Source: an uncultured Bacteriovoracaceae bacterium (GTDB lineage: Bacteria > Bdellovibrionota > Bacteriovoracia > Bacteriovoracales > Bacteriovoracaceae). Taken from it: 64,000 nt of DNA. Shown one piece after another: positions 1-64,000 of the stretch (position 1 is the first letter of the stretch; every line of letters starts with the position of its first letter). Under the pieces are notes generated by a model. The model did not search any database, had not been told where the DNA came from, and saw nothing but the letters and a program-made list of their open reading frames with translations. The stretch covers positions 1 through 64,000 of the forward strand of contig CALHBF010000002.1 in NCBI GenBank assembly GCA_937931205.1, given 5' to 3'. The position numbers were made by a program, and so were the translations under genes.

Positions 1-131
1 ATATCAATTATTTCAGACTTTCACCACCGAAGTGGTGAGGCTCGCCCAAAATAATTTCTCTACAGATGTCAAAGAACACAATAATGATGCTCACTTGATA
101 CAGTGTTTCATATACACTCGTTTCCAGAAAA

Positions 132-208
132 TGGTGGGCCAGGCAAGACTTGAACTTGCGACCCCGCGCTTATCAAGCGCGTGCTCTAACCAACTGAGCT
201 ACAGGCCC
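132..208 (-). tRNA. tRNA-Ile (GAT)
   Basis: Read on the minus strand this folds as a 77-nt cloverleaf: acceptor GGGCCTG/CTGGCCC, D-arm GCTC..GAGC, anticodon arm CGCGC-TTGATAA-GCGCG with anticodon GAT, T-arm GCAAG-TTCAAGT-CTTGC, and an encoded 3' CCA. One acceptor pair (6-67) is U-U, the only mismatch. It is the second tRNA of the 16S-23S spacer. The 23S gene should lie just beyond the left edge of the window. Confidence 0.96.
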
Positions 209-253
209 ATAATAAAAAAGGCTTACGCCTTCTTGCGGTTGCCCGCGGAAAGT

Positions 254-329
254 TGGTGGAGGTAACCGGATTCGAACCGATGACATCCTGCTTGCAAAGC
301 AGGCGCTCTACCAACTGAGCTATACCCCC
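254..329 (-). tRNA. tRNA-Ala (TGC), in the 16S-23S spacer
   Basis: A 76-nt cloverleaf on the minus strand with acceptor GGGGGTA/TACCTCC, anticodon loop TTTGCAA (anticodon TGC) and an encoded CCA. It lies directly after the 16S gene and before tRNA-Ile, so the spacer order is Ala then Ile. This is the reverse of the Ile-Ala order found in many bacteria, though Ala-Ile spacers are known, for example in Campylobacter. It differs in sequence from the second tRNA-Ala(TGC) upstream of the 16S gene. Confidence 0.96.
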
Positions 330-571
330 TTCTGGAGGGTTGTTTATATAGAAGAGTTTCAGTTCTGCTGGATATTCTCCAGTCGAACGTTTGAAAGATT
401 GAATTGTGCACTGCGACCATGCTTCTAACATGATACGCTAATTATAATTAATTAATAAGTCGTGAAACACTTTCGCGTTGTCACTTAGACACCATGACTC
501 AACTTAATGCTGAGCTTTAGGCGTCGACCTTCGACAGTGACTGCGTGAACAGTTTGTCAATTACTCCATAG

Positions 572-2112
<1,541 letters not shown>

Positions 2113-2150
2113 TTATTTTATTAAAACTTAAAGTGTTAATTTAGCTCTAG

Positions 2151-2173
2151 AATTCTTGTTTTGTTCAAGAATT
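2151..2173 (-). other. Hairpin in the rRNA leader
   Basis: An 8-bp inverted repeat (AATTCTTG / CAAGAATT) with a 7-nt loop lies between tRNA-Ala and the 16S 5' end. It is probably part of the processed leader RNA. No T-run follows it on the minus strand, so it does not look like a terminator. Confidence 0.4.
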
Positions 2174-2328
2174 TAGTTCAATTGATTTATACAATCATAA
2201 GTTAAAACTCATGTTGCCGTTTGCTGCTCCTTGCGGAGTAAATCTTACGCAAACTAGGCAATTGAACGGGTTCCTTTCTCATCTCATTTCGAAACCCGAA
2301 GGTCTCAAAATCTTTAAATTATTTGAAT

Positions 2329-2338
2329 GTCAAAGAAG
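2329..2338 (-). promoter_or_regulatory. boxA-like antitermination site in the rRNA leader
   Basis: On the minus strand this reads TTCTTTGACA, close to bacterial rRNA boxA elements of the TGYTCTTTRACA type. It lies between tRNA-Ala and 16S, where Nus-dependent antitermination sites are expected. Assigned by motif similarity and position only. Confidence 0.45.
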
Positions 2339-2381
2339 ATGCTTCGTGACCAAGCTTTTATTCAATCGTGACTGAATAAAA

Positions 2382-2457
2382 TGGTGGAGATGACAAGGAT
2401 CGAACTTGCGACATCCAGCTTGCAAAGCTGGCGCTCTCCCAGCTGAGCTACACCCCC
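2382..2457 (-). tRNA. tRNA-Ala (TGC), upstream of 16S
   Basis: A second 76-nt alanine tRNA on the minus strand: acceptor GGGGGTG/CATCTCC, anticodon TGC in a 5-bp stem (CCAGC/GCTGG), T-arm GCAAG-TTCGATC-CTTGT (last pair G-T), encoded CCA. It starts about 25 nt after the putative rRNA promoter and precedes 16S, so it is probably cotranscribed as the first gene of the rRNA operon. It differs from the spacer tRNA-Ala at many positions and is not a recent exact copy. Confidence 0.95.
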
Positions 2458-2470
2458 AACTAGATCATTT

Positions 2471-2545
2471 CGGCGAGTCGTTAAGTTAATTGACCCTACT
2501 CATTATGTCAACCTGTTCTTTATTTTTTTTTAATTTTTTTTTGTA
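2471..2545 (-). promoter_or_regulatory. rRNA operon P1-type promoter with UP element and GC-rich discriminator
   Basis: On the minus strand there is a consensus -35 TTGACA (2506-2511), a 17-bp spacer and a -10 TAACTT (2483-2488). A GC-rich discriminator follows (ACTCGCCG region, 2471-2480), a feature typical of stringently controlled rRNA promoters. Immediately upstream of the -35 lies an almost pure A/T tract (about 2519-2543) that fits an alpha-CTD UP element. Transcription would start near 2476, just ahead of tRNA-Ala and 16S. Confidence 0.8.
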
Positions 2546-2624
2546 TCACCCGAGCGCACTGCGCAACAAGAATAGAACGAAGGACAAATTTGCCGTTTTC
2601 CCTCTGAAGTTAAACTCTTCTACT

Positions 2625-3395
2625 TCATTCCTTTGTTATTTTCTTTTTAATCCACTCTACAGGAATTGAGGCCGGGTAAAAGTACTCACTCCACAATGCT
2701 CTCTCTTCTACTCCTTCAGGAAGTCCAAAATTATCCGGCTTTTCTTCAGGCATAATATAAGTTCCAAACATCTTATCCCAGACAGTAAAAGTAGCCCCCA
2801 TGTTGTGACCACGAGGAAGTAACCTCTTCTTTATATGATGCCATTGATGAAAATGAGGGCAACAAATGAAACGCAGAGGCTTTGGCATTCTGAAATCAAT
2901 ATTGGAGTGAAGAAAATATCCATGAATTGCAAACACAAAAAATAAAGCATCCATTACTTCATACGAAACTTTTAAAATGTGCATGGGAACCACGATAAAG
3001 AAAAGCATAAAAAACTCTTCACCATATCCATTACGATATCCTGAAGTGGCACTCACTTCTCTTGGCGTATGGTGAAGTTTATGAACATTTCGTCCGAATT
3101 TCGTTCGATGCATGTTCCAATGGATCATAAAAAGACCAAAATCAGCAATGATAAGTGCAATGAGAAACTCGGCCCATTGAGGAAGATCGTTCAGCCCCCA
3201 AGGAAGTAGCTTTCCCAAAAAAGACTCTCCCCCAGGAAAGAAGTAATAGAGCTGTGGTCCAAGATATCTATTAAGAAGGGCAACAGTGATATCTTTCCAC
3301 AGCCCTTCTTTAAAAAGTGCATAAGGGCGTCTTGGAAAAATTTTTTCCAACCCAATAATGATAAAAATACAAATGACATCTATTCCAAAAAACAT
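2625..3395 (-). CDS. Fatty acid hydroxylase / sterol desaturase family membrane protein
   Basis: A 256-aa integral membrane di-iron oxygenase-family protein. Visible histidine clusters are HWNMH (about 92-96), HKLHH (105-109), HGYFLH (158-163) and HQWHH (183-187), set between hydrophobic helices. This is the signature layout of the fatty acid hydroxylase superfamily. Such enzymes hydroxylate or desaturate lipids, sterols or carotenoids; the substrate cannot be told from sequence. The start was placed at the ATG three bases inside a possible GTG at 3398. It begins right after the stop of the upstream methylthiotransferase-like gene, so the two are probably one operon. Downstream lies the rRNA operon promoter on the same strand. 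No clear terminator is visible between them. Confidence 0.85.
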   Translation of the reverse strand: MFFGIDVICIFIIIGLEKIFPRRPYALFKEGLWKDITVALLNRYLGPQLYYFFPGGESFLGKLLPWGLNDLPQWAEFLIALIIADFGLFMIHWNMHRTKFGRNVHKLHHTPREVSATSGYRNGYGEEFFMLFFIVVPMHILKVSYEVMDALFFVFAIHGYFLHSNIDFRMPKPLRFICCPHFHQWHHIKKRLLPRGHNMGATFTVWDKMFGTYIMPEEKPDNFGLPEGVEERALWSEYFYPASIPVEWIKKKITKE

Positions 3396-3398
3396 CAC

Positions 3399-4619
3399 TT
3401 ACCTAAAATTAATAAAAGACCTAAGGGCAACGTAACTATGTCTCATAAGGACAGCACTATTAATGATAATCATACGCCAGCGCATATCAACCTCTGAAAC
3501 GTGATCTTTATATTTCATCGCTCCAGTCCCAGGTCTTGCTGTATAGGGAATGGCTAATACGGCATCAAAAGAGAAAACTGACTTTAAAGATTGCCAAAAA
3601 TCTTTGTTGGTCTCTCCTGGGAAGCCGACGATGATATTCGTTTTCACTACAAGATTGTGATTCATTTTCTTGAGTTTCTGAATACGATCTAAAACTATTT
3701 TAGGATCATATTCTCTGCCCATGCGTCTTACGATTGGAGCTGAGCCTGACTGAATAGGGAAATTGATATTTAAAACTCTCTGGTCTTGAAGCAATTGTTC
3801 CATGCGAGAAAACTGCTTAATAAAAAACATGGGTTCGAAATAGTTGATTACCAATTCAAACTGATTCGGAAACTTAAGAATTTGATCAAGAAGGTGTGAG
3901 AAGTCAGTTCCTATATCTACTCCATAGCACCCAATATCATCTCCAACCAGCCAAAACTTCTGGTGGCCTGCTTGTAAACCTTGATGGAACTCATCCAAAA
4001 TTTTATTAATCGGCTTACTCTTAACTTCACCCTTGGCATTTTTAATGGCGCAAAAAGTACACTTCCCTTTACAGCCTTGAGAAACAACAATTGAGTAGTA
4101 CTCAGCATTAACAATGGTCGTTTTTAATAAGTTGGATAAAGGCTGAATTCTTCTCTTAAGCAGAGTTTCCAACTTAAAAAGATAAGGACGCCATTTCAAG
4201 GCCAATTGATGACTATTGGAGAGATCATCAAAATCCTGAGAATCAAACATATGAGATTCGGTCGTCGTTTGGTCTTCTAACTTAAGAATTCTGTTGAGAG
4301 CTTGAATATCACCTGGAGCAAAATGCTCTCCTGAGTGAACTTCAGACATCCGTTTTTCATTAATCTTAGGTAAACACCCGCCAACGATAAATTCCTTCTG
4401 CGGATGTTCAGCTTTTAATTTATCAATGAGATCTAAGGTATAATTCTCTCTCTCGGTTGTGTAACCGCAGGTATTGATAATCACCACATCTGCTTCATTA
4501 ATCTTCTTTGTATTTTCTAGACCAGCTGCAATTAAATTTTCTCGATAACTTGAATTCTCCAAAAGATTGGTAATACAGCCTTCTGTCGTCGTTATCAGAT
4601 GAAATTTTTTAGTGGCCAT
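3399..4619 (-). CDS. MiaB/RimO-like radical SAM methylthiotransferase lacking the TRAM domain
   Basis: A 406-aa two-cluster radical SAM protein. The N-terminal MTTase (UPF0004) domain has its three cysteines in EGC (C14), NTC (C51) and GGC (C82). The radical SAM site is CKGKCTFC (C183, C187, C190). MiaB and RimO use these two 4Fe-4S clusters to insert a methylthio group, and their TRAM domain recognises tRNA or ribosomal protein S12. Here the protein ends shortly after the radical SAM barrel (after the ARPGTGA stretch), so no TRAM is present and a different substrate is likely. The start at 4619 was chosen for the AGGGGAAG ribosome-binding site just upstream; an in-frame start at 4643 is possible. 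A paralogue lies at 8196-9410. It is divergent from the next gene by about 50 bp. Confidence 0.82.
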   Translation of the reverse strand: MATKKFHLITTTEGCITNLLENSSYRENLIAAGLENTKKINEADVVIINTCGYTTERENYTLDLIDKLKAEHPQKEFIVGGCLPKINEKRMSEVHSGEHFAPGDIQALNRILKLEDQTTTESHMFDSQDFDDLSNSHQLALKWRPYLFKLETLLKRRIQPLSNLLKTTIVNAEYYSIVVSQGCKGKCTFCAIKNAKGEVKSKPINKILDEFHQGLQAGHQKFWLVGDDIGCYGVDIGTDFSHLLDQILKFPNQFELVINYFEPMFFIKQFSRMEQLLQDQRVLNINFPIQSGSAPIVRRMGREYDPKIVLDRIQKLKKMNHNLVVKTNIIVGFPGETNKDFWQSLKSVFSFDAVLAIPYTARPGTGAMKYKDHVSEVDMRWRMIIINSAVLMRHSYVALRSFINFR

Positions 4620-4667
4620 GACTTCCCCTAGTCCAAATAGCAATTTTCGAGTTAGTATAGACGATAT

Positions 4668-6032
4668 ATGAATGTTTGCTTTCTAAACCCACCGGTTACT
4701 CCTTATCGGAAGATAATGAGAAATTTCGATTGCGCCACTGAGTCTAAAGGTAATTATCTCTACCAGCCCTACGATTTTTTACTTTTGAGTGGAAAACTTC
4801 ATTCGGAGGATAAGCTCTTATTTATTGATGCCATCGCTCACCCTGAGTCAATTGATGCAATTACTCAGAAAATTAAACATTTTTCACCTCATGTAATTAT
4901 TGTGGCATTGGCCCAAACCAATTGGGAAGAAGACTTTCAACATTTGCAGAAAATTAGAGGACAATTCCCTCAAAGCTATCTTTTATGTTTCGGTGATGTT
5001 TTTATCGAAGATTGGCCGAACGATCAGATAAAACCTTGGGTTGATGGAGTTCTGAATTCTCCCGCTGATTTTGATTTCCAGAATATCGAAAAAAGTCTTA
5101 ATCAAAAGATCGGAATAAGAACTCATGTTTTTCATCCGTCTCAAGGTCTTAAGGCTCCGAGAACTTATCCAACGATCATGCCTCGTCACTTAGACTTTAT
5201 TAATAAAAAGTATCGCTGGCCCTTTGCTCGAGAATACATCTACTCAACTGTTTTCTTAAACTGGGGATGCCCATACTCTTGCAGCTATTGCATCATGTCC
5301 CAATTTCCTAATCTGCAAAGGAAACTTGACTCAGTAAAGGCCGAGCTAAAACAGCTGTCACACATGGGAATAAAAGAGCTCTACTTTGGAGATCGATCAT
5401 TTGGAATTCCCGAAGAAACGGTTTTAGAATTAATGGATTACATGATTCGACAAAACTTCGGCTTTACCTGGTCAACTTATTTTCACCCTAACCAATTCTC
5501 TTCACAACTTTTAAGGGCAATGAAGAAGGCCGGTTGCCACACTATTATCATTGGTATTGAAACAGCAGATGGCGAAGAATTAAAAAACTACAAACGCTTT
5601 ATCAAGAAAAATGTCATTACTGATCTCATCAGGGAAGCCCAAACATTAGAGATTGATATCTGCGCTGATTTTATCATTGGACTTCCTCATGATACCCGTA
5701 ACTCTATAGAGAAATTAATTAAGCTCTCAACAGAACTTCCTTTAGATTACGCTTCATTTAATATTGCAGCTCCTTTACCAGGCAGTGACCTAAGAAAACT
5801 AGTTAAGGATAAAAATAATGATTTTTCCGGGCATGATTCACTAGGAAAGAATAAATTAGAGTCTTTCTGCCAAGTCTCAGCTCATGAACTGCTGATTTTA
5901 AAACAAAAGGCCGTGAGAAGCTTCTATCTGCGTCCCCAATATTTGGCGAGACGTCTTTGTAAAATCAGGACATTTCCACAATTAATTATTCAGCTTCAAG
6001 AGGCCATTGGAATTATTTTTCGACAGAATTAA
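4668..6032 (+). CDS. B12-binding-type radical SAM protein
   Basis: A 454-aa protein. Residues 1-140 form a Rossmann-like region starting with NPP, where cobalamin-binding domains sit in this class, but the DxHxxG motif that contacts the lower axial face is not visible. The radical SAM motif is CPYSCSYC (C201, C205, C208), followed by the usual barrel (ELYFGDRSF, TIIIGIET) and a C-terminal FYLRPQYL segment common in B12-type radical SAM proteins. Members of this class carry out methylations and ring rearrangements. It is closely similar to 15742-17163, sharing an N-terminal R..RN..CA.ESKG block. No strong Shine-Dalgarno precedes the ATG. It converges with and overlaps 6029-7552 by 4 bases. Confidence 0.8.
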   Translation: MNVCFLNPPVTPYRKIMRNFDCATESKGNYLYQPYDFLLLSGKLHSEDKLLFIDAIAHPESIDAITQKIKHFSPHVIIVALAQTNWEEDFQHLQKIRGQFPQSYLLCFGDVFIEDWPNDQIKPWVDGVLNSPADFDFQNIEKSLNQKIGIRTHVFHPSQGLKAPRTYPTIMPRHLDFINKKYRWPFAREYIYSTVFLNWGCPYSCSYCIMSQFPNLQRKLDSVKAELKQLSHMGIKELYFGDRSFGIPEETVLELMDYMIRQNFGFTWSTYFHPNQFSSQLLRAMKKAGCHTIIIGIETADGEELKNYKRFIKKNVITDLIREAQTLEIDICADFIIGLPHDTRNSIEKLIKLSTELPLDYASFNIAAPLPGSDLRKLVKDKNNDFSGHDSLGKNKLESFCQVSAHELLILKQKAVRSFYLRPQYLARRLCKIRTFPQLIIQLQEAIGIIFRQN

Positions 6033-7552
6033 TAACCGATATCCTCTACTTCCAAGGTTATCTTTTTCTTTCTGAACATATTAAAAATAATTGACTCAAA
6101 ATTAGTAAGAGGCTTGCGTTTAATAAAGACGCGATAGAATCCGCCGACCATTCTCCAAGGGCGTAGCATTCCCTGAAGCGCATAAAAATAAAGGGTGAAC
6201 GAAACAACAAAAAACTTCAGCTCACGATTGCCGAAATGCTCAGACCAAGACTGCATTTGCGGAATATCGTTATTCAGACGGATATTGTTATCTAAAGAGT
6301 TATAATCATAATCAATTTTAAGCTGATCAAAGAGTTCAGTTTTAGGATAAGGAATAAAAGAAAGGCAAACCACATCACGGGCGCCAAGAAAAGCTAGGCG
6401 ATTTAGGAGCTTGAAAGTAGAAAACACTTCACCCAGTGTCTGCCCTGGAAATCCGAAGATCAATGCGATTTTTACAACAATTCCTAAACGAGAAGTTTCA
6501 TAAACAATTTTATTAAAATGTTTAATATCCAGTGCCTTCTTAATTCTGTCCAGAGTCTCATCATCACCACTTTCAGCTGAATAAAGTACTCGTGTGAGAC
6601 CTGCTTTCTTCATTTTTTTAAGAAGATTTACATCAAGAGATTCTGTTCGTGTCCCAATCGGAATGGCCCAAGTAACGCCTAACTTTTCACGAATAAGGGC
6701 ATCACAGAATTCGTTCATCCACCTTTTATTAATAACTAAGGTCAAATCGACGAAATCAATATGATCAACTCCATATCGAACAACATAGTCACGAATTTCA
6801 GAGACGACATCTTCTACTGGTCGAGCGAACCATTTTGATTCCCACATATTAGGAACAGTACAAAAAGTGCAGCTGTAAGGGCATCCTCGCGTGGCCACCA
6901 TAGGAATTGCTCGTCTGGAAAGCGAGTTCACTCCACAATGATTATCGAGATAGTTTTTGAGAGGAACACCTTCCCAAGAAGGACGAGCAAGATCCGTTAA
7001 ATTAGAACGTCGGCGTCTTCTCGGCGTTTCGATAATCTGACCTTCTCTCATGAAGGCAATCCCCTCAATCGTTTTAAAATCTCGGCCGGTTTCGATCGCA
7101 TCTAAAAGCTCAATGATTGTCTCTTCACCCTCACCGATAACACATGCGGTGATCTGAGGAAACATTTTAAGAATATAACTAGAACAAGCACTCACATGCT
7201 CGCCACCTAAAAAAACCTTAACATTAGGAAACTGTTCAAAGATTTTTTTCAAGATGAAAGAATCATATATCCAGCGATTAGAATGCATACTTTGCATACC
7301 AATCACTTGAACATCTTTAGGAATTTTAGCAACAATCTCGCTGACAGGAATTCCACCTAAGGCAAGATTCGTATTTTTCAGAACAATTCTACGGTTGATC
7401 CCCTCACCAGTTCCATCAACAATCGATGAATCATGTCCCGCTTTTCTTAGGGCACCATTTACATAGGCCGTTCCAATATCAGGAACAGCAGTAATGCTTG
7501 AAAGATGATTCACTGGATGGATAAAGGGTGTTCTGATGATAACAACTTTCAT
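6029..7552 (-). CDS. B12-binding-type radical SAM protein
   Basis: A 507-aa protein with an N-terminal Rossmann-like domain (about 1-150; GGEHVSACS and GEGEETI are typical of B12-binding radical SAM proteins), a linker, then the cluster motif CPYSCTFC (C224, C228, C231) and a TIM-barrel core (RVLYSAESGDD, KIALIFGFPGQT). The exact DxHxxG cobalamin motif is not seen. The reaction cannot be predicted; anaerobic methylation or cyclisation are known for the class. It is the last gene of a six-gene minus-strand operon and its ATG overlaps the stop of the methyltransferase gene by 4 bases. The C-terminal 100 residues have hydrophobic and basic stretches and may contact a membrane. Confidence 0.8.
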   Translation of the reverse strand: MKVVIIRTPFIHPVNHLSSITAVPDIGTAYVNGALRKAGHDSSIVDGTGEGINRRIVLKNTNLALGGIPVSEIVAKIPKDVQVIGMQSMHSNRWIYDSFILKKIFEQFPNVKVFLGGEHVSACSSYILKMFPQITACVIGEGEETIIELLDAIETGRDFKTIEGIAFMREGQIIETPRRRRRSNLTDLARPSWEGVPLKNYLDNHCGVNSLSRRAIPMVATRGCPYSCTFCTVPNMWESKWFARPVEDVVSEIRDYVVRYGVDHIDFVDLTLVINKRWMNEFCDALIREKLGVTWAIPIGTRTESLDVNLLKKMKKAGLTRVLYSAESGDDETLDRIKKALDIKHFNKIVYETSRLGIVVKIALIFGFPGQTLGEVFSTFKLLNRLAFLGARDVVCLSFIPYPKTELFDQLKIDYDYNSLDNNIRLNNDIPQMQSWSEHFGNRELKFFVVSFTLYFYALQGMLRPWRMVGGFYRVFIKRKPLTNFESIIFNMFRKKKITLEVEDIGY

Positions 7553-8199
7553 TGTTCAATCTTTTTAAAAATAAAAATATTCTCAATACCCAATAAAGGT
7601 ATCCTTCTTTCAAAGAAACGTAAAATTTTCCACGCCCAAATAGGACACCTATTGGCGGGAGCAAGGCCGAAAGAGGTAAAGTCCAGTAACTTTAGACCAG
7701 CTGCCTGGGCCAGTTGTTCGGTATATCTTTTGCGATAACGAAGACTGCGATGCTCATTAGGATCGAGGAAGTAGAGCAATATAGTTAAAGGATGGAAAGG
7801 ATTAGGCTCAATCAATACCACATACCTATTACTATAATCTGCCATTAACTTGAGGGCCAAGACATCATCATCAACATGATGAAGTAAGTTTGACTCAAAA
7901 ACTAAATCAAAAGATTTCAACTCTCCCAACTCAAAAATATCGCGTTGGATTTGGGTCTTAATCGGGTTCTTATTCAACATCGAAGATGAAGCATCGCAGA
8001 CTGTAAGTTCACTAAGCTTCGTTGATAATGGGTAAGAAAAGAAACCATCGCCTGCACCTAATTCAAGACAGCTCGTTATCTTCTCTGCGAAATGAGTAAA
8101 GATGTAGGAAATTCTGGCCTGAGCGTAAGTTCGGACGATGGGATGATCCCAACTTCTTCGTTTTTTGGCCTGCTGATCACTCCAGATATCCTTACTCAT
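7549..8199 (-). CDS. Class I SAM-dependent methyltransferase
   Basis: A 216-aa protein with the SAM-binding motif I LELGAGDGFF (about residues 45-54), a motif II-like acidic region (LTVCDASS) and DLVFESNLLHHV, typical of Methyltransf_11/25-type enzymes. It probably methylates a small molecule made by the surrounding cluster. The gene overlaps both neighbours by 4 bases (stop/start overlap), so it is translationally coupled inside the operon that runs from the JmjC-like gene to the B12-type radical SAM gene. Confidence 0.8.
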   Translation of the reverse strand: MSKDIWSDQQAKKRRSWDHPIVRTYAQARISYIFTHFAEKITSCLELGAGDGFFSYPLSTKLSELTVCDASSSMLNKNPIKTQIQRDIFELGELKSFDLVFESNLLHHVDDDVLALKLMADYSNRYVVLIEPNPFHPLTILLYFLDPNEHRSLRYRKRYTEQLAQAAGLKLLDFTSFGLAPANRCPIWAWKILRFFERRIPLLGIENIFIFKKIEQ

Positions 8200-9410
8200 G
8201 ATCTTGAGCGTGCCAAAGACAGAAGAATGAACTTCATATGATGAAGAGTTATAAATAGCTTCATCAGTTGGTATCGAATTTTTACCATTCTTGCAGAAAG
8301 AGGCTTTAATTTATAGGCAGCGGTAAAAGGAAGACGGGCGTAAGCATTCACTCCAACTCCATCGAAATCTCCAAGACACTGAACCGTTTGCCAAAAGTCA
8401 GACCAAGTCTCACCCGGAAATCCTACAATCAATTGTGTTTTGATAACAAGATTAGGATTGAGACGACGAATATCTTCAATGGAATTTCGCACTTCTGAGA
8501 TTGAATAGTGTCTTCCCATCTTTTTTAATAGACGCTGAGAACCAGTCTGTAAGGGAAGGCAAATTTGAATAATGCGACGATCTTTCAGCAAACTAAGCAT
8601 TGCCTCTCTTTGCAGGAGAAGCATTTCAGGTTCAAAATAATTAAGAACGAGATTAAAGGGAGCAGGTATACTCAAAATCTCTTTGATTAATGTTGAGGAG
8701 TTTGTCCCCTGATCTGTTCCCCAGCTACCCAGATCATCGGCAACTAACCAGAAATCCTTTTTTCCTGACAATATTCCAGATCGGAAATGATTCACGATTT
8801 CATCTATAGGACGACTTTTAGGTGAGCCGATGGCCAGCTTGATTCCACAAAAGGTACAGTTTCCCGAACAGCCTTTACCTGTATTTAAGTAGTAAAACTC
8901 AGAACTCATCATAATTGATTTAAAAAAATAATGAATTTTAGGAATACGAAATCCCATCCACTGCTCTATTTTCTTAAGTATTAGAAAGTAGTCGTTCGGT
9001 TTTGTTACAAAATTGGGCTGACCAGTGAGATCTTTATCACTGAGAGAACTTACATTAATATTTTGAAGAGGAGAGGAAACAATTTCTGCGAGCTGATCAA
9101 TTTGGCCTGGATCAAAACTCGAAACTTGAGCCTCTTTCAATTTATTGGCCTTATCAATAAGTGGATAACATCCAGCAACAACTAGTTGAGCTTGAGACTT
9201 TTTTTCTCTTAAGCTCACTTCAATGCGAGACTTGGCCTTATCTTGTAGTGTTTGCAAACAACCACAAGTATTGAGAAGAATCAAATCAGCGGATTCAAGC
9301 TGATCTACAACTTCATGTCCCGACTGCTCCAAAAAAGCACGGTATTGGGCACTCTCTAAGATATTCTTAGGACAGCCCTCCGATAATGTTTCAAGATAGT
9401 ATTTCTTCAC
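8196..9410 (-). CDS. MiaB/RimO-like radical SAM methylthiotransferase lacking TRAM (second copy)
   Basis: A 404-aa paralogue of 3399-4619. It has the three MTTase-domain cysteines (EGC C13, NTC C49, AGC C81) and the radical SAM motif CSGNCTFC (C181, C185, C188), followed by barrel segments shared with the paralogue (LVADDLG, NYFEPEM, LPLQTGS, KTQLIVGFPGET). Like the paralogue it stops where MiaB and RimO continue into the TRAM domain; the last 30 residues are basic and hydrophobic instead. A methylthiotransferase reaction on a non-tRNA substrate is inferred, not shown. It is separated by 4 bases from the upstream SPASM gene and overlaps the methyltransferase gene. Confidence 0.82.
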   Translation of the reverse strand: MKKYYLETLSEGCPKNILESAQYRAFLEQSGHEVVDQLESADLILLNTCGCLQTLQDKAKSRIEVSLREKKSQAQLVVAGCYPLIDKANKLKEAQVSSFDPGQIDQLAEIVSSPLQNINVSSLSDKDLTGQPNFVTKPNDYFLILKKIEQWMGFRIPKIHYFFKSIMMSSEFYYLNTGKGCSGNCTFCGIKLAIGSPKSRPIDEIVNHFRSGILSGKKDFWLVADDLGSWGTDQGTNSSTLIKEILSIPAPFNLVLNYFEPEMLLLQREAMLSLLKDRRIIQICLPLQTGSQRLLKKMGRHYSISEVRNSIEDIRRLNPNLVIKTQLIVGFPGETWSDFWQTVQCLGDFDGVGVNAYARLPFTAAYKLKPLSARMVKIRYQLMKLFITLHHMKFILLSLARSRS

Positions 9411-9414
9411 AAAT

Positions 9415-10464
9415 TTATTCTAGGGATTTTTGAGTATGTCTGGCAAGGTTGCAGCCCTGGCATGCCGAGGGAAATTTCTGACGACGGAGTTTTTGCCAGA
9501 CTAATTTAAACTGTGGAGTTCTCCATACTTTCTTCAGGTCAAAATCCAGATCTCTGACATGGGACAATTTCAAAGAAAGATCACAGGCAGTTACTGTCCC
9601 GTCCCCGTAGAGACTTAAAACAGAATACGGTTTTTCACAGGATTTGACCCCAAACTGCGCAGGAGCCTTAAGATAGGCCATGGCAGAAGGTAAACTTGGC
9701 TTAACTATCTTCTTTCTGAGCCATTCTTCTAATCCTTCGGGTGTTTCCAGACTGTTTTGAACATTTCCCTCTTGCTCAAAAAACTCTTCAAGATTATCAA
9801 AAACCTTCCCTCCCCCTCGAGTTATATTCTGAAAAGGAAGTGAGATAGAATGAGATTGTACGGGTAAATGAGAAACCATTTTTTCGATTTCTGCTAGCTG
9901 ATGAATATTCTCAGGCTGAATTAACGTTTTAATTCCCAGATGAGGAAATTTTGATTTTTTTGCAGACTTTCTTTCATCAATTTTTTTAATACTATCAATC
10001 ATCAATTTGAAATGATTTTCACTCTTTCTCAATTGATTATGAGTTAATTCTGTCCCATCAATATTTAAAAGGAGTTGAAATAACTTTTTATCAATAAAAG
10101 TTGAAATCATCTCTGAAGTTAAATGAATCCCATTCGTTATCAAGGATACTTTAAAGCCATAATCTAAAACCATTTCAAGCCAAGGAAGAAAGCCGGGATA
10201 TTCCAATGGCTCTGCCCCCGCGATATCAATCACAGTATGCTTGGGAAGTTTTGATAAAACGTTTTTCCAATCCTCAATGCTCAGACTCTTTTCTTCTTGA
10301 TTGAGAAAAGGCTGATGAAAACAAAAATCACATAGGAGAGAACATTTATTAGTCAGCCTTATTCTCAGCACTAGAGGCGGAAGATTGATCCAATCTCCAA
10401 TCAAAGCATGAATCTTGCCGTAAAAGATCTGGGACTGTTGATAAAGTAGATGAATTAGTTTCAT
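9415..10464 (-). CDS. Radical SAM protein with SPASM-like C-terminus
   Basis: A 349-aa protein with the radical SAM motif CSLLCDFC (C41, C45, C48), the core GAEPLEYPGF (a GGEP variant) and SLITNG, and a C-terminal cysteine region (KSC, TAC, SAC, GC) that probably binds an auxiliary 4Fe-4S cluster. SPASM/twitch enzymes act on ribosomally made peptides, proteins or sugars. It is a paralogue of the upstream gene 10461-11534 along its whole length, overlapping its stop by 4 bases. No precursor peptide gene is visible next to it. Confidence 0.78.
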   Translation of the reverse strand: MKLIHLLYQQSQIFYGKIHALIGDWINLPPLVLRIRLTNKCSLLCDFCFHQPFLNQEEKSLSIEDWKNVLSKLPKHTVIDIAGAEPLEYPGFLPWLEMVLDYGFKVSLITNGIHLTSEMISTFIDKKLFQLLLNIDGTELTHNQLRKSENHFKLMIDSIKKIDERKSAKKSKFPHLGIKTLIQPENIHQLAEIEKMVSHLPVQSHSISLPFQNITRGGGKVFDNLEEFFEQEGNVQNSLETPEGLEEWLRKKIVKPSLPSAMAYLKAPAQFGVKSCEKPYSVLSLYGDGTVTACDLSLKLSHVRDLDFDLKKVWRTPQFKLVWQKLRRQKFPSACQGCNLARHTQKSLE

Positions 10465-11534
10465 TGAGCGACATGCTTCTTAAGACAACAGCCAGCACAC
10501 GCAAGATTTCTTTGTGCTTTTTTTTGTCCCATAAAACTCTTAAAGGCCTGCATCTTGTTATTGGCACTTAATGTTTTCAAAGAAAAATTAAGATCACGAA
10601 TGTTTGTTATCGCTAACCCAAGATCGCAGGGCGTGATCACTCCGTCTTGATAAATAGTCACGATACTTTGATGTTTGTGGCAATTTCGCGGAAGTACCTG
10701 ATTTGGGATCGCGAAATAATTTGAAAGTTCACTCAGAGAGATATCTGGTCTGATATTAATCAGGCTGCCAAACTTTCCTTTTAAAGAAAAAATTGTCTGA
10801 ACCATTAACTCTCTTTCTTTTGATCTAAAACTTATCCTATTTCCACTAAGAAATTTGTCATTATCCATTGATGAGCCATCAGCAAAACCATTTCTTGCTT
10901 CATTTTCAAACAATAAATTCAAAGTGATTCCATCCACTCTTTTATTAACAATCAGCTCTTCACATAACTCCATGAGAGAAGTTGCATTGGCAGGAGTTAC
11001 AGTTAACTTGGCGACGATTTTAGGATACTTTGATTTCAACTCTCTTTTCGTAAGTAATACTTCATTAATAAAATCCAAGGCTTTTTTAAAACTGCCTTCA
11101 CCTCTAACCTGATCATGTATTTTCTGAGGTCCATCTAAAGAAACCATCAGATGCATCAGTTTTTTACTTACCATCAGAGGAATAATCCCCTCTTTACGAA
11201 CAGTTCCGTTGGTAATCAGGGAGACTTTTAATTTTCGCTTAAGCATCAATGAGAGGATTTCAGAAAAATTCGGAGTTAATAGAGGCTCTCCCCCAGTAAT
11301 ATCAATCAGGGTATAAAAGGGAAGTTGATCAATAATTTTCTGCCACTCATTCAATGTCAGTAGCTGATCATTTTTTTTATTTAAACTCGAACCGACATAA
11401 CAATAATGGCAGCTCAGATTACATCTATTGGTGATTCGCAATCTGACAACTAAAGGATTAAGAGGAAGAAAATGAGACAATGAACCCCAGATGTTTACAG
11501 CATTATCAAAAATTAGGTTCATTATTTTCAACAT
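10461..11534 (-). CDS. Radical SAM protein with SPASM-like C-terminus
   Basis: A 357-aa protein with motif CNLSCHYC (C38, C42, C45), GGEPLLTP and SLITNGT, and a C-terminal auxiliary-cluster region (RNC, TPC, LAC, GCC). The start was placed at the ATG at 11534, which matches the N-terminal length of the paralogue at 9415-10464 and follows the stop of the JmjC-like gene by about 16 bases. A longer in-frame reading to 11582 would overlap that gene. The substrate is unknown. Confidence 0.78.
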   Translation of the reverse strand: MLKIMNLIFDNAVNIWGSLSHFLPLNPLVVRLRITNRCNLSCHYCYVGSSLNKKNDQLLTLNEWQKIIDQLPFYTLIDITGGEPLLTPNFSEILSLMLKRKLKVSLITNGTVRKEGIIPLMVSKKLMHLMVSLDGPQKIHDQVRGEGSFKKALDFINEVLLTKRELKSKYPKIVAKLTVTPANATSLMELCEELIVNKRVDGITLNLLFENEARNGFADGSSMDNDKFLSGNRISFRSKERELMVQTIFSLKGKFGSLINIRPDISLSELSNYFAIPNQVLPRNCHKHQSIVTIYQDGVITPCDLGLAITNIRDLNFSLKTLSANNKMQAFKSFMGQKKAQRNLACAGCCLKKHVAQ

Positions 11535-11550
11535 GGCACAAACTCTTTCT

Positions 11551-12549
11551 TTACGGATAACGCTTCGGAAAGAATATTCCACGTGAATTTTGATAAGCTC
11601 TCACAAATGAAGCCGGGTATTGCGACATCAAAATCATAGAAGATAACAGAGGGCTTTTATAAACGGCCCTGAAAGGAACCCATCTAAAACCAAGCCCAAT
11701 GGAAGTTGTAAGATTCTCTACATAGTGCCAACAAAAAGCGGGATTAAAATAAAAATCTCCCGGCTCAAGGATTGCTTCTTTAAATTCAAAACGTGAGAAA
11801 ATATCATGGTCTCCTGCATCTGGTTTTATAAGAAGTTCTTCTTGTCCTAAAAAATGCGGCTGACGATCGACTTGAGGATTGATTAATGGGGCCCACTCTT
11901 CAGGAATAAGTAGCCAGCGCTTTACTCCATAGATTTGGACAAAAAAGACATGTGCTAATGCGGCATGAATAACTGAATATGTCCCCTTACCACCCATGAA
12001 TAGCTGCTTTGAGCTTGGGATATTTTGAATAACCTTCCATTTTTCAATTAAAGAAAGATCAAGATCGTCCAATGCTCCCGGTGTTTTATGAAGGAAGTTA
12101 CTAAACTTTACATAATTATCACTTCCACTTTCAATTTCATCAGCGATTTCTTTAAAGGTAAGTTCTCTTGCCCCATAACCTCTGGTCTTAGGATCGACAA
12201 ATGGCTGCGTCGCTTCTGGATAATGATCTGCAAACCAACGTGGAGTCCATTTACCAACAGCTGGCCAGTTTTTAGCAGCACCTTTAATAATGACCGGTTT
12301 TCCAGGAATCAAAAAGTTCTCAATGAAATCCTTGTCACTGAGATTGTGATAAGACTCTAAAGGGGTAATTTTCCATTTAGGTCTCTTCTCGATTAATCTT
12401 TGTTGAAAAGTATGGGCAAGATGATTTTTTTTACGTCCAAATGTTCCGACATCACCTTTCCGAGGTCCGAAAAGGTGCTCAAGGCCCCAATAGGTAAAAA
12501 ACAAAAGTTTTTCTTTGTTTGAGTAAATATCAGCTAAATTATTGCTCAT
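11551..12549 (-). CDS. JmjC/cupin_8 family protein with an altered iron site (HxA)
   Basis: A 332-aa protein of the cupin_8/JmjC fold. FIPGKPV-type entry strands (about 80-90) are followed by GGKGTYSVIHAA, then QIYGVKRWLLIP, EPGDFYFNP and CWHYVENL, in the family order. In 2-oxoglutarate dioxygenases of this family the iron is held by HxD...H. Here the first motif reads H195-A196-A197 with distal H275, so the acidic ligand is replaced by alanine. In SyrB2-type halogenases the same change opens a site for halide, but loss of catalysis or a different clade-specific site is equally possible. The start at 12549 was chosen for the GAGGA site just upstream. It is the first gene of the six-gene minus-strand operon. 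Confidence 0.75.
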   Translation of the reverse strand: MSNNLADIYSNKEKLLFFTYWGLEHLFGPRKGDVGTFGRKKNHLAHTFQQRLIEKRPKWKITPLESYHNLSDKDFIENFLIPGKPVIIKGAAKNWPAVGKWTPRWFADHYPEATQPFVDPKTRGYGARELTFKEIADEIESGSDNYVKFSNFLHKTPGALDDLDLSLIEKWKVIQNIPSSKQLFMGGKGTYSVIHAALAHVFFVQIYGVKRWLLIPEEWAPLINPQVDRQPHFLGQEELLIKPDAGDHDIFSRFEFKEAILEPGDFYFNPAFCWHYVENLTTSIGLGFRWVPFRAVYKSPLLSSMILMSQYPASFVRAYQNSRGIFFPKRYP

Positions 12550-12685
12550 GAAAATCCTCAAAAACGGAGTGATAATTAAGAGTAGAAGATTTTAATTTCA
12601 AACACAACAAACATCATTATTAGCTTATACCCCTGCTAAAAAAATGTGCTAGCATACTCTTATGACTTGAAAGGAATTAAGGGTT

Positions 12686-14095
12686 TTGAAAGTACTATTT
12701 ATTGATTTCTTCACAAATATCTACGATAAGCATCCGATTTATTCGATTTCTTCCGTATTAAAGCAACACGGAAACGAAGTTTCTTATCTTGTTGCCAGTG
12801 ATTTTGATAAATCAATTGAATCAGTTTTAGCTATTAAGCCAGAACTCATTTTATACAGTTGCTTCTCCTCAGAAGTATATTTAGCAGTCCAATTCGATGC
12901 TCTCCTAAAAAATCAGTACCAGTGCCACAGTCTTATTGGAGGACCAGGCCCAACTTTTGATGATCATGAAATTCAATCAAGTACTATTGATGCTATCTGT
13001 GTCGGTGAAGGTGAAATAGCGATTGTTGATTATATCAGCTCACAATTTCAGCCAAACTCAAATATTTACCACCGCAGTCAAAAGAAAAGCGGGAAATACT
13101 ATCCAATGGCCCCACTTGATGAGCTGCCATTCCCAGACCGCTCAGTCATTTATGAGCAAGATCACTTTCTTCGTGATATGCCAACGAAGCAGTTTATGGC
13201 GGGTAGAGGATGTCCATATCACTGTACCTACTGTCACAATGATGCTTTCCTGACAGAGTTCAAAGATAGCGGGCCCAAATTTAGGTACAAGTCTGTTGAT
13301 TACCTCATTGCTGAGATCAAAGAAGTTAGGGAGAAATATCCCTTGGAAAATATTGTTTTCCAAGATGATGTTTTTATTCTCGATAAAAAATGGTTAAAAG
13401 AGTTCTGTGAAAAGTTTCCTGCTCAAGTAGGTATCACATTTACCTGTAATATTCGGGCAAACCTCATTAATGACGAAATTATCGCTCTATTAAAAGAATC
13501 AGGGTGCGTTGGAGTCTCATGGTCAATTGAATCAGGGAATGATTTTCTACGTAATAAGATTCTTCGCAGAAACATGAGCAAGAATATCATTCGTAATGCG
13601 GCCAGCATTCTTAACAAACATCAGATCAAACATCGCACAGGTAATATTCTTGGTATCCCAGGCGAGACTTGGGAGCAAATGATAGAAACACTGGAACTCA
13701 ATATTGAGATCAAGCCTTATCTGGCGATGGCCTATACCTTTGTCCCGTTTCCTGGTCTGGCACTAACAGAATACGCAATTGCGAATAATCACCTTGATGC
13801 TGATCTCATGGAATTTATTCCACGAACATTTTTCAAAAAATCTGTTCTCAAGTTTGATGAAGAAACAAAAGATAAAATTGCCAGACTCTCTCTGATTTTT
13901 CCGGCCTTAGTTAAATTTCCTTTCCTTTATCACCAAAAGCCGATTTTTGAATATCTCTTTCAAAGTCCCTTCCCTGTAGTAAAAATGATCTACCACATGA
14001 CAAACATTTTTTATTCTTCAAAAATGTTTAAGGTTAAATACAGCAACAAACAAAAGATCAAGGGGTTTCTCCGATATCTTAAATCAGGCATGTAA
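12686..14095 (+). CDS. B12-binding-type radical SAM protein (TTG start)
   Basis: A 469-aa protein starting at a TTG. Upstream on the same strand are AAGGAATTAAGG purine-rich bases that can serve as the ribosome-binding site. The N-terminal Rossmann-like domain (1-130) has IGGPGPTF and VGEGE, typical of B12-binding radical SAM proteins. The cluster motif is CPYHCTYC (C176, C180, C183), with core elements SWSIESGND and GNILGIPGETWEQM. It is the first gene of a three-gene plus-strand operon and is divergent from the JmjC-like operon across a 136-bp gap. The reaction is unknown. Confidence 0.8.
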   Translation: MKVLFIDFFTNIYDKHPIYSISSVLKQHGNEVSYLVASDFDKSIESVLAIKPELILYSCFSSEVYLAVQFDALLKNQYQCHSLIGGPGPTFDDHEIQSSTIDAICVGEGEIAIVDYISSQFQPNSNIYHRSQKKSGKYYPMAPLDELPFPDRSVIYEQDHFLRDMPTKQFMAGRGCPYHCTYCHNDAFLTEFKDSGPKFRYKSVDYLIAEIKEVREKYPLENIVFQDDVFILDKKWLKEFCEKFPAQVGITFTCNIRANLINDEIIALLKESGCVGVSWSIESGNDFLRNKILRRNMSKNIIRNAASILNKHQIKHRTGNILGIPGETWEQMIETLELNIEIKPYLAMAYTFVPFPGLALTEYAIANNHLDADLMEFIPRTFFKKSVLKFDEETKDKIARLSLIFPALVKFPFLYHQKPIFEYLFQSPFPVVKMIYHMTNIFYSSKMFKVKYSNKQKIKGFLRYLKSGM

Positions 14096-14096
14096 A

Positions 14097-15749
14097 ATGA
14101 AAAGAAACCTCATTTTCATATTCATCATTTTTTTAAGTAACGCCTTTATTCTATTAAATAATCATAAGTATGAAATGTTTGAGAATGGAGTGTACTTAAG
14201 CTACTTAGAAAGCCTTCTTGCTGATGGTGATTTTAATATCTTCAATCAAATGACTAATTCATTTGATCAATGGATGGTTACCCAGACTTATCATCACCCC
14301 GACTATCACTCTCCCTTTGTAGGAGTAATGCTTCTTCCTGGATACTTGCTTTATTTTTTGAATAGCCTGTTCTTTACTTCTGAACAAATGGCAACTTACT
14401 TTCCTTTTCAAATCTTTATTTTTACCCGATTACTCATTTTGGTATTCATCGCCCATATTTGTCGCAAGAGTCAGGAGAATGAGCTTTTTACCGCCTCATC
14501 ATTGCTTCTTCTACTTTCCAGCTTTTCGTGGCTGACTTTTTTTGATGCCTCTGAAATTTCATTCTTATGCCTCTTCTTCACTTTCCCCATTTTTATGGAC
14601 CTCAAATCCTTATTTAATGGAAAACAAATTCATGAGTGGCGATTTGCTCTCAATTTAGCTCTCTTTGCCTGTATCAAGCCTGATGCACTTCCTTGGATTG
14701 CTGGAGTTTCCCTCGGCTTAATTATGATTAAGCAAACAGGCCTCCTGATTAAAACTGGCTTACTGGTAAGTCTGAGCATTGCTCAATTTCTTCTTATTAA
14801 CTGGATCAGATATGAGCAGCTGGCCATTCCTCATCCGGCCGTCTTTTTTTATCCCAATTCAATTCTTCATATTTTCTTTGGATACAATGGGATGTTGTAC
14901 AAATCTCCTATTCTACTAATAACTTTTATCGGGCTATGGATTGGTCTATTTCAATCATCAACCAGGAAGTTATCACTCGTTGGGCTTTCTATTATTCTCA
15001 TCAAAGCTTTTATCTTAGGAGGGGCCCTTCCCACAGATACCGAAGAAATTGCCAATCGTTTATTCTTAGCTGAACTTCCTTGGTATGGATTTGGACTCCT
15101 TATTATTAAAGATAAAATTAAAATCAGTTACCGCACCCTTATTACGATATTCACCCCTATTTCCTTATTTATTCTGTTTATGTGGTTAACTGACCTGCTG
15201 GATGGAACAACCAATTATCGAATCAGAACATGGATCGGCTCTCCTGCATTAATTGGCGGCTTAACTCATGTCAGAGACTACTATCTCAATGTTTATCAGC
15301 AGCTTATCAACAATTTCTCACTCATTTGTTACTGGTCCTTGATTGCTGGAGTAATTGTTTTTGGCTACAGCTATCTATTGAAGAGAAATGAAAAGTTTAA
15401 ATTAGTTCAGCTCTACCTTCTATTTGCCCTCGTTTTCCTTTCTTCCGCTATAAACTTATTCTTTAATCAGCGGAATATCGATGTGGCCTTAGCTCGTGGG
15501 GATTATAAACAAAGTGTCGTTGCCCAAAAAGAAGCGCTCTTTTATGACGAGGTGATGGATTTAATTCACTACTCAGAGCTTCAAGTCGAATATAATCGGC
15601 CCATCTTTCACGACCTGGAGAAATTTAAAGAGAATTACATTGAGAAGGTAAAATTAAATATTGTTGAAGACCCTATTGGCTTCCTAGATGATCTGAACAA
15701 GAAGATTTATCGAAAATCATTTTGGCAGGCCAAATACCCCAATGAGTAA
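14097..15749 (+). CDS. Polytopic membrane protein, possibly GT-C-type glycosyltransferase
   Basis: A 550-aa protein with roughly ten hydrophobic helices spread over residues 5-460 and a soluble tail. The first large loop contains acidic and histidine residues (LADGDFN, HHPDYHSP) after the first helix, a layout reminiscent of GT-C glycosyltransferases that use lipid-linked sugars. No diagnostic motif was recognised, so this is only a suggestion. The start lies 1 base after the previous stop, and the end overlaps the next B12-type radical SAM gene by 8 bases, so it belongs to the same operon. Confidence 0.45.
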   Translation: MKRNLIFIFIIFLSNAFILLNNHKYEMFENGVYLSYLESLLADGDFNIFNQMTNSFDQWMVTQTYHHPDYHSPFVGVMLLPGYLLYFLNSLFFTSEQMATYFPFQIFIFTRLLILVFIAHICRKSQENELFTASSLLLLLSSFSWLTFFDASEISFLCLFFTFPIFMDLKSLFNGKQIHEWRFALNLALFACIKPDALPWIAGVSLGLIMIKQTGLLIKTGLLVSLSIAQFLLINWIRYEQLAIPHPAVFFYPNSILHIFFGYNGMLYKSPILLITFIGLWIGLFQSSTRKLSLVGLSIILIKAFILGGALPTDTEEIANRLFLAELPWYGFGLLIIKDKIKISYRTLITIFTPISLFILFMWLTDLLDGTTNYRIRTWIGSPALIGGLTHVRDYYLNVYQQLINNFSLICYWSLIAGVIVFGYSYLLKRNEKFKLVQLYLLFALVFLSSAINLFFNQRNIDVALARGDYKQSVVAQKEALFYDEVMDLIHYSELQVEYNRPIFHDLEKFKENYIEKVKLNIVEDPIGFLDDLNKKIYRKSFWQAKYPNE

Positions 15750-17163
15750 TACAATGACAGTAAAACCTAAAATTACCTTTGTTAATCCTCCGACACCCCA
15801 AGGAAGAAAGTTTACCCGTAATATAGGGTGTGCCAGTGAATCGAAGGGTGGCTATCTACTCCTTTGCATTGATTTTGTTATTCTTAGCGGGGTTCTTAGA
15901 AATCACTTTGATATCTCATTTGTTGATTGTGTTGGTGAACAACTTAGTCAGCAAGATGCAATCAACCAAATCAATCAAATCAAGCCTGATATTATCATCT
16001 GTGCTCTCATTGATGCTATTTTTGAAAATGATTTTCAATTTCTCTCACATCTAGCGACCTCATACCAAAAGGCGAAAATTTATGTCTTAGGTGATGCCTT
16101 TATTGAGGAAGACAACGTTAAACTGGTTTCTCCTCTGGTAAAGGGGATTATTACCACGCCTTTCTTACTCAATCCTGAAGATTTCCTCCAACATTCTCTC
16201 CAGAATACTAGTGAAGCGATTACAGGATTAAGAAAGCAAGACGAGTACCAAAACTTTACAAAGTCCCCTCAGCAAGCCCAGTTCCCTACTCCTCAATATG
16301 AATTATTCTTAAATGACTTCTATCAATGGCCATTTGCTAGACATCCTTCCTATCTCACAGTCAGCACTACATGGGGATGCCCATTTAGTTGCAGCTATTG
16401 CACAGCTTCTAGCTTTCCTTTTCATTATCGTGAAGCGAGCAAAGTTGTGGAGGATTTTAGTTACATCAAGAGCCTAGGAGTTAAGGAAGTTTATATTACT
16501 GATCTCTCATTCGGTTATCCCAAAGAGAACACTGTCGATTTTTTAAAACAGCTTATTGAGAAAAAATTGAATATGAGCTGGTCTACATATTTTCATCCTT
16601 CTCGTTTTGAGCCTGAGTTTATGGATCTTATGAAGCAGGCCGGTTGTCATACCATTACTATTGGAGTTGAAACGAAGGATCTCAGTATTCTTAAGAAATA
16701 TGGAAGACATCTTAATGATGACACCATCAAAAATCTCATTTCTTATTGTAAAAAAATTGGAATAGAAGTTTGTGGAGATTTTATCATCGGATTTAAAGAA
16801 CAGAATCAGAATGAAATTGAAGAAAGTGTAAAATACGCCAAAGAACTTAAATTAGACTATGCCTCTTTTAATCTCCTTTCTCCCCTTCCAGGATCAACCA
16901 TCCGCAAAGAAGCCCAACAAAGAGGTCTTATTAAACAAGTAAACCAAGGTTTTGATAGTTTAGGGCAAGGAGGAATTCTTGTTTTAGGCGATATCTCGGA
17001 AGACAATCTCCGCCAACTAAGAAATAGGGCCGTAAAAAGTTTTTATCTCAGACCTCATTTTTTATTTAAGAAAGTTATGAAGATAAAAAGCTTTGATCAT
17101 TTCATGCTGCAATTTAAAGAATTTATTTCACTATTTACGAAGGTATTTCAGTCAAAAAAATAA
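15742..17163 (+). CDS. B12-binding-type radical SAM protein (paralogue of 4668-6032)
   Basis: A 473-aa protein with an N-terminal NPPTP block and RK.TRN.GCASESKG (about 22-36) shared with the gene at 4668-6032. The Rossmann-like domain lacks a visible DxHxxG. The radical SAM motif is CPFSCSYC (C213, C217, C220). The TITIGVET core and C-terminal FYLRPHFL segment again match the paralogue. The two copies sit in different operons on either side of the cluster, suggesting related but separate steps. The gene ends at a convergent terminator. Confidence 0.8.
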   Translation: MSNTMTVKPKITFVNPPTPQGRKFTRNIGCASESKGGYLLLCIDFVILSGVLRNHFDISFVDCVGEQLSQQDAINQINQIKPDIIICALIDAIFENDFQFLSHLATSYQKAKIYVLGDAFIEEDNVKLVSPLVKGIITTPFLLNPEDFLQHSLQNTSEAITGLRKQDEYQNFTKSPQQAQFPTPQYELFLNDFYQWPFARHPSYLTVSTTWGCPFSCSYCTASSFPFHYREASKVVEDFSYIKSLGVKEVYITDLSFGYPKENTVDFLKQLIEKKLNMSWSTYFHPSRFEPEFMDLMKQAGCHTITIGVETKDLSILKKYGRHLNDDTIKNLISYCKKIGIEVCGDFIIGFKEQNQNEIEESVKYAKELKLDYASFNLLSPLPGSTIRKEAQQRGLIKQVNQGFDSLGQGGILVLGDISEDNLRQLRNRAVKSFYLRPHFLFKKVMKIKSFDHFMLQFKEFISLFTKVFQSKK

Positions 17164-17189
17164 GGGGAGCATTAGCTCCCACTTTATTT
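17164..17189. terminator. Bidirectional intrinsic terminator
   Basis: Stem GGGAGC / GCTCCC with an ATTA loop lies between two convergent genes. T-rich tracts follow on both strands (ACTTTATTTTT on plus, TTATTTTTTT on minus), so it can serve both. Confidence 0.8.
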
Positions 17190-19733
17190 TTAGTTTTCTG
17201 TGATTTTGTGAATTACACCTGTTTCTAAAATTCTGTGACGTCCAGCTGGTATATTTTTAAGAACATCTACTTTCCCTGATGGCCATCTAATATTCAAAGT
17301 TTCAATCTTATCATTTTGACCTAAACCAAAATGAATAACACCTTCTGATTGCATGGCCCCATTATTGGCCACAATATGACGAAGATATTTCTTTCCGCCA
17401 ATTGTGGCATCTAGAATAGCTCCGACTCCATCACGGTTAGAGTTTGTTCCATTCAGAGCAATGATTACACTTTTTTGCTTGTTCTCTTTTTTATTTAAAA
17501 ACACCTGAACTGCTGGATGACGGTTCTTATCAGTACCAGGGTCTCCGTTTCTCAAAACAAGATCCATTTTTCCATCTTTATTGAAATCAGCTGTACCTAC
17601 AATATAACCATCTGCAATTGAGTCTACTCCCTCTAAGAAACCCACTTCAGTGAACGTTCCATTACCATTATTACGGAATAAACAATTTCTCTGAAAGCCT
17701 GCCATCGAAGGATGAATACCTTTCAATTCTTTCATATTCTCAACATCACCTTGGAAATCAGTGAGGATACGCATAAAGCTCGTATTGGCCTCTTCAATCC
17801 CGACACTGGAATTTAGAACTTCTTGATAATCGAAGTTGTTAATAGCATTTGCTCTGACAAATAAACTTGATAGATCATGCTTTTCTGAATTTCCCGACCA
17901 AAGTCCATTGGCCACATAGATATCCATATTTCCATCATTGTTATAATCAATAACCTCGACTCCCCCGATTCCTTCTCCACAACCACTAATTTGAGTCAGG
18001 GCGGTAATATCAGAATAGTCTTTGGAATTATTAGATTTGAAAACTCTAACGCCAAATGTTCCCGGAAGTTTTGAATAGTCAGAGAAATTATTGCGAAGTG
18101 AGTGATAGAGTCTTTCTGCCGGCAAGAAGTTAACATTAGTATAAATAAATTCCAGTTTGCCATCATTATCCAAATCCGCAGCAGTGAACCCCATTCCAAA
18201 ATCATAGTTTGTTAAACCAATCTTATCTGCGACTTGAGTAAATGAACCAGTGCCATCATTTTTATAGAGTGGACTTAGATTGGCCTTATCATCTACAACA
18301 ACAATATCCATATCTCCATCGAGGTCATAATCAATCCCCGTTGAAGTGTGAGCAAAAACGACAGCAGCTTCAGGATAACCATTCGGGAATTTTTTATTAT
18401 GTACTAATGGAAGCTTTTCTTTGGTCACTTCTTTAAATTGAAGTTCAGACAAGTTATAGAAGAGACCTTGCGGATGAAATTCCTTCTTACCTTCGTAGCC
18501 ACTTTCATTTTTATCTAGAACAGTGAAATCTTTTGCTCCAGGGAATCCAATGTAGAAATCAAGCAGTCCATCTTTGTTATAATCAGCTACAGCAGAAGGC
18601 ATGGCATAGTAAGATGGAAATCTATTCTTGATATGTCCTTGCCTTTGAAATTTTTCTCCTAGATTCTTATAGACAACAATATCTTTGCCGGCTTCTTCAT
18701 TGGGAGCAAAACGAACTAACAAGAGATCTTTTTTTCCGTCATTATCGAAATCTGAAATGACAGCACTTTTCACCAGTGTTTCATTTTCAATCCCTAGCTT
18801 TTCATTAGAAAGCTTTTTAAAACTTCCATCTGGTAATCCCTTGAAAACTTCAACCGCTCCCATATGACCAACAACCATATCAACCTGATCATCTCCATCG
18901 ATATCTCCAAGGGCCAGAGCGTATCCACCACGTCGAATCGCTTCTTTCCTAAGGTAATTAGATAACTCTCCATCTTGGAAAGACGCTACTTCTTGAAATG
19001 AGGCTTCTTGATTTTTAAGACTTTCGCCTTGGATGAAAGAAACGTTTGAGATAGACCAGTTTTTTTCGTTCGTTTTTTTCTCTACTCTAAAACTCAAAGT
19101 TCCACGATCATGCTGACGCGATTTGTTTTTATCTTCCCCACGAATGTCCATGCGGGCCTCAATTTCAAAAACTTGAGGAAGTGATGTCAGAGGATCTCTT
19201 TCTGCGATCTGAGTATTTAATGAGTAAGGACTAATTTTTACGAATTGGATTTTTTTAAAGTTTCCAAGATAATTGGCCCACCATTTATGGGCATTTTTCA
19301 TGTTCACACTTTCTTTATTCTTTTTCCATTGGCTTTCAAAGTAATCACCTTTTCCTTCATAACTTGATTTCTCAAGCGTTTGGAAAGTAGCATTCTTCTT
19401 GGCAAGGCCTTCAAAGTTTACTTTTTTATCAAGAATCATTTGTTGAAATGGGAAAAGAACTTCTGAAATAACTTTCTGGAAAAGAGCTTCATCGGCCAAA
19501 GCTAGATTCAAGGCTTCCTGAGAAAGTTCTGCTCCGTCGGAAGATCCTAGTTTCTTTCCTTGTCCTCCAAAATTCTGAGGGAGCTGCGCCAATGGAATAC
19601 TTTTTACCTTCGTTCCTTGATGAATTTCAGCAAGAATTTTTTTACCATCTACCCTTTGAGCCTCTGACCACACCTGTGTCGATGCAAAGAAAAAAACAAG
19701 TGATAACGAACTCTTGAAAGTTAAGTTTTTCAT
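17190..19733 (-). CDS. Secreted FG-GAP/VCBS-repeat protein with ASPIC/UnbV domain
   Basis: An 847-aa protein with an N-terminal signal peptide (about 1-23, cleavage near VWSEA). The middle (about 240-740) carries many beta-propeller repeats with calcium-binding DxDxDG-type loops (DIDGDDQVD, DFDNDGKKD, DYNKDGLLD, DLDNDGKLE, DYNNDGNMD, DFNKDGKMD). The C-terminal 100 residues match the ASPIC/UnbV domain (GVGAILD, GLGQNDKIE.L.IRWPSG). Such CRTAC1-like proteins are extracellular adhesion or polymer-binding proteins. It is a single gene on the minus strand, divergent from the peptidase/exporter operon. Confidence 0.88.
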   Translation of the reverse strand: MKNLTFKSSLSLVFFFASTQVWSEAQRVDGKKILAEIHQGTKVKSIPLAQLPQNFGGQGKKLGSSDGAELSQEALNLALADEALFQKVISEVLFPFQQMILDKKVNFEGLAKKNATFQTLEKSSYEGKGDYFESQWKKNKESVNMKNAHKWWANYLGNFKKIQFVKISPYSLNTQIAERDPLTSLPQVFEIEARMDIRGEDKNKSRQHDRGTLSFRVEKKTNEKNWSISNVSFIQGESLKNQEASFQEVASFQDGELSNYLRKEAIRRGGYALALGDIDGDDQVDMVVGHMGAVEVFKGLPDGSFKKLSNEKLGIENETLVKSAVISDFDNDGKKDLLLVRFAPNEEAGKDIVVYKNLGEKFQRQGHIKNRFPSYYAMPSAVADYNKDGLLDFYIGFPGAKDFTVLDKNESGYEGKKEFHPQGLFYNLSELQFKEVTKEKLPLVHNKKFPNGYPEAAVVFAHTSTGIDYDLDGDMDIVVVDDKANLSPLYKNDGTGSFTQVADKIGLTNYDFGMGFTAADLDNDGKLEFIYTNVNFLPAERLYHSLRNNFSDYSKLPGTFGVRVFKSNNSKDYSDITALTQISGCGEGIGGVEVIDYNNDGNMDIYVANGLWSGNSEKHDLSSLFVRANAINNFDYQEVLNSSVGIEEANTSFMRILTDFQGDVENMKELKGIHPSMAGFQRNCLFRNNGNGTFTEVGFLEGVDSIADGYIVGTADFNKDGKMDLVLRNGDPGTDKNRHPAVQVFLNKKENKQKSVIIALNGTNSNRDGVGAILDATIGGKKYLRHIVANNGAMQSEGVIHFGLGQNDKIETLNIRWPSGKVDVLKNIPAGRHRILETGVIHKITEN

Positions 19734-19834
19734 GGCAGCTTCCTCTTATAGAATTACCCCTCTATTGTATCGCGAATTGGCCTTACGACTGAAAAAAAAC
19801 TAAGTACCTAAAATCTCGTCAACGAAGCAATGAA

Positions 19835-19850
19835 GGTTATGCGCATAACC
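19835..19850. promoter_or_regulatory. 16-bp perfect palindrome, candidate operator
   Basis: GGTTATGCGCATAACC is a perfect palindrome with no spacer. It is centred in the 209-bp intergenic region between the ASPIC/UnbV gene (minus) and the S26-like peptidase gene (plus). The size and place fit a binding site for a dimeric regulator controlling one or both genes. No regulator gene is adjacent. Confidence 0.45.
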
Positions 19851-19942
19851 ATCTGTATTCTCGTTTTATCTGACAAAGTTACTCACTTTTTGAGGCAACC
19901 GAAATAAGAACAAACTTCGTCATTTGCACTTATACTAGATTA

Positions 19943-20311
19943 ATGGACATGGACCCTATTAAATTCAAAGCACTTCAAAATCGTTTGAATAGAGAAGGAT
20001 TAGTGGAACTGCGAATTGCCTCCAACTCAATGGAACCAGTTCTCAAAACAGATGATGTGATTTCAGTCCACACGACAAATAAGTCGGCATTAAAAAAATT
20101 TGATATCATCGTTTTTTGGCAGAATAATCGAATTATCTGTCACCTCTTATGGTCAATACAAACGATGAAATCTGGAGAGGAAGTATTGATTACTAAATCA
20201 TTAAAGGATCCTCAGGAGATTGATATCCCCATAAAAGAAGGTTTACTGCTAGGAAAGGTAAATGCCAAAATTCCCTTGCTCCTTAAAATAAAAATGCTAC
20301 TTAAAAATTAG
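19943..20311 (+). CDS. S24/S26-like peptidase (signal peptidase-like), small
   Basis: A 122-aa protein with the motif SNSMEP (serine at about residue 28), the catalytic SM.P box of S26 signal peptidases and S24 LexA-like proteins, followed by FDIIVFWQNNRIICHLL. The His in that segment sits where SipW/SEC11-type peptidases have histidine in place of lysine. It is shorter than leader peptidases and has no clear membrane anchor. Four bases separate it from the ABC permease gene, so it probably processes or assists cargo of that exporter. S24/S26 peptidases also occur in RiPP-like clusters. A TATACT -10-like box lies just upstream without a clear -35. Confidence 0.55.
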   Translation: MDMDPIKFKALQNRLNREGLVELRIASNSMEPVLKTDDVISVHTTNKSALKKFDIIVFWQNNRIICHLLWSIQTMKSGEEVLITKSLKDPQEIDIPIKEGLLLGKVNAKIPLLLKIKMLLKN

Positions 20312-20315
20312 AAAT

Positions 20316-21080
20316 ATGATTAACAACTTTCACTGGAACCAAATTCAAATTTTGACTCTTGCTAATATGAAAGCGAGATATAGAAAAACTATCATCGGTT
20401 TTTTTTGGGTGGTACTCAACCCCATCCTCATGTACTCAGTTCAAGCTTTTGTATTTCAGAAGTTTTTAAAGATCGATCTACCGAATTATTACTTATTTCT
20501 TCTGGGTGGATTACTGCCCTGGATATTTATTAATTCATCATGGGATTCATCAACTCCAAGTATCGTTAGCAATGCTTCTATTCTTAAAAGTTTTCAGATT
20601 TCTCCGATGATTATTCTTTCATCTTCTATTCTCGATAACTTCATCAACTTTCTTACCGCATTTACAATTTTAGTGATTCCAGCACTTGTTTTTGCAGGAA
20701 ACGTTCAGCTCTCCTTACTAATGCTTCCATTGGCCGCCATTACATTAATGTTTTTCACACTCATTTCTACTGCCATTCTAGCGATTCTCCACGTCTTCTA
20801 TAGAGATGTGAAATACGTTACCCATTTCTTAATGAGTGTTTTATTTTTTTTGACTCCTATTTTTTATCCACAAACTTTTGTTCCTCCTCACTACCAATGG
20901 CTAGTAGAACTGAATCCAATCTATATGATTATTAAGCCTTTCCGTGCGAGTATTTATGGCGGAGAAATTACGGAGATTCTTTTCATGCTCCTGAAGGCCA
21001 ATGGACTCTCCTTCTTACTTCTACTATCATTCTTAAAAATTTGGAAAACTAAGAAAAATGAACTTTTCCTCAAGCTCTGA
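20316..21080 (+). CDS. ABC-2 type permease, Wzm/TagG-like
   Basis: A 254-aa inner membrane protein with six hydrophobic helices and an N-terminal amphipathic region (LANMKARYRKTIIGFFWVVLNP) typical of polysaccharide and teichoic-acid export permeases (ABC2_membrane). The LNP and YRD-type cytosolic motifs are present (LHVFYRDVKYV). It pairs with the ATPase encoded next, which overlaps its 3' end by 23 bases. In this cluster the cargo may be a glycolipid or the product of the radical-SAM genes. That is inference. Confidence 0.85.
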   Translation: MINNFHWNQIQILTLANMKARYRKTIIGFFWVVLNPILMYSVQAFVFQKFLKIDLPNYYLFLLGGLLPWIFINSSWDSSTPSIVSNASILKSFQISPMIILSSSILDNFINFLTAFTILVIPALVFAGNVQLSLLMLPLAAITLMFFTLISTAILAILHVFYRDVKYVTHFLMSVLFFLTPIFYPQTFVPPHYQWLVELNPIYMIIKPFRASIYGGEITEILFMLLKANGLSFLLLLSFLKIWKTKKNELFLKL

Positions 21081-21837
21081 AAAAATTGTCTCAATAAAGG
21101 GTCTTAATCTCTTTTATCAGATTGATCATTATCATAATCAATCGGTAAAAGATTATTTGATCAAGCTGGTTCAAAATCCTCTTCGCACACTGAGAGGAAA
21201 AAATCGCTATTATCATGTTTTAGAACAGATTAATCTGGATATTTATCGTGGTGATCGTGTTGGTCTCGTCGGAATTAACGGAGCAGGAAAAACAAGCCTC
21301 TGCCGCTGTATCGCCGGGATGATTACTCCCAATATGGGTGAAGTACAAATAAACGGTAAAGTTCGCGCCATCTTTGATACCAGTGTCGGCATTGTTCCAG
21401 AATTAACAGGCAGAGAGAATGCAGAAGTCATTAGTGCTCTCATTTATCCAGAAATGGATAATAATGAGAGGAAATCTATCATTGATGATTCTTTAGCCTT
21501 CAGTGACCTTGGAGAATTTGAGAATGTGCCTTACCTTAAATATTCAAAAGGCATGCAAACAAGACTCAGTCTTTCTCTCGTTTCTGCCAAGGGATGTGAC
21601 CTACTTATTCTAGATGAAGTTTATGATGGAGCAGATATTTTTTTTCAAGAAAAAATATCACAAAGGGTTATTAAAATGATTCAAGAATCAGGTGCTGTTA
21701 TTTTTGTCTCTCATTCAATGGAGCAAATTGAAAAAACCTGCAATCGTCTCATTATTTTAGATCAGGCTAAAATTATTTTTGATGGCCGTACAGAACAAGG
21801 TATTGAAGTATTTAAAAGTCTCAAAATTAAATCTTGA
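21058..21837 (+). CDS. ABC transporter ATP-binding protein, Wzt/TagH-like
   Basis: A 259-aa ATPase. Visible are Walker A GINGAGKTS (about 76-84), a degenerate signature YSKGMQ followed by RLSLSL, Walker B LLILDEVYDGAD and the switch histidine VSHSME. The long N-terminal region before Walker A (YYHVLEQINLDIYRGDRVGL) matches the polysaccharide/polyol-phosphate exporter class. It lacks the extra C-terminal carbohydrate-binding domain of O-antigen Wzt. It forms an exporter with the preceding permease. Its end overlaps the convergent dehydrogenase gene by about 11 bases. Confidence 0.87.
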   Translation: MNFSSSSEKIVSIKGLNLFYQIDHYHNQSVKDYLIKLVQNPLRTLRGKNRYYHVLEQINLDIYRGDRVGLVGINGAGKTSLCRCIAGMITPNMGEVQINGKVRAIFDTSVGIVPELTGRENAEVISALIYPEMDNNERKSIIDDSLAFSDLGEFENVPYLKYSKGMQTRLSLSLVSAKGCDLLILDEVYDGADIFFQEKISQRVIKMIQESGAVIFVSHSMEQIEKTCNRLIILDQAKIIFDGRTEQGIEVFKSLKIKS

Positions 21838-22840
21838 TAATCACTCTGCCAGAAATTTTGCGATCCTGGGCAGTCTGAAAAGCCTCCGCAACTTGTTCAA
21901 AGTCAAACTCATGAGTAATCAGCTCTTTTCCTAACTCATCAAGGGAATCTTTCCAGTAGTTGCATGCAAGCTTTAATGACTCTTCAGTACATCCCTGAAT
22001 CCAAGAAAGTTGGGCCTGTTTAGTAAAGAATCTAAAAGTTTTAAAAGGAATATCTTTAATGTACTTACTGAGAATAATTGCTTCAAATCCCTGGCTTCCA
22101 AAATGGTCTAAATACTTAAATCCTCCAGTTCCACCTAAATGATCTCCGGTAGCCTCGATAATGAAAGGATAAGAATCTTTAAGATCTGGATTAATGAGAG
22201 CATGGGGAAGAAGATGGCATGCAAGGCCCAGTCTATTCGCCCGTAAAATTCTTGAAGGGATCACTTCCAGCATTTCAAATTTTATATTTTCTCTTCTTAA
22301 GACCAAGGCCATCGATAGCCCAAGTAAACCCGCTCCCATAATAAGAACTTTGCCCTGAGCTTTAAGAAGTTTTTCGCGAGATTTTAACCAGACATTCTCG
22401 GCTACAGCTAAAATTTCAAATAAAGTTGAGTTCATGCTCACTGTACCTGGTATTTTCACTAAGGAGATGGCCGGAAGATGAGCATATTCACGTAACATTC
22501 CATAGTGGGCGGTTAACCATTTCACATTTTGACATTTATCAATTTGCTGTAAACAGCTCTCACATTCGCCGCATTTAATTTTGTTGGCGGAAGTTACATA
22601 ATCACCGACTTGAAAGTGAGAAACTTTTTCTCCAACTCCTACCACCTCTCCAACCCACTCATGTCCTAGAATAATTTCATTTATATAATCAAGTTCCATG
22701 GTATGAAGATCAGACCCACAAATACCGACCCATTTATTCTTAATCAGAACATAATTCTCACTAGCCTCGGAGGGAATCTCTTCTGGGCGAAATTCAAAAG
22801 ATTGATTAGCTCTGATGTAATAAATAACTCTATTTTTCAT
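21827..22840 (-). CDS. Zinc-dependent alcohol dehydrogenase family (MDR) protein
   Basis: A 337-aa medium-chain dehydrogenase. The catalytic-zinc motif GICGSDLHTME, the GHEWVGEVVGVG block and four structural-zinc cysteines (CGECESC...C) are all visible. The NAD(P)-binding motif is MGAGLLGLSMAL. It probably oxidises or reduces an alcohol or sugar group. The start at 22840 overlaps the stop of the upstream radical SAM gene by about 11 bases, so the two form an operon at the edge of the radical-SAM island. Confidence 0.87.
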   Translation of the reverse strand: MKNRVIYYIRANQSFEFRPEEIPSEASENYVLIKNKWVGICGSDLHTMELDYINEIILGHEWVGEVVGVGEKVSHFQVGDYVTSANKIKCGECESCLQQIDKCQNVKWLTAHYGMLREYAHLPAISLVKIPGTVSMNSTLFEILAVAENVWLKSREKLLKAQGKVLIMGAGLLGLSMALVLRRENIKFEMLEVIPSRILRANRLGLACHLLPHALINPDLKDSYPFIIEATGDHLGGTGGFKYLDHFGSQGFEAIILSKYIKDIPFKTFRFFTKQAQLSWIQGCTEESLKLACNYWKDSLDELGKELITHEFDFEQVAEAFQTAQDRKISGRVIIKI

Positions 22841-23930
22841 TTGTGCCTTTTCGCAATTCCATCGCCTTGGCCAAAAAAACCTTATACTGCAAATAAAGAT
22901 TGGGCTCACGCTTTGCTACTATTTTATCTAACAGAGATCTTAACATTTTCACTTCTGGAGCGGCAGCAGGTTGTCCCAGCAATAATTCATCTAAAACTTT
23001 ATTTGTTCTATTTAACCCTTCTTGAAGAAGCGACTCAGGAAGAACTCCCGGATGCATAAAACTTGGTGAATCAATTTCAGTAAATATTGGTAAATGATGC
23101 GTGCGGGCTAATTCTGATTGATAAAATTCGATCAAATCTCCCAAGGAATTCCAATTAGTAGTCATGAGCATCGCATGAAGATGAATTTCGAGATGAGGAA
23201 AACGATTTGCATTCAGAAATGTAACATTTTCTTTTATTTTCTTCCAGGAAGCCGGATAGCGAATGAGCTCATAGTTCTCCCCTACGGAATCAATGCTTAA
23301 AAGTAGATCTACTTTTTTAAAGACTGAAATTAACTTTAAAATCTCTGCATTTATATTGGTTAAATTTGAATAAATACGAAGTGTAATATTCTGAGCATAC
23401 CCACTTCTTCCCAATATTTTAATAAAATCAATCATTCGCTTAGAAATGAATGGCTCACCGCCAGTCAAAGTGATCATCTCTAAATTAGGTAAAATCTCTT
23501 TGAGCATCTTCTCATTCAACTCTGCTTGCCAGGCCAATACTTTGGGAAGACCCATTTCATTATGATAGAGATTATTCAGCTTATAAGAATAAAGTGGGGA
23601 GCACATGAGACATTCAAGATTACATTCATTATTAAAAGTAACATCGAGATACCGAACAGCAACCTCAACAGGATTCTGACCAAAACGATTAATATAGTCA
23701 TGGCGAGGAGAAATGCAGCCAGCTTTTTCTAAATCAAAACATCCCTGACAAGCAGCTGGGACTTCACCTTTTAACATCTGCTCTCTGAATACTTTTAAAT
23801 GATCTAGTTTGAGTAGATCGTCTTCTTTTTTTGAATCTAATCCGCCGATTTGATGACAACAAAGCCTGGGAGCAGATTGAGCTCCAAGACTGAGACTTAC
23901 CCAAGGAATAGGACAAATAAACTTATTCAT
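22830..23930 (-). CDS. Twitch/SPASM-type radical SAM protein
   Basis: A 366-aa protein. An N-terminal cysteine region (ICPIPW ... RLCCHQ at 5-26, then CQGC at about 61-64) precedes the radical SAM motif CNLECLMC (C103, C107, C110) and TGGEPF. An N-terminal C.PW.....CC block with later cysteines is typical of the 'twitch domain' radical SAM proteins. The target is unknown. It is the first gene of a two-gene operon with the zinc dehydrogenase, consistent with radical modification followed by a redox step. Confidence 0.8.
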   Translation of the reverse strand: MNKFICPIPWVSLSLGAQSAPRLCCHQIGGLDSKKEDDLLKLDHLKVFREQMLKGEVPAACQGCFDLEKAGCISPRHDYINRFGQNPVEVAVRYLDVTFNNECNLECLMCSPLYSYKLNNLYHNEMGLPKVLAWQAELNEKMLKEILPNLEMITLTGGEPFISKRMIDFIKILGRSGYAQNITLRIYSNLTNINAEILKLISVFKKVDLLLSIDSVGENYELIRYPASWKKIKENVTFLNANRFPHLEIHLHAMLMTTNWNSLGDLIEFYQSELARTHHLPIFTEIDSPSFMHPGVLPESLLQEGLNRTNKVLDELLLGQPAAAPEVKMLRSLLDKIVAKREPNLYLQYKVFLAKAMELRKGTNEK

Positions 23931-23984
23931 CGATGAGTTTCATCTTAACACATGTTCTGAGGATTTTTTAAGTGATAGAAAAAA

Positions 23985-24008
23985 CAAAGGCCCCGATTTC
24001 GGGGCCTT
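23985..24008 (-). terminator. Intrinsic terminator of the cytochrome bc operon
   Basis: Stem AAGGCCCCGA / TCGGGGCCTT-type inverted repeat followed on the minus strand by TTTGTTTTTT, just after the stop of the multihaem cytochrome gene. Confidence 0.85.
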
Positions 24009-24018
24009 ATGTTCAAGA

Positions 24019-26865
24019 TTAATTGTTTTTTGGGAACGGTTTTGGTTGGCTACCATTTCCGAATTCCTGAATGAGCTTTCTTACTGCTCTGATCTGGCGT
24101 TTCGGATCGTTATCAAGAACACCATCCACTGCTGACATCAATCCGCCTTCTCCATCATCCCAGAAAGCTGGCATTGATACGTATGGCATAAAGCTTTGAG
24201 GGCTTGCTAACCATGCTTCAACCCAAGTGTCTCTCAGACGGCCTTTAGCGTAGTGAAGATCTGGAGCAAGAGGATCATCTTTAGTAAATCCAGTTGCGTG
24301 ACAAGATGTACAAGCTAGCTCGTCCCAGATTTTCTTAGCTGCTTCTCTTTCACCTGGTTCCCACTCAATTTTTGCCATTTCAGCAAAAGTTAACTGGCCA
24401 CTTCCTGCCTGGAAGCCCATTACTAACTTGTTAATTTCTTCGTTAGTAAAATTGAAAGTAGGCATTCTTACCGAAACGATTGAACGAATCGGGTGAACAT
24501 TTTTTAAGAAGTCATAGAACCACTGCGTATCAACACGGTGACCTTGGCTTGTTAGGAATGGAGGACCCATTTCTCTGTTGTCTTCAAATGCTTCTGATAA
24601 AGATCCACCAATCTCATCGATTTTGTGACATCCGTAACAGTTGTACTTGTTCGCAACTTTCATACCTTCTTGGTACATTTTCTCATTAGCATTCAGACGT
24701 TTCTGACCAGCTAGTGGGATCTTCTGATCTACAAGACCAAGAATTACTGTAACCATCTTCTCTACTTCTTCATCAGAAAGGTAGAAGTTAGGCATTTTGT
24801 TTAAGTCTTTAAACAGCTTAGGTACACCAACATCCCAAAGACGTGGAGTCTTCAAGTGTTGAGTAATCCAATCCTGTCTTGTGTGAGGAACTTGTTTTTG
24901 TTGTCCAAATCCAAACTGCTCTACAGGCTTAGAACCTTCTTTTGTTAACTCTGGACCAATAGGAGGAAGCTCACCTTCAAACCCAGGAATATGGTGACAT
25001 GAGTAACAACCATACTTGTTAATTGATCTGCGACCAAGCTCAAGCGTTCTCTCATCATCAGTCATTTTTTCTAGTTTTGCTTTAGCAGCTGTTACTGTTT
25101 CAAATGCTGAGAAGTAGTCAGAAACAAGAATCTCATCTCTGAGTTCTTTATTAAGAGCTGGGAACTTCAACTCTCCAAACTCTTTGTTTTTAGAGTTAAG
25201 TAGGAAAGCTGCAATATCATTTGCTTCTTTATCAGTTAAACGGAAAGAAGGCATGATTGTTGTTGGATCATAGTGATCTGGTTTCTTCAACCATGACACT
25301 AACCAATCAGGGTTAACTTTTGTTCCAAGGTGAACAAGATTTGGACCTGATTTCTCACCAATTTTAGCAAACTTCTCATCGATTCCATCAACGCTGTGAC
25401 ATCCCACACATCCGATAGTTTCAATAAGCTCACGACCCTTATCAGCGTTACCACCAACAAATTTTTGAGTCGGCTTATATGACTTCGAAGTTCTGGCAAT
25501 GTATTCACCCATTGCGTTTACTTCTGCCATGTTCTTAGCTTTAGACACTTCATCCGAGTTATTTTCTTGCTCAAAGAAGTGAGGCATTCTTGATTTAGGG
25601 TTGAATGCATGAGGAGCCCAAATCCAGTTTTTAATCCACTCAAGCGAGTTCACTTTAGAAGTCACTTTCGTAAGAGCAGGACCTGGCTTACCTAGGTGTT
25701 CCCAACCTTCAATTTTATGACAAGCATAACAGCCATAATCTTCGATTAGCTGGCGACCTTCGTTAAGCTTTTCGGCCATCGGAAGTCTTTCTTGGTCTTT
25801 GTGACACTTGATACACTGACCTTCAGTATACTGAAGGGCAACCATTGGGCTTGGAATTCTGTGTGGAGCGTGCCAGTGATATTTTTCTGCCCAAAGTTTA
25901 GCTTGTTCTTGGTTTTGCGGAGTGTGTGCAGGAGCATTGAAGTCGTTCACACGCTCACCCATACCACCGTGACAAGAAGTACAACCGAATTCTTTAACAG
26001 GGTGAGCAGAGTCAACACCAACAGCTAATGTGTCTAGCTTAGGGTGAGACTTATATGGGTTTTCTTGATCTTCGTAACCAGGCTTATCAATGAAAACGTG
26101 ACAAGTTGTACAACGGTCAATTTTCGGAGTTTGCTGGAAATACTTGTCGTCTGTTACGTTAGAGATAACGTACTGACGAATCTTGATTGTTGGATCTAGG
26201 TAATCAATGAAAGGTGAGTTTCTCATTGCCCAGATTGGGTTCTTTTCAGTTGATTTAAGAGCACCTAAAAGAAGGTCTCTATCAGCAAAAAGATTTTTTA
26301 GCTCTTTATCAGCTTCAGTTTTAACAAGAGTAAGCTCTCTAATTTGATTAGTAAGAGCGTGCTCTTCAGCTTGAAGACCTTTAAGCTTATCCTTACCTTC
26401 GATTTCTTTTTTCTTATAGTCATCAAAAGTAACTTTTAGATTTTTAGCTTGAGCAGGGTGATTTTCCATGAGAGCGTGCTCATACTGGAACTGATAAGCT
26501 GCAGCTTGAGATCCGTTCACACCATTGTACATGTTTTGAACATAGATCTTTCTCTGAACTTCATTAACCTGTTCGTTAACTTTATCGATTTCCTCTTGGC
26601 GTGAAGCGACTTCTTTCTCAGCGTCAGCAATTTTTACCTTAATCGCTTCAAGTTCTTCATTATTAATGCCGCCTTCAACTTGCTTGATCTTCTCTTCGAT
26701 CTTTTGCTTTTCAATATCGAGAGCCTTAATCTGCACTACCTTCCATGGGCGGATAAAATCATCCAGCACCATCCAGATAACAACTAAGAGAAAACATGCG
26801 GACACAACAGCAAAGATCTTATTAAGAACTTTGGTGTCATATGCCATACCTGGTTCACGTTTCAT
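24019..26865 (-). CDS. Membrane-anchored eight-haem c-type cytochrome
   Basis: A 948-aa protein. One N-terminal membrane helix (about 14-36) is followed by a long coiled coil (about 45-200) and then a periplasmic region with eight CxxCH haem-binding motifs (CTTCH, CTSCH, CIKCH, CYACH, CVGCH, CYSCH, CYGCH, CTSCH). The downstream part repeats cytochrome c folds of about 100-130 residues, each with a C-terminal methionine in an MP.F or MP.FW-type context. As the last gene of an operon with Rieske and cytochrome b, it probably takes the place of cytochrome c1 as electron acceptor of a quinol oxidising complex. The coiled coil may hold a multimer. Size and haem number are unusual for a bc subunit. 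Confidence 0.88.
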   Translation of the reverse strand: MKREPGMAYDTKVLNKIFAVVSACFLLVVIWMVLDDFIRPWKVVQIKALDIEKQKIEEKIKQVEGGINNEELEAIKVKIADAEKEVASRQEEIDKVNEQVNEVQRKIYVQNMYNGVNGSQAAAYQFQYEHALMENHPAQAKNLKVTFDDYKKKEIEGKDKLKGLQAEEHALTNQIRELTLVKTEADKELKNLFADRDLLLGALKSTEKNPIWAMRNSPFIDYLDPTIKIRQYVISNVTDDKYFQQTPKIDRCTTCHVFIDKPGYEDQENPYKSHPKLDTLAVGVDSAHPVKEFGCTSCHGGMGERVNDFNAPAHTPQNQEQAKLWAEKYHWHAPHRIPSPMVALQYTEGQCIKCHKDQERLPMAEKLNEGRQLIEDYGCYACHKIEGWEHLGKPGPALTKVTSKVNSLEWIKNWIWAPHAFNPKSRMPHFFEQENNSDEVSKAKNMAEVNAMGEYIARTSKSYKPTQKFVGGNADKGRELIETIGCVGCHSVDGIDEKFAKIGEKSGPNLVHLGTKVNPDWLVSWLKKPDHYDPTTIMPSFRLTDKEANDIAAFLLNSKNKEFGELKFPALNKELRDEILVSDYFSAFETVTAAKAKLEKMTDDERTLELGRRSINKYGCYSCHHIPGFEGELPPIGPELTKEGSKPVEQFGFGQQKQVPHTRQDWITQHLKTPRLWDVGVPKLFKDLNKMPNFYLSDEEVEKMVTVILGLVDQKIPLAGQKRLNANEKMYQEGMKVANKYNCYGCHKIDEIGGSLSEAFEDNREMGPPFLTSQGHRVDTQWFYDFLKNVHPIRSIVSVRMPTFNFTNEEINKLVMGFQAGSGQLTFAEMAKIEWEPGEREAAKKIWDELACTSCHATGFTKDDPLAPDLHYAKGRLRDTWVEAWLASPQSFMPYVSMPAFWDDGEGGLMSAVDGVLDNDPKRQIRAVRKLIQEFGNGSQPKPFPKNN

Positions 26866-26892
26866 TTAATCTGCCTTATCTAAAAACTACTA

Positions 26893-27969
26893 TTATAGGT
26901 TTAACTCAAACTCTGGCATGGCCAGGATATACTTTAGGTTGAAGAACCAACGAAGATACATCTTAATTGGTAAGCTCATCATCCCTAGGATCAAAATGAT
27001 CATGATGTAGTAGCGGATGCTACCCATACGATCGATATACTTATATCCCCACTTCTTAGTAATAAGAGGGATAATTCCAACCATGTAAGCGAAAGTAGCA
27101 ATCAAACCAAAGATCTCTCTTACGAAAATGTTCTTTGGAAGACCCATATTAAGTAACTTGATCCAAATAATTTCAGATAAGTTAATGTTGTTTTCTGCTA
27201 CTACTTTATGCGCATCCCAGAATTCGAACGGACCATAGAATGTCCAGTTAGGACCACGAAGGAACGTACCAACTTGAATAAGGAAAATCCAAAGAGCTAG
27301 CCAACCAAATAGGAAAGCTGAGATCGCGAATTTTCTCTCTTTAAATGTATAGTAACCATTTCCTTTCGGGTTGATATCAAGGAATGGAATCGCAATAAGA
27401 CCAACAACGATAAGACCTGGAAGAACCACACCGGCCATCCATGGATCGAAGTAAACAAGCATTTCTTGAAGACCAAGGAAGTACCAAGGAGCTTTGGCTG
27501 GGTTTGGTGCCCAGGTAGGGTTCGCTGGTTCCTCTAGAGGAGCTTTGAAGAAAATCGCCCATACAATAAGGAATACAGTTGCTGCAATTCCGCAAAGTAA
27601 CTCTGTATAAACAAGGTTAGGCCATGCCCAAACTTTTTCACGGTTCTCAGGAGTTCCTTCTATTGGCTCTTCACCAGCAGCGATACGAATATCGTTCTGG
27701 TTACCACGATAAAGTGAGTACCAGAAAGTCCAACCAACAAGAACGTTTAGGATAATAATAGGAATGTTATCCGGAAGTGAAATTACCGAGAAGAACACAG
27801 GATCTGTCAGCATCCAACCGAAGATGGCAAGAGATGCGATCAATAATCCTAATCCAAATTTTTTAGTTCCTACAATATCGACTCTCTTCATCGCAAGGGC
27901 GAAGAGAACAATAAACCCTGTAAATGAGAATACAGGAGAAGAAAGATAGTTTACTGCTTCCTTAATCAT
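26893..27969 (-). CDS. Cytochrome b/b6 C-terminal half (subunit IV-like)
   Basis: A 358-aa membrane protein with about eight helices. The region PAKAPWYFLGLQEMLVYFDPW corresponds to the quinol-oxidation (Qo) loop, usually PEWY; the acidic residue of that motif is not present here, as in some menaquinol-type complexes. It is much longer than b6f subunit IV (about 160 aa), with extra helices at both ends. It lies between the cytochrome b N-terminal half and the multihaem cytochrome in one operon. Confidence 0.85.
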   Translation of the reverse strand: MIKEAVNYLSSPVFSFTGFIVLFALAMKRVDIVGTKKFGLGLLIASLAIFGWMLTDPVFFSVISLPDNIPIIILNVLVGWTFWYSLYRGNQNDIRIAAGEEPIEGTPENREKVWAWPNLVYTELLCGIAATVFLIVWAIFFKAPLEEPANPTWAPNPAKAPWYFLGLQEMLVYFDPWMAGVVLPGLIVVGLIAIPFLDINPKGNGYYTFKERKFAISAFLFGWLALWIFLIQVGTFLRGPNWTFYGPFEFWDAHKVVAENNINLSEIIWIKLLNMGLPKNIFVREIFGLIATFAYMVGIIPLITKKWGYKYIDRMGSIRYYIMIILILGMMSLPIKMYLRWFFNLKYILAMPEFELNL

Positions 27970-27990
27970 AATATGCTTTCCTTTCCTTCC

Positions 27991-28770
27991 TTATAGAGGA
28001 GCCGAGATTCCGCCATCTTTACGAACACGCCAGAAGTGAACAGCAATGAGAACTGCAACCACTAGAGGAATGAATACACAGTGAAGAATGTAGAAACGAA
28101 GCAGAGCTGCCTCACCTACAAAACGTCCACCTAGAAGCTGGAAACGCACGTCGTTTTTATCTGATACAAGAACAAAGTCACCGATCTTAGCAAGAGCAGC
28201 ACCAGGACCACCTTGACCAAGGAAAGGAGTAGCTTTCGCCATGTTAGATCCTACCGCGATCGCCCAAATTGCAAGCTGATCCCAAGGAAGTAGATATCCT
28301 GTGAACGAAAGAAGCATTGTTAATACAAGAAGGATTACACCAACACCCCAGTTAAACTCTCTAGGTGGTTTATATGAACCAGTCATGAATACACGGAACA
28401 TGTGAATCCAAACGGTAATAACCATTAAGTGGGCACCCCAACGGTGAAGCTCACGCATAATACCTAGAGGCACGTGCTCACGTAGACCAATGATATCTGT
28501 GTACGCGTACTCAGCAGTTGGACGGTAGTAGAACATTAAAAGTACACCAGTGATTGTAAGAGCTAGGAATACGAAAAACGTAAGTCCACCCATACACCAT
28601 GTGTATCCAAGTTGAACCCCAGACTTCTTAAGCTTGATTGGGTGCAAATGGAGAAATACGTTACCAGCAATAACAGCGGCTCTGTTACGAGCGTTGTTTG
28701 GTGGCCCGTGACGGAAGATGGCCTTCCATACCTGGGTATTAGCAACTTTTTTAGCAAAACCTTCAGACAT
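27991..28770 (-). CDS. petB: Cytochrome b N-terminal half (b6-type)
   Basis: A 259-aa protein with four core helices. Haem-ligand histidines are spaced H-13-H in helix B (ELHRWGAHLMV...WIH) and H-14-H in helix D (LH...AVHFW). The H-14-H spacing is that of cytochrome b6 and Bacillus-type menaquinol complexes. It carries both b haems of the complex. The split from the C-terminal half is as in b6f complexes. A good ribosome-binding site (AGAGGAAAG) precedes the ATG. Confidence 0.88.
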   Translation of the reverse strand: MSEGFAKKVANTQVWKAIFRHGPPNNARNRAAVIAGNVFLHLHPIKLKKSGVQLGYTWCMGGLTFFVFLALTITGVLLMFYYRPTAEYAYTDIIGLREHVPLGIMRELHRWGAHLMVITVWIHMFRVFMTGSYKPPREFNWGVGVILLVLTMLLSFTGYLLPWDQLAIWAIAVGSNMAKATPFLGQGGPGAALAKIGDFVLVSDKNDVRFQLLGGRFVGEAALLRFYILHCVFIPLVVAVLIAVHFWRVRKDGGISAPL

Positions 28771-28788
28771 ATATCTTTCCTCTAATAA

Positions 28789-29292
28789 TTAAACATCAAT
28801 AAAAGAATCAGAGCTGCTCCACTCACCTTTCTCGTAACGGAACACTTTTGTTTTATCTACGACGATCTTACCGTCTGGAGCACGATAGATTTTAAATCTC
28901 TCAAGAGGTCTTGGAGCTGGACCTTCGAAGTTAATACCATTCGGGTAATAACCAGAACCGTGACATGGACACTTGAATTTGCTCTCGGCAGGAAGCCAAG
29001 TAGGAATACAACCTAGGTGAGTACAGATGTTAGACATAGCAACGAGTTTTCCATCGTTCTTATAAATCCAAACACCAAATCCGTTTTTCCAACGCTCATC
29101 TACACCTTCAGGATATTCATCAGGAAAACCTGCAACGAAGTCCATAGCTGGCTCGAAAACCACGTTTGGATAAAGGTATCTAAAAATTAAACTTGCTAAA
29201 CCACCAGCAGCTGCTGCGAACGTAATCCAACCGACAGCAAGGAAACTAAAGAACTCGCGACGGTTCAGGCTGGTTTTTGTCTCATCACTCAT
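28789..29292 (-). CDS. petC: Rieske iron-sulfur protein
   Basis: A 167-aa protein. The N-terminal NRREFF plus hydrophobic helix resembles a Tat signal anchor. The 2Fe-2S site is CTHLGC ... CPCHGSG (about 92-119), followed by the GPAPRPL turn. It transfers electrons from quinol to the c-type cytochrome of the complex. A Shine-Dalgarno-like GGAGAT lies upstream, matching the variant anti-Shine-Dalgarno of the 16S. It heads the bc genes, 89 bp after the HEAT-repeat gene. Confidence 0.93.
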   Translation of the reverse strand: MSDETKTSLNRREFFSFLAVGWITFAAAAGGLASLIFRYLYPNVVFEPAMDFVAGFPDEYPEGVDERWKNGFGVWIYKNDGKLVAMSNICTHLGCIPTWLPAESKFKCPCHGSGYYPNGINFEGPAPRPLERFKIYRAPDGKIVVDKTKVFRYEKGEWSSSDSFIDV

Positions 29293-29381
29293 GTGAGAAT
29301 CTCCAAAATAAAATATACTAGGTCAGTAATGACACTAAATTCTTAAGGGGTTTTGTTTTCACCCATTATGGTTGTAAACTT

Positions 29382-30233
29382 CTATTTTTTCAACAGATTT
29401 AGAACCTGTTTTGCTTTTGTACTTACTCTGACGTTGGAATCCTCAGCTTCGGTCCTCTGGACTAAATTTAAAACGTCTACCCATCCAGATTTCTCAATTG
29501 CATCTAATGCATTGAGCTTTAGACTCTCCACTTGCTGACCATTGAGTGCATTTGGTGCAACCACGTCATATCGTAGATTTAAAATTTCTTCTAAAGCTGG
29601 TTTTGCATCATTCTGTTTCGCATAAATGAGCACCATTGCTGCTGCGTACCTTAGACTTGCTTCATTTGATTGGATCAAACTTCTTGCAAAAGGAACTGCT
29701 TCCTCTCTTTTGTGCGTCGCAAGAGTAAGAAGAGCGGCCTGTTTTAGTCCTAGATCTTCGTTTTGCTCAAATAGTGCAACAACTTTATCCCATTCAACGG
29801 CCAACTCTTTATCCATATTCCCAAGAGAAACAACTGCGTTAAATTTTACTTGAGGATCGATATCAACTAAAGCCTTGTTAAGAACAGGAAGAGATTTTGG
29901 GTTATTTAATGAGCCAAGGGCCATTACAACAAAATTTCTTGTACGAGCATCAACTGATTCGTAGTAAACCTGCGATAGGTTCTCAATTACCCATGGCATA
30001 TCTTCAGCAGGAATTTTCTGCGCTGCTAGAAATTTTGATAACTCATAAGCCGCGACCCAGCGGTTTCCAAAAGTTTTTGAATTGAGCTCTTCAACTAGAT
30101 CTCTATGATCCTTGCCTGACGAGAGCATTTTTGTCACCCCGAAGATAATCAGTGCTCCTACCAAAACAATGGCAATGGGAACCGCAATACCAGAGAGAGG
30201 AGAAGATTCGAGAATCTTTTTTTGTTCGGACAT
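29382..30233 (-). CDS. HEAT-repeat protein with N-terminal membrane anchor
   Basis: A 283-aa protein with one N-terminal hydrophobic helix (about 12-36) and then repeated helix pairs of about 30 residues (MALGSLNNPKSLPVLNKAL, VSLGNMDKELAVEWDKV, LTLATHKREEAVPFARSL), typical of HEAT/PBS-lyase-like repeats. It sits just upstream of the Rieske gene on the same strand. A role in assembly or scaffolding of the bc complex is plausible but inferred from position only. Confidence 0.7.
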   Translation of the reverse strand: MSEQKKILESSPLSGIAVPIAIVLVGALIIFGVTKMLSSGKDHRDLVEELNSKTFGNRWVAAYELSKFLAAQKIPAEDMPWVIENLSQVYYESVDARTRNFVVMALGSLNNPKSLPVLNKALVDIDPQVKFNAVVSLGNMDKELAVEWDKVVALFEQNEDLGLKQAALLTLATHKREEAVPFARSLIQSNEASLRYAAAMVLIYAKQNDAKPALEEILNLRYDVVAPNALNGQQVESLKLNALDAIEKSGWVDVLNLVQRTEAEDSNVRVSTKAKQVLNLLKK

Positions 30234-30304
30234 TTTCTTTCCTTAATGCTAAAAGCTTTTGAGTAGCCCGAAATTAACAAAATCAAACTTAAAATGGAAG
30301 TCTA

Positions 30305-30850
30305 ATGGCCTACCTTCTTCGTTTTTTATTAGTCCTCATGCTTGGTGGAATTTTGCTTACTGTCTGTGTAGCGCTGGGTTGGGTGACTTTAGAGTTTAGT
30401 CATATCCAATTAGCGATTCCTAGCTTCATCTACGTGATTTTTATTCAGGCCTTCGTCATGTTCTACTTCATTGGTGTTGCCCGTTTAGTAGAAAACGTCT
30501 GGAATGCCCTTCATTCGGAAGGAAATCTGAACGAACTTTTCGAAGAGGCTCCCGCAGATCTTGAACCTTATAAGAAGAAAGTGGCCCGTTTTGTTCATGA
30601 AACACAACTTTCAAAACGCCAGACCATTCCTTGGACCATGCTGATGCTCGTACTTGGAACCATCGGATTCCTTCTTGGTGGGGCCCATGACACGGGCCTT
30701 GTTGTGAAGACTGTTCACTCTGGTGTGGTCTATGGATTTTTAGTGGCCATGCTTATTGGTTTTGTCCGTCAGTGGTACTACCTAGGAAAAAGCCATAAGC
30801 TTCTTCGAGATATCAAAGGCTTATTTGGTATTTCCGGGGATGCAATGTAG
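30305..30850 (+). CDS. Small polytopic membrane protein of unknown function
   Basis: A 181-aa protein with about four hydrophobic helices (roughly 5-30, 40-60, 109-127, 137-155) and a charged cytosolic segment between helices 2 and 3. No family was recognised. It is divergent from the HEAT-repeat gene by 72 bp and 41 bp ahead of the next plus-strand gene. Confidence 0.6.
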   Translation: MAYLLRFLLVLMLGGILLTVCVALGWVTLEFSHIQLAIPSFIYVIFIQAFVMFYFIGVARLVENVWNALHSEGNLNELFEEAPADLEPYKKKVARFVHETQLSKRQTIPWTMLMLVLGTIGFLLGGAHDTGLVVKTVHSGVVYGFLVAMLIGFVRQWYYLGKSHKLLRDIKGLFGISGDAM

Positions 30851-30891
30851 TCTTATTTAATTAAATTCATGTTTTAGCCGATAAAGGGGTC

Positions 30892-32631
30892 ATGAGATGG
30901 CCCCTTTTTTTTATTCTTTTTGCTCCACTAAGCTGGGCAACCAATCCTAATGAGATGCTCTCTGATAAGGAGTTGTCGAAAAAATTCGTCTCTCTTGTTA
31001 AAGAAAATGAGATTGAGAATCTGATTAAGAACACCAAAGACTTTGATGAGTGCCGTCAGCAGAATCAGTATGACTCAAAACTAAGTGCGAATGAGCGCGA
31101 GCGAAACGCCAAAGCTGCTCAAGAATGTTTCGTCAAAAAAATTGCTAATAAATCGACCAAAGATATTCAGGCCCTCTCTGATAAACTGGGGCTTGATAGC
31201 TATCAACTCGTTCAATCGAAAAACGTCAAAGATATCACCAACTACTTGAGCGACCGAATGTATAAGGCCCTTACTGGTATTAGTGAAAATGACAAGCGTA
31301 CTGAAGCGCAACTGGCCAATCTGCAGTTTAAAGACCGCAAGATCGTGGATCAAGTCCAGTTCTTTAAGCTTTACTCTTATCAGCTAACTAAGAATGCTCT
31401 ACTGGAGATTTCTCGTTATTGTTTTCAGAATTTTAAGAACACCACTAAAGATAAAAACAACGAACTCCCCTCTACCGCAAATTTTGCGGCCCACTGGCAA
31501 TTGTATTTTACTCAGAAAAATGGTCTCTCAGTCAGCGATGACGGAAACTTTAAGTGGGGTAACCTTTCTGAGTCGGCTGACCCTTCTGCAGCCTATGCAC
31601 AAATCTTTGCTGGTTTTGGAGAAGCTGATCCCAAAAAGTTAGGTGAATTCTGGAATTTCTGTGCCGAACAAATGAAAAAAATGTGTGATGAGTATCGCCC
31701 TGATTCAGGACAATCTCGAGGCGCTAATTCGTGCCTCACCATGAACCGTCTACGCAATATGAGAAATGCAATTGCCAATACTCAAGAGATTGAAAAGCAA
31801 CTGGATGAAGAAGGAACTAAAGGGCGTGGAATTAATATCGCTTACAATCCTTTTAAGGCAGAAAAAGAAAATTCATATGATAACCTTACGAACTTTGCTT
31901 CTAAGGATTTATTAGATGGTAAGGTTGACAAGAAATTTGCAGATCTAGCAACTCAATGTCAGACGCAACCTGAGATGGCAGAATGTGATAACTTCATCGC
32001 ACAAGGCGGTGGCTCTACTGATGAAATCATTCACAAAATTGATCAAGAAATGCGCTTTAAACAAGAAGCTGAAGTAGCCAGGCTTATCCAAATCAAAAAA
32101 GATAACGAAGCTTCCTTTCAAGAATACTTAGAAAAAAATGGTTATTTTGATCTGGCCCAGAAAGACAAGATTTCTGATGACGATATTAAAAACTTTCTTG
32201 CTCGTGAGTTTGATGCCAAAAGAATTGCTGTCACTACGCAACTGCGAGCGAAGGTAGGATCCCGTCAGGTAGCAGATGATGCCAAGGAAGAAGACAAAAA
32301 GCAGAAGATTGTAGAATCGGCCAAGGAAACCCAAGAAGAAAGATCAAGACTTGCTCAGGTGATTCTCTTTAACAATATTGTAACATCTAACCTTAGTCTC
32401 TTAGATAAAGACGGCAAAGAATTAGGAAAAAATACTGGAGCATGGAAAAAAGAATCTGAGTCCTTGGCAAAATCTAATATTGATCCGAGTCTTTATAAGA
32501 ATATACAGTCTGCCATTGATACTTCGGATAACGGATCCACTGGAAAAAATAATTCAATTAGTGGAACGGCCTTTATTGATGCAATTATTGGTAAACAAGT
32601 AACGGACACTAAATCGACTTCACCCAAATAA
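30892..32631 (+). CDS. Secreted protein of unknown function
   Basis: A 579-aa protein with a signal peptide (MRWPLFFILF..., cleavage after SWA near residue 16). The mature part is charged, largely helical and has several cysteines (about 52, 78, 187 and 255-265). No domain was recognised. An AAAGGGG ribosome-binding site precedes the ATG. Its 3' end overlaps the convergent gene by 23 bases. Confidence 0.65.
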   Translation: MRWPLFFILFAPLSWATNPNEMLSDKELSKKFVSLVKENEIENLIKNTKDFDECRQQNQYDSKLSANERERNAKAAQECFVKKIANKSTKDIQALSDKLGLDSYQLVQSKNVKDITNYLSDRMYKALTGISENDKRTEAQLANLQFKDRKIVDQVQFFKLYSYQLTKNALLEISRYCFQNFKNTTKDKNNELPSTANFAAHWQLYFTQKNGLSVSDDGNFKWGNLSESADPSAAYAQIFAGFGEADPKKLGEFWNFCAEQMKKMCDEYRPDSGQSRGANSCLTMNRLRNMRNAIANTQEIEKQLDEEGTKGRGINIAYNPFKAEKENSYDNLTNFASKDLLDGKVDKKFADLATQCQTQPEMAECDNFIAQGGGSTDEIIHKIDQEMRFKQEAEVARLIQIKKDNEASFQEYLEKNGYFDLAQKDKISDDDIKNFLAREFDAKRIAVTTQLRAKVGSRQVADDAKEEDKKQKIVESAKETQEERSRLAQVILFNNIVTSNLSLLDKDGKELGKNTGAWKKESESLAKSNIDPSLYKNIQSAIDTSDNGSTGKNNSISGTAFIDAIIGKQVTDTKSTSPK

Positions 32632-33910
32632 ACACACGGTTTTTACCAGGCTCATCTCGACCTTGAGCACGACTCTCAAAGATAGTCGCTTCACCGAAAG
32701 CACTGACTTCCGACATGAATTCTTTGAGGTTTTGGGAAGGAACATGCAGGTTAAAATAGATCCCACCCGGAATCTCTGTTCCCGGCTTCACATTATCTAC
32801 TTGTGAGACACCAAATTTCTCCAGCAATGGAAGAATGCGGTTCTTCATCCCATCCGGTTCAACTGAGGTCATCATGATTCGATAGGCCTTGTCTTTTGAA
32901 GCAGCAAGGCTGTTTCCGCGAAGTCCGCCTTTCTTTGTTTCCTCGTAAAGTGATTTCTCACTTTCTGCATCCAGAAAACTTTTAGGTACTTCCTCAATTG
33001 AATTGAGAATCACTACATCTGACTCTGGGTCATAACGAGTTTCGCTGATATCATCAGTGAAAACTTTTTGAGCTTCAATGCGCTCAAGATCCTCAAGTTC
33101 TTTATTGGAGAGATCGATCTGATCTTTGGCCAATAAATCCTGATCTTGGTAGGTAAGAGATTTGTCGAGCCAGAAAAAATTTGGTTCAAAAAGAGTAATC
33201 TTATTAACCATATAATTCTCATACCAGCGGTTCGCATTTTTTAGCGAGAAAACCACGATACTTAAAAAGAGAAGGAGTAGTGTTACTTCTTGAACAAAAC
33301 GAACCTGATTCTTAAAGCTTCCCTTCTTCTTAAATTTATCAAAATCAATCTTTAAAGAAATGATATCCTTACTTAGTTCTTTTACTAACGATGGCCATTC
33401 AGGATAAAGAGTCACTTCAATTTTAGTAAAGACTTCTTCTTCAAAACTTCCCCTGGCCGTAGCTCCAGGTCCTAAGATCGAAGAAATATCCTGAAAACGA
33501 AGAAAGAGGTTTTCAGATCGAACGTTTGAAATCATAAAACGTTCATTAATCAAATCCTCATAGAGAGGATAGACTTTAATTAAATGATCTCTGATCACCA
33601 GTGAGAGATACTTTTCTTCCAAACCAAATTTGAGTGCTAATTCTCTGACTGAAACATCAAAGTGAATATAAACATAGACAAGAAACTTCTCATAGAGCCA
33701 AGTCAGCCATGAGATCAGTGGTCCGGATTTAACCAGTTTTCTGGCATAATCAAAACGCTGAGACATCTCAAGAGGTGAGATCTCTTCTTTAAAAAGAGAC
33801 TTCCAAAACTTGAAAAAAGAATCAGAAGATCGACCTTCCCATGTAATGGAATTAATGTCTAAATCAAGCCAGTTCTTAAATGTTTGGAAATCATCTTCAG
33901 CAAAAATCAT
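32609..33910 (-). CDS. Single-pass membrane protein of unknown function
   Basis: A 433-aa protein. An N-terminal cytosolic part (1-205) contains a helix-turn-helix-like stretch (SVRELALKFGLEEKYLS). One membrane helix (about 210-228) is followed by a periplasmic part with an acidic linker and a C-terminal alpha/beta region (about 345-433; IMMTSVEPDGMKNRILPLL ... VFIWVKSI). No family was identified. Membrane-spanning sensors with this general shape exist, but nothing here proves a regulatory role. Confidence 0.6.
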   Translation of the reverse strand: MIFAEDDFQTFKNWLDLDINSITWEGRSSDSFFKFWKSLFKEEISPLEMSQRFDYARKLVKSGPLISWLTWLYEKFLVYVYIHFDVSVRELALKFGLEEKYLSLVIRDHLIKVYPLYEDLINERFMISNVRSENLFLRFQDISSILGPGATARGSFEEEVFTKIEVTLYPEWPSLVKELSKDIISLKIDFDKFKKKGSFKNQVRFVQEVTLLLLFLSIVVFSLKNANRWYENYMVNKITLFEPNFFWLDKSLTYQDQDLLAKDQIDLSNKELEDLERIEAQKVFTDDISETRYDPESDVVILNSIEEVPKSFLDAESEKSLYEETKKGGLRGNSLAASKDKAYRIMMTSVEPDGMKNRILPLLEKFGVSQVDNVKPGTEIPGGIYFNLHVPSQNLKEFMSEVSAFGEATIFESRAQGRDEPGKNRVFIWVKSI

Positions 33911-34168
33911 AATTCCTTAAAATATAACTCATTTACCGACTAGCAGTCAGTGTTTTTTTATTTGGGCAAAGAGGAGGAAAGCACTCATCCTTGGCCGAGG
34001 CAAGAATTGCCCCTAACGGGAAACCCAATACTTAAAACGGACGACTGACAAATTTCCCACTCCCCTATCCCTTCTACACATCATTTTTTGCCTGTCTTGT
34101 TCAAAACTTCCACTGCTCTGTATGATTAAAAAGGTAATGTTGCTTAAAAGTGTGAAAGGAACTTTGTC
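33911..34168. other. Intergenic region with a possible structured element
   Basis: This 258-bp divergent gap contains no ORF. From about 33964 to 34016 there is a GGGCAA...TTGCCC closing stem around a purine-rich segment (GAGGAGGAAAG) and a GGCCGAGG turn. It could be a structured RNA leader or just chance. It does not match a riboswitch that I recognise. Confidence 0.25.
34097..34126 (+). promoter_or_regulatory. Sigma-70-type promoter candidate
   Basis: TTGTTC (34097-34102), an 18-bp spacer and TATGAT (34121-34126), about 42 bp before the ATG of the coiled-coil gene. Confidence 0.5.
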
Positions 34169-34591
34169 ATGTCAGAAATCTCATCAACAGTCAGATCAAA
34201 CCGAATGAAAGAGGTCATGAATAAAAGACAAGAGTTTGAAGTTAAAAAACTTCAATCTGAGCACGAACAAGAGCTCACCTCGATTAAAGACAAACAATCC
34301 AAAACGATTGAAAGAGTCCAAAAGGATTCCGAAGTCACAATTGATAAAGAGCAGACTGAAGCTGAAATTAAACTCACTAAGCTTCGCAACTCTTTTAACC
34401 AACGTTTTCAGGAAGAAAACTCACGTTATGAGAGAACTCTAAGTGATTTGAAGGCAGGACAAGATAAAAAAATGTCTGAAATCAGACTTAATCACGAAGA
34501 GCAAATTGCACAGACTGAAATGAAGCATAAGCAGTATTTAGAGAAGGCCAATCAGAAATTTGAAAAAGAGATGGCCAAGTTAAAAGCATAG
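34169..34591 (+). CDS. Coiled-coil protein of unknown function
   Basis: A 140-aa highly charged protein made almost wholly of heptad-like helix (EVKKLQSEHEQELTSIKDKQ and similar). There is no signal peptide or membrane helix. A GAAAGGAAC site precedes the ATG. It lies 33 bp upstream of the FliG-C-like gene and is probably cotranscribed with it. Confidence 0.6.
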   Translation: MSEISSTVRSNRMKEVMNKRQEFEVKKLQSEHEQELTSIKDKQSKTIERVQKDSEVTIDKEQTEAEIKLTKLRNSFNQRFQEENSRYERTLSDLKAGQDKKMSEIRLNHEEQIAQTEMKHKQYLEKANQKFEKEMAKLKA

Positions 34592-34624
34592 TTTTTGATC
34601 ATCACAATCTAGGAAGGAGAAGAG

Positions 34625-35053
34625 ATGAGCGGGCAAGAAAATACGGGTGTATATCTTAATGGGAAGAAACAAGTTATTGAGCTTCTCAAGAAAATGGAAG
34701 GAAGCGATAAGGCCACTCTACTACGTAACCTTAAAGCAAGAAACCCTATCCTTGCTAAAGAACTAGCTGAATCATGTGTTAATTTTGACTCAATCTGGAG
34801 TCTTGATGACAACGCTCTAAGATCTGTTCTCAGTCACGTTCAACCTACGATTCTAGGTCTGGCACTTCATATCACTCAAGTGAAGAATCAGCGTCGTGCT
34901 CTTGCACTTATTGAACGTCCACAGGCCATGCGTGCTTTTGAGATAATGCAGAAAGATCTTAGTGGTAATAGAAATGAATGTGTTCGAGCTCAACAAAAGA
35001 TTCTTGAATTTGCGATGAAGCTTCATAAAAACCAAATCATCACGCTTTACTAA
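34625..35053 (+). CDS. Stand-alone FliG C-terminal-domain-like protein
   Basis: A 142-aa protein whose last 100 residues follow the FliG C-terminal domain: SIWSLDDNALRSVLSHVQPTI resembles the torque helix segment (LLKLDDRSIQ.VLREVD), and the AQQKILEFAMKLHKNQII end resembles EEAQQKI..I.RRLEE.GEI. The middle and N-terminal FliG domains that bind FliM and FliF are absent. The LDD residues of the torque helix are kept but the conserved arginine downstream is not. A strong AAGGAGAAGAG ribosome-binding site precedes it. A motor-related or signalling role is inferred. Confidence 0.5.
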   Translation: MSGQENTGVYLNGKKQVIELLKKMEGSDKATLLRNLKARNPILAKELAESCVNFDSIWSLDDNALRSVLSHVQPTILGLALHITQVKNQRRALALIERPQAMRAFEIMQKDLSGNRNECVRAQQKILEFAMKLHKNQIITLY

Positions 35054-35060
35054 AATAAAA

Positions 35061-35085
35061 AAGGGAGCCTTAGGCTCCCTTAAAA
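35061..35085. terminator. Bidirectional intrinsic terminator
   Basis: Stem GGGAGCC / GGCTCCC with a TTA loop. A T-run (TTTTTTATTTT) follows on the minus strand and a weaker one on the plus strand. It lies between convergent genes, and the stop codon of the Ppx/GppA gene falls inside it. Confidence 0.75.
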
Positions 35086-36005
35086 ATATCTTCTTCTTTA
35101 ATTTTTCCCTCTAATAAAGTTCCATATCGAAGTCCATAAGTGGAAATCGTCATCGTTTTCACAAAAAGCCTGTGCGCCAAGTGATAGGTCAGATGCAATC
35201 CTCCCCTGATACATTCACTGCGCTTTCCGAGGAATGGAAACTTTTCCAGATAAGCTTCAGGTTCCATACTGGAATACTTTTTGAAAAGCTGGTCTACGTC
35301 TTCAACCTTAAGCTCCATACCATGAACATCATCTTCTATAAATTCTGTGCGCTCTAAATGCATATTACCTAAAGAAGTCATCGTTCCAGCAACACAGTAA
35401 ATATCTTTAGTCTGAAACTTATCAAGCTCAGGACGAAAATCAATAAACACTTTTTGAAGTGATTGAACAAAAACATTCTCTAGAAGCCAGTCCGTACAAC
35501 GGACAGCTCCTACTGGCATGCTGATAGACTCTACAACACTTAGATCTTTAGTATTGACCTTCATAAGCTCAGTCGAAGCTCCACCAATATCCATAATGGT
35601 GACAAATTCGCTATCAAATGAAGTATTACCTAAGACTCCCTTGGTAGAATAACAAACCTCAGCATTTGAGGTAATTATGTAAACCTTAAGTCCTATTTCT
35701 TTTTCAACTTTACTAAAAAAATCAGAAGCATTAGTAGCAACTCGCGCAGCTTCAGTGGCCGTTGCAATAATACTCTCTGGTTTGATCCCATAACGAGAGC
35801 AAACCTCTGCATAATGCTTTAAGGCTTGGAAGCTTGCTTCCATTTTATCTTCTTGAAAGGCCTTATTTTTATCTAACCCCTTGCCTAATGAAGTCACTTC
35901 GAAAAGCTTTTCCTTCTCAAAAATTTTCCCATCAGCAGTAACCTCTGCGACTAGCAAAAGAATACTATTAGAGCCGATATCTATTGAAGCACGAAGCTCA
36001 TTCAT
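35070..36005 (-). CDS. Ppx/GppA family phosphatase
   Basis: A 311-aa protein of the actin-like ATPase fold. The phosphate-1 motif DIGSNSILLLVAEV (about 9-22) and the phosphate-2 motif MDIGGASTELM (about 137-147) are present. The family hydrolyses polyphosphate or pppGpp; which one cannot be told. It is short, corresponding to the two core domains without the C-terminal HD-like extension. The start overlaps the mtnA stop by 4 bases. It is the last gene of the glmU operon. Confidence 0.88.
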   Translation of the reverse strand: MNELRASIDIGSNSILLLVAEVTADGKIFEKEKLFEVTSLGKGLDKNKAFQEDKMEASFQALKHYAEVCSRYGIKPESIIATATEAARVATNASDFFSKVEKEIGLKVYIITSNAEVCYSTKGVLGNTSFDSEFVTIMDIGGASTELMKVNTKDLSVVESISMPVGAVRCTDWLLENVFVQSLQKVFIDFRPELDKFQTKDIYCVAGTMTSLGNMHLERTEFIEDDVHGMELKVEDVDQLFKKYSSMEPEAYLEKFPFLGKRSECIRGGLHLTYHLAHRLFVKTMTISTYGLRYGTLLEGKIKEEDIFKGA

Positions 36006-37054
36006 GAATTAACAATCCTTTCAACTTCACCTGGGATGCTTGGATCAATAAAACCTTTCTCACAAACAATACCAGTAATAAATTTATAATCAGTAACATC
36101 AAAACTTGGGTTCACAACTTGAGCATTTAAAGGTGCAATCTGAACACCTTTAATTTGCGTAATTTCTTCCGTTGGCCTCATTTCGATTTCAATATGCTCA
36201 CCAGAGCTTGTTTGAAGATCGAATGAACTGATGGGGGCCACAACATAAAAAGGAACCCCATAATGAGAAGCCACGATAGATAAAGTTGAAGTTCCAACTT
36301 TATTGGCGGTATCACCATTTTTGGCAATTCTGTCAGCACCAACAAAAATGGCATCAATCTTTCCATTTTTCATCAAGTACGAAGCAGCACCTTCAACAAC
36401 AATACTATAAGGGATTTTCTCTTTACCTAGTTCAAAAGCTGTAAGACGACTTCCTTGCAGATAAGGTCTCGTTTCATCAGCAAACACATGCTCAACCTTA
36501 TTTTCACGATGGGCAAGTGAAATTACTCCTAAGGCTGTTCCTAGACTGCCACAGGCCAAGAAACCTGTATTACAATGAGTCATTAAATTCCACTTAGACT
36601 TATTGACTCTTTTTTTAAGGTCATTAAGAGCAAACTGCGCCATCGCTGTATTTTTCTTTTCAGACTCTTCAATTTGTAAATTACCAAAGGCCACTAGCTT
36701 ATGGAAAAGATCATTCTGTGAACTTCCTTTTTGAAGTTCCCCCAGCATAATTTCGCGGCATCTATTAACTTCGAAAGCAAGATTGACTGCTGTCGGGCGT
36801 GCAGCAATCATATCGTCGCAAGCCTTATTAATTGAGGCAGAATTAAGTGTTTTTGTTGAATTCGTCCATAATGCCATCCCAAAGATAGCACTAAACCCGA
36901 TACATGGAGCTCCACGGACTACCATATCTTTAATGGCCGCGACACATCCTTCAAGAGTTTTTACTTCCACAAAAACTTCCTCATGAGGAAGAAGTCTTTG
37001 ATCCAAAAGAAAGAGATTATTGTTTTTCCAAATAATTGGGCTATACGTACTCAT
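36002..37054 (-). CDS. mtnA: S-methyl-5-thioribose-1-phosphate isomerase
   Basis: A 350-aa enzyme of the methionine salvage pathway converting MTR-1-P to MTRu-1-P. The family signatures RGAPCIGFSAI, the catalytic cysteine region THCNTG..A..GLGTALG-like, and the catalytic aspartate in GADRIAKNGDTANKVGT are visible. The length is typical. It overlaps its neighbours by 1 base (TAATG) and 4 bases. If the nearby methylthiotransferase-like proteins are active, methylthio chemistry is prominent in this window, but no link is shown. Confidence 0.93.
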   Translation of the reverse strand: MSTYSPIIWKNNNLFLLDQRLLPHEEVFVEVKTLEGCVAAIKDMVVRGAPCIGFSAIFGMALWTNSTKTLNSASINKACDDMIAARPTAVNLAFEVNRCREIMLGELQKGSSQNDLFHKLVAFGNLQIEESEKKNTAMAQFALNDLKKRVNKSKWNLMTHCNTGFLACGSLGTALGVISLAHRENKVEHVFADETRPYLQGSRLTAFELGKEKIPYSIVVEGAASYLMKNGKIDAIFVGADRIAKNGDTANKVGTSTLSIVASHYGVPFYVVAPISSFDLQTSSGEHIEIEMRPTEEITQIKGVQIAPLNAQVVNPSFDVTDYKFITGIVCEKGFIDPSIPGEVERIVNS

Positions 37055-38898
37055 TAATTTTCCTTTCTAAAAAATGGAACAGGAATCTTTTTTGTTTGAT
37101 TCTTTTTCGGCATACCTTTGATGCTGAAGAAAGCTTTCCCATTCTCTTCTCTGTTCTTACTAAGATCAATTTTTAATACTGCAGGCCCTCTTTCTAGATC
37201 AGTTAAAGTGATTTGAGCTACTTTAGTTGAAATAGTTGAATCCAGCCCAATTGTTCTTGGTTTTCTATTGAAATGATTCCACACTTCATCAAGATAGCTT
37301 GGAATCAAGCCTCTTAATTCACCTAGCTCAATTTCCCCATTAAACTTCCACTGGGTCAGTTGAGATTTATCAAGTTCTCTTCCTGAGAATTTAAAATCAA
37401 GAAGTCCGTCACCGGTAATCCAAGGCTCAAAAAGACTAAAACCCGAAGCCATTTTAAATTTCCTACTTTCAAAATCAATGGCCAATGATTCGGCCTGAAC
37501 CATTTTAAAGCTCAAAAACTCCTCATTATTCTTTAATTCCCCGGAATAACTGATCGAGTTCTCGTTACTGCTATACTCGAGCATTCCATTTAATGGATCA
37601 TTCCCTTTCATAACGTTCACGAATTCATAAACTCGCGTCGTTGGAATTTCAGAGTTAACTACTTTAGGTAGTGTTGGAACAAAAAATTTAGTTGAGCTGA
37701 TGGGGGCTTCAACAAATTGATAAGTTTCTTTTATTTCCAAGAACTTTGTTTCATTGAAAGCAATTAAGTTCTCACGTGAGAAATTAAAATTTGTACTCTC
37801 AAAGCTTGTTTTCCAAAGATTATTATTAAAAGCGATTTTCCACGTTCCGCGCTCGACGAATTGAAGATTCTTTAATTCTCCACCCCAAGAAAGATTGCCA
37901 TTCATAAAAAGTTCTTCGTGATCAATTTTTTTAGTAAGAGTAATTTTTCCAGCTGCTTCGGCCTTTAACTCTGTTAAAAAATCGTTCACAATCTCTTTTT
38001 CAAATAAAGACAGGAATTCCAAAGGCAAAGCCGTGAAATCGAGATCGAGATTCCACTCGCCCCCATTTAACTTAAAGAGAGCACTTCCCTTCTCTTCTTT
38101 TTCAATCATAAAAGAATTCTGTGCTTCTATAGCAAATTGCGGAAGAAGAAGGTTAATCTTTCCTTCCAATGCGACATCGTCAAAATTGATCTTGGCATCT
38201 AGATCTTTAGTTCTGAAGTCTCCAGTATAGTTTAAAGTCCATTTTTCTTGGGACGGAGTCATATCACCGAAAAGCCACACCTCAGAAGAATACGATTGGC
38301 CATTATACTCAAACCAAATAGGTAGTTTGATTTCAAAAGCCGAGTTTTTTCCGAGCGAAAATTCCCTAACTAATAATTTTGAAAGTTGGAGATAAGTTCT
38401 TGAAGCATCCTCATTCTTGAGAAAAACATCTTTCGCTCTGAGAGTGAATTCTGCATTTGCCAAATAATCAGGAATCTCGATTTTGATTTCTTTCTTTTCT
38501 CCCTCAGTCTCTGAAGTTGAATCTGTAATCTTTTTCACGTCATTACCAGATAGAAGAATTTCCACCTGGGCAATACTAATGTGAGCGTTACCTTTATGAG
38601 TTATTAACAACCACCAAGGAACTTTAAGCTCAAACTCTCCAATCTTAGCAACATGGATTTGATTCTTAAGAATAGTAACGTTTTTGAGCTTGATATTAAA
38701 ATCAGTCGAAAAGCCATAATCAACATCACCAACAACCAGTTCAGCATCAGCAATATTCTTTCTCAGTTCTTCTTGTGCCAACTGAATAAAGGCTTCGGGC
38801 CTAAGGCGATTATAGGCATTGTAGCCGAGGGCCACGATCAAAATAAGAAGTACACCCCAAATCCATAGGACGGCCTTCATTGAAATTCTCAACTTCAT
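37054..38898 (-). CDS. AsmA/GspN-like membrane-anchored protein
   Basis: A 614-aa protein with one N-terminal helix (about 9-27) and a long beta-rich periplasmic part, built like AsmA-family or GspN-like proteins (early segment DAELVVGDVDYGFSTDFNIKLKNVTIL). AsmA-like proteins are thought to help move lipids to the outer membrane. No catalytic motif is seen. It shares the stop/start base with mtnA and lies 40 bp after uvrD. Confidence 0.55.
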   Translation of the reverse strand: MKLRISMKAVLWIWGVLLILIVALGYNAYNRLRPEAFIQLAQEELRKNIADAELVVGDVDYGFSTDFNIKLKNVTILKNQIHVAKIGEFELKVPWWLLITHKGNAHISIAQVEILLSGNDVKKITDSTSETEGEKKEIKIEIPDYLANAEFTLRAKDVFLKNEDASRTYLQLSKLLVREFSLGKNSAFEIKLPIWFEYNGQSYSSEVWLFGDMTPSQEKWTLNYTGDFRTKDLDAKINFDDVALEGKINLLLPQFAIEAQNSFMIEKEEKGSALFKLNGGEWNLDLDFTALPLEFLSLFEKEIVNDFLTELKAEAAGKITLTKKIDHEELFMNGNLSWGGELKNLQFVERGTWKIAFNNNLWKTSFESTNFNFSRENLIAFNETKFLEIKETYQFVEAPISSTKFFVPTLPKVVNSEIPTTRVYEFVNVMKGNDPLNGMLEYSSNENSISYSGELKNNEEFLSFKMVQAESLAIDFESRKFKMASGFSLFEPWITGDGLLDFKFSGRELDKSQLTQWKFNGEIELGELRGLIPSYLDEVWNHFNRKPRTIGLDSTISTKVAQITLTDLERGPAVLKIDLSKNREENGKAFFSIKGMPKKNQTKKIPVPFFRKEN

Positions 38899-38938
38899 TT
38901 ACATCAATCCTTTGATACAAAATATTTCAATTCTCAAT

Positions 38939-41182
38939 TTATACTTTTTGTAATGGTGCAAACTTCACCATAAATTTTTTCCTAACCCCATCCCTAAACT
39001 GGATAGTTACTTTTTCTTCTGGTCCTGAACCATCACTGGCCAAAACAGTCCCCTCTCCATACAAAGAGTGGCGAATTTTACTACCCTGAGGGTAACTAGA
39101 ATTAGGAGCAGAAACAGAAGATTTCACCTGATACACTTTATCAGATGAGTCTTCATAGGATGGTGATTGATCAAAATCATCCCAATTTCTTTGAGTTGAA
39201 AATCCACCGGACATTCTACTCATTGAGGATTTTGGATAATTCTCCCTAACGTAATACTGATCAGGAATCTCATTGATAAATTGGCTCGGGCCATTAAACT
39301 TTAAACTTCCCCATAACATTCTTGCTTGTGCAAAGGTAATAGTAAGCTGTTTCATAGCACGAGTCATGGCCACATAAAAAAGACGTCTTTCTTCTTCAAT
39401 GGCCACTGGGCCTACTTCCAGAGATTTATAAGAAGGGAAAATATTCTCTTCCACTCCAACTACAAATACGTAAGGATATTCAAGGCCTTTAGAGCCATGA
39501 ACTGTCATTAAAGAAATCAGACTTGAGCCCGCTTCCTCTTCAGTAGTGGTATCAAGAGTAATTGTTTCAAGATATTTTAAAAGAGTTGGTTCAGGATCAG
39601 ACTCTTCAAATTGTTTAATTGCACTCAATAATTCTTTTAAGTTATCAAGTCGAGCAGCTCCCTCGTAAGTTTTATCAATACGAAGAAGGTCATAATAACC
39701 CGACTCATGAAGAAGTTTTTCGTACATGAGAGAAGGAAGTTCTTTCTTCTCTTCCATGACTTGAACTTCGTGAATCAGATTCACTAGCTGAGAGAGGGCA
39801 CTCTGAACTTTCGCGGAAAGTGAGAGATGCTTATATTCAGAATAGTCTTCTGAGATTTTTTCAATAATTTCAAAAAGAGAAAGATTTAATCTAACCGCTT
39901 CATCTTCAATTTTTCGAAGCGAAGTCGGGCCAATCCCACGAGCAGGCGTATTAATAATTCGAGTTAAGGCCAATGAGTCTTTTTTATTAACAACAATTCT
40001 CATGTAGGAAATGAGGTCTTTAATTTCCTTACGGTCATAGAACTTAATCCCTGCGACCACTCGATAAGGAAACTTTTCTCTACGAAGAGCATCCTCGATA
40101 GTTCTGGAGTGAGCATTATTTCTATAGAAAACTGCGATATCTTTAAAACTCACACCTTGAATTGAGAGTTTACGAATTTCGTTGGCGACATAGTCTGCTT
40201 CTGACTTGTCATCTTTGCATTCGATAATTCTGATGCTTTCGCCATCATCATTATCAGTCCACATCATCTTCCCTTTACGGGCCTGGTTGCGGGAAATAAC
40301 TTCGGAAGCTGCTTCAATAATTCTTTTAGACGAACGATAGTTCTGCTCTAGCTTGATCAATTGAGCTTCAGGATAAGTCACTTCATAATCTAAAATATTT
40401 CTAATATCAGCACCACGCCATGAATAGATAGACTGATCTTCATCTCCTACGACACAGAGATTCCTGTGAGCATGAGCAAGTTTTCCGATCAAATCAAACT
40501 GCGCGCGGTTGGTATCCTGATACTCATCTACTAGTACGTATTTAAATTTTTCCTGATACTTTCTTAAGACTTCTGGGAAATTATTGAATAAGTGAAGAAC
40601 TCCAGTAATGAGTCCGCCAAAGTCTGTAGCATTAGAACGATGAAGTTCTGCCTCATATTCAAGAAAGATATCATAGAACAATTTATCGTTAATTATCTTT
40701 TGAACATCTTCAGTAATCGTCTGACCGACGTAGAATCCAAGATTCTTAAGCGAGTCAATATAACCTGAAATAGTATAGGGAGAAATTTCTTTTTGATTAA
40801 TTCCACGCTTGGCCATAATGGCCTTAATGATCGACATTGTTTCGCCATCATCATAGATCGTAAAATTCTTTGATAGCCCCAGATAAGTGGATTCCATTCT
40901 TAAAACTTTGGCACAGAAGGCGTGGAAAGTTGTTACCTGAAGAGCACCGATATTAATCTGAGTATTAACAGCAAGACGCTCGCGCATTTCACGAGCGGCC
41001 TTGTTGGAGAAAGTTACTGCTAGAATCTGGTAAGGGCTGACATTCAACTCTTCCAATAAATACTGAATACGGGCCACTAACGTTCTGGTCTTGCCTGATC
41101 CGGCACCGGCCAGGATCATCACAGGTCCTTGTGTATTTAGGACGGCCTGTCTCTGAGATTCATTGAGAAAGTCTAAATTCAT
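38939..41182 (-). CDS. uvrD: UvrD/PcrA-type superfamily 1 DNA helicase
   Basis: A 747-aa helicase. Motif I GAGSGKT (about 26-32), motif II DEYQDTN, motif III GDEDQSIYSWRGAD, motif IV QNYRSS, motif V TVHGSKGLEYPYVFVVG and motif VI VAMTRA are all visible. The C-terminal Tudor-like segment (KIRHSLYGEGTVL...VKFAPLQKV) is typical of PcrA/UvrD. It unwinds DNA in excision and mismatch repair. It shares a TAATG stop/start with glmS upstream. Confidence 0.95.
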   Translation of the reverse strand: MNLDFLNESQRQAVLNTQGPVMILAGAGSGKTRTLVARIQYLLEELNVSPYQILAVTFSNKAAREMRERLAVNTQINIGALQVTTFHAFCAKVLRMESTYLGLSKNFTIYDDGETMSIIKAIMAKRGINQKEISPYTISGYIDSLKNLGFYVGQTITEDVQKIINDKLFYDIFLEYEAELHRSNATDFGGLITGVLHLFNNFPEVLRKYQEKFKYVLVDEYQDTNRAQFDLIGKLAHAHRNLCVVGDEDQSIYSWRGADIRNILDYEVTYPEAQLIKLEQNYRSSKRIIEAASEVISRNQARKGKMMWTDNDDGESIRIIECKDDKSEADYVANEIRKLSIQGVSFKDIAVFYRNNAHSRTIEDALRREKFPYRVVAGIKFYDRKEIKDLISYMRIVVNKKDSLALTRIINTPARGIGPTSLRKIEDEAVRLNLSLFEIIEKISEDYSEYKHLSLSAKVQSALSQLVNLIHEVQVMEEKKELPSLMYEKLLHESGYYDLLRIDKTYEGAARLDNLKELLSAIKQFEESDPEPTLLKYLETITLDTTTEEEAGSSLISLMTVHGSKGLEYPYVFVVGVEENIFPSYKSLEVGPVAIEEERRLFYVAMTRAMKQLTITFAQARMLWGSLKFNGPSQFINEIPDQYYVRENYPKSSMSRMSGGFSTQRNWDDFDQSPSYEDSSDKVYQVKSSVSAPNSSYPQGSKIRHSLYGEGTVLASDGSGPEEKVTIQFRDGVRKKFMVKFAPLQKV

Positions 41183-42993
41183 TATTCCACCGTAACAGAT
41201 TTCGCCAGATTTCGAGGTTTATCGATATCTGTGCCTTTTAGTTTTGCAATATGGTAGGCCAGGAATTGCAGAACGACGTTTACATAAAGCGGGCTTAAGT
41301 CTCCCAGACCTTCAAAGTCTAGTGGGATATAAGCATCAGCAAGTCTTTGGATATCAGCGTGATCTTTTGGACCAACAACAACCATCACTCCACGACGAGC
41401 TTTTACTTCTTCAACGTTTGAAATTGTTTTATCAAAAAGTTCCGGGCCAACAATAGCGATGTTAACGATGTTTTCGTCAATCAAAGCGATCGGTCCATGT
41501 TTTAGTTCGCCGGCAGCATAGCCTTCAGCATGAACATAGGCAATTTCTTTAAGCTTCAGAGCACCTTCAAGAGCGATAGGGAAATACTTCCCGCGACCTG
41601 TGAAGATAAATCCTTTCTGAGCATAGATTTTTTCGGCTACTGAAATTAATTTTTCCGAATTTTCACAAAGATCAGCAATTCTTGTAGAAAGAAGCTTGAT
41701 CTCTGCAAATAGTTTTGGATCATCAAGTTTTCCTTCAATGGCACGGCTCATTAGGTAACCAGTAAGAGCTTGCAGTGTGAAGGCCTTTGTAGAAGCGACA
41801 CCAATCTCAACACCAGCATGAATAAGGAAATTCTTATCCGAGTTTCTGAAAAGAGTAGACCCTTCAACGTTTACAATTGAATAACTCTTAATCCCCTTCT
41901 CAGTACAAAGTTCCTGGCAAGCAAGAGTATCTGCCGTCTCACCTGACTGAGAAATGAACATACCAATCTCATCTTTATTGAGGATTGGATTTTTGTATCT
42001 GAATTCAGAAGCAATCTCAACATTTGCGCGCTGACGATTATTTTGTTCAAGGAAATTTTTAATAACAAGACCAGCATGCCAAGCAGTACCACAAGCTGTC
42101 AGGTGCCACATAGCTGGCTTCATGCCCTTGAGGTCTTCAAGAATTTTGCGGCCATCGTTTTTGATATAATAAGCTGCAAGCTTATCAATAAGTGCCGGTT
42201 GCTCATGGATCTCTTTAAGCATGTAGTGCTCATAAGGACCTTTGCTTGTCGCATCCATCGTCATGAGGTTTGTAGAAGCTTTATACCTGCTTGAAGGAGT
42301 AAGATCTAATTCAAAGAAACTGATCTTTGCTTCAGTAGGAAGAGATTCACCCATACAGATCACGCCATCTTCAGGGAAATAAATATCTGGAGCGAATCCA
42401 ATCAGGGCAAATGGATCACTTGAAACAAAAGCTTCACGTGTTGAAGGATTCACTCCTGCAACAAGAGGTGCTGAACGTTTAACAGCGTATAGCTTATCTG
42501 TTGTCTTCTCAATAATCACGAACGCGGAATTACCATGGATAGTTTGATAGGCGCGAGAAATAGCTTGCAGAGTATTTTTTGTTTCACGAGCAAATTTAGT
42601 CACGAGAACAAGAAAAACTTCAGAATCAGTTTCTGACTTAAATTCAAAACCTTCAGCTTGAAGTTGTTTTTTTAGAACTTGAGCGTTCTCAATGATCCCG
42701 TTGTGAACAACTGCAAATTCTGCATTTCCATGCGGGTGAGCGTTTTCACTTGTTACTCCACCATGAGTGGCCCAACGTGTGTGACCAATTCCTGTGTGAG
42801 AATAATAATTTCCGGAATTAATAAGTGTTTTGAGGTTATCTAGCTTCCCTTCTTTTTTTAAAATAAGAAGTTCTTCACCGTTTTTAAGACAGATTCCAGA
42901 TGAATCATATCCGCGGTACTCTAAACGAGATAGTCCTTCGATAACGGGTAACACTGAATTACTAGGCCCTGAATAACCAACAATTCCACACAT
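41182..42993 (-). CDS. glmS: Glutamine-fructose-6-phosphate aminotransferase
   Basis: A 603-aa enzyme making glucosamine-6-phosphate. The N-terminal nucleophile is the Cys of MCGIVGYSG, and GHTRWATHG and NGIIEN mark the glutaminase domain. Two SIS domains follow (SQSGETADT near 350, EGALKLKEIAYVHAEGYAAGELKHG) with the C-terminal KSVTVE. The ribosome-binding site AGGGG lies within an inverted repeat directly after glmU, which may control its translation. No glmS ribozyme space is present (84-bp gap). Confidence 0.97.
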   Translation of the reverse strand: MCGIVGYSGPSNSVLPVIEGLSRLEYRGYDSSGICLKNGEELLILKKEGKLDNLKTLINSGNYYSHTGIGHTRWATHGGVTSENAHPHGNAEFAVVHNGIIENAQVLKKQLQAEGFEFKSETDSEVFLVLVTKFARETKNTLQAISRAYQTIHGNSAFVIIEKTTDKLYAVKRSAPLVAGVNPSTREAFVSSDPFALIGFAPDIYFPEDGVICMGESLPTEAKISFFELDLTPSSRYKASTNLMTMDATSKGPYEHYMLKEIHEQPALIDKLAAYYIKNDGRKILEDLKGMKPAMWHLTACGTAWHAGLVIKNFLEQNNRQRANVEIASEFRYKNPILNKDEIGMFISQSGETADTLACQELCTEKGIKSYSIVNVEGSTLFRNSDKNFLIHAGVEIGVASTKAFTLQALTGYLMSRAIEGKLDDPKLFAEIKLLSTRIADLCENSEKLISVAEKIYAQKGFIFTGRGKYFPIALEGALKLKEIAYVHAEGYAAGELKHGPIALIDENIVNIAIVGPELFDKTISNVEEVKARRGVMVVVGPKDHADIQRLADAYIPLDFEGLGDLSPLYVNVVLQFLAYHIAKLKGTDIDKPRNLAKSVTVE

Positions 42994-42997
42994 AAAA

Positions 42998-43051
42998 AAC
43001 CCCTAAAGCGTGAATGAAATGAGAATCATTTACTCTAACATTTTAGGGGTT
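42998..43051 (-). terminator. Inverted repeat between glmU and glmS overlapping the glmS ribosome-binding site
   Basis: 10-bp arms AACCCCTAAA (42998-43007) and TTTAGGGGTT (43042-43051) enclose 34 nt. On the minus strand the second arm is followed by TTTTTT and then the glmS ATG, so the hairpin looks like a glmU terminator whose 3' arm contains the glmS Shine-Dalgarno AGGGG. Confidence 0.6.
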
Positions 43052-43077
43052 ATCTTGCTAGTTTTTCGCGAAGCTTC

Positions 43078-44481
43078 TTAATTCTTTTTCGTCTTCAAAA
43101 AACGAGAGGCGGCACCCTCTTTGGTAATCTGCTGACCACGGGCCACAGCAAAGGCTCCCGAAGGTACTGATTTCGTAATAGTTGAGCCAGCGGCCACGAA
43201 AGAATTATCACCTATTTCAATAGGAGCGATCACCTGACAATCAGATCCAATGAATGTATTTTTTCCAATGATAGTCTTGTGTTTATTCACACCATCGTAA
43301 TTGCATGTAATAAATCCACACCCAATATTGGTATTTTCACCAATTTCAGCATCTCCCACGTAACTTAAGTGCGAGACTTTTGCTCCATCTTTCAAGTGCG
43401 ACTTCTTTACTTCCACAAAGTTTCCAACCTTGGCCTTCATGCCGACCGTGGTTCCTGGTCTGATTCTGGCCATAGGACCAATCGCTGCCCCTTTCTGAAT
43501 AATGGCATCTTCCAGATAGGAGTGAGCAAGAACTTGAACATTTTCTTCAATCACAGTGTTCTTTAAGAAACAACCAGACTCAACAACTGCTCCTGTGGCA
43601 ATTTTGGTTTTTCCCAGCAGTGTTACACCGGGATAAATCGTCACACCTTCAGCAATCTCCACTTCAAAGTCCATATAGGTTGAAGTTGGTCGAAGAAGTG
43701 TCACTCCTTTCAATTGAAGTTCTCTGATTTTCTGCTTTAAAAGAAGCTCATCTACCCCGCTGAGTTGCTCGAGAGTATTCACACCACTGAAATTATCTCC
43801 AGAGGCAAATAAGACTGGAGCGACAGCAAATTGATCACCAAAAAGATCGGTCAAATAGAATTCACCACTCTTATTGTTATTAGTGATTTTCCCAATGACT
43901 TCTAAAACATGAGATGTTTTCACAATATAAACGCCAGAGTTTACCTCTGTAATCTTTCGTTGTTCATCTGTCGCATCTTTCTCTTCGACAATATGAAAAC
44001 CAGTATTCGAACGAACAATTCTTCCATAGCCGAATGGAATATCTTCATGAAAAGTTGCAGCAACGCCTACGCATTTTGGATGATCTTTTAAAACTGAAAA
44101 CAGCTTGGCGAAATCAGAAGCTTTCAGCATCGGTGTGTCTGCACAAGCAACGAGTGTATATTCATAATTTTTAAATTCTGGCAGATCATTAAAACAAGCT
44201 TTCAGAGCATCAGCTGTCCCATTCTGCTCTCTTTGCCATGCTAATTTCATGATATTCTTCTTAGAATGATTAGCATGCCATTCTTCTAGCAACTCTTTCT
44301 TATGACCGATGACGACACCAATATCACAGCTAATCTTCTCATTCTCAGTGAACTGTAAAACGGCATCGAGAACATAATCAATCAGAGGCCTTCCCAATGT
44401 TTGCACCAATGCTTTGGGAGTCGTAGTTTTCATTCTTGTCCCTTTTCCAGCAGCAAGAACAACAACACCTAATGTCTTCAT
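43078..44481 (-). CDS. glmU: Bifunctional GlcNAc-1-P uridyltransferase / GlcN-1-P acetyltransferase
   Basis: A 467-aa enzyme of UDP-GlcNAc synthesis. The N-terminal pyrophosphorylase domain has LAAGKGTRMKT and ...PKALV. The C-terminal left-handed beta-helix shows hexapeptide repeats (GPMARIRPGTTVG, IGENTNIGCGFITCNYDG, GSDCQVIAPIEIGDNSFVAAGSTI). Gene order glmU then glmS puts both steps of the pathway together. The length is normal. Confidence 0.95.
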   Translation of the reverse strand: MKTLGVVVLAAGKGTRMKTTTPKALVQTLGRPLIDYVLDAVLQFTENEKISCDIGVVIGHKKELLEEWHANHSKKNIMKLAWQREQNGTADALKACFNDLPEFKNYEYTLVACADTPMLKASDFAKLFSVLKDHPKCVGVAATFHEDIPFGYGRIVRSNTGFHIVEEKDATDEQRKITEVNSGVYIVKTSHVLEVIGKITNNNKSGEFYLTDLFGDQFAVAPVLFASGDNFSGVNTLEQLSGVDELLLKQKIRELQLKGVTLLRPTSTYMDFEVEIAEGVTIYPGVTLLGKTKIATGAVVESGCFLKNTVIEENVQVLAHSYLEDAIIQKGAAIGPMARIRPGTTVGMKAKVGNFVEVKKSHLKDGAKVSHLSYVGDAEIGENTNIGCGFITCNYDGVNKHKTIIGKNTFIGSDCQVIAPIEIGDNSFVAAGSTITKSVPSGAFAVARGQQITKEGAASRFLKTKKN

Positions 44482-44543
44482 AGTTGAACCTTTTAATCAG
44501 TTAATAATGCTAAAACAACTGTTTAGCCTTTAAGAGCGGAAAT

Positions 44544-44564
44544 ATAACTAATTACATCAGTTAT
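44544..44564. promoter_or_regulatory. Short inverted repeat in the glmU-lon divergent region
   Basis: ATAACT-N9-AGTTAT, 6-bp arms with a 9-bp spacer, inside the 194-bp region between the divergent glmU and lon genes. It could be an operator, but the arms are short. No CIRCE element or clear -35/-10 pair for lon was found in the region. Confidence 0.25.
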
Positions 44565-44675
44565 TAGAGTAAAAAAATCTTCATTTTACCGCAATTTTTT
44601 TTAAGGCCAGTTCCATTTTATCCCGATGTTTAGGTTGTAACAATTAGATATCCCACGCTAGAGGAGTTTTTTATT

Positions 44676-47102
44676 ATGGTGACAAATTATGAAGGTGAAG
44701 CAATCGAATTTAAAGACACGCTTCCTTTGCTGCCGATCCGCGATCTTGTTGTTTATCCCTTCATGATCCTTCCCCTTTTTGTTGGTCGTGAGACATCTAT
44801 TAAGGCCGTTGAAGAAGCTTTAAATAATACTGACCGTCTAATTCTCCTATCTTCTCAAAAAGATATCGCGGCTGAAGCTCCTACTCCTTCTGAGATTTAT
44901 GAGCTAGGTACAGTTGCCATGATTATGAGAATGAGAAAGCTTCCAGATGGAAGAATTAAAATTCTTGTTCAAGGTTTGACTAAGGCACGTATTACAAACT
45001 TCGTAGGAACTGAGCCTTTCTACCAAGTAAAAGTAGCTAAAGTTGAAGTTCCAGAAACGAAAGCTTCAGAAGCTTCAGTAGAAGCTCTAGCTCGCAGTGT
45101 AAAGGCCAATCTTGAGAAAGTTATTTCTCTTGGAAAAGTTCTTTCACCAGATATTCTTATGGTTCTTGAAGATATCCAAGAGCCTGGTCGTTTAGCTGAT
45201 CTTGTTGCATCAAACTTAAATCTTAAAGTTAGTGATGCTCAAAAAGTTCTTGAAACGCTGGATGGAACTGAACGTCTTTCTCACATTAACAATATTCTTG
45301 TTAAAGAGGTTGAGATCCTTGAGCAACAAACAAAGATTCAAGGCAACGATCACTTAAAACAACAGAAAGAGTTTTTCATTCGTGAACAAATCAAAGCGAT
45401 GAAGCAAGAAATGAATAACGAACCTGATAAGAACGATGACTTTGCTGATATTCGTGAAAAACTTCTGGCAACGAGTATGACAGAAGAAGCTCAGAAAGAA
45501 GCAATGAAACAACTTGGGCGTCTTGAGCGTATGCACCCTGATTCTTCTGAATCAAGTATTCTTCGCTCATACCTTGAATGGATGACAGATATTCCTTGGA
45601 CTGCCGAGTCTAAAGAAGTTACAGACCTCTCGTTTGCAAAAGAAGTTTTAGATGAAGATCATTTTGACCTTGAGAAAATCAAAGAAAGAATTCTTGAATA
45701 CCTAGCAGTGAGATCTCTTAAAGGAGCTCAGGCCAAAGGACCTATCCTTTGTTTCGCCGGTCCTCCAGGAGTTGGTAAAACATCTCTTGGTAAATCAATT
45801 GCCAAAGCGACAGGAAGAGAATTCATCCGCATCGCTCTTGGTGGTGTTAAAGATGAATCAGAAATCCGTGGTCACAGACGTACTTATGTAGGTGCAATGC
45901 CAGGTCGTTTCATTCAAGCAATGAAACAATGTAAAACTGTTAACCCTGTTATCCTTCTTGATGAGATTGATAAACTTGGCTCTGATTTCAAAGGTGATCC
46001 AGCTTCGGCAATGCTAGAAGTTCTAGATCCTGAACAGAACTGTGCTTTCAGAGATAACTATCTGAACGTGAACTATGACCTTTCAAAGATCATGTTCATT
46101 GCTACGGCCAATATGCTTGAACAAATTCCAGGTCCACTAAGAGACCGTATGGAGATCATCAATCTTTCTGGATATTCACAGGAAGAGAAAGTTCAGATCT
46201 CTAAAAAATACCTCATCCCTAAACAAATGGATGAGCATGGAATTACTAATGAGCACATTGAATTCACAGATGAAGGCGTTCAAGCTGTAATAGCTGGATA
46301 CACTCGAGAAGCTGGTCTTCGTAATCTTGAAAGACAGGTTGGAGCACTTTGTAGAAAAGTAGCTAAGAAGATTGCTTCTGGTGAACATACTAAAACTCAT
46401 ATTTTCTCTTCTACTGTTGAAGAGTTACTTGGACCTCCTACTTACTCTAGAGAAGACTCTAATGAGTATGATGAAGTCGGTGTTGCAACAGGACTTGCTT
46501 GGACAGCCGCAGGTGGAGAAATTCTTCACATTGAAGCTACCAAGATGAAAGGTCGTGGTATCACTCTGACAGGTCAGCTGGGAGATGTGATGAGAGAGTC
46601 AGCTCAGGCTGCTTTTGGATTCATCAGATCACGTGCTGCAGAGTTAGGAATTGATGAGAAGGTATTTGAAGAAAATGAAATTCATATTCACCTTCCAGCT
46701 GGTGCGATTCCAAAAGATGGCCCATCAGCAGGTATTACACTGACTACTGTTATGGTTTCTATCCTGACAAACAGCTATATCTCAAAAGATATCGCCATGA
46801 CGGGAGAAGTTACTCTAACTGGTAAAGTGCTTCCTGTAGGTGGAATTAAAGAAAAAGCTCTGGCAGCAATGAGAGCAGGAATTGAGACCATCATCATTCC
46901 TTGGAAAAACCAAAAAGATGTTCTGGAAATTCCAGCGCACTACCGCAAGAAGCTAAACTTCATTCCGGTAAAGAATATTCAAGAAGTACTGAGCATTGCT
47001 TTGGTTGACTGGAAAGGTCAACTAGATATGGATCAGCACAAACGTAAGACCGAGGAGAAGAAGAAAACTCCAACTCCTCGTGATGGTCACGCAGCAGCTT
47101 AA
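44676..47102 (+). CDS. lon: ATP-dependent protease Lon
   Basis: An 808-aa protein. The LON substrate-binding domain (about 12-210; LPLLPIRDLVVYPFM) is followed by the AAA+ module with Walker A GPPGVGKTSL and Walker B ILLDEIDK, and the C-terminal protease domain with catalytic serine in PKDGPSAGI and lysine in GGIKEK. It degrades misfolded and regulatory proteins in the cytoplasm. A GAGGAG ribosome-binding site precedes the ATG. It is followed by an intrinsic terminator. Confidence 0.97.
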   Translation: MVTNYEGEAIEFKDTLPLLPIRDLVVYPFMILPLFVGRETSIKAVEEALNNTDRLILLSSQKDIAAEAPTPSEIYELGTVAMIMRMRKLPDGRIKILVQGLTKARITNFVGTEPFYQVKVAKVEVPETKASEASVEALARSVKANLEKVISLGKVLSPDILMVLEDIQEPGRLADLVASNLNLKVSDAQKVLETLDGTERLSHINNILVKEVEILEQQTKIQGNDHLKQQKEFFIREQIKAMKQEMNNEPDKNDDFADIREKLLATSMTEEAQKEAMKQLGRLERMHPDSSESSILRSYLEWMTDIPWTAESKEVTDLSFAKEVLDEDHFDLEKIKERILEYLAVRSLKGAQAKGPILCFAGPPGVGKTSLGKSIAKATGREFIRIALGGVKDESEIRGHRRTYVGAMPGRFIQAMKQCKTVNPVILLDEIDKLGSDFKGDPASAMLEVLDPEQNCAFRDNYLNVNYDLSKIMFIATANMLEQIPGPLRDRMEIINLSGYSQEEKVQISKKYLIPKQMDEHGITNEHIEFTDEGVQAVIAGYTREAGLRNLERQVGALCRKVAKKIASGEHTKTHIFSSTVEELLGPPTYSREDSNEYDEVGVATGLAWTAAGGEILHIEATKMKGRGITLTGQLGDVMRESAQAAFGFIRSRAAELGIDEKVFEENEIHIHLPAGAIPKDGPSAGITLTTVMVSILTNSYISKDIAMTGEVTLTGKVLPVGGIKEKALAAMRAGIETIIIPWKNQKDVLEIPAHYRKKLNFIPVKNIQEVLSIALVDWKGQLDMDQHKRKTEEKKKTPTPRDGHAAA

Positions 47103-47115
47103 TCTTTTCACATTC

Positions 47116-47140
47116 AAGGCCCCGTTCTGGGGCCTTTTTC
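47116..47140 (+). terminator. Intrinsic terminator after lon
   Basis: Stem AAGGCCCC / GGGGCCTT with a GTTCT loop, followed by TTTTTCTTTTC on the plus strand. Confidence 0.88.
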
Positions 47141-47176
47141 TTTTCATCTCCATTATTTCTGCTAACATTTTGAAGT

Positions 47177-47563
47177 ATGGAAAATAAAAACTTCAAAGTA
47201 CTTATTGTCGACGATTCAAGCTTCTCTCGAACTCTTCTTGGCAACATTGTCCAAAAAATCGGGCATCAAGTTGCAGGCTCTGTGGGCTCAGGAAAGGAAG
47301 CTCTCGATTTTTTGGCCAATAATAAAGTTGATATTGTTGTCACTGATATTGTTATGCCGGAAATGACTGGTATTGAACTTACGGGCAAGATCTCAAAGAA
47401 ATACAACGACATTCATACCATCGTTGTCTCTTCCTTGTCTCAGGAGCATGTCATTTTAGAAGCAATCGGTGCAGGGGCGATGGATTTTATCCCGAAGCCT
47501 GTCAGCGAAGAACAAATGAAAGACTCAATTGATAAGATCATTAAAATTGATAACAACGATTAA
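47177..47563 (+). CDS. CheY-like single-domain response regulator
   Basis: A 128-aa receiver domain with no output domain. The acidic pocket VDD (11-13), phospho-acceptor Asp57 in VVTDIVMPEMTG, the SS switch residues in VVSSLS and the conserved Lys of FIPKP are present. Single-domain regulators of this kind act on motility motors or in phosphorelays. It is 12 bp upstream of a possible CheX-like gene. Confidence 0.92.
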   Translation: MENKNFKVLIVDDSSFSRTLLGNIVQKIGHQVAGSVGSGKEALDFLANNKVDIVVTDIVMPEMTGIELTGKISKKYNDIHTIVVSSLSQEHVILEAIGAGAMDFIPKPVSEEQMKDSIDKIIKIDNND

Positions 47564-47575
47564 AAGGATTTAATC

Positions 47576-48010
47576 ATGGAAATCAGTAAACCTATTGAAG
47601 TAATGCGTTTTGAAGAAATTAAAATCCTTAATGATGTCAGACTCATTCATTCACATGACTTAAACCACCGTGATTCTCGCGATAACTTAACCGCACAATT
47701 TGAACTAACCGGTGAGCTGAAAGGTTTTGTTACCTGCTACCTTTGCCTTGATGAAAAAGAGGTAGGACACACTGATCGTAACTATCTTTTCCCGCTATTT
47801 ATTGAAGCGATGAATATACTGATTGGTAAACAAATCAGCATGGACCCAGAACTGGCAAATTTAAAGATTAATATGTCGACTCCCAAAATCAAGCTCAATC
47901 CAACGGCAGTTAATACTAAAGGACGCTTTTCTACTCACCTCTATGAATTACAACTAAATGACATCTCTTACGATGTTCTTATTCAATACAGCCTACAAAT
48001 GGTGAACTAA
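47576..48010 (+). CDS. Possible CheX/CheC-like phosphatase protein
   Basis: A 144-aa protein. The segment ELTGELKGFVTCYLCLDE ... EAMNILIGKQIS resembles the CheX/CheC fold, where an E..N motif removes phosphate from CheY-type regulators (here EAMN near 80). The match is weak. The place right after a CheY-like regulator supports it. An AAGGATT ribosome-binding site lies just upstream. Confidence 0.4.
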   Translation: MEISKPIEVMRFEEIKILNDVRLIHSHDLNHRDSRDNLTAQFELTGELKGFVTCYLCLDEKEVGHTDRNYLFPLFIEAMNILIGKQISMDPELANLKINMSTPKIKLNPTAVNTKGRFSTHLYELQLNDISYDVLIQYSLQMVN

Positions 48011-48015
48011 TACTT

Positions 48016-48327
48016 ATGATTAAACTTTTACGTTTTGCTCTGACGACCTGTTTTATTGTTGGTGTTCTATCATTAAACATTAATGAGAAGCCTGTTTTTC
48101 ATTATGTTTATAAGTACTCTAAACTGGTAGTTGGCCCTGTCCAAAAATCAACCCAAGAATTTATGAAAGTCAGCTACCACAGAACAGCACATTTCAGTCG
48201 TCAGTTTTTTAATAACAATCTTCCTACTACTGATTCTCTTGATTATCAGCAGTCTGCTCCTAATAGAAATGATAGTGATTACTCTGATTCAGATAAAAAA
48301 AAACTAGATGATATTTTTGGAAATTAA
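48016..48327 (+). CDS. Small membrane-anchored protein of unknown function
   Basis: A 103-aa protein with one N-terminal hydrophobic segment (about 5-22), then a soluble basic and then acidic tail (DYSDSDKKKLDDIF). It is 5 bp after the CheX-like gene, so it is in the same transcript. No family was recognised. Confidence 0.55.
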   Translation: MIKLLRFALTTCFIVGVLSLNINEKPVFHYVYKYSKLVVGPVQKSTQEFMKVSYHRTAHFSRQFFNNNLPTTDSLDYQQSAPNRNDSDYSDSDKKKLDDIFGN

Positions 48328-48335
48328 TAAGAATA

Positions 48336-48364
48336 AAAAAAGGGGCCTTCTCGGCCCCTTTTTT
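48336..48364. terminator. Bidirectional intrinsic terminator
   Basis: Stem GGGGCC / GGCCCC with a TTCTC loop, flanked by A and T runs on both sides, between the CheY-like operon (plus) and a small secreted-peptide gene (minus). Confidence 0.88.
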
Positions 48365-48366
48365 AT

Positions 48367-48531
48367 TTAGCCTCTAATGGCCCCTGATTTAACATCGATA
48401 ATTTTGATTTCAGCTGGATTTACTTTAATGACCTTTTCTCTATTCTCAGACATGGCCAAACAATCAGTATCCACCTCTGTTGCGAATGCTTGAAAACTAA
48501 AAACTAAAGCGATAAGTGTAAACAATTTCAT
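48367..48531 (-). CDS. Small secreted peptide of unknown function
   Basis: A 54-aa protein with a signal peptide (MKLFTLIALVFSFQAFA, about 1-17) and a 37-residue mature part with one cysteine, ending SGAIRG. It resembles the 62-aa protein at 48704-48892: both have a signal peptide, a CLxM motif after it and an A-[IV]-R-G end. A GAGGGGG ribosome-binding site precedes the ATG. A sigma-54-like promoter lies upstream (48567-48583). Found by reading the sequence; too short for a 60-aa cut-off. Confidence 0.7.
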   Translation of the reverse strand: MKLFTLIALVFSFQAFATEVDTDCLAMSENREKVIKVNPAEIKIIDVKSGAIRG

Positions 48532-48566
48532 AAGTCCCCCTCATAGAATATTGTTACATTCTTATA

Positions 48567-48583
48567 TTCAATCCTGATGCCAA
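48567..48583 (-). promoter_or_regulatory. Sigma-54-like promoter, weaker match
   Basis: On the minus strand TTGGCATCAGGATTGAA: GG at the -24 position is followed after 10 nt by GA where GC is expected. It lies about 36 bp before the ATG of the 54-aa secreted peptide. Confidence 0.45.
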
Positions 48584-48645
48584 GTTGTGAGATGAGTTTA
48601 TAGCTATTTAGCGAGGGATCAGTGTCTAGAAAGTGAACAAATGAA

Positions 48646-48670
48646 AAGGGCCTAGACAAGCTAGGCCCTT
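48646..48670 (-). terminator. Intrinsic terminator
   Basis: Stem GGGCCTAG / CTAGGCCC with a 5-nt loop, followed on the minus strand by TTTTCATTTG. It lies just after the 62-aa peptide gene. Confidence 0.75.
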
Positions 48671-48703
48671 AACGAGTGTATTTGAGTGTAACTAACTAGA
48701 ACA

Positions 48704-48892
48704 TTAGCCTCTTACAGCTGAGCTAGAAGCAGGCTTTTTAATCTGCTTAATTTGATCCAAATTAGCCTTAGGATTGATTCTTTCGTTCGCTTCCTGCATC
48801 TGTAGACACTCAGTCTCAGTTTCGCCAGTAGAAGCGTATACGTTATTAGTTAGTAGAACAGTGAAAAAGAAAAAGCTAAAAATTGTTTTCAT
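48704..48892 (-). CDS. Small secreted peptide of unknown function (paralogue)
   Basis: A 62-aa protein with a signal peptide (about 1-20, NNVYA end) and a 42-residue mature part with ECLQM and the end SSAVRG. The start at 48892 was chosen for the signal peptide and the GGGGG ribosome-binding site; a longer in-frame reading to 48997 would add a non-signal extension and run through the sigma-54 promoter. It is related to the 54-aa peptide at 48367-48531. Confidence 0.7.
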   Translation of the reverse strand: MKTIFSFFFFTVLLTNNVYASTGETETECLQMQEANERINPKANLDQIKQIKKPASSSAVRG

Positions 48893-48922
48893 ACATACCC
48901 CCATGTATTTGCTAATTATAGA

Positions 48923-48939
48923 AGCAAGGGCCATGCCAA
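48923..48939 (-). promoter_or_regulatory. Sigma-54 (RpoN) promoter
   Basis: On the minus strand TTGGCATGGCCCTTGCT: the -24 TTGGCA and -12 TTGC elements are in exact GG-N10-GC spacing, one base off the TGGCACG-N4-TTGC consensus. Transcription would start near 48912, about 20 bp before the peptide ATG. An inverted repeat GAGTATG-N6-CATACTC lies upstream at 48956-48975. Confidence 0.7.
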
Positions 48940-49095
48940 GATTGAAACAGCGAGAGAGTATGTAAATCCATACTCTTAGCGAGTTCATTTCGGCCACTGT
49001 CTAAAAACTAGATATTCTTTTTAAACAGCTGTCTAAATATTAAACATATTCGAGGAAAAGATGATTAAAGAGGAAGCAGTTGATAGCAAAAAGAT

Positions 49096-49128
49096 AAAAA
49101 AAAACCGCATCGTTAGATGCGGTTTTTG
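49096..49128 (-). terminator. Intrinsic terminator
   Basis: Stem AAAACCGCATC / GATGCGGTTTT with a 4-nt loop, then a run of T on the minus strand. It ends the RHS/small-protein transcript. Confidence 0.88.
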
Positions 49129-49150
49129 TAGAAAGATTTTTTCGAAAAGA

Positions 49151-49375
49151 TTACTGAGCAGTTGCTTTAGATCCGCTCTTACTCTTTGATTTTGAAGTAG
49201 AGCTAGACTTATCAGGGATATAACGATCCCCGTTGGTCTGAGTTCTTAAACATTTACCATTCTCAATAAGACATGTCTTACATTCACAGTCTTTAAGATC
49301 AGCTTCACCAAGGCCTGAGTTTGCAAGAGCAAGTCCAGAGATTGATAGAGCAACAGTTAAAATTAAAGCTTTCAT
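49151..49375 (-). CDS. Small secreted cysteine-containing protein
   Basis: A 74-aa protein with a signal peptide (about 1-18, GLALA), a short cysteine-rich core (DCECKTCLIENGKC, four Cys) and a Ser/Lys-rich tail. The core may form two disulfides. An AGGAGAAT ribosome-binding site precedes it. It is 15 bp after the RHS gene and cotranscribed. No family was recognised. Confidence 0.65.
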   Translation of the reverse strand: MKALILTVALSISGLALANSGLGEADLKDCECKTCLIENGKCLRTQTNGDRYIPDKSSSTSKSKSKSGSKATAQ

Positions 49376-49390
49376 TCTATTCTCCTCACA

Positions 49391-51016
49391 TTACATGTTT
49401 AAATTTACACCAGCAGGCTTAACGATATTAAGAAGATTCTGGAACGCTTGAGTCACTTGTAGTGCCATTTTATGTCCTGCACTTGACTCTACCTTCTTAA
49501 TCTCACCGTAGTTATCGTAAGCAACGTTGATTTTACCAACTTTTTCCATTTCGATTTCAACAGGCTTTCCAAGAGCATTGTATTTAAAGGCCAATGTTCT
49601 TTTATTGTTAGCAGATTCTTGATCTACCATCTTAGAAATCTTGCCTTTTGAATCATAAATAAGAAGTACTACTTTACCCTTATCATTGTTAGCTCTAATA
49701 AGGTTACCCTTAGGATCGTATTCAAACTGAGTTGTGCCTTCGTTGTTTACAACCTTCGAGATTTTTTTGATTTTATCATTATACTCGATGTTAACAAAAT
49801 CACCTTTCGATGAAGTCTTTTTAACTAGAAGACCTTGCGGGTTATATTCAAAGTTAGTCACGTGGTTGCCTCTGGCAATTTTAATTGGCAGAGAGTTGTC
49901 AGCATAGAAAGTCTCAGTACGAATTCCGTTGATATCAGTAAGAATTCGGTACGTATAACGAGAACCGTCTTGTTTAGCTTTGATTTCGTATTCGTAGCGG
50001 TTTGCAACCGGTTTACCGTCAAATCCTGGCTTCGTCACAATTGTCCAGTAGTGATCATCTGGCTTGGCCTGATCAGCACCATATTGGTACTTTGTTGCTT
50101 CCCCATTACGATCAATAACACCTGTTACAAAAAGCGTTTTTGGATCGTAATCAACTTTAAGTTTTGTTTTGTCACCATAAGCAATTTGAGTCAGGTTGTG
50201 AGATCTGTCATAACCGAACTCATAAACGTTTTCACCAACGTCTTGAGTGAAAACAAGATCATTTTCCTGATACTTATAAAGAGCTTTTTTATCTCCTGCA
50301 GACCATAGTTCTTTAACTAGACCGCCCGGATACCAAGAGAAGAAAATTTGCTTCGCTTGTGAGTCTTTAATTGAATTAAGAAGGCCATCTTTATACATGA
50401 AATCGATGAAGTAACCTGACTTATCAGCAATTTTGGCCAGTTGACCTTCTTTGTTGAAGAAGTCAATTTTACCATCTGAATGGGTTCTTTTAAAACCATC
50501 TTTCATGGCTTCTAGAACTTGCGGCCCGCGATCATTAGAGTAAAGCACTGAACCAGTAGCGATCGTTGTCTGTACTCCAAAGTTTTGAGCATACGTATGT
50601 CTTAGTTCAGCATTCTGAGAAAGCTTCTTAATAAGATCAGCTGCTGCCGTTTCTGTCAGAGATGTTTTCTTTCTCATTTCATCAACGATTTTTTTAGAAG
50701 CTGCTAGGCCATCAATCTGTGTTTTAGGAGTAAAACGAGTTTTAGCTCCTGAACCGTGTTCATGAACGATAATTGATCCATCAGCTGAAAGTTCTAGTTT
50801 TGTTTCAAACTCAGATCCCCAACCAAATCCAAACCATCCAACTTCTGTTGATTTAGAGTTATAGGTTCTCGTAATTTCTAATTTTTTACCGCCACCTGGG
50901 ACAACGATATCAGTATAAGAAATATAGAAGTTCCCGTTCTTTAAATTCACCCCTGCGTGGGCGAATGATGCCACCATCGTCACCAGAGCGAGAGTGATTC
51001 CATTCCATAGCTTCAT
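49391..51016 (-). CDS. Secreted RHS/YD-repeat protein
   Basis: A 541-aa protein with a signal peptide (about 1-21). The N-terminal part (GVNLKNGNFYISYTDIV ... RTYNSKS) matches the DUF6531-like start of RHS proteins, and YD-type repeats run to the end (YEFGYDRSHNLTQIAYGD, TQFEYDPKGNLIRANND, LLIYDSKGKI, LAFKYNALGKPVEIE). Polymorphic RHS toxins carry a C-terminal toxin after a conserved core motif; here the protein stops after the repeats, so no toxin domain is visible. It may be a surface or envelope protein. Confidence 0.75.
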   Translation of the reverse strand: MKLWNGITLALVTMVASFAHAGVNLKNGNFYISYTDIVVPGGGKKLEITRTYNSKSTEVGWFGFGWGSEFETKLELSADGSIIVHEHGSGAKTRFTPKTQIDGLAASKKIVDEMRKKTSLTETAAADLIKKLSQNAELRHTYAQNFGVQTTIATGSVLYSNDRGPQVLEAMKDGFKRTHSDGKIDFFNKEGQLAKIADKSGYFIDFMYKDGLLNSIKDSQAKQIFFSWYPGGLVKELWSAGDKKALYKYQENDLVFTQDVGENVYEFGYDRSHNLTQIAYGDKTKLKVDYDPKTLFVTGVIDRNGEATKYQYGADQAKPDDHYWTIVTKPGFDGKPVANRYEYEIKAKQDGSRYTYRILTDINGIRTETFYADNSLPIKIARGNHVTNFEYNPQGLLVKKTSSKGDFVNIEYNDKIKKISKVVNNEGTTQFEYDPKGNLIRANNDKGKVVLLIYDSKGKISKMVDQESANNKRTLAFKYNALGKPVEIEMEKVGKINVAYDNYGEIKKVESSAGHKMALQVTQAFQNLLNIVKPAGVNLNM

Positions 51017-51071
51017 AGTTCCACCTTTTTACGGATAGTTAAAACTCATATTATTATCGGAGTATTGACCC

Positions 51072-52043
51072 CTAAACTTTAATATTTATTATCTTCATAA
51101 TGACCCACATACCAAATCCCACCATTCCGCAGATCACAACTAAGGCAATCAGCCCCAAGAAAGTCCCGAAAAGTAATGGAAAATACTCTGGGTCACCACT
51201 TCCAAACATCACAATCATGGCAAAAGGCATGGCCCCGATAATGTAGGCCTGAATTTTCCCTGAAGCGATATATGTTTCAATTTTCAGCTGAAGACGTACA
51301 CGTTCACGAATTACGCTCACGATCGTATCGAATGTCTCAGCAAGGTTACCTCCGGTCTCACGAAGGATTGTTACTGAGGTAACAAACATTTCATTATCTT
51401 CGGTATAAACTCTCTGTTTTAAATTCTCTAAAGCTTCATCTAGTGGCACACCGATTTTTGCCTGCTGAAGAACCAGATTGAACTCCTGACTGATAGGAGC
51501 TGGAAGCTCATCAACTACCATTCCGATAGACTGAGGAACAGTCAGCCCTGCTCTGATTCCGTTGGCCATCAGATTGAGAGCATCAACCATTTGAATTTGA
51601 TATTTTCTTTTTCGACGTTCTTCAAAAAAATCTACTAACGGCTTTGGAATCTTCCAACCAAGAACAAGTGCCACAATACCTAGAAGAATTGCGAGAGGAA
51701 GATTTCCCATAATCGCAAGAACACAGAAGACTAATACACCAGAGCCAATAGACATCCCGAGCAGAACCCAAGTTACTTTATCTGGCTCAACTTCGATGAA
51801 CATAATTTCAAATTTTTTGAGAATATAATTTCTAGTTCCGTAAGTTTGCTCATCAACCCAATGGAAAATTTTAATTGAGTTTTTGTAGCAATAAAGAAAA
51901 ACGATGATTCCGATAACCGCAAGAATACCATTTCTTCCAAGAACATCTAAAAATAGATCCACATCACGCTTCGGCTTTACATCCTGAGCGATGAGTATCG
52001 TTGGAAGAAAGAGAATAAGGAAAATGAAAAATTTCATCATCAA
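51072..52043 (-). CDS. Tad pilus inner membrane protein (TadB/TadC, T2SSF)
   Basis: A 323-aa membrane protein with several hydrophobic helices and the T2SSF cytosolic domain (about 160-270; MVDALNLMANGIRAGLTVPQSI, VSVIRERVRLQLKIETYIASGKIQAYI). It is the platform protein that works with the TadA ATPase. Tad loci usually encode two such proteins; only one is found here. It overlaps the ATPase stop by 4 bases. Confidence 0.85.
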   Translation of the reverse strand: MMMKFFIFLILFLPTILIAQDVKPKRDVDLFLDVLGRNGILAVIGIIVFLYCYKNSIKIFHWVDEQTYGTRNYILKKFEIMFIEVEPDKVTWVLLGMSIGSGVLVFCVLAIMGNLPLAILLGIVALVLGWKIPKPLVDFFEERRKRKYQIQMVDALNLMANGIRAGLTVPQSIGMVVDELPAPISQEFNLVLQQAKIGVPLDEALENLKQRVYTEDNEMFVTSVTILRETGGNLAETFDTIVSVIRERVRLQLKIETYIASGKIQAYIIGAMPFAMIVMFGSGDPEYFPLLFGTFLGLIALVVICGMVGFGMWVIMKIINIKV

Positions 52044-54154
52044 GTATTCACAAAGAGTCCGCGAGGAATCTTATATCCTTTACGTTCGAGCACTTCGATA
52101 AATTTAGGAATAAATCCTGAGGCCATGAACTTACCTTGGATCTTCCCATCTTTACCGATACCTTCTTGTTTAAAGACAAAAATATCTTGCAATGTCACTA
52201 CTTCACCCTGGATACCACCAATTTCTGTGATGTACATTACCTTACGTGATCCATCATCAAGTCGAGATTGCTGAATAATCATGTGAACAGCTGAAGCAAT
52301 CATCTCTCTGATAGCCTTTTGTGGAAGACCTGCACCAGCATATTGGACGAGAGTTTCCAGACGAGAAATCGCATCTCTAGGAGTGTTGGAGTGAACAGTG
52401 GTCATTGAGCCATCGTGACCAGTATTCATGGCCTGAAGCATATCAAGAGTTTCTCCGCCTCGACACTCACCCACCACGATTCGATCAGGTCTCATACGAA
52501 GTGTTTGCTTAACAAGACAACGAATATCAATTTCACCATCACCTTCTAAAGAAGGAGGACGTGTTTCTAGTCGTACTACGTGATCTTGCGGGAAGTTCAA
52601 TTCCGCCGAGTCCTCACATGTGATAATACGTTCATTAGATTGAATGAATCCACCAAGCATATTAATCAGCGTCGTTTTACCTGAACCTGTACCACCTGAG
52701 ACAACAATGTTTCGATGAGCTTCAACAGAAATTCTCATAAAGTCGGCCATTTCTTGAGTAATAGAGCCAAATTTTATGATGTCTTTATAGTCCAGACGTT
52801 TATCTGGAAATTTTCGAATGGTGATACAGCAACCATCAATCGCACATGGTGGAATAATTGCATGCACACGGGAACCGTCAGCGAGACGAGCATCCACATA
52901 AGGAGTTTTCTCATCAATACGTCGACCAATAGGTGCAACAATACGCTCGATCACATTCATTACCTGACGATCGTTGGTAAATGTCACCGTTGACTTTTTC
53001 ACCTTACCACTTTGCTCGTAGTAAATCTTTTTAGGTCCAACCACCATGATCTCGGAGATTGTTTTATCAGCGAGCATATCTTCCAGAGGTCCAAGTCCCA
53101 GGGCCTCATCAAGAATTTCTTTTACAATGCGATTCATATCATCGCGGGTTGCTAGAACTGCTTTGGTATCTTCTTTACCAAGTAGCTCCACCACCATTTT
53201 TTTTGTTTGCTCACGAAGAATAATTTTGGCCTTCGGATCAGAATCATCCTGTTTTTTAAGATCCATCTCTTCAACGAGAGCTCGGTGAATACGGGACTTC
53301 AATTCAGTCCAAGGATCTTTGGCATTGGCCGCACTAGAAGTTGGAGCACCACCTGCAGGTGCTTGCGCCTTAGCACCAAGCTCTTGCGGCTTAGTTAGCT
53401 TCTCCAGCGTCTTTAACACGTTTTTTTGAATCAGCTTACGAACACAATCAGTTACACCATTGGCGAAGGCCGAGTTTTTGGCCCCCACGATAACTGGAGT
53501 TGAACGAGAAAGAGCTGCTGTACAGCTGGCATCATCGCGAGCGATGGCATGAAACACCGGCTTGCCGAGCTGTTTACCGATAACATCTGGAGTAACAGGA
53601 TGTCCGTTTACCGCTTGGTTCACTACTATTTGAATCATGTCCTTAGGAAAAAGCATGGTGATCAAATCAGAATACATACGGCGACACTGGTTAACAGCGA
53701 GAAGATCAGGCGATACCACGATAAAAATGAGTGTCGAAAACTCCAGCGCTTTTAGCGTCAGCGGAGTCAATTCACTTCCACCATCAACAATTGTGATCGG
53801 ATAGATATTTGTTAGGGCCTTTAAAACTTTCCCTAACCCTTCTTCATTTACCTGATTAGCGGCAATCGGTTCAGTGGGCATTCCAACAAAATGAATCCCA
53901 GCTTTATGCTCTCCCGTGAAAAGCTGAATAGAGCGAGGATCAATAGCACCAGAGAACTCTGAGAGTTCTTTCAGGTTCTTTTTTGATTTAAGACCAGTAA
54001 TGATATTTTGGTCACCACATGCTTTTTGATCAAAATCTAAAAGCATGGTCTTAGCACGTAATTCAGCAGCGTAAGCAAATGCCAGGTTGGCCGCAACCTG
54101 CGACTTCCCCACACCACCTTTACCGCCAATAACTGTTATAATATGACCTGCCAT
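52040..54154 (-). CDS. TadZ-TadA fusion: MinD/CpaE-like domain plus CpaF-type ATPase
   Basis: A 704-aa protein. Residues 1-265 are a ParA/MinD-like ATPase (deviant Walker [11 protein letters not shown] near 9-18, then MLLDFDQ), as in TadZ/CpaE. After an Ala/Pro/Gly-rich linker (about 275-295), residues 300-704 are a TadA/CpaF secretion ATPase (Walker [10 protein letters not shown], Walker [16 protein letters not shown]). In most tad loci these are separate genes. The start at 54154 was chosen for the AGGAGAAGAG site and the [11 protein letters not shown] ParA start; 20 extra upstream residues in frame are unlikely. Confidence 0.85.
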
Positions 54155-54155
54155 T

Positions 54156-55676
54156 TTATTCTCTTCTCCTGAACTTCTTTCTAATCTCTTCTGTCCCCAC
54201 TGATGCTGACTCAATGATTTCTGGAGTTATAAAAATTACGTATTGCGACTTTTGGCTCACATACGCTTTTGACCTGTTTAAATTAAATAGAGGTGTTGGA
54301 GCATCCTCTCCGCCTGAACCAGCATTGGGATTGGCATCATAATCAGTGGTTGATTGATTCTGCACAACTCCCCCTATAGCCGCTGACTCAGTTGATTTAA
54401 TGACTAAAGTTGTATTCACTGAATTGTTGGTAGTAACTGGTGGTGAAGAAGAACCAACCTGTAGTTTAATTGAGATGTTCACACTCATCTCTACTTTCTC
54501 TTCTTCCAAAATTCTTGGTTCAATATTCATCGTTAAACCAACGTTGGCCGTTGAAGCCCGAGTGAAATCTCCAGACCCTAAAGAGAAAGGAATAGAGGTA
54601 TCTTTTGTAATCGTTGCCGGTTTTTCATTGCGAGTAATCACCATTGCTGATTGAATCACACGAGCATATCCCGCTGTTTTGGCCGAATTAAGCTTAGGGA
54701 AAAGATTTGAAATGGTAGCACTTAAAGTTCCAGATGATTGTGTTGTCACATCACCGGCCTTTGTTTGACCGATTGAAATCTGAGAATTATCTGCTCCCAT
54801 AAGTGGGGCCCAGCGGAAACCAAAAATCCTGTTGTAACTTTTTGATAATTCCACAAACTGCGAAGAAATCTTCAATAGCTTAGGTGCTGGCTGAGGATCT
54901 TTTTTCTCATTTACTCCGATGAAATCGATTATATCGGAGGCATCAGATGGGGCCGCAAATCTTCCTTCCCCGGATTCAGAAAGTGATAAAATTTTTGGAG
55001 GAAGATAGGCCTTGGCAATAATCATTGCGAGGTTCTTCTTCTCAGCAGAACTCACGACACCCTCAAGCCAAAATGCCTTATTAACAACTCGAACACTTAC
55101 ATCTTTTAAATTATTTCGTGCTAACTCATCGGCCATTTTTTTAGCAATGACTCTTTGAGTTTGAGGAGACATTTCAATTAAGGTTAACACTTCGGGGTAA
55201 TTGGCGAGAACTTTTGAAACTCTCCCGATATCATTGGGAACAACGATCTCGCCGCCGACAAAAACTTTTCCACCTTTAATACCGATCTCAAGACCTTCCA
55301 CATCGCCGATCAATTCGCGAAGTTCAGAAACAACGTTCGATTTCCCTGTAGCCGTTACAGTAATGGTAAAACGAAGACGTACATCTCCGACGTTATCTCT
55401 TACTGTCACAGTCGTTTTACCAGGCTTAATTCCGCGGAAAATCATCTCACGTTTGGCCGGAACCATGATCACTTTAAGAAGTTGCTCATTCCCGATAACA
55501 AGTTTGGTGTGATAATCAAAATCAAGCTTTTCAATATGATCAATCCCAATGGCCACTTCAACTTCTTTTTCCTGAATAGGATTAGAAGTTTGCGCAGAGG
55601 TATCCTGCCCTAACACGTATGAGAGAGGGAAAAGCATTAAACAAGATAATATTAAAAATCGACTAACGATTACCAC
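54156..55676 (-). CDS. cpaC: Tad pilus secretin (CpaC/RcpA)
   Basis: About 506 aa from a GTG at 55676, chosen because it gives a signal peptide (SRFLILSCLMLFPLSYVLG) and overlaps the cpaB end only slightly; an ATG-initiated reading to 55778 is longer. N-terminal pilus/secretin domains (KLVIGNEQLLKVIMVPAKREMIFRGIKPGKTTVTV, about 40-100) and the C-terminal secretin beta-barrel (about 270-490, ending VIFITPEIIE) are visible. It forms the outer membrane channel for Flp pili. Confidence 0.87.
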   Translation of the reverse strand: MVIVSRFLILSCLMLFPLSYVLGQDTSAQTSNPIQEKEVEVAIGIDHIEKLDFDYHTKLVIGNEQLLKVIMVPAKREMIFRGIKPGKTTVTVRDNVGDVRLRFTITVTATGKSNVVSELRELIGDVEGLEIGIKGGKVFVGGEIVVPNDIGRVSKVLANYPEVLTLIEMSPQTQRVIAKKMADELARNNLKDVSVRVVNKAFWLEGVVSSAEKKNLAMIIAKAYLPPKILSLSESGEGRFAAPSDASDIIDFIGVNEKKDPQPAPKLLKISSQFVELSKSYNRIFGFRWAPLMGADNSQISIGQTKAGDVTTQSSGTLSATISNLFPKLNSAKTAGYARVIQSAMVITRNEKPATITKDTSIPFSLGSGDFTRASTANVGLTMNIEPRILEEEKVEMSVNISIKLQVGSSSPPVTTNNSVNTTLVIKSTESAAIGGVVQNQSTTDYDANPNAGSGGEDAPTPLFNLNRSKAYVSQKSQYVIFITPEIIESASVGTEEIRKKFRRRE

Positions 55677-56502
55677 CGCCGCCACCAGCCCTTTGGTTTT
55701 CTCTTGCCGCTTGTTCAGCAAAGTATGCCTTTGCTTCTGCAGCATCTTCTCCCAGAACATCGTACAAACGAGTTCCACTTATTCTTTCAATTGTCTTATC
55801 ATCATTATTTCTAAGAGAGAGAGTGATGTTCCCTCCTCCTGAAATAAGGAATTGTAATTTCTGTACTTCAAAAGGAGTTAACTCCAGCGTGATGGTACTG
55901 AATTGATAGTAGTTGTTCAGTTTCACCTGACGGCTTGAATTGTTATCACTTTGTACATTCACAATCGGCACTGAGTTGGTCACATTATAACCTGTTGAAA
56001 GAACCAAAACGTCTTGCAGAACTGTTTTTACTTTCAGTCTTTCTTTTCTTCCGGCAGCAAAATCAATTAAGGCAAGGACATCAACTCGATCTCCCGGTTT
56101 AATCAAACGGCTCACGGACTGTGATTCGGTTAATTGAATAGAAAGAGCACGTTTCCCAATAGAGATTTGACGAGATAATCCTGTCTGAGCTCCTGGATAA
56201 GTCACACGAGGAACAGTAATCTGCTCACCCTTCTTAATAGGTACAGCTGCAATAGTGTTATAAAGATCTTCTACACGTTTGAAGTGACCAGGCATTTGGA
56301 ATTTAGCAGGAACGTTTTCGAGTTTTACTTTTCGATCATCGATAATTTCAAGTTCTTTGATATCTTCGCGGGCCACCACTACTGGAGTCATATTTCCGTA
56401 TTCGCTGATCAACTCAGATTCTCTGGAATCAATGTAGGAATAAATCATTAACACGGCCAAGGCCGCCAAAATTAGGGAGGTGGTAAAAGCGCGGCTATTC
56501 AT
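55663..56502 (-). CDS. cpaB: Tad pilus assembly protein CpaB/RcpC
   Basis: A 279-aa protein with an N-terminal membrane helix (about 9-24), a SAF domain (MTPVVVAREDIKELEIIDDRKVKLENVPA) and the RcpC domain (LIKPGDRVDVLALIDFA). It ends in a short Gly-rich tail. CpaB helps assemble the secretin. It is within the tad operon. Confidence 0.88.
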   Translation of the reverse strand: MNSRAFTTSLILAALAVLMIYSYIDSRESELISEYGNMTPVVVAREDIKELEIIDDRKVKLENVPAKFQMPGHFKRVEDLYNTIAAVPIKKGEQITVPRVTYPGAQTGLSRQISIGKRALSIQLTESQSVSRLIKPGDRVDVLALIDFAAGRKERLKVKTVLQDVLVLSTGYNVTNSVPIVNVQSDNNSSRQVKLNNYYQFSTITLELTPFEVQKLQFLISGGGNITLSLRNNDDKTIERISGTRLYDVLGEDAAEAKAYFAEQAARENQRAGGGGGNR

Positions 56503-56584
56503 AGTTCATCCTAAACTAAAGTAATTTCGCTAGCTTCTATGATAACAGATTTTCAATTTTGTGCAGGAAATAAGAGGTTTTTAC

Positions 56585-57088
56585 CTATCTGGAGATTTCG
56601 CAACTGCCTCGATAAGTAACAGAGGCATAGTTGGCTCCGGCCACATGAGGAAGAGTTACCACTTCTCCTCCGGGTCCCTTGGCATAACTGGCACCACAGA
56701 TTCCGTAAACAGTTCCGACACGAATAAACTGAGTTGTTTCTTTGCTGTATGGTTGATCACATTTCTCAGATGCATCGTTTAGCATCGGAATTGATACTCG
56801 GTAACAAGGGGCGACTGGATTATCGGATTGCATTTCATCCATCCATCCCACAAAAAACATCCCGAACTTACTCCAGCCGACATGTGTATTTCCCACATCG
56901 GGCTTAGGCACATAGGGATTATTCTGAACTCGATAGTAGAAATAGGCACGAGTTGCTTTCTGCTGATTAATGGAGCCATTGATAGCACTGGCAAAACCAG
57001 AGATCATGGAATAGAGACTGAACATCAACGGTAAGAAGACAATAAGCTCAATTAATGCCTGACCCTTTTGATTAGATTTAGCAGCCAT
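56585..57088 (-). CDS. TadE-like pseudopilin
   Basis: A 167-aa protein. A short basic leader with KGQALIELIVFLPLMF (about 8-23) resembles the TadE prepilin-like start (G-x4-E), followed by a C-terminal domain with four cysteines. The start at 57088 overlaps the previous stop by about 11 bases; an ATG at 57094 is also possible. The 82-bp gap to cpaB shows no clear promoter. Confidence 0.72.
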   Translation of the reverse strand: MAAKSNQKGQALIELIVFLPLMFSLYSMISGFASAINGSINQQKATRAYFYYRVQNNPYVPKPDVGNTHVGWSKFGMFFVGWMDEMQSDNPVAPCYRVSIPMLNDASEKCDQPYSKETTQFIRVGTVYGICGASYAKGPGGEVVTLPHVAGANYASVTYRGSCEISR

Positions 57089-57608
57089 TATCATACAGAG
57101 TAACGTCGAACGATCCCGAACTAGTACACTCTGCTCCTGTAACTGAATAACAAACTCTAGTCGCACATTGAGCACGAGTTGGCTCTTTTCCTAAAAAGGA
57201 TTCTGAAACAAACTCTAGCTTCCCTGAACCCACGACCCTTCCTAAAGCATCAATCGGTTTTTCAAAAACAGTTCGCGCTCCGACAGTCAAATACTCTGAT
57301 GAGTCCTGAGAAGAACTTTGTTGATTAATAGCAAAACCCGTATTGGGTACATCAAAAATATCCAAACGATATTTATTATAAACATCAATTGCGCCCTGTG
57401 GAGAAGGGGGAGTTCCGCTTCCCACCTGGCCAAGGTTACTATCAGCAACGAGGTAAGTTCTTGATGCCATAAAAGTAGCATAATGAACAAGATACCCAGT
57501 GGCGTAGTTAAGTGCACTATTGAACACCATGAACACCACACTCACACCAAACGCAAAAGCAAAAATAAATTCAATGGTCGACTGACCAGACTCATTATTA
57601 GTTTTCAT
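57078..57608 (-). CDS. TadE/TadG-like pseudopilin
   Basis: A 176-aa protein starting with a GQSTIEFIFAFAFG prepilin-like segment (about 8-21), one membrane helix and a soluble C-terminal part with four cysteines (CATRVC ... C). TadE-type minor pilins are cleaved by TadV/CpaA. It overlaps the Flp-like gene by 4 bases. Confidence 0.72.
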   Translation of the reverse strand: MKTNNESGQSTIEFIFAFAFGVSVVFMVFNSALNYATGYLVHYATFMASRTYLVADSNLGQVGSGTPPSPQGAIDVYNKYRLDIFDVPNTGFAINQQSSSQDSSEYLTVGARTVFEKPIDALGRVVGSGKLEFVSESFLGKEPTRAQCATRVCYSVTGAECTSSGSFDVTLYDNGC

Positions 57609-57904
57609 TGTGGATAGTGATCCTTCGCTGAGAAGAAACGAGATCCCGACTGTTTTTCATTATAATAAGTTGGATGAATAGAACCATCCCGATTAGTGCG
57701 TGAAACATCGCCACTGTTACCGCGAGTAAAACCGTGACGATAGGAGAATTCAGAATCATGACGAATTTTTGCCGCCAACTCTCCCTTCTCTCCAAAAAGT
57801 TTTTTAAAGATTTGTGAATTATAGAATGTGACCACAATAGAAACCGCTACTGCCAGCAGCAGGATATACTCCACCATTGTTTGACCTTCTTGTGACTTCA
57901 CCAT
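57605..57904 (-). CDS. Flp-family pilin-like protein, long tail
   Basis: A 99-aa protein. GQTMVEYILLLAVAVSIVV (about 7-25) is a textbook Flp prepilin core with a short leader. The remaining 65 residues are longer than in usual Flp pilins and rich in charged residues and glycine. It is one of three Flp-like proteins in this locus. Confidence 0.75.
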   Translation of the reverse strand: MVKSQEGQTMVEYILLLAVAVSIVVTFYNSQIFKKLFGEKGELAAKIRHDSEFSYRHGFTRGNSGDVSRTNRDGSIHPTYYNEKQSGSRFFSAKDHYPQ

Positions 57905-58380
57905 AAATCTCTACCTAACAGGAGCCATGCAAGCAGCAGCACTGGAGCATAGCTAAAGTGAGAGCGAATCTCTAACAAGATACCTTTCAAATAAAAAGAC
58001 AGAGCATAACCTTTAAGTTTTTTAAAGCTCATGATGATCTTACTTATCAGTAGAATCCCTCCTACTAGTATAGTGCTCAACAGAACATTTTCAAAAAATT
58101 TAAGTTGTAAGGCCCAAGGCAATAATAAGAAAAGTGAAGCAAGATATTTACTGTCTCCTGCTCCCATAATGTGAACGAGGAAGAGAAAGAATCCTACGAC
58201 AATAGTACCTATCGGAAAAATAAGAGCGTTGAACTCGAAAGGAAACGTCCCTATCGCATAGAAAACTATACTGAGCAGAAGATTTACCAGAGTCCAGTAG
58301 TTGGATATTTTTTTGATTTTAAAATCGATGACGGAGACAATCAGCAGCTCAAAAGTAATGAGATAAAAGAGGACATTCAT
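57898..58380 (-). CDS. cpaA: Prepilin peptidase (TadV/CpaA)
   Basis: A 160-aa membrane protein. The aspartic peptidase (A24) motif pair is seen: VIDFKIKKISN (first Asp near 20) and GAGDSKYLA (GxGD). The start at 58380 is set by an ATGA overlap with the upstream Flp-like gene. It cleaves the Flp and TadE-like prepilins. Confidence 0.87.
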   Translation of the reverse strand: MNVLFYLITFELLIVSVIDFKIKKISNYWTLVNLLLSIVFYAIGTFPFEFNALIFPIGTIVVGFFLFLVHIMGAGDSKYLASLFLLLPWALQLKFFENVLLSTILVGGILLISKIIMSFKKLKGYALSFYLKGILLEIRSHFSYAPVLLLAWLLLGRDLW

Positions 58381-58592
58381 TGATGCCCATTTTGATATGC
58401 TCTGAAATAACACTCAGAAGGACATACACCAATAACAAGATGGCTTGATAAGACGTGCCCAACTCTTCCGAGCTGGTCCTGAAAGAACCCAGTGAAACGA
58501 CGTGTGACTTCAAAACCCAAGGCAGTAGCAACTGCTAGCACGAAAACGTACTCAACTGTTGCCTGTCCTAGACTCTTCTTCTTCTTTAACAT
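58377..58592 (-). CDS. Flp-family pilin-like protein
   Basis: A 71-aa protein with GQATVEYVFVLAVATALG (about 9-26) after a lysine-rich leader (MLKKKKSL). The mature tail has two cysteines (CPSEC). It is one of three Flp paralogues with different tails, and its stop overlaps the cpaA start. Confidence 0.75.
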   Translation of the reverse strand: MLKKKKSLGQATVEYVFVLAVATALGFEVTRRFTGFFQDQLGRVGHVLSSHLVIGVCPSECYFRAYQNGHQ

Positions 58593-58653
58593 GGTCTAAT
58601 GATAACTAGACCTGGGATTAGAGTAAAGGCTCCAGAGAACTGGAACCTTCATA

Positions 58654-58854
58654 TTAATCCATAATGTTTTGGAATTTGTTTTCGTCTAGTACAGTGTTCA
58701 GAATACCACCATTACCACCTTCTCCGAAGAGCTTCTTAGTAATAGCGTCCTTGAACTTGAACACAATTGTAGCCACCACAGCAACGAGCAGGATGTACTC
58801 CGTAGAAGTCTGTCCAGTCTCGTCTTTGAGATAAGCAATAACTTTATCTTTCAT
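58654..58854 (-). CDS. Flp pilin
   Basis: A 66-aa protein: short leader MKDKVIAYLKDET, then GQTSTEYILLVAVVATIVF (about 14-32) and a tail ending in LDENKFQNIMD. It is probably the major Flp pilin, being first in the operon. The start at 58854 follows a GGGGGAGAT ribosome-binding site. A sigma-28-type promoter lies just upstream. Confidence 0.82.
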   Translation of the reverse strand: MKDKVIAYLKDETGQTSTEYILLVAVVATIVFKFKDAITKKLFGEGGNGGILNTVLDENKFQNIMD

Positions 58855-58882
58855 AAATCTCCCCCTCAAGGATGCTTAGTGC

Positions 58883-58909
58883 TTATCGACCCTTTGTTAG
58901 AAAACTTTA
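58883..58909 (-). promoter_or_regulatory. Sigma-28 (FliA) promoter of the Flp/tad operon
   Basis: On the minus strand TAAAGTTT (8 of 8) - N11 - GTCGATAA (7 of 8 against GCCGATAA), ending 29 bp before the flp ATG. A separate TATAAT box (58929-58934) without a clear -35 lies just upstream and could add a housekeeping start. Confidence 0.78.
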
Positions 58910-59053
58910 AGCAAACTTGTGCTTTTTAATTATAACGCATAAAGTCTAGTTTTTATTAATTTTTCCTCTGGACTAATGTAACCACACGTTATTAAAGGAC
59001 AATAAATTTGCTCGCGGTGAACTTTACCTCTATAGAATTGCCTATTTTTGGAG

Positions 59054-59059
59054 TATGAT
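59054..59059 (+). promoter_or_regulatory. -10 element of the 6S RNA promoter
   Basis: TATGAT, 8 bases before the predicted 5' end of 6S RNA. No good -35 is visible. Confidence 0.45.
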
Positions 59060-59066
59060 AGCTATA

Positions 59067-59255
59067 GGGTCCGGGGTTTGAGGCATATAAGTTTCGCCCC
59101 TACAATTAATTTTCGGGAGCGGTCCCTGATCATGGTGTGCAAGCTTACCTGGCCAAGTATTTGGTCAGAATGTGAGAAGCCTAAAATGATTACTAATTGC
59201 GCCCACCTAGTTTACTAGGGGCGCGAAACCGTTATCCGCCTCACTCGGGCCTTTA
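59067..59255 (+). ncRNA. ssrS: 6S RNA
   Basis: About 189 nt. It contains GAGAAGCCTAAAA, the conserved 6S box, with the flanking 6S layout: TCCCTGA on the 5' side, a terminal hairpin CTGGCCAA-GTAT-TTGGTCAG, then CACCTAG-TTTA-CTAGG on the 3' side. Closing stems are GGTCCG (59068-59073) with CGGGCC (59246-59251) and GAGGC with GCCTC. A TTTATT run follows. 6S RNA binds and holds the housekeeping RNA polymerase holoenzyme in stationary phase. Assigned by alignment by eye to the E. coli 6S sequence. Confidence 0.82.
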
Positions 59256-59312
59256 TTCCTTCCAATATTCTTTTATCTTGACGATATCGCTCACAAACCA
59301 AACAATTAAAAT

Positions 59313-59843
59313 ATGGAATTCATTAACGTAAATGATTATCAAAATGTATCTTGGATTGAGTCTCTAGCACTTGAAGAAGTGAATATGGAGGAATCTGGGA
59401 TTATTCGTTTCAACGATCACTTAAATACACAAGGCCTCTTAGAAGAATCTTCATTGGAATTTGTGAACAAATTAAAGGATCGTTTTGAATTCTATGTTTC
59501 TCTTTTCAATCAACATCGTGGCAACAAAGATGCTTCTCGTGGCATCAAAGTTTTTAGAATTTCAAACACAGTGAATGATTTTATTCTCTTCAGAAACTCT
59601 CTCAAACTTATCGTTGCTCGCAGATCTCCAGATGTTATCAGCATTGGTTTTCTTTCAAACAATGGCGGTCTTTTTGCTGCCAGACTTGCGAATGAAAATC
59701 AATCAGTTCATGCCATTCATGAGATTAAAGCTCACGTAGGTCCTTTCAATACTATCTCTTGGAGATTCCAAGGAGAGCCAGTAGAAATTGAAGCTCTCGT
59801 GAAGTATTACCTCACAGAATTCATTAAGAACTCTTCTCGCTAA
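59313..59843 (+). CDS. Protein of unknown function
   Basis: A 176-aa soluble protein without signal peptide or membrane helix, mixed alpha/beta (e.g. SLKLIVARRSPDVISIGFLSNNGGLFAARL). No family was recognised. It starts 58 bp after 6S RNA; TTGACG at about 59278-59283 may be a -35 for it. The 3' end overlaps the convergent SDR gene by about 20 bases. Confidence 0.6.
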   Translation: MEFINVNDYQNVSWIESLALEEVNMEESGIIRFNDHLNTQGLLEESSLEFVNKLKDRFEFYVSLFNQHRGNKDASRGIKVFRISNTVNDFILFRNSLKLIVARRSPDVISIGFLSNNGGLFAARLANENQSVHAIHEIKAHVGPFNTISWRFQGEPVEIEALVKYYLTEFIKNSSR

Positions 59844-60735
59844 GTCTCTTACAGGTAAATTCTAGAGTTTCTTCAATTGTCGGCATCATGATACCGATAC
59901 GACTTTCTGTATTGGAAATATCCATTTTGAAGCAAAGATGGTTCCCAGATTTTGACTCTTGAGGAAAGAGTTCTGTTGCAGGTTCAAAGAATGCCTTCGA
60001 TTGACCAAAGACATCAGCATACTTTTGAGCGAACTGATACATCGTCATATAGTCTTTTGTAGTAATCTGCAGCAATCTATTTAAAACGCCCTTATCAAGC
60101 AGTGCCATTAAAAAACGTCCTAACAAATGAATATCAAGAAACCCTAGCTCTACTGAGTTCTCTAGTTTAACCTTCCTTCCTTCAAAATGAGACTCTTGGA
60201 TAATTTCAAAAATATTCTTTTTACCTGCAGAGAAACCAAGTCCATAAAGAACCGGACATCTTAGAATAAGGTAATGCATAGAAGAGCGTTGAATTAAAAA
60301 CTCGGTATTAGAAACTGCTGTTCCATAAGCGGTATGAGAGAAGGGGGTATCTGCTTCTTTAAAAAGCTTATTCTCACCAGAGAAAACATAGGCCGACGAT
60401 AGATAGATAAAAAGAGCACCTGCTCTTTCTGAAACAGTCAGGCAATTAAGAGCACCATTGGTATTTAAGGCCTCACTCAACTTCGGTGCTAACTTGGCCT
60501 TCACCAAAGAAGACTCTCCCACGGCATAGATAACGTAATCAGGACGAAAAAACTGAATAACTTTTGTGACCTCATCTTTATTAAGCACATCACAGCGGAC
60601 CATCGAATAGTCCTGAGGCAAATACTCTCTTTCGGTAAAGTAGGTTCCAACAACCTTGTACTTTTGAGACAACACCTCAGCGAGATTAGAACCAACAAAG
60701 GAAGTCATTCCAAAAATAAGAACAGTTTTTTTCAT
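59824..60735 (-). CDS. RmlD-like short-chain dehydrogenase/reductase, altered active site
   Basis: A 303-aa Rossmann-fold protein with a GMTSFVGSNL nucleotide-binding loop and RmlD-like segments (DYVIYAVGESS, LSSAYVFSGE, PVLYGLGF). RmlD and related enzymes reduce dTDP-4-keto sugars using a Y-x3-K pair. Here the tyrosine is in AYGTAVSN, so the lysine is replaced by valine. It may have lost reductase activity or use another residue. It lies 73 bp downstream of a flagellin gene, on the same strand but beyond that gene's terminator. Confidence 0.72.
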   Translation of the reverse strand: MKKTVLIFGMTSFVGSNLAEVLSQKYKVVGTYFTEREYLPQDYSMVRCDVLNKDEVTKVIQFFRPDYVIYAVGESSLVKAKLAPKLSEALNTNGALNCLTVSERAGALFIYLSSAYVFSGENKLFKEADTPFSHTAYGTAVSNTEFLIQRSSMHYLILRCPVLYGLGFSAGKKNIFEIIQESHFEGRKVKLENSVELGFLDIHLLGRFLMALLDKGVLNRLLQITTKDYMTMYQFAQKYADVFGQSKAFFEPATELFPQESKSGNHLCFKMDISNTESRIGIMMPTIEETLEFTCKRLSEKSS

Positions 60736-60760
60736 ATGATTAATTTAGCACGGATGGAAA

Positions 60761-60791
60761 AAAAGAAAACCTTGCTCCATTCGGAGCAAGG
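60761..60791 (-). terminator. Intrinsic terminator after flagellin
   Basis: Stem CCTTGCTCC / GGAGCAAGG (9 bp) with a GAAT loop, followed on the minus strand by TTTTCTTTTTTT. Confidence 0.9.
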
Positions 60792-60807
60792 TTGTAGTGA
60801 GTGTTAG

Positions 60808-61641
60808 TTAACTTAAAAGTTTCAAGGCCGCATTTGGTGCCTGATTCGCTTGGGCCAGTACTGAAACACCTGCTTGCGCGAGGATGTTGTTCTTGGCCAG
60901 GTCGGCAGTTTCAGCTGCCACATCGACATCCCTAATTCTTGAGTTAGCTGCACTGAAGTTCTCGTCGGTAATCATCAAGGTATTACTTGCTGATTGTAGG
61001 CGATTCTGTAGTGCCCCCAGATTTGCTCTTGTTGCGTTGATACGCGTGAGAGCATCATCCAGTTTTGCTAACGTCGCTTGAGCTCCCTGTTTGTTAGCGA
61101 TGGTCTCTCCAGTGATACCAAGGCTTTCAAGGGTTGCATCGGTGTCAGACGAATCATATTTAATTCTGTCCAAAGTTGGATCGTTGTGGATTCCCACTTG
61201 AATCTCAACCATTCCACCGCTGCCGTTAAGAAGCTTTCTTCCGTTGAACTCAGACCCATCAGAAATTCGTTGAATTTCTTCAAGGAGATTCTGAAACTCG
61301 ATGTCAGAAAAACCTCTCTCAACGTCGCCCACTGTATCAGAGGCTGCTTGTACTGCAAGCTCTCTGAGTCGGATGACAATGTTAGATACCTCGTTAAGGC
61401 CGCCTTCTGCTGTTTGTACAAGTGAGATCCCATCTTCAGCGTTCCTTCTAGCTTGTCTAAGCCCTCGGATATGACCTTTAAGTTTTTCACTTATCGCCAA
61501 TCCAGCAGCGTCGTCAGCCGCGCGAGTTATCCGTTCACCGCTAGATAGCTTTCTAAAGTTGCTATCTAGGTTATGTTTTGTTTGGCCTAAGGCCCTTTGA
61601 GCAGCAATGCTCGATATATTTGTATTGATCCTAAGACCCAT
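60808..61641 (-). CDS. fliC: Flagellin
   Basis: A 277-aa flagellin of the short type: N-terminal D0/D1 (MGLRINTNISSIAAQRAL ... LSSGERITRAADDAAGLAISEKL, RNAEDGISLVQTAEG) and C-terminal D1/D0 (NLGALQNRLQSASNTL, AAETADLAKNNILAQAGVSVLAQAN), with very little central variable region (about 130-180). It is a paralogue of 61820-62665. A GGAGAT ribosome-binding site lies inside a tiny upstream reading frame. Confidence 0.95.
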   Translation of the reverse strand: MGLRINTNISSIAAQRALGQTKHNLDSNFRKLSSGERITRAADDAAGLAISEKLKGHIRGLRQARRNAEDGISLVQTAEGGLNEVSNIVIRLRELAVQAASDTVGDVERGFSDIEFQNLLEEIQRISDGSEFNGRKLLNGSGGMVEIQVGIHNDPTLDRIKYDSSDTDATLESLGITGETIANKQGAQATLAKLDDALTRINATRANLGALQNRLQSASNTLMITDENFSAANSRIRDVDVAAETADLAKNNILAQAGVSVLAQANQAPNAALKLLS

Positions 61642-61642
61642 A

Positions 61643-61663
61643 TTAATCTCCAGTTAGTGACAT
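61643..61663 (-). promoter_or_regulatory. Six-codon upstream reading frame overlapping the flagellin ribosome-binding site
   Basis: On the minus strand AAGGAGG (61669-61675) is followed 5 nt later by ATG, then SLTGD and TAA. The stop falls 1 nt before the flagellin ATG, and the GGAGAT of the flagellin lies inside its last codons. This fits translational coupling or a leader peptide. Very short, so chance is possible. Confidence 0.4.
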
Positions 61664-61819
61664 GCGAACCTCCTTGTTCATAATCGGACTTACTGTCCTA
61701 TTGGTTTTTCTTGTTATTATCAAACCTATCCACTACTTGTTTTGCCTAACACTCACTACAAGTTGTTTGCAGGATTTGTTTTTACATCAATTTTTTGCGC
61801 TATCCGCGCTCAAGGCCTA

Positions 61820-62665
61820 TTAGCCCTGAGCTGCTTGGATAAGGCTGATAGCATTAGTTGTAGACTGGTTGGCCTGAGCTAATACTGATGTACCTGCTTG
61901 CATTAGAATGTTTGTTCTAGTCAGCTCAGAAGTTGCTGCTGCAATGTCTGTATCTCTGATACGAGAGTTAGCGGCAGAAAGGTTTTCTGTACTTACTTGA
62001 ATGTTGTTGATCGTTGACTGAAGACGGTTTTGAAGAGCACCGAAGTCAGCACGAATCCCTGAAACGTTTTGAATAGCTTGGTCAATTGCTGCTAGTGAGT
62101 TCTGAGAAGAAATCTTATCAGATACTGAAGCAAGGTTAAGACCTAGAGCTGCTACGTTAACGTCTGCACTTGAAGCATCAAATGTTAATCTGTCGCTTAA
62201 AGGATCGTTTCTTGTACCAATTTGGATATCAAATACTGAACCTGTACCGTTAAGTAGTGGCACACGGTTAAACTCGGTAGAGTTAGCAATACGATCTACT
62301 TCTGAAAGAAGTTGTTCGAATTCCACGTTAAGGAACTTTCGTTCTGTTGGCCCGATAGTATCAGAAGCAGCTTGTACAGCAAGCTCTCTAAGTCTGATCA
62401 TGATGTTACCAACTTCCGATAGTGCACCTTCAGCGATTTGCACTAGAGAGATACCGTCTTGAGCGTTTCGCTCCGCCTGACCAAGACCACGAATTTGAGC
62501 TTTTAAATTTTCCGAGATTGCTAACCCAGCAGCGTCATCCCCTGCACGGTTAATTCTGTTACCAGAAGAGAGTTGCTCTAAAACTTTTTGCTGAGCACCC
62601 TTCGTTTGACCTAAGTTCCTTTGCGCATTTAGCGATGAAACGTTAGTGTTAATACGTAGACCCAT
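61820..62665 (-). CDS. fliC: Flagellin
   Basis: A 281-aa flagellin with the same short layout as its neighbour (MGLRINTNVSSLNAQRNLG ... and FGALQNRLQSTINNIQVSTENLSAANSRIRDTDIAAATSELTRTNILMQAGTSVLAQANQ). The start at 62665 follows AAGGAGG. A sigma-28-type promoter lies about 75 bp upstream. No clear terminator follows, so read-through to the second flagellin is possible. Confidence 0.95.
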   Translation of the reverse strand: MGLRINTNVSSLNAQRNLGQTKGAQQKVLEQLSSGNRINRAGDDAAGLAISENLKAQIRGLGQAERNAQDGISLVQIAEGALSEVGNIMIRLRELAVQAASDTIGPTERKFLNVEFEQLLSEVDRIANSTEFNRVPLLNGTGSVFDIQIGTRNDPLSDRLTFDASSADVNVAALGLNLASVSDKISSQNSLAAIDQAIQNVSGIRADFGALQNRLQSTINNIQVSTENLSAANSRIRDTDIAAATSELTRTNILMQAGTSVLAQANQSTTNAISLIQAAQG

Positions 62666-62739
62666 AAATCCTCCTTGAATGGGTTCCCTATTCATTCCTT
62701 GAATAGGACCAAGAATCATTCGTGACTCTTGTGACTATC

Positions 62740-62766
62740 TTTTCGACAATGGAGGCAAAGACTTGA
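62740..62766 (-). promoter_or_regulatory. Sigma-28 (FliA) promoter of flagellin
   Basis: On the minus strand TCAAGTCT (6 of 8) - N11 - GTCGAAAA (6 of 8), about 75 bp upstream of the flagellin ATG. Confidence 0.6.
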
Positions 62767-62837
62767 GTATGAATGTAAAAATTTTTTACATTTTTTTAAA
62801 ACAAGACTTAACCTTTTGATTTTACGGAGTTTTAAGT

Positions 62838-63839
62838 ATGGGCAAAATTTGCCTTCCCCTAAATAATCTTAAAGACCAACCCCAGTTTTGGGGTCAAACT
62901 CTCGCCCTCATTGAGAAAAGTTTTAAATATCGGCCTGAATTTTCTTTTGAGAGAGACTTCATCACTCTCATGAACCCAGAAAACGCGCATCATCTCTACA
63001 TTCTGATAGAGAATGAAAAAGTTGTTGCTCACTTGGGAGTAAAAATTAGAGATATCAACATCAACAATCAGAAAATTTCCATTGCGATGATGGGAGGGAT
63101 TGCCGTTGATGAAGCATATCGAGGAAAAGGTTTATTCTCTTATCTGATGAGTGAAGTAAAAAAAATTCATCATCATCAAGTTGCTGCTTTCATTCTTTGG
63201 AGTGATCTTCCTTCTATGTATGAGAAACATCAATTTTATCTCTGTGGTTCTCAGTATCCATTCGCGCGAAAAAATGAAAAGAACACTTACGAACTTCTGA
63301 TAAATGCCTCGAGTGATGAGAAAAATAAAATACGTACTATTCATCAAAACTTTTTTCAAAAACATTTTAGTTATGTTGAAAGAACGGAAAGTGATTGGGA
63401 GCAACTCTTTCAAACAAAGAGTTCACAAATCTGGGTGAATGATCGACATAATATCACTAGTTACTTTGTTCAAAACAAAGGACAAGATTTAAAAAACATT
63501 ATTCATGAATATGCCACCCTCGAGAATAGAACAGAACTCTTGAAGAAAATAGCTCACTGGGGAGAAGTCTGGATGACTCAAGACTACTTCCATGAAGACA
63601 ATGCTCATTTTCAATTTATCTTGGCAGCGGGAGAGCTGTTTTCTGAACTTGTTAATAAAGTCACTCAGGGCGAAATTAAAGTCAGTAAAATGGATCATCA
63701 GGACTGTCATTTTAAATTTAAAGAGACTGATTACATTATGAGTTGTTCCGAGTTTTTTAGTGGAGTCTTCGGACCTGGTCGCTTTAGCGAGCTAAAAGAC
63801 ACTAAAAGCTTATTTATCACCGGCTGGGATAGCATCTAA
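62838..63839 (+). CDS. GNAT-family N-acetyltransferase
   Basis: A 333-aa protein. The N-terminal domain (about 10-130) is GNAT: the acetyl-CoA loop is AYRGKGLFSYLM after MMGGIAVDE. The C-terminal half is less typical and may bind the acceptor. It is divergent from the flagellin gene by about 170 bp and could modify flagellin or a glycan, but no evidence beyond position supports that. Confidence 0.75.
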   Translation: MGKICLPLNNLKDQPQFWGQTLALIEKSFKYRPEFSFERDFITLMNPENAHHLYILIENEKVVAHLGVKIRDININNQKISIAMMGGIAVDEAYRGKGLFSYLMSEVKKIHHHQVAAFILWSDLPSMYEKHQFYLCGSQYPFARKNEKNTYELLINASSDEKNKIRTIHQNFFQKHFSYVERTESDWEQLFQTKSSQIWVNDRHNITSYFVQNKGQDLKNIIHEYATLENRTELLKKIAHWGEVWMTQDYFHEDNAHFQFILAAGELFSELVNKVTQGEIKVSKMDHQDCHFKFKETDYIMSCSEFFSGVFGPGRFSELKDTKSLFITGWDSI

Positions 63840-63849
63840 CTACCCAAAA

Positions 63850-63874
63850 CCAAAAGGTATGCCGTACCTTTTGG
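63850..63874 (+). terminator. Terminator-like hairpin
   Basis: Stem CCAAAAGGTA / TACCTTTTGG (10 bp) with a TGCCG loop, 11 bp after the GNAT stop. No proper T-run follows (ATCTCTTTTGG), so it may be a weak or factor-assisted terminator. From here to 64000 no gene or other feature is seen. Confidence 0.5.
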
Positions 63875-64000
63875 ATCTCTTTTGGATTACCTCATCCGCG
63901 ATTCGGAATTTCATAAGTTGTAAGTAATTGTTATCTAATTGGGGTAAATTTTTTTTTAATCATTTAACCATATATTACCGATTCGTTTATAGAGTAAAGC

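Follow-up and report, generated by a model that had tools for sequence, protein, structure and literature searches.

A variable radical SAM island between an rRNA operon and a cytochrome gene in a Bacteriovoracaceae genome, probably serving a surface glycan pathway

The region from 2625 to 23930 of the window (the whole 64,000-nucleotide stretch of DNA analyzed, from an uncultured Bacteriovoracaceae bacterium) is an exchangeable accessory island. Its chromosomal site is fixed, and in congeners that site can be empty or hold another cassette. The island probably supplies part of the pathway to a glycan that is displayed on the surface or exported, either a polysaccharide or a glycolipid.

The island and its variable site

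A genome-wide search of the assembly, which is 86% complete, gave 30 radical SAM (rSAM) matches, nine of which lay within these 21.3 kb, or 0.7% of the genome, where 0.2 would be expected (binomial P, 5e-13). By Pfam, 9 of the 18 island proteins matched PF04055 above the cut-off, which bears out the claim of the first-pass annotation that nine rSAM genes lie within about 21 kb, and every gene that it listed was confirmed as an open frame. An 847-aa FG-GAP/ASPIC protein (17190-19733) was absent from its gene list. The features of the island and its borders are as follows.

2382..2457, minus: tRNA-Ala(TGC), part of the rrn operon; marks the left edge of the variable site, also in congeners
2625..3398, minus: FAH, fatty-acid-hydroxylase-superfamily protein (PF04116, E 3e-22)
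3399..4643, minus: MTT1, methylthiotransferase-like rSAM protein without TRAM (PF00919 and PF04055)
4668..6032, plus: B12a, AprD4/HpnJ-like rSAM protein; no B12-binding domain detected
6029..7552, minus: B12b, cobalamin-type rSAM protein (PF02310 and PF04055)
7549..8199, minus: MT, SAM methyltransferase by Pfam; same neighbors in locus L047
8196..9410, minus: MTT2, second TRAM-less methylthiotransferase-like rSAM protein; 36% identity to MTT1
9415..10464, minus: SPASM1, rSAM/SPASM protein; borderline SPASM match (21.6 versus 21.5 bits)
10461..11582, minus: SPASM2, rSAM paralogue of SPASM1 (34% identity); no SPASM match
11551..12561, minus: Cupin_8/JmjC-like protein; HxA replaces HxD; candidate halogenase-type or AspH-type site
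12686..14095, plus: B12c, cobalamin-type rSAM protein; adjoins the JmjC gene
14097..15749, plus: MEM, 550-aa polytopic membrane protein; no Pfam match
15742..17163, plus: B12d, AprD4/HpnJ-like rSAM protein; B12a paralogue (38%)
17190..19733, minus: ASPIC, FG-GAP/UnbV-ASPIC propeller protein, 847 aa; apparent signal peptide by eye
19943..20311, plus: S26, small signal-peptidase-like protein; best matches below cut-offs
20316..21080, plus: Wzm, ABC-2 permease; PF01061 above cut-off, the only such match in the genome
21058..21837, plus: Wzt, ABC ATPase; PF00005 above cut-off
21827..22909, minus: ZnDH, zinc-type dehydrogenase (PF08240)
22830..23930, minus: TWITCH, twitch-domain rSAM protein; NF033640, 227 bits (cut-off, 170)
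24019..26865, minus: multi-c-type-heme protein, CxxCH motifs by eye; right border, outside the island

SPASM2 likely starts later than annotated, and the true start of ZnDH, read by eye, is probably near 22840. The coregulation proposed from 4-base overlaps is only partly supported: three overlaps do join genes on the same strand (7549-7552, 8196-8199, and 10461-10464). The overlap at 6029-6032, however, joins the convergent genes B12a (plus) and B12b (minus), and the island genes fall into seven strand runs.

The island fills the gap between the tRNA-Ala of the rRNA operon and the multiheme cytochrome gene, which itself adjoins cytochrome b-like genes. Among 22 loci in the genus, the site was empty in 10, with the tRNA-Ala lying 119 to 1263 bp from the cytochrome gene, and held a different, 13-kb cassette with six rSAM-like proteins and a pilin-like S74 protein in 5. 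Two loci were of the window type (G000 and G011-C41), and five were cut by contig ends. The second window-type locus, on a congener contig that is possibly from a mixed bin, carries the window-type set adjoining the same cytochrome gene.

Recurrence of the island families

The MTT family was present in 16 of 368 genomes of the phylum, this one included. Among the 15 others, 12 had at least one further island family nearby and 10 had further rSAM families; three had no further island family in the stretch fetched (G150, G305, and G115) and two had just one (G009 and G307). These presence counts are partly circular because the families were defined from the same islands, with the G011-C41, L106, L098-L100, and C13/C16 stretches lying outside the definition. 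Within the phylum, relatives outside the genus and outside the family have islands in which families of this island co-occur, which supports the earlier proposal of a dedicated pathway. As to conservation as a block, the island proved to be a variable mosaic and not a fixed unit. Given this co-occurrence and the window-type set of G011-C41, however, the homologues are not scattered without ever co-occurring, the outcome that would have spoken against the proposal. A partial island (L076) is present in the record of Bacteriovorax sp. DB6_IX.

Islands of relatives add glycosyltransferases, carbamoyltransferases, and DegT aminotransferases, and several also contain Wzm/Wzt. Across 14 stretches (L046-L059, from 10 genomes), the 124 non-rSAM neighbors lying no more than 8 kb from an MTT gene included, by Pfam, 10 GT2 proteins, 5 ABC ATPases, 4 ASPIC proteins, and 3 each of carbamoyltransferase, DegT, GT1, and FA_hydroxylase, while the whole genome of the window has only five GT2 matches. 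Two other contigs of this genome carry GT2, GT9, GT1, carbamoyltransferase, SDR-like, and DegT-like genes together with six more rSAM genes, with the series GT2a-GT9-SP_352-SP_352-MTx-rSAMs on C13 and CarbSP/Carb/SPsmall/GT1 on C16. In genome G062, 18 of the 24 families of the window, C13, and C16 were found on a single 38-kb contig. The island in the window is probably only part of the pathway.

Certain pairs recurred over 24 rows: MTT beside a B12b/c-type gene 12 times, GT2a-GT9 4 times, and JmjC beside a B12b/c-type gene 3 times. The order MTT2-MT-B12b was kept in L047 at 43 to 74% identity, with B12b 74% identical to its copy there, and ASPIC relatives were found in G201, G100, and G102. 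In the Bacteroidota, island L106 combines two MTT and seven B12-type rSAM genes with both exporter components, Wzm and Wzt; Wzt_C and PMT_2 were matched there below the cut-off. L106 looked, with L098, L099, and L100, the most island-like of 34 distant MTT loci (L079-L112), whose 121 neighbors, counted after the four of L105 were dropped as near-duplicates of those of L104, included 13 rSAM proteins and only two GT2 proteins, so that the surroundings were mostly not of a glycan type. When plasmids were searched by tblastn with three island proteins, the matching records were all below 60% identity, and below 30% among the matches listed. With 16S as the query, the plasmid matches listed reached 79.8% at best over the full length, which gave no identification. 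No description of this island was found in the literature, of which subscription journals were thinly covered.

The rSAM enzymes, the JmjC-like protein, and the exporter

The division of the rSAM proteins into three classes made by the first-pass annotation held in outline. The methylthiotransferase-like pair is MiaB/RimO-like, with UPF0004 and Radical_SAM domains, and scored 232 (MTT1) and 201 (MTT2) bits against the NCBIfam model TIGR00089, both under its cut-off of 251. Over 17 aligned rows, Cys 59, 90, 191, 195, and 198 were invariant and C23 was present in at least 90%. Like MiaB, RimO, and MtaB, the pair thus keeps the UPF0004 domain with its three Cys and the CxxxCxxC motif; each would be expected to bind two Fe-S clusters. 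Unlike them, both proteins lack a Pfam TRAM match and have a shorter C-terminal tail (72 to 91 aa past the GFPGE-like motif in 15 rows of the island clade, compared to 131 to 159 aa in 18 ordinary rows, L003-L020). The island sequences also form a separate, well-supported clade in a tree from which length and score filters had removed rows including those of L077, L079, L100, L104, L105, and L111.

Of the four proteins that had been called B12-type, only B12b passed the B12-binding cut-off; B12c fell just short (31.5 versus 32.1 bits), and B12a and B12d gave no match at E <= 0.001. The best profiles for B12b, BchE and a P-methyltransferase, were both below cut-off. The nearest solved relative of B12a and B12d is the apramycin enzyme AprD4 (PDB 6fd2), which their profile matched over nearly its full length (profile 5-417, chain 8-420; E 5e-32), a span that includes the rSAM cluster region. 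Their scores against the AprD4 equivalog NF033070, however, were 68.6 and 78.4 bits, far under the cut-off of 500, and, again unlike the AprD4/HpnJ setting, no hopene cyclase was found in the genome. AprD4 acts in paromamine deoxygenation with a reductase partner (PMC5461906, accessible text); the counterpart in the island could be the neighboring dehydrogenase. In the third class, TWITCH scored above its cut-off, SPASM1 was borderline, and SPASM2 was unmatched for SPASM.

In the JmjC-like protein, the iron-binding carboxylate is missing (HxA) and the two His are kept, and all three orthologues share the HAA...H motif. Across the family, in which the motif was read in 31 of 41 matches, the carboxylate position was A/G in 21 rows and D/E in 10, with nothing else seen. 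The HxA/HxG...H arrangement is the iron site of Fe(II)/2OG halogenases. Two His and a vacant carboxylate position (Ala/Gly) are thus common to those halogenases, AspH, and this protein; unlike them, its fold relatives at the sequence level are JmjC proteins of the JMJD5/FIH type. Because AspH shares the motif, yet was not found to halogenate in the accessible text of PMC13168262, the motif is insufficient to assign halogenation. An AlphaFold2 model made from three sequences had a pLDDT of 37 and was not relied on. The HxA/HxG family offers an independent lead that can be tested directly.

The ABC pair most resembled galactan Wzm/Wzt exporters in NCBIfam, under the equivalog cut-offs. Many O-antigen Wzt proteins have a C-terminal carbohydrate-binding domain; Pfam and NCBIfam detected none in this Wzt, and the same libraries recognized no glycosyltransferase family among the 18 island proteins. 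MEM may possibly be GT-C-like: of the ten best Foldseek rows for its predicted structure (pLDDT 53), six were enzymes of the GT-C type (PimE, PglB, and AftA), but with a best E of 0.33 this is a weak hint only. The MEM profile did not match the PMT_2-like protein of L106, and its sequence matched nothing in the PDB up to E 1. The likeness of S26 to signal peptidases that had been reported is present, but its best matches were all under cut-offs; Ser and His are conserved in three copies, and no transmembrane segment was apparent by eye.

The likely product and rival readings

Among the product classes proposed earlier (a modified lipid, sugar, or peptide), a sugar or glycan is the most likely because of the ABC-2 exporter, the glycosyltransferase and sugar-modifying genes in relatives and on two other contigs, and the place of AprD4 as the nearest solved relative of two of the rSAM proteins. 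On this reading, glycosyltransferases at the inner membrane would assemble a glycan on a carrier. B12a and B12d would eliminate a sugar hydroxyl or rearrange it, with ZnDH as a possible reductase, and B12b and B12c would carry out C-methylation or cyclization. MTT1 and MTT2 would place sulfur or methylthio on an unactivated C-H of a small molecule and not of tRNA or a ribosomal protein; MT, the JmjC-like protein, and FAH may complete the modifications. The product would leave through Wzm/Wzt, with the ASPIC propeller working outside the cytoplasm. A single product common to all islands is unlikely because their composition varies so much.

Some observations weigh against a glycan. The island in the window has no recognized glycosyltransferase, MEM not having been shown to be one; its Wzt lacks the carbohydrate-binding domain; and few glycan genes lie near the distant MTT relatives. 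The S74-like, PqqD-like, and S26-like island proteins would fit a peptide or protein pathway equally. In such a pathway, the SPASM/twitch enzymes would act as maturases on a peptide or on a secreted protein of the ASPIC, S74, or pilin-like kind, which the S26-like protein would cleave and the ABC pair export. In NCBIfam, SPASM1 and SPASM2 are indeed matched best by peptide and cofactor maturases, although far below cut-off and with no maturase equivalog score reached; S26 retains its Ser and His; and small S74-like proteins, one with a PqqD domain, occur in relatives' islands, as does a pilin-like one in the alternative cassette. We nevertheless consider a peptide pathway unlikely: three intergenic gaps searched held only chance-like frames of 21 to 40 aa and no precursor-like small ORF, the island in the window gave no PqqD, peptidase-exporter, or YcaO match, and both the galactan exporters that best match the ABC pair and the recurring glycosyltransferases point elsewhere.

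A modified membrane lipid of hopanoid, ornithine-lipid, or ladderane type, with sugars secondary, would account for the polytopic MEM, the partial OlsE similarity of FAH (67.5 versus 475 bits), and the fairly high rank of HpnJ and ladderane-type profiles in the match lists of B12a to B12d, all far below cut-off. We judge this distinctly unlikely, since no other lipid-pathway family was matched in the island and the Wzm/Wzt and glycosyltransferase associations speak against it. A hopanoid pathway in particular was rejected after a hopene cyclase was sought in the 86%-complete genome and not found, a negative of only moderate weight because the control genomes also gave none over the cut-off. 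The strong mosaicism between islands, the alternation at the site, and the seven strand runs might also reflect unrelated accessory genes gathered at an insertion hot spot with no common pathway, but the recurrence of the same family pairs and the conserved MTT2-MT-B12b order make this highly improbable.

Under the preferred glycan reading, the pattern would resemble an O-antigen locus in which rSAM chemistry is the source of variation. ABC-dependent O-antigen loci likewise have a Wzm/Wzt pair and strain-variable content at a fixed site, and their glycosyltransferase, DegT, and SDR-like genes have counterparts here in relatives or on other contigs. Unlike those loci, half of the 18 island genes encode rSAM proteins, no glycosyltransferase family was recognized, and the Wzt C-terminal domain was undetected. 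Enzymes of the rSAM type perform chemistry that is otherwise hard to reach, and this recurrent, exchangeable set ties methylthiotransferase-like, cobalamin-type, and AprD4-like members to an exporter, making the island a concrete case on which to test the idea that bacterial coat sugars are tailored by rSAM enzymes. Should that prove true, a class of undescribed sugars would be opened, which could bear on surface variation in predatory bacteria and their relatives. Much more tentatively, and with a small chance of being right in full, the site may be a mosaic "chemotype locus" of relatives of predatory bacteria, at which rSAM cassettes are swapped as at O-antigen loci between rrn and cytochrome genes. 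Its product would be a coat glycan with methylthio, C-methyl, deoxy, and perhaps halogen groups, the TRAM-less clade would comprise small-molecule methylthiotransferases shared with archaea, and the JmjC-fold HxA/HxG family would be a new halogenase lineage.

A parallel is offered by the 36-kb plasmid for lipooligosaccharide (LOS) of Brachyspira hyodysenteriae (PMC4267127, accessible text), the one surface-glycan locus for which a paper naming rSAM genes was found. MTTase-like, JmjC-like, ASPIC, and Wzm/Wzt proteins are not named for it in that text, its LOS genes are plasmid-borne, unlike the island, and the likeness is one of annotation and not of compared sequences. By annotation, six of its genes encode radical SAM domains, and these lie among glycosyltransferase and rfb genes in a strain-variable setting (PMC4267127).

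Radical SAM density and the site of the island

Contig C2, which begins with the window, belongs to a genome of 3.08 Mb in 30 contigs, estimated to be 86% complete. The island lies in the window as follows:

Left end of the window, ending at tRNA-Ala 2382-2457: partial rRNA operon (16S, tRNA-Ile, tRNA-Ala)
2625-23930: island, between the tRNA-Ala and the multi-haem gene
24019-26865: gene for a 948-aa multi-haem protein, adjoining genes read by eye as cytochrome b-like

PF04055 (Pfam) was found above its cut-off in 9 of the 18 island proteins, compared to 0.2 expected in this length from the 30 matches genome-wide (binomial P ~5e-13, rising to 7e-11 once multiplied by the number of windows). 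The GC content of the island was 37.4%, versus 39.8% for the window DNA to its right. The rRNA operon has one tRNA-Ala(TGC) upstream of 16S and another downstream (window 2382-2457 and 254-329), the upstream copy forming the border of the variable site and recurring in congeners. A 6S RNA (RF00013) was also detected above its gathering score at window 59065-59255.

The 948-aa protein was present in 21 of the 26 genomes of the genus, at 22 loci (two in genome G011), and what lay between its gene and the tRNA-Ala was compared. At 10 of the 22 loci there was no island, and the two were separated by 119-1263 bp. At another five (G015, G003, G018, contig C46 of G011, and G008; loci L171-L175), the distance was 13.3-13.9 kb and the gap was filled by another cassette. 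It is conserved and encodes six proteins of ~350-380 aa with a CxxxCxxC motif, their identity from one genome to the next being 68-99%. The one of these six that was checked by Pfam matched PF04055, and none of the six in L172 had an NCBIfam match at E <= 1e-15. The cassette also encodes a protein that combines a prepilin-like N_methyl domain with an S74 chaperone domain. The window-type set was found at two loci, the window itself and contig C41 of G011, which carries B12b-type and B12a-type radical SAM enzymes, SPASM12, two SP_352, rSAMs, GT9, GT2a, the fatty-acid-hydroxylase type (FAH), the signal-peptidase-like S26, Wzm, Wzt and GT1; no methylthiotransferase-like (MTT) gene was present in its visible part, the contig ending before the tRNA. 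The remaining five loci were cut by contig ends. G011 may be a mixed bin, as the cytochrome locus occurs there in two versions (C41 and C46). With loci that are empty, differently filled or window-type, the behaviour of the site is that of an exchange locus. Because Pfam and NCBIfam gave no integrase match among the island proteins, our guess is homologous exchange between conserved borders.

Enzyme families of the island

The two MTT proteins, MTT1 and MTT2, are 36% identical, and both have UPF0004 and Radical_SAM domains and no Pfam match to TRAM. They scored 232 and 201 bits, respectively, against TIGR00089 (cut-off 251). In a tree of 65 rows, those of the island type (15) formed one clade (support 100/100), with short-tailed relatives also in Thermoplasmata, Geobacteraceae, Chloroflexota and Bacteroidota. 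The tail beyond the GFPGE-like motif, measurable in all but 11 of the 65 rows, was 72-91 aa long in the 15 island-type rows versus 131-159 aa in 18 ordinary rows (L003-L020).

B12a and B12d are 38% identical, and neither matched the B12-binding domain, which is present in B12b and falls slightly below the Pfam cut-off in B12c. The best solved relative of a nine-row B12a/B12d profile was AprD4 (6fd2), over nearly its full length (E 5e-32), although the two proteins scored no more than 68.6 and 78.4, respectively, against the NCBIfam AprD4 model (cut-off 500). AprD4, a radical SAM diol dehydratase, catalyses the deoxygenation of paromamine together with an NADPH-dependent partner (PMC5461906). 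The remaining three of the nine radical SAM enzymes are SPASM1, SPASM2 and TWITCH.

The JmjC-like protein of the island could be aligned to JMJD5 and FIH. In all three close orthologues, HAA replaces the HQD of JMJD5; the second His is kept, as is GxK. Of 41 family matches in the phylum, 31 rows were aligned; the third motif residue was Ala or Gly in 21 of these and Asp or Glu in 10, with no other residue found, all 31 had GxK, and 30 had the second His, the exception (L116) ending before that position. Because replacement of the carboxylate is selective, these alignments argue against a decaying pseudoenzyme. Fe/2OG halogenases have a carboxylate-less site of the HxA/HxG kind. AspH is a hydroxylase with the same kind of site, and halogenation of its substrate was not found (PMC13168262). 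The Cupin_8/JmjC family in the phylum (L113-L142) is possibly a new lineage of carboxylate-less 2OG enzymes. A B12b/c-type radical SAM gene adjoins the JmjC gene or lies one gene off in 8 of 30 loci (L113-L115, L122, L123, L127, L132 and L137).

Recurrence of the island and its probable glycan genes

At E <= 1e-50, the MTT alignment search found relatives in 16 of the 368 genomes of the phylum, counting the window's own, and in 14 of 181 genera, G009 being the sole congener. We examined 19 stretches around these relatives for further island families. Of the other 15 MTT-bearing genomes, 12 had one or more additional island families and 10 had additional radical SAM families, these presence counts being partly circular in that the family profiles were built from the same islands; matching stretches that were not used for profile building were G011-C41, L106, L098-L100, and those on contigs C13 and C16 of the window genome. 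G009 (a 4-kb contig) and G307 had only one further family each, and none was found in the examined stretches of G150, G305 and G115. Identity to the window genes was 63-68% for JmjC (G062 and G201), 44-70% for B12c-type, 35-74% for B12b-type and 36-55% for ASPIC propeller proteins, and Wzm and Wzt relatives were also present. G201, which belongs to a different family within the phylum, carries S26, Wzm, Wzt, ASPIC, JmjC, a weak relative of the membrane protein MEM and two MTT, along with four B12b/c-type and one B12a/d-type enzymes. The composition of the islands across relatives is a mosaic. In another phylum, L106 (a Bacteroidota MAG) has two MTT, seven B12-type radical SAM enzymes, Wzm and Wzt, with Wzt_C and PMT_2 matches below cut-off.

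The island is alike in behaviour to an ABC-dependent O-antigen locus and, like one, contains the exporter, but none of the glycosyltransferases expected of such a locus was recognised among the island proteins of the window. No protein of the genome other than this Wzm matched PF01061. The islands of relatives additionally contain GT2, GT9, GT1, carbamoyltransferase, methyltransferase, PhyH and DegT genes, and several more without a Pfam match; GT2 was the commonest family (10) among 124 neighbours not labelled as radical SAM (L046-L059). The whole window genome has five GT2 matches, and the following related stretches lie on its other contigs:

C13:1959-7258: GT2a-GT9-SP_352-SP_352-MTx-rSAMs
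C16:24-37 kb: two CarbSP, an S74-like protein, Carb, SPsmall, GT1 (one strong and one weak match)
C16:24-37 kb, read by eye: SDR and a DegT-like protein

In G062, 18 of the 24 families of the window, C13 and C16 occur together on one 38-kb contig, including JmjC, B12b/c type, FAH, MEM, MTT, zinc dehydrogenase, Wzm and Wzt, and lacking B12a/d type, separate CarbSP, ASPIC, S26, the methyltransferase MT, and MTx. We take this contig as the strongest sign that the genes of the window, C13 and C16 work in a single pathway, which would comprise 15 of the 30 genomic radical SAM proteins.

Gene content, its recurrence and the site polymorphism are what was observed. With a substrate that we infer for each enzyme, we propose that cytoplasmic glycosyltransferases would build a carrier-linked glycan, that radical SAM and partner enzymes would carry out deoxygenation, methylation and perhaps thiomethylation on its sugars, that Wzm/Wzt would carry the product over the inner membrane, and that the ASPIC propeller would be active outside. 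No published account of this island was found in the open-access literature searched. Printed precedent for radical SAM genes among LOS genes already exists in a Brachyspira hyodysenteriae plasmid, where glycosyltransferase and rfb genes have in their vicinity six genes with the annotation 'Radical SAM domain protein' (PMC4267127).

Two further kinds of protein were seen in related islands. A 934-aa protein (L046:14846-17650) has the unusual order of a carbamoyltransferase fused to SPASM and then a radical SAM match (24.8 bits, cut-off 29.5). Small proteins that combine a part resembling the S74 chaperone with a conserved stretch similar to 'YLDVFAGSD' are encoded at L046:18909-19409, L050:16965-17441, L144:8975-9400, L176:15729-16244 and L054:5965-6729; two of them (L050 and L054) directly adjoin radical SAM/SPASM genes, and one has a PqqD domain. 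These small proteins could be self-cleaving substrates of the adjoining radical SAM enzymes.
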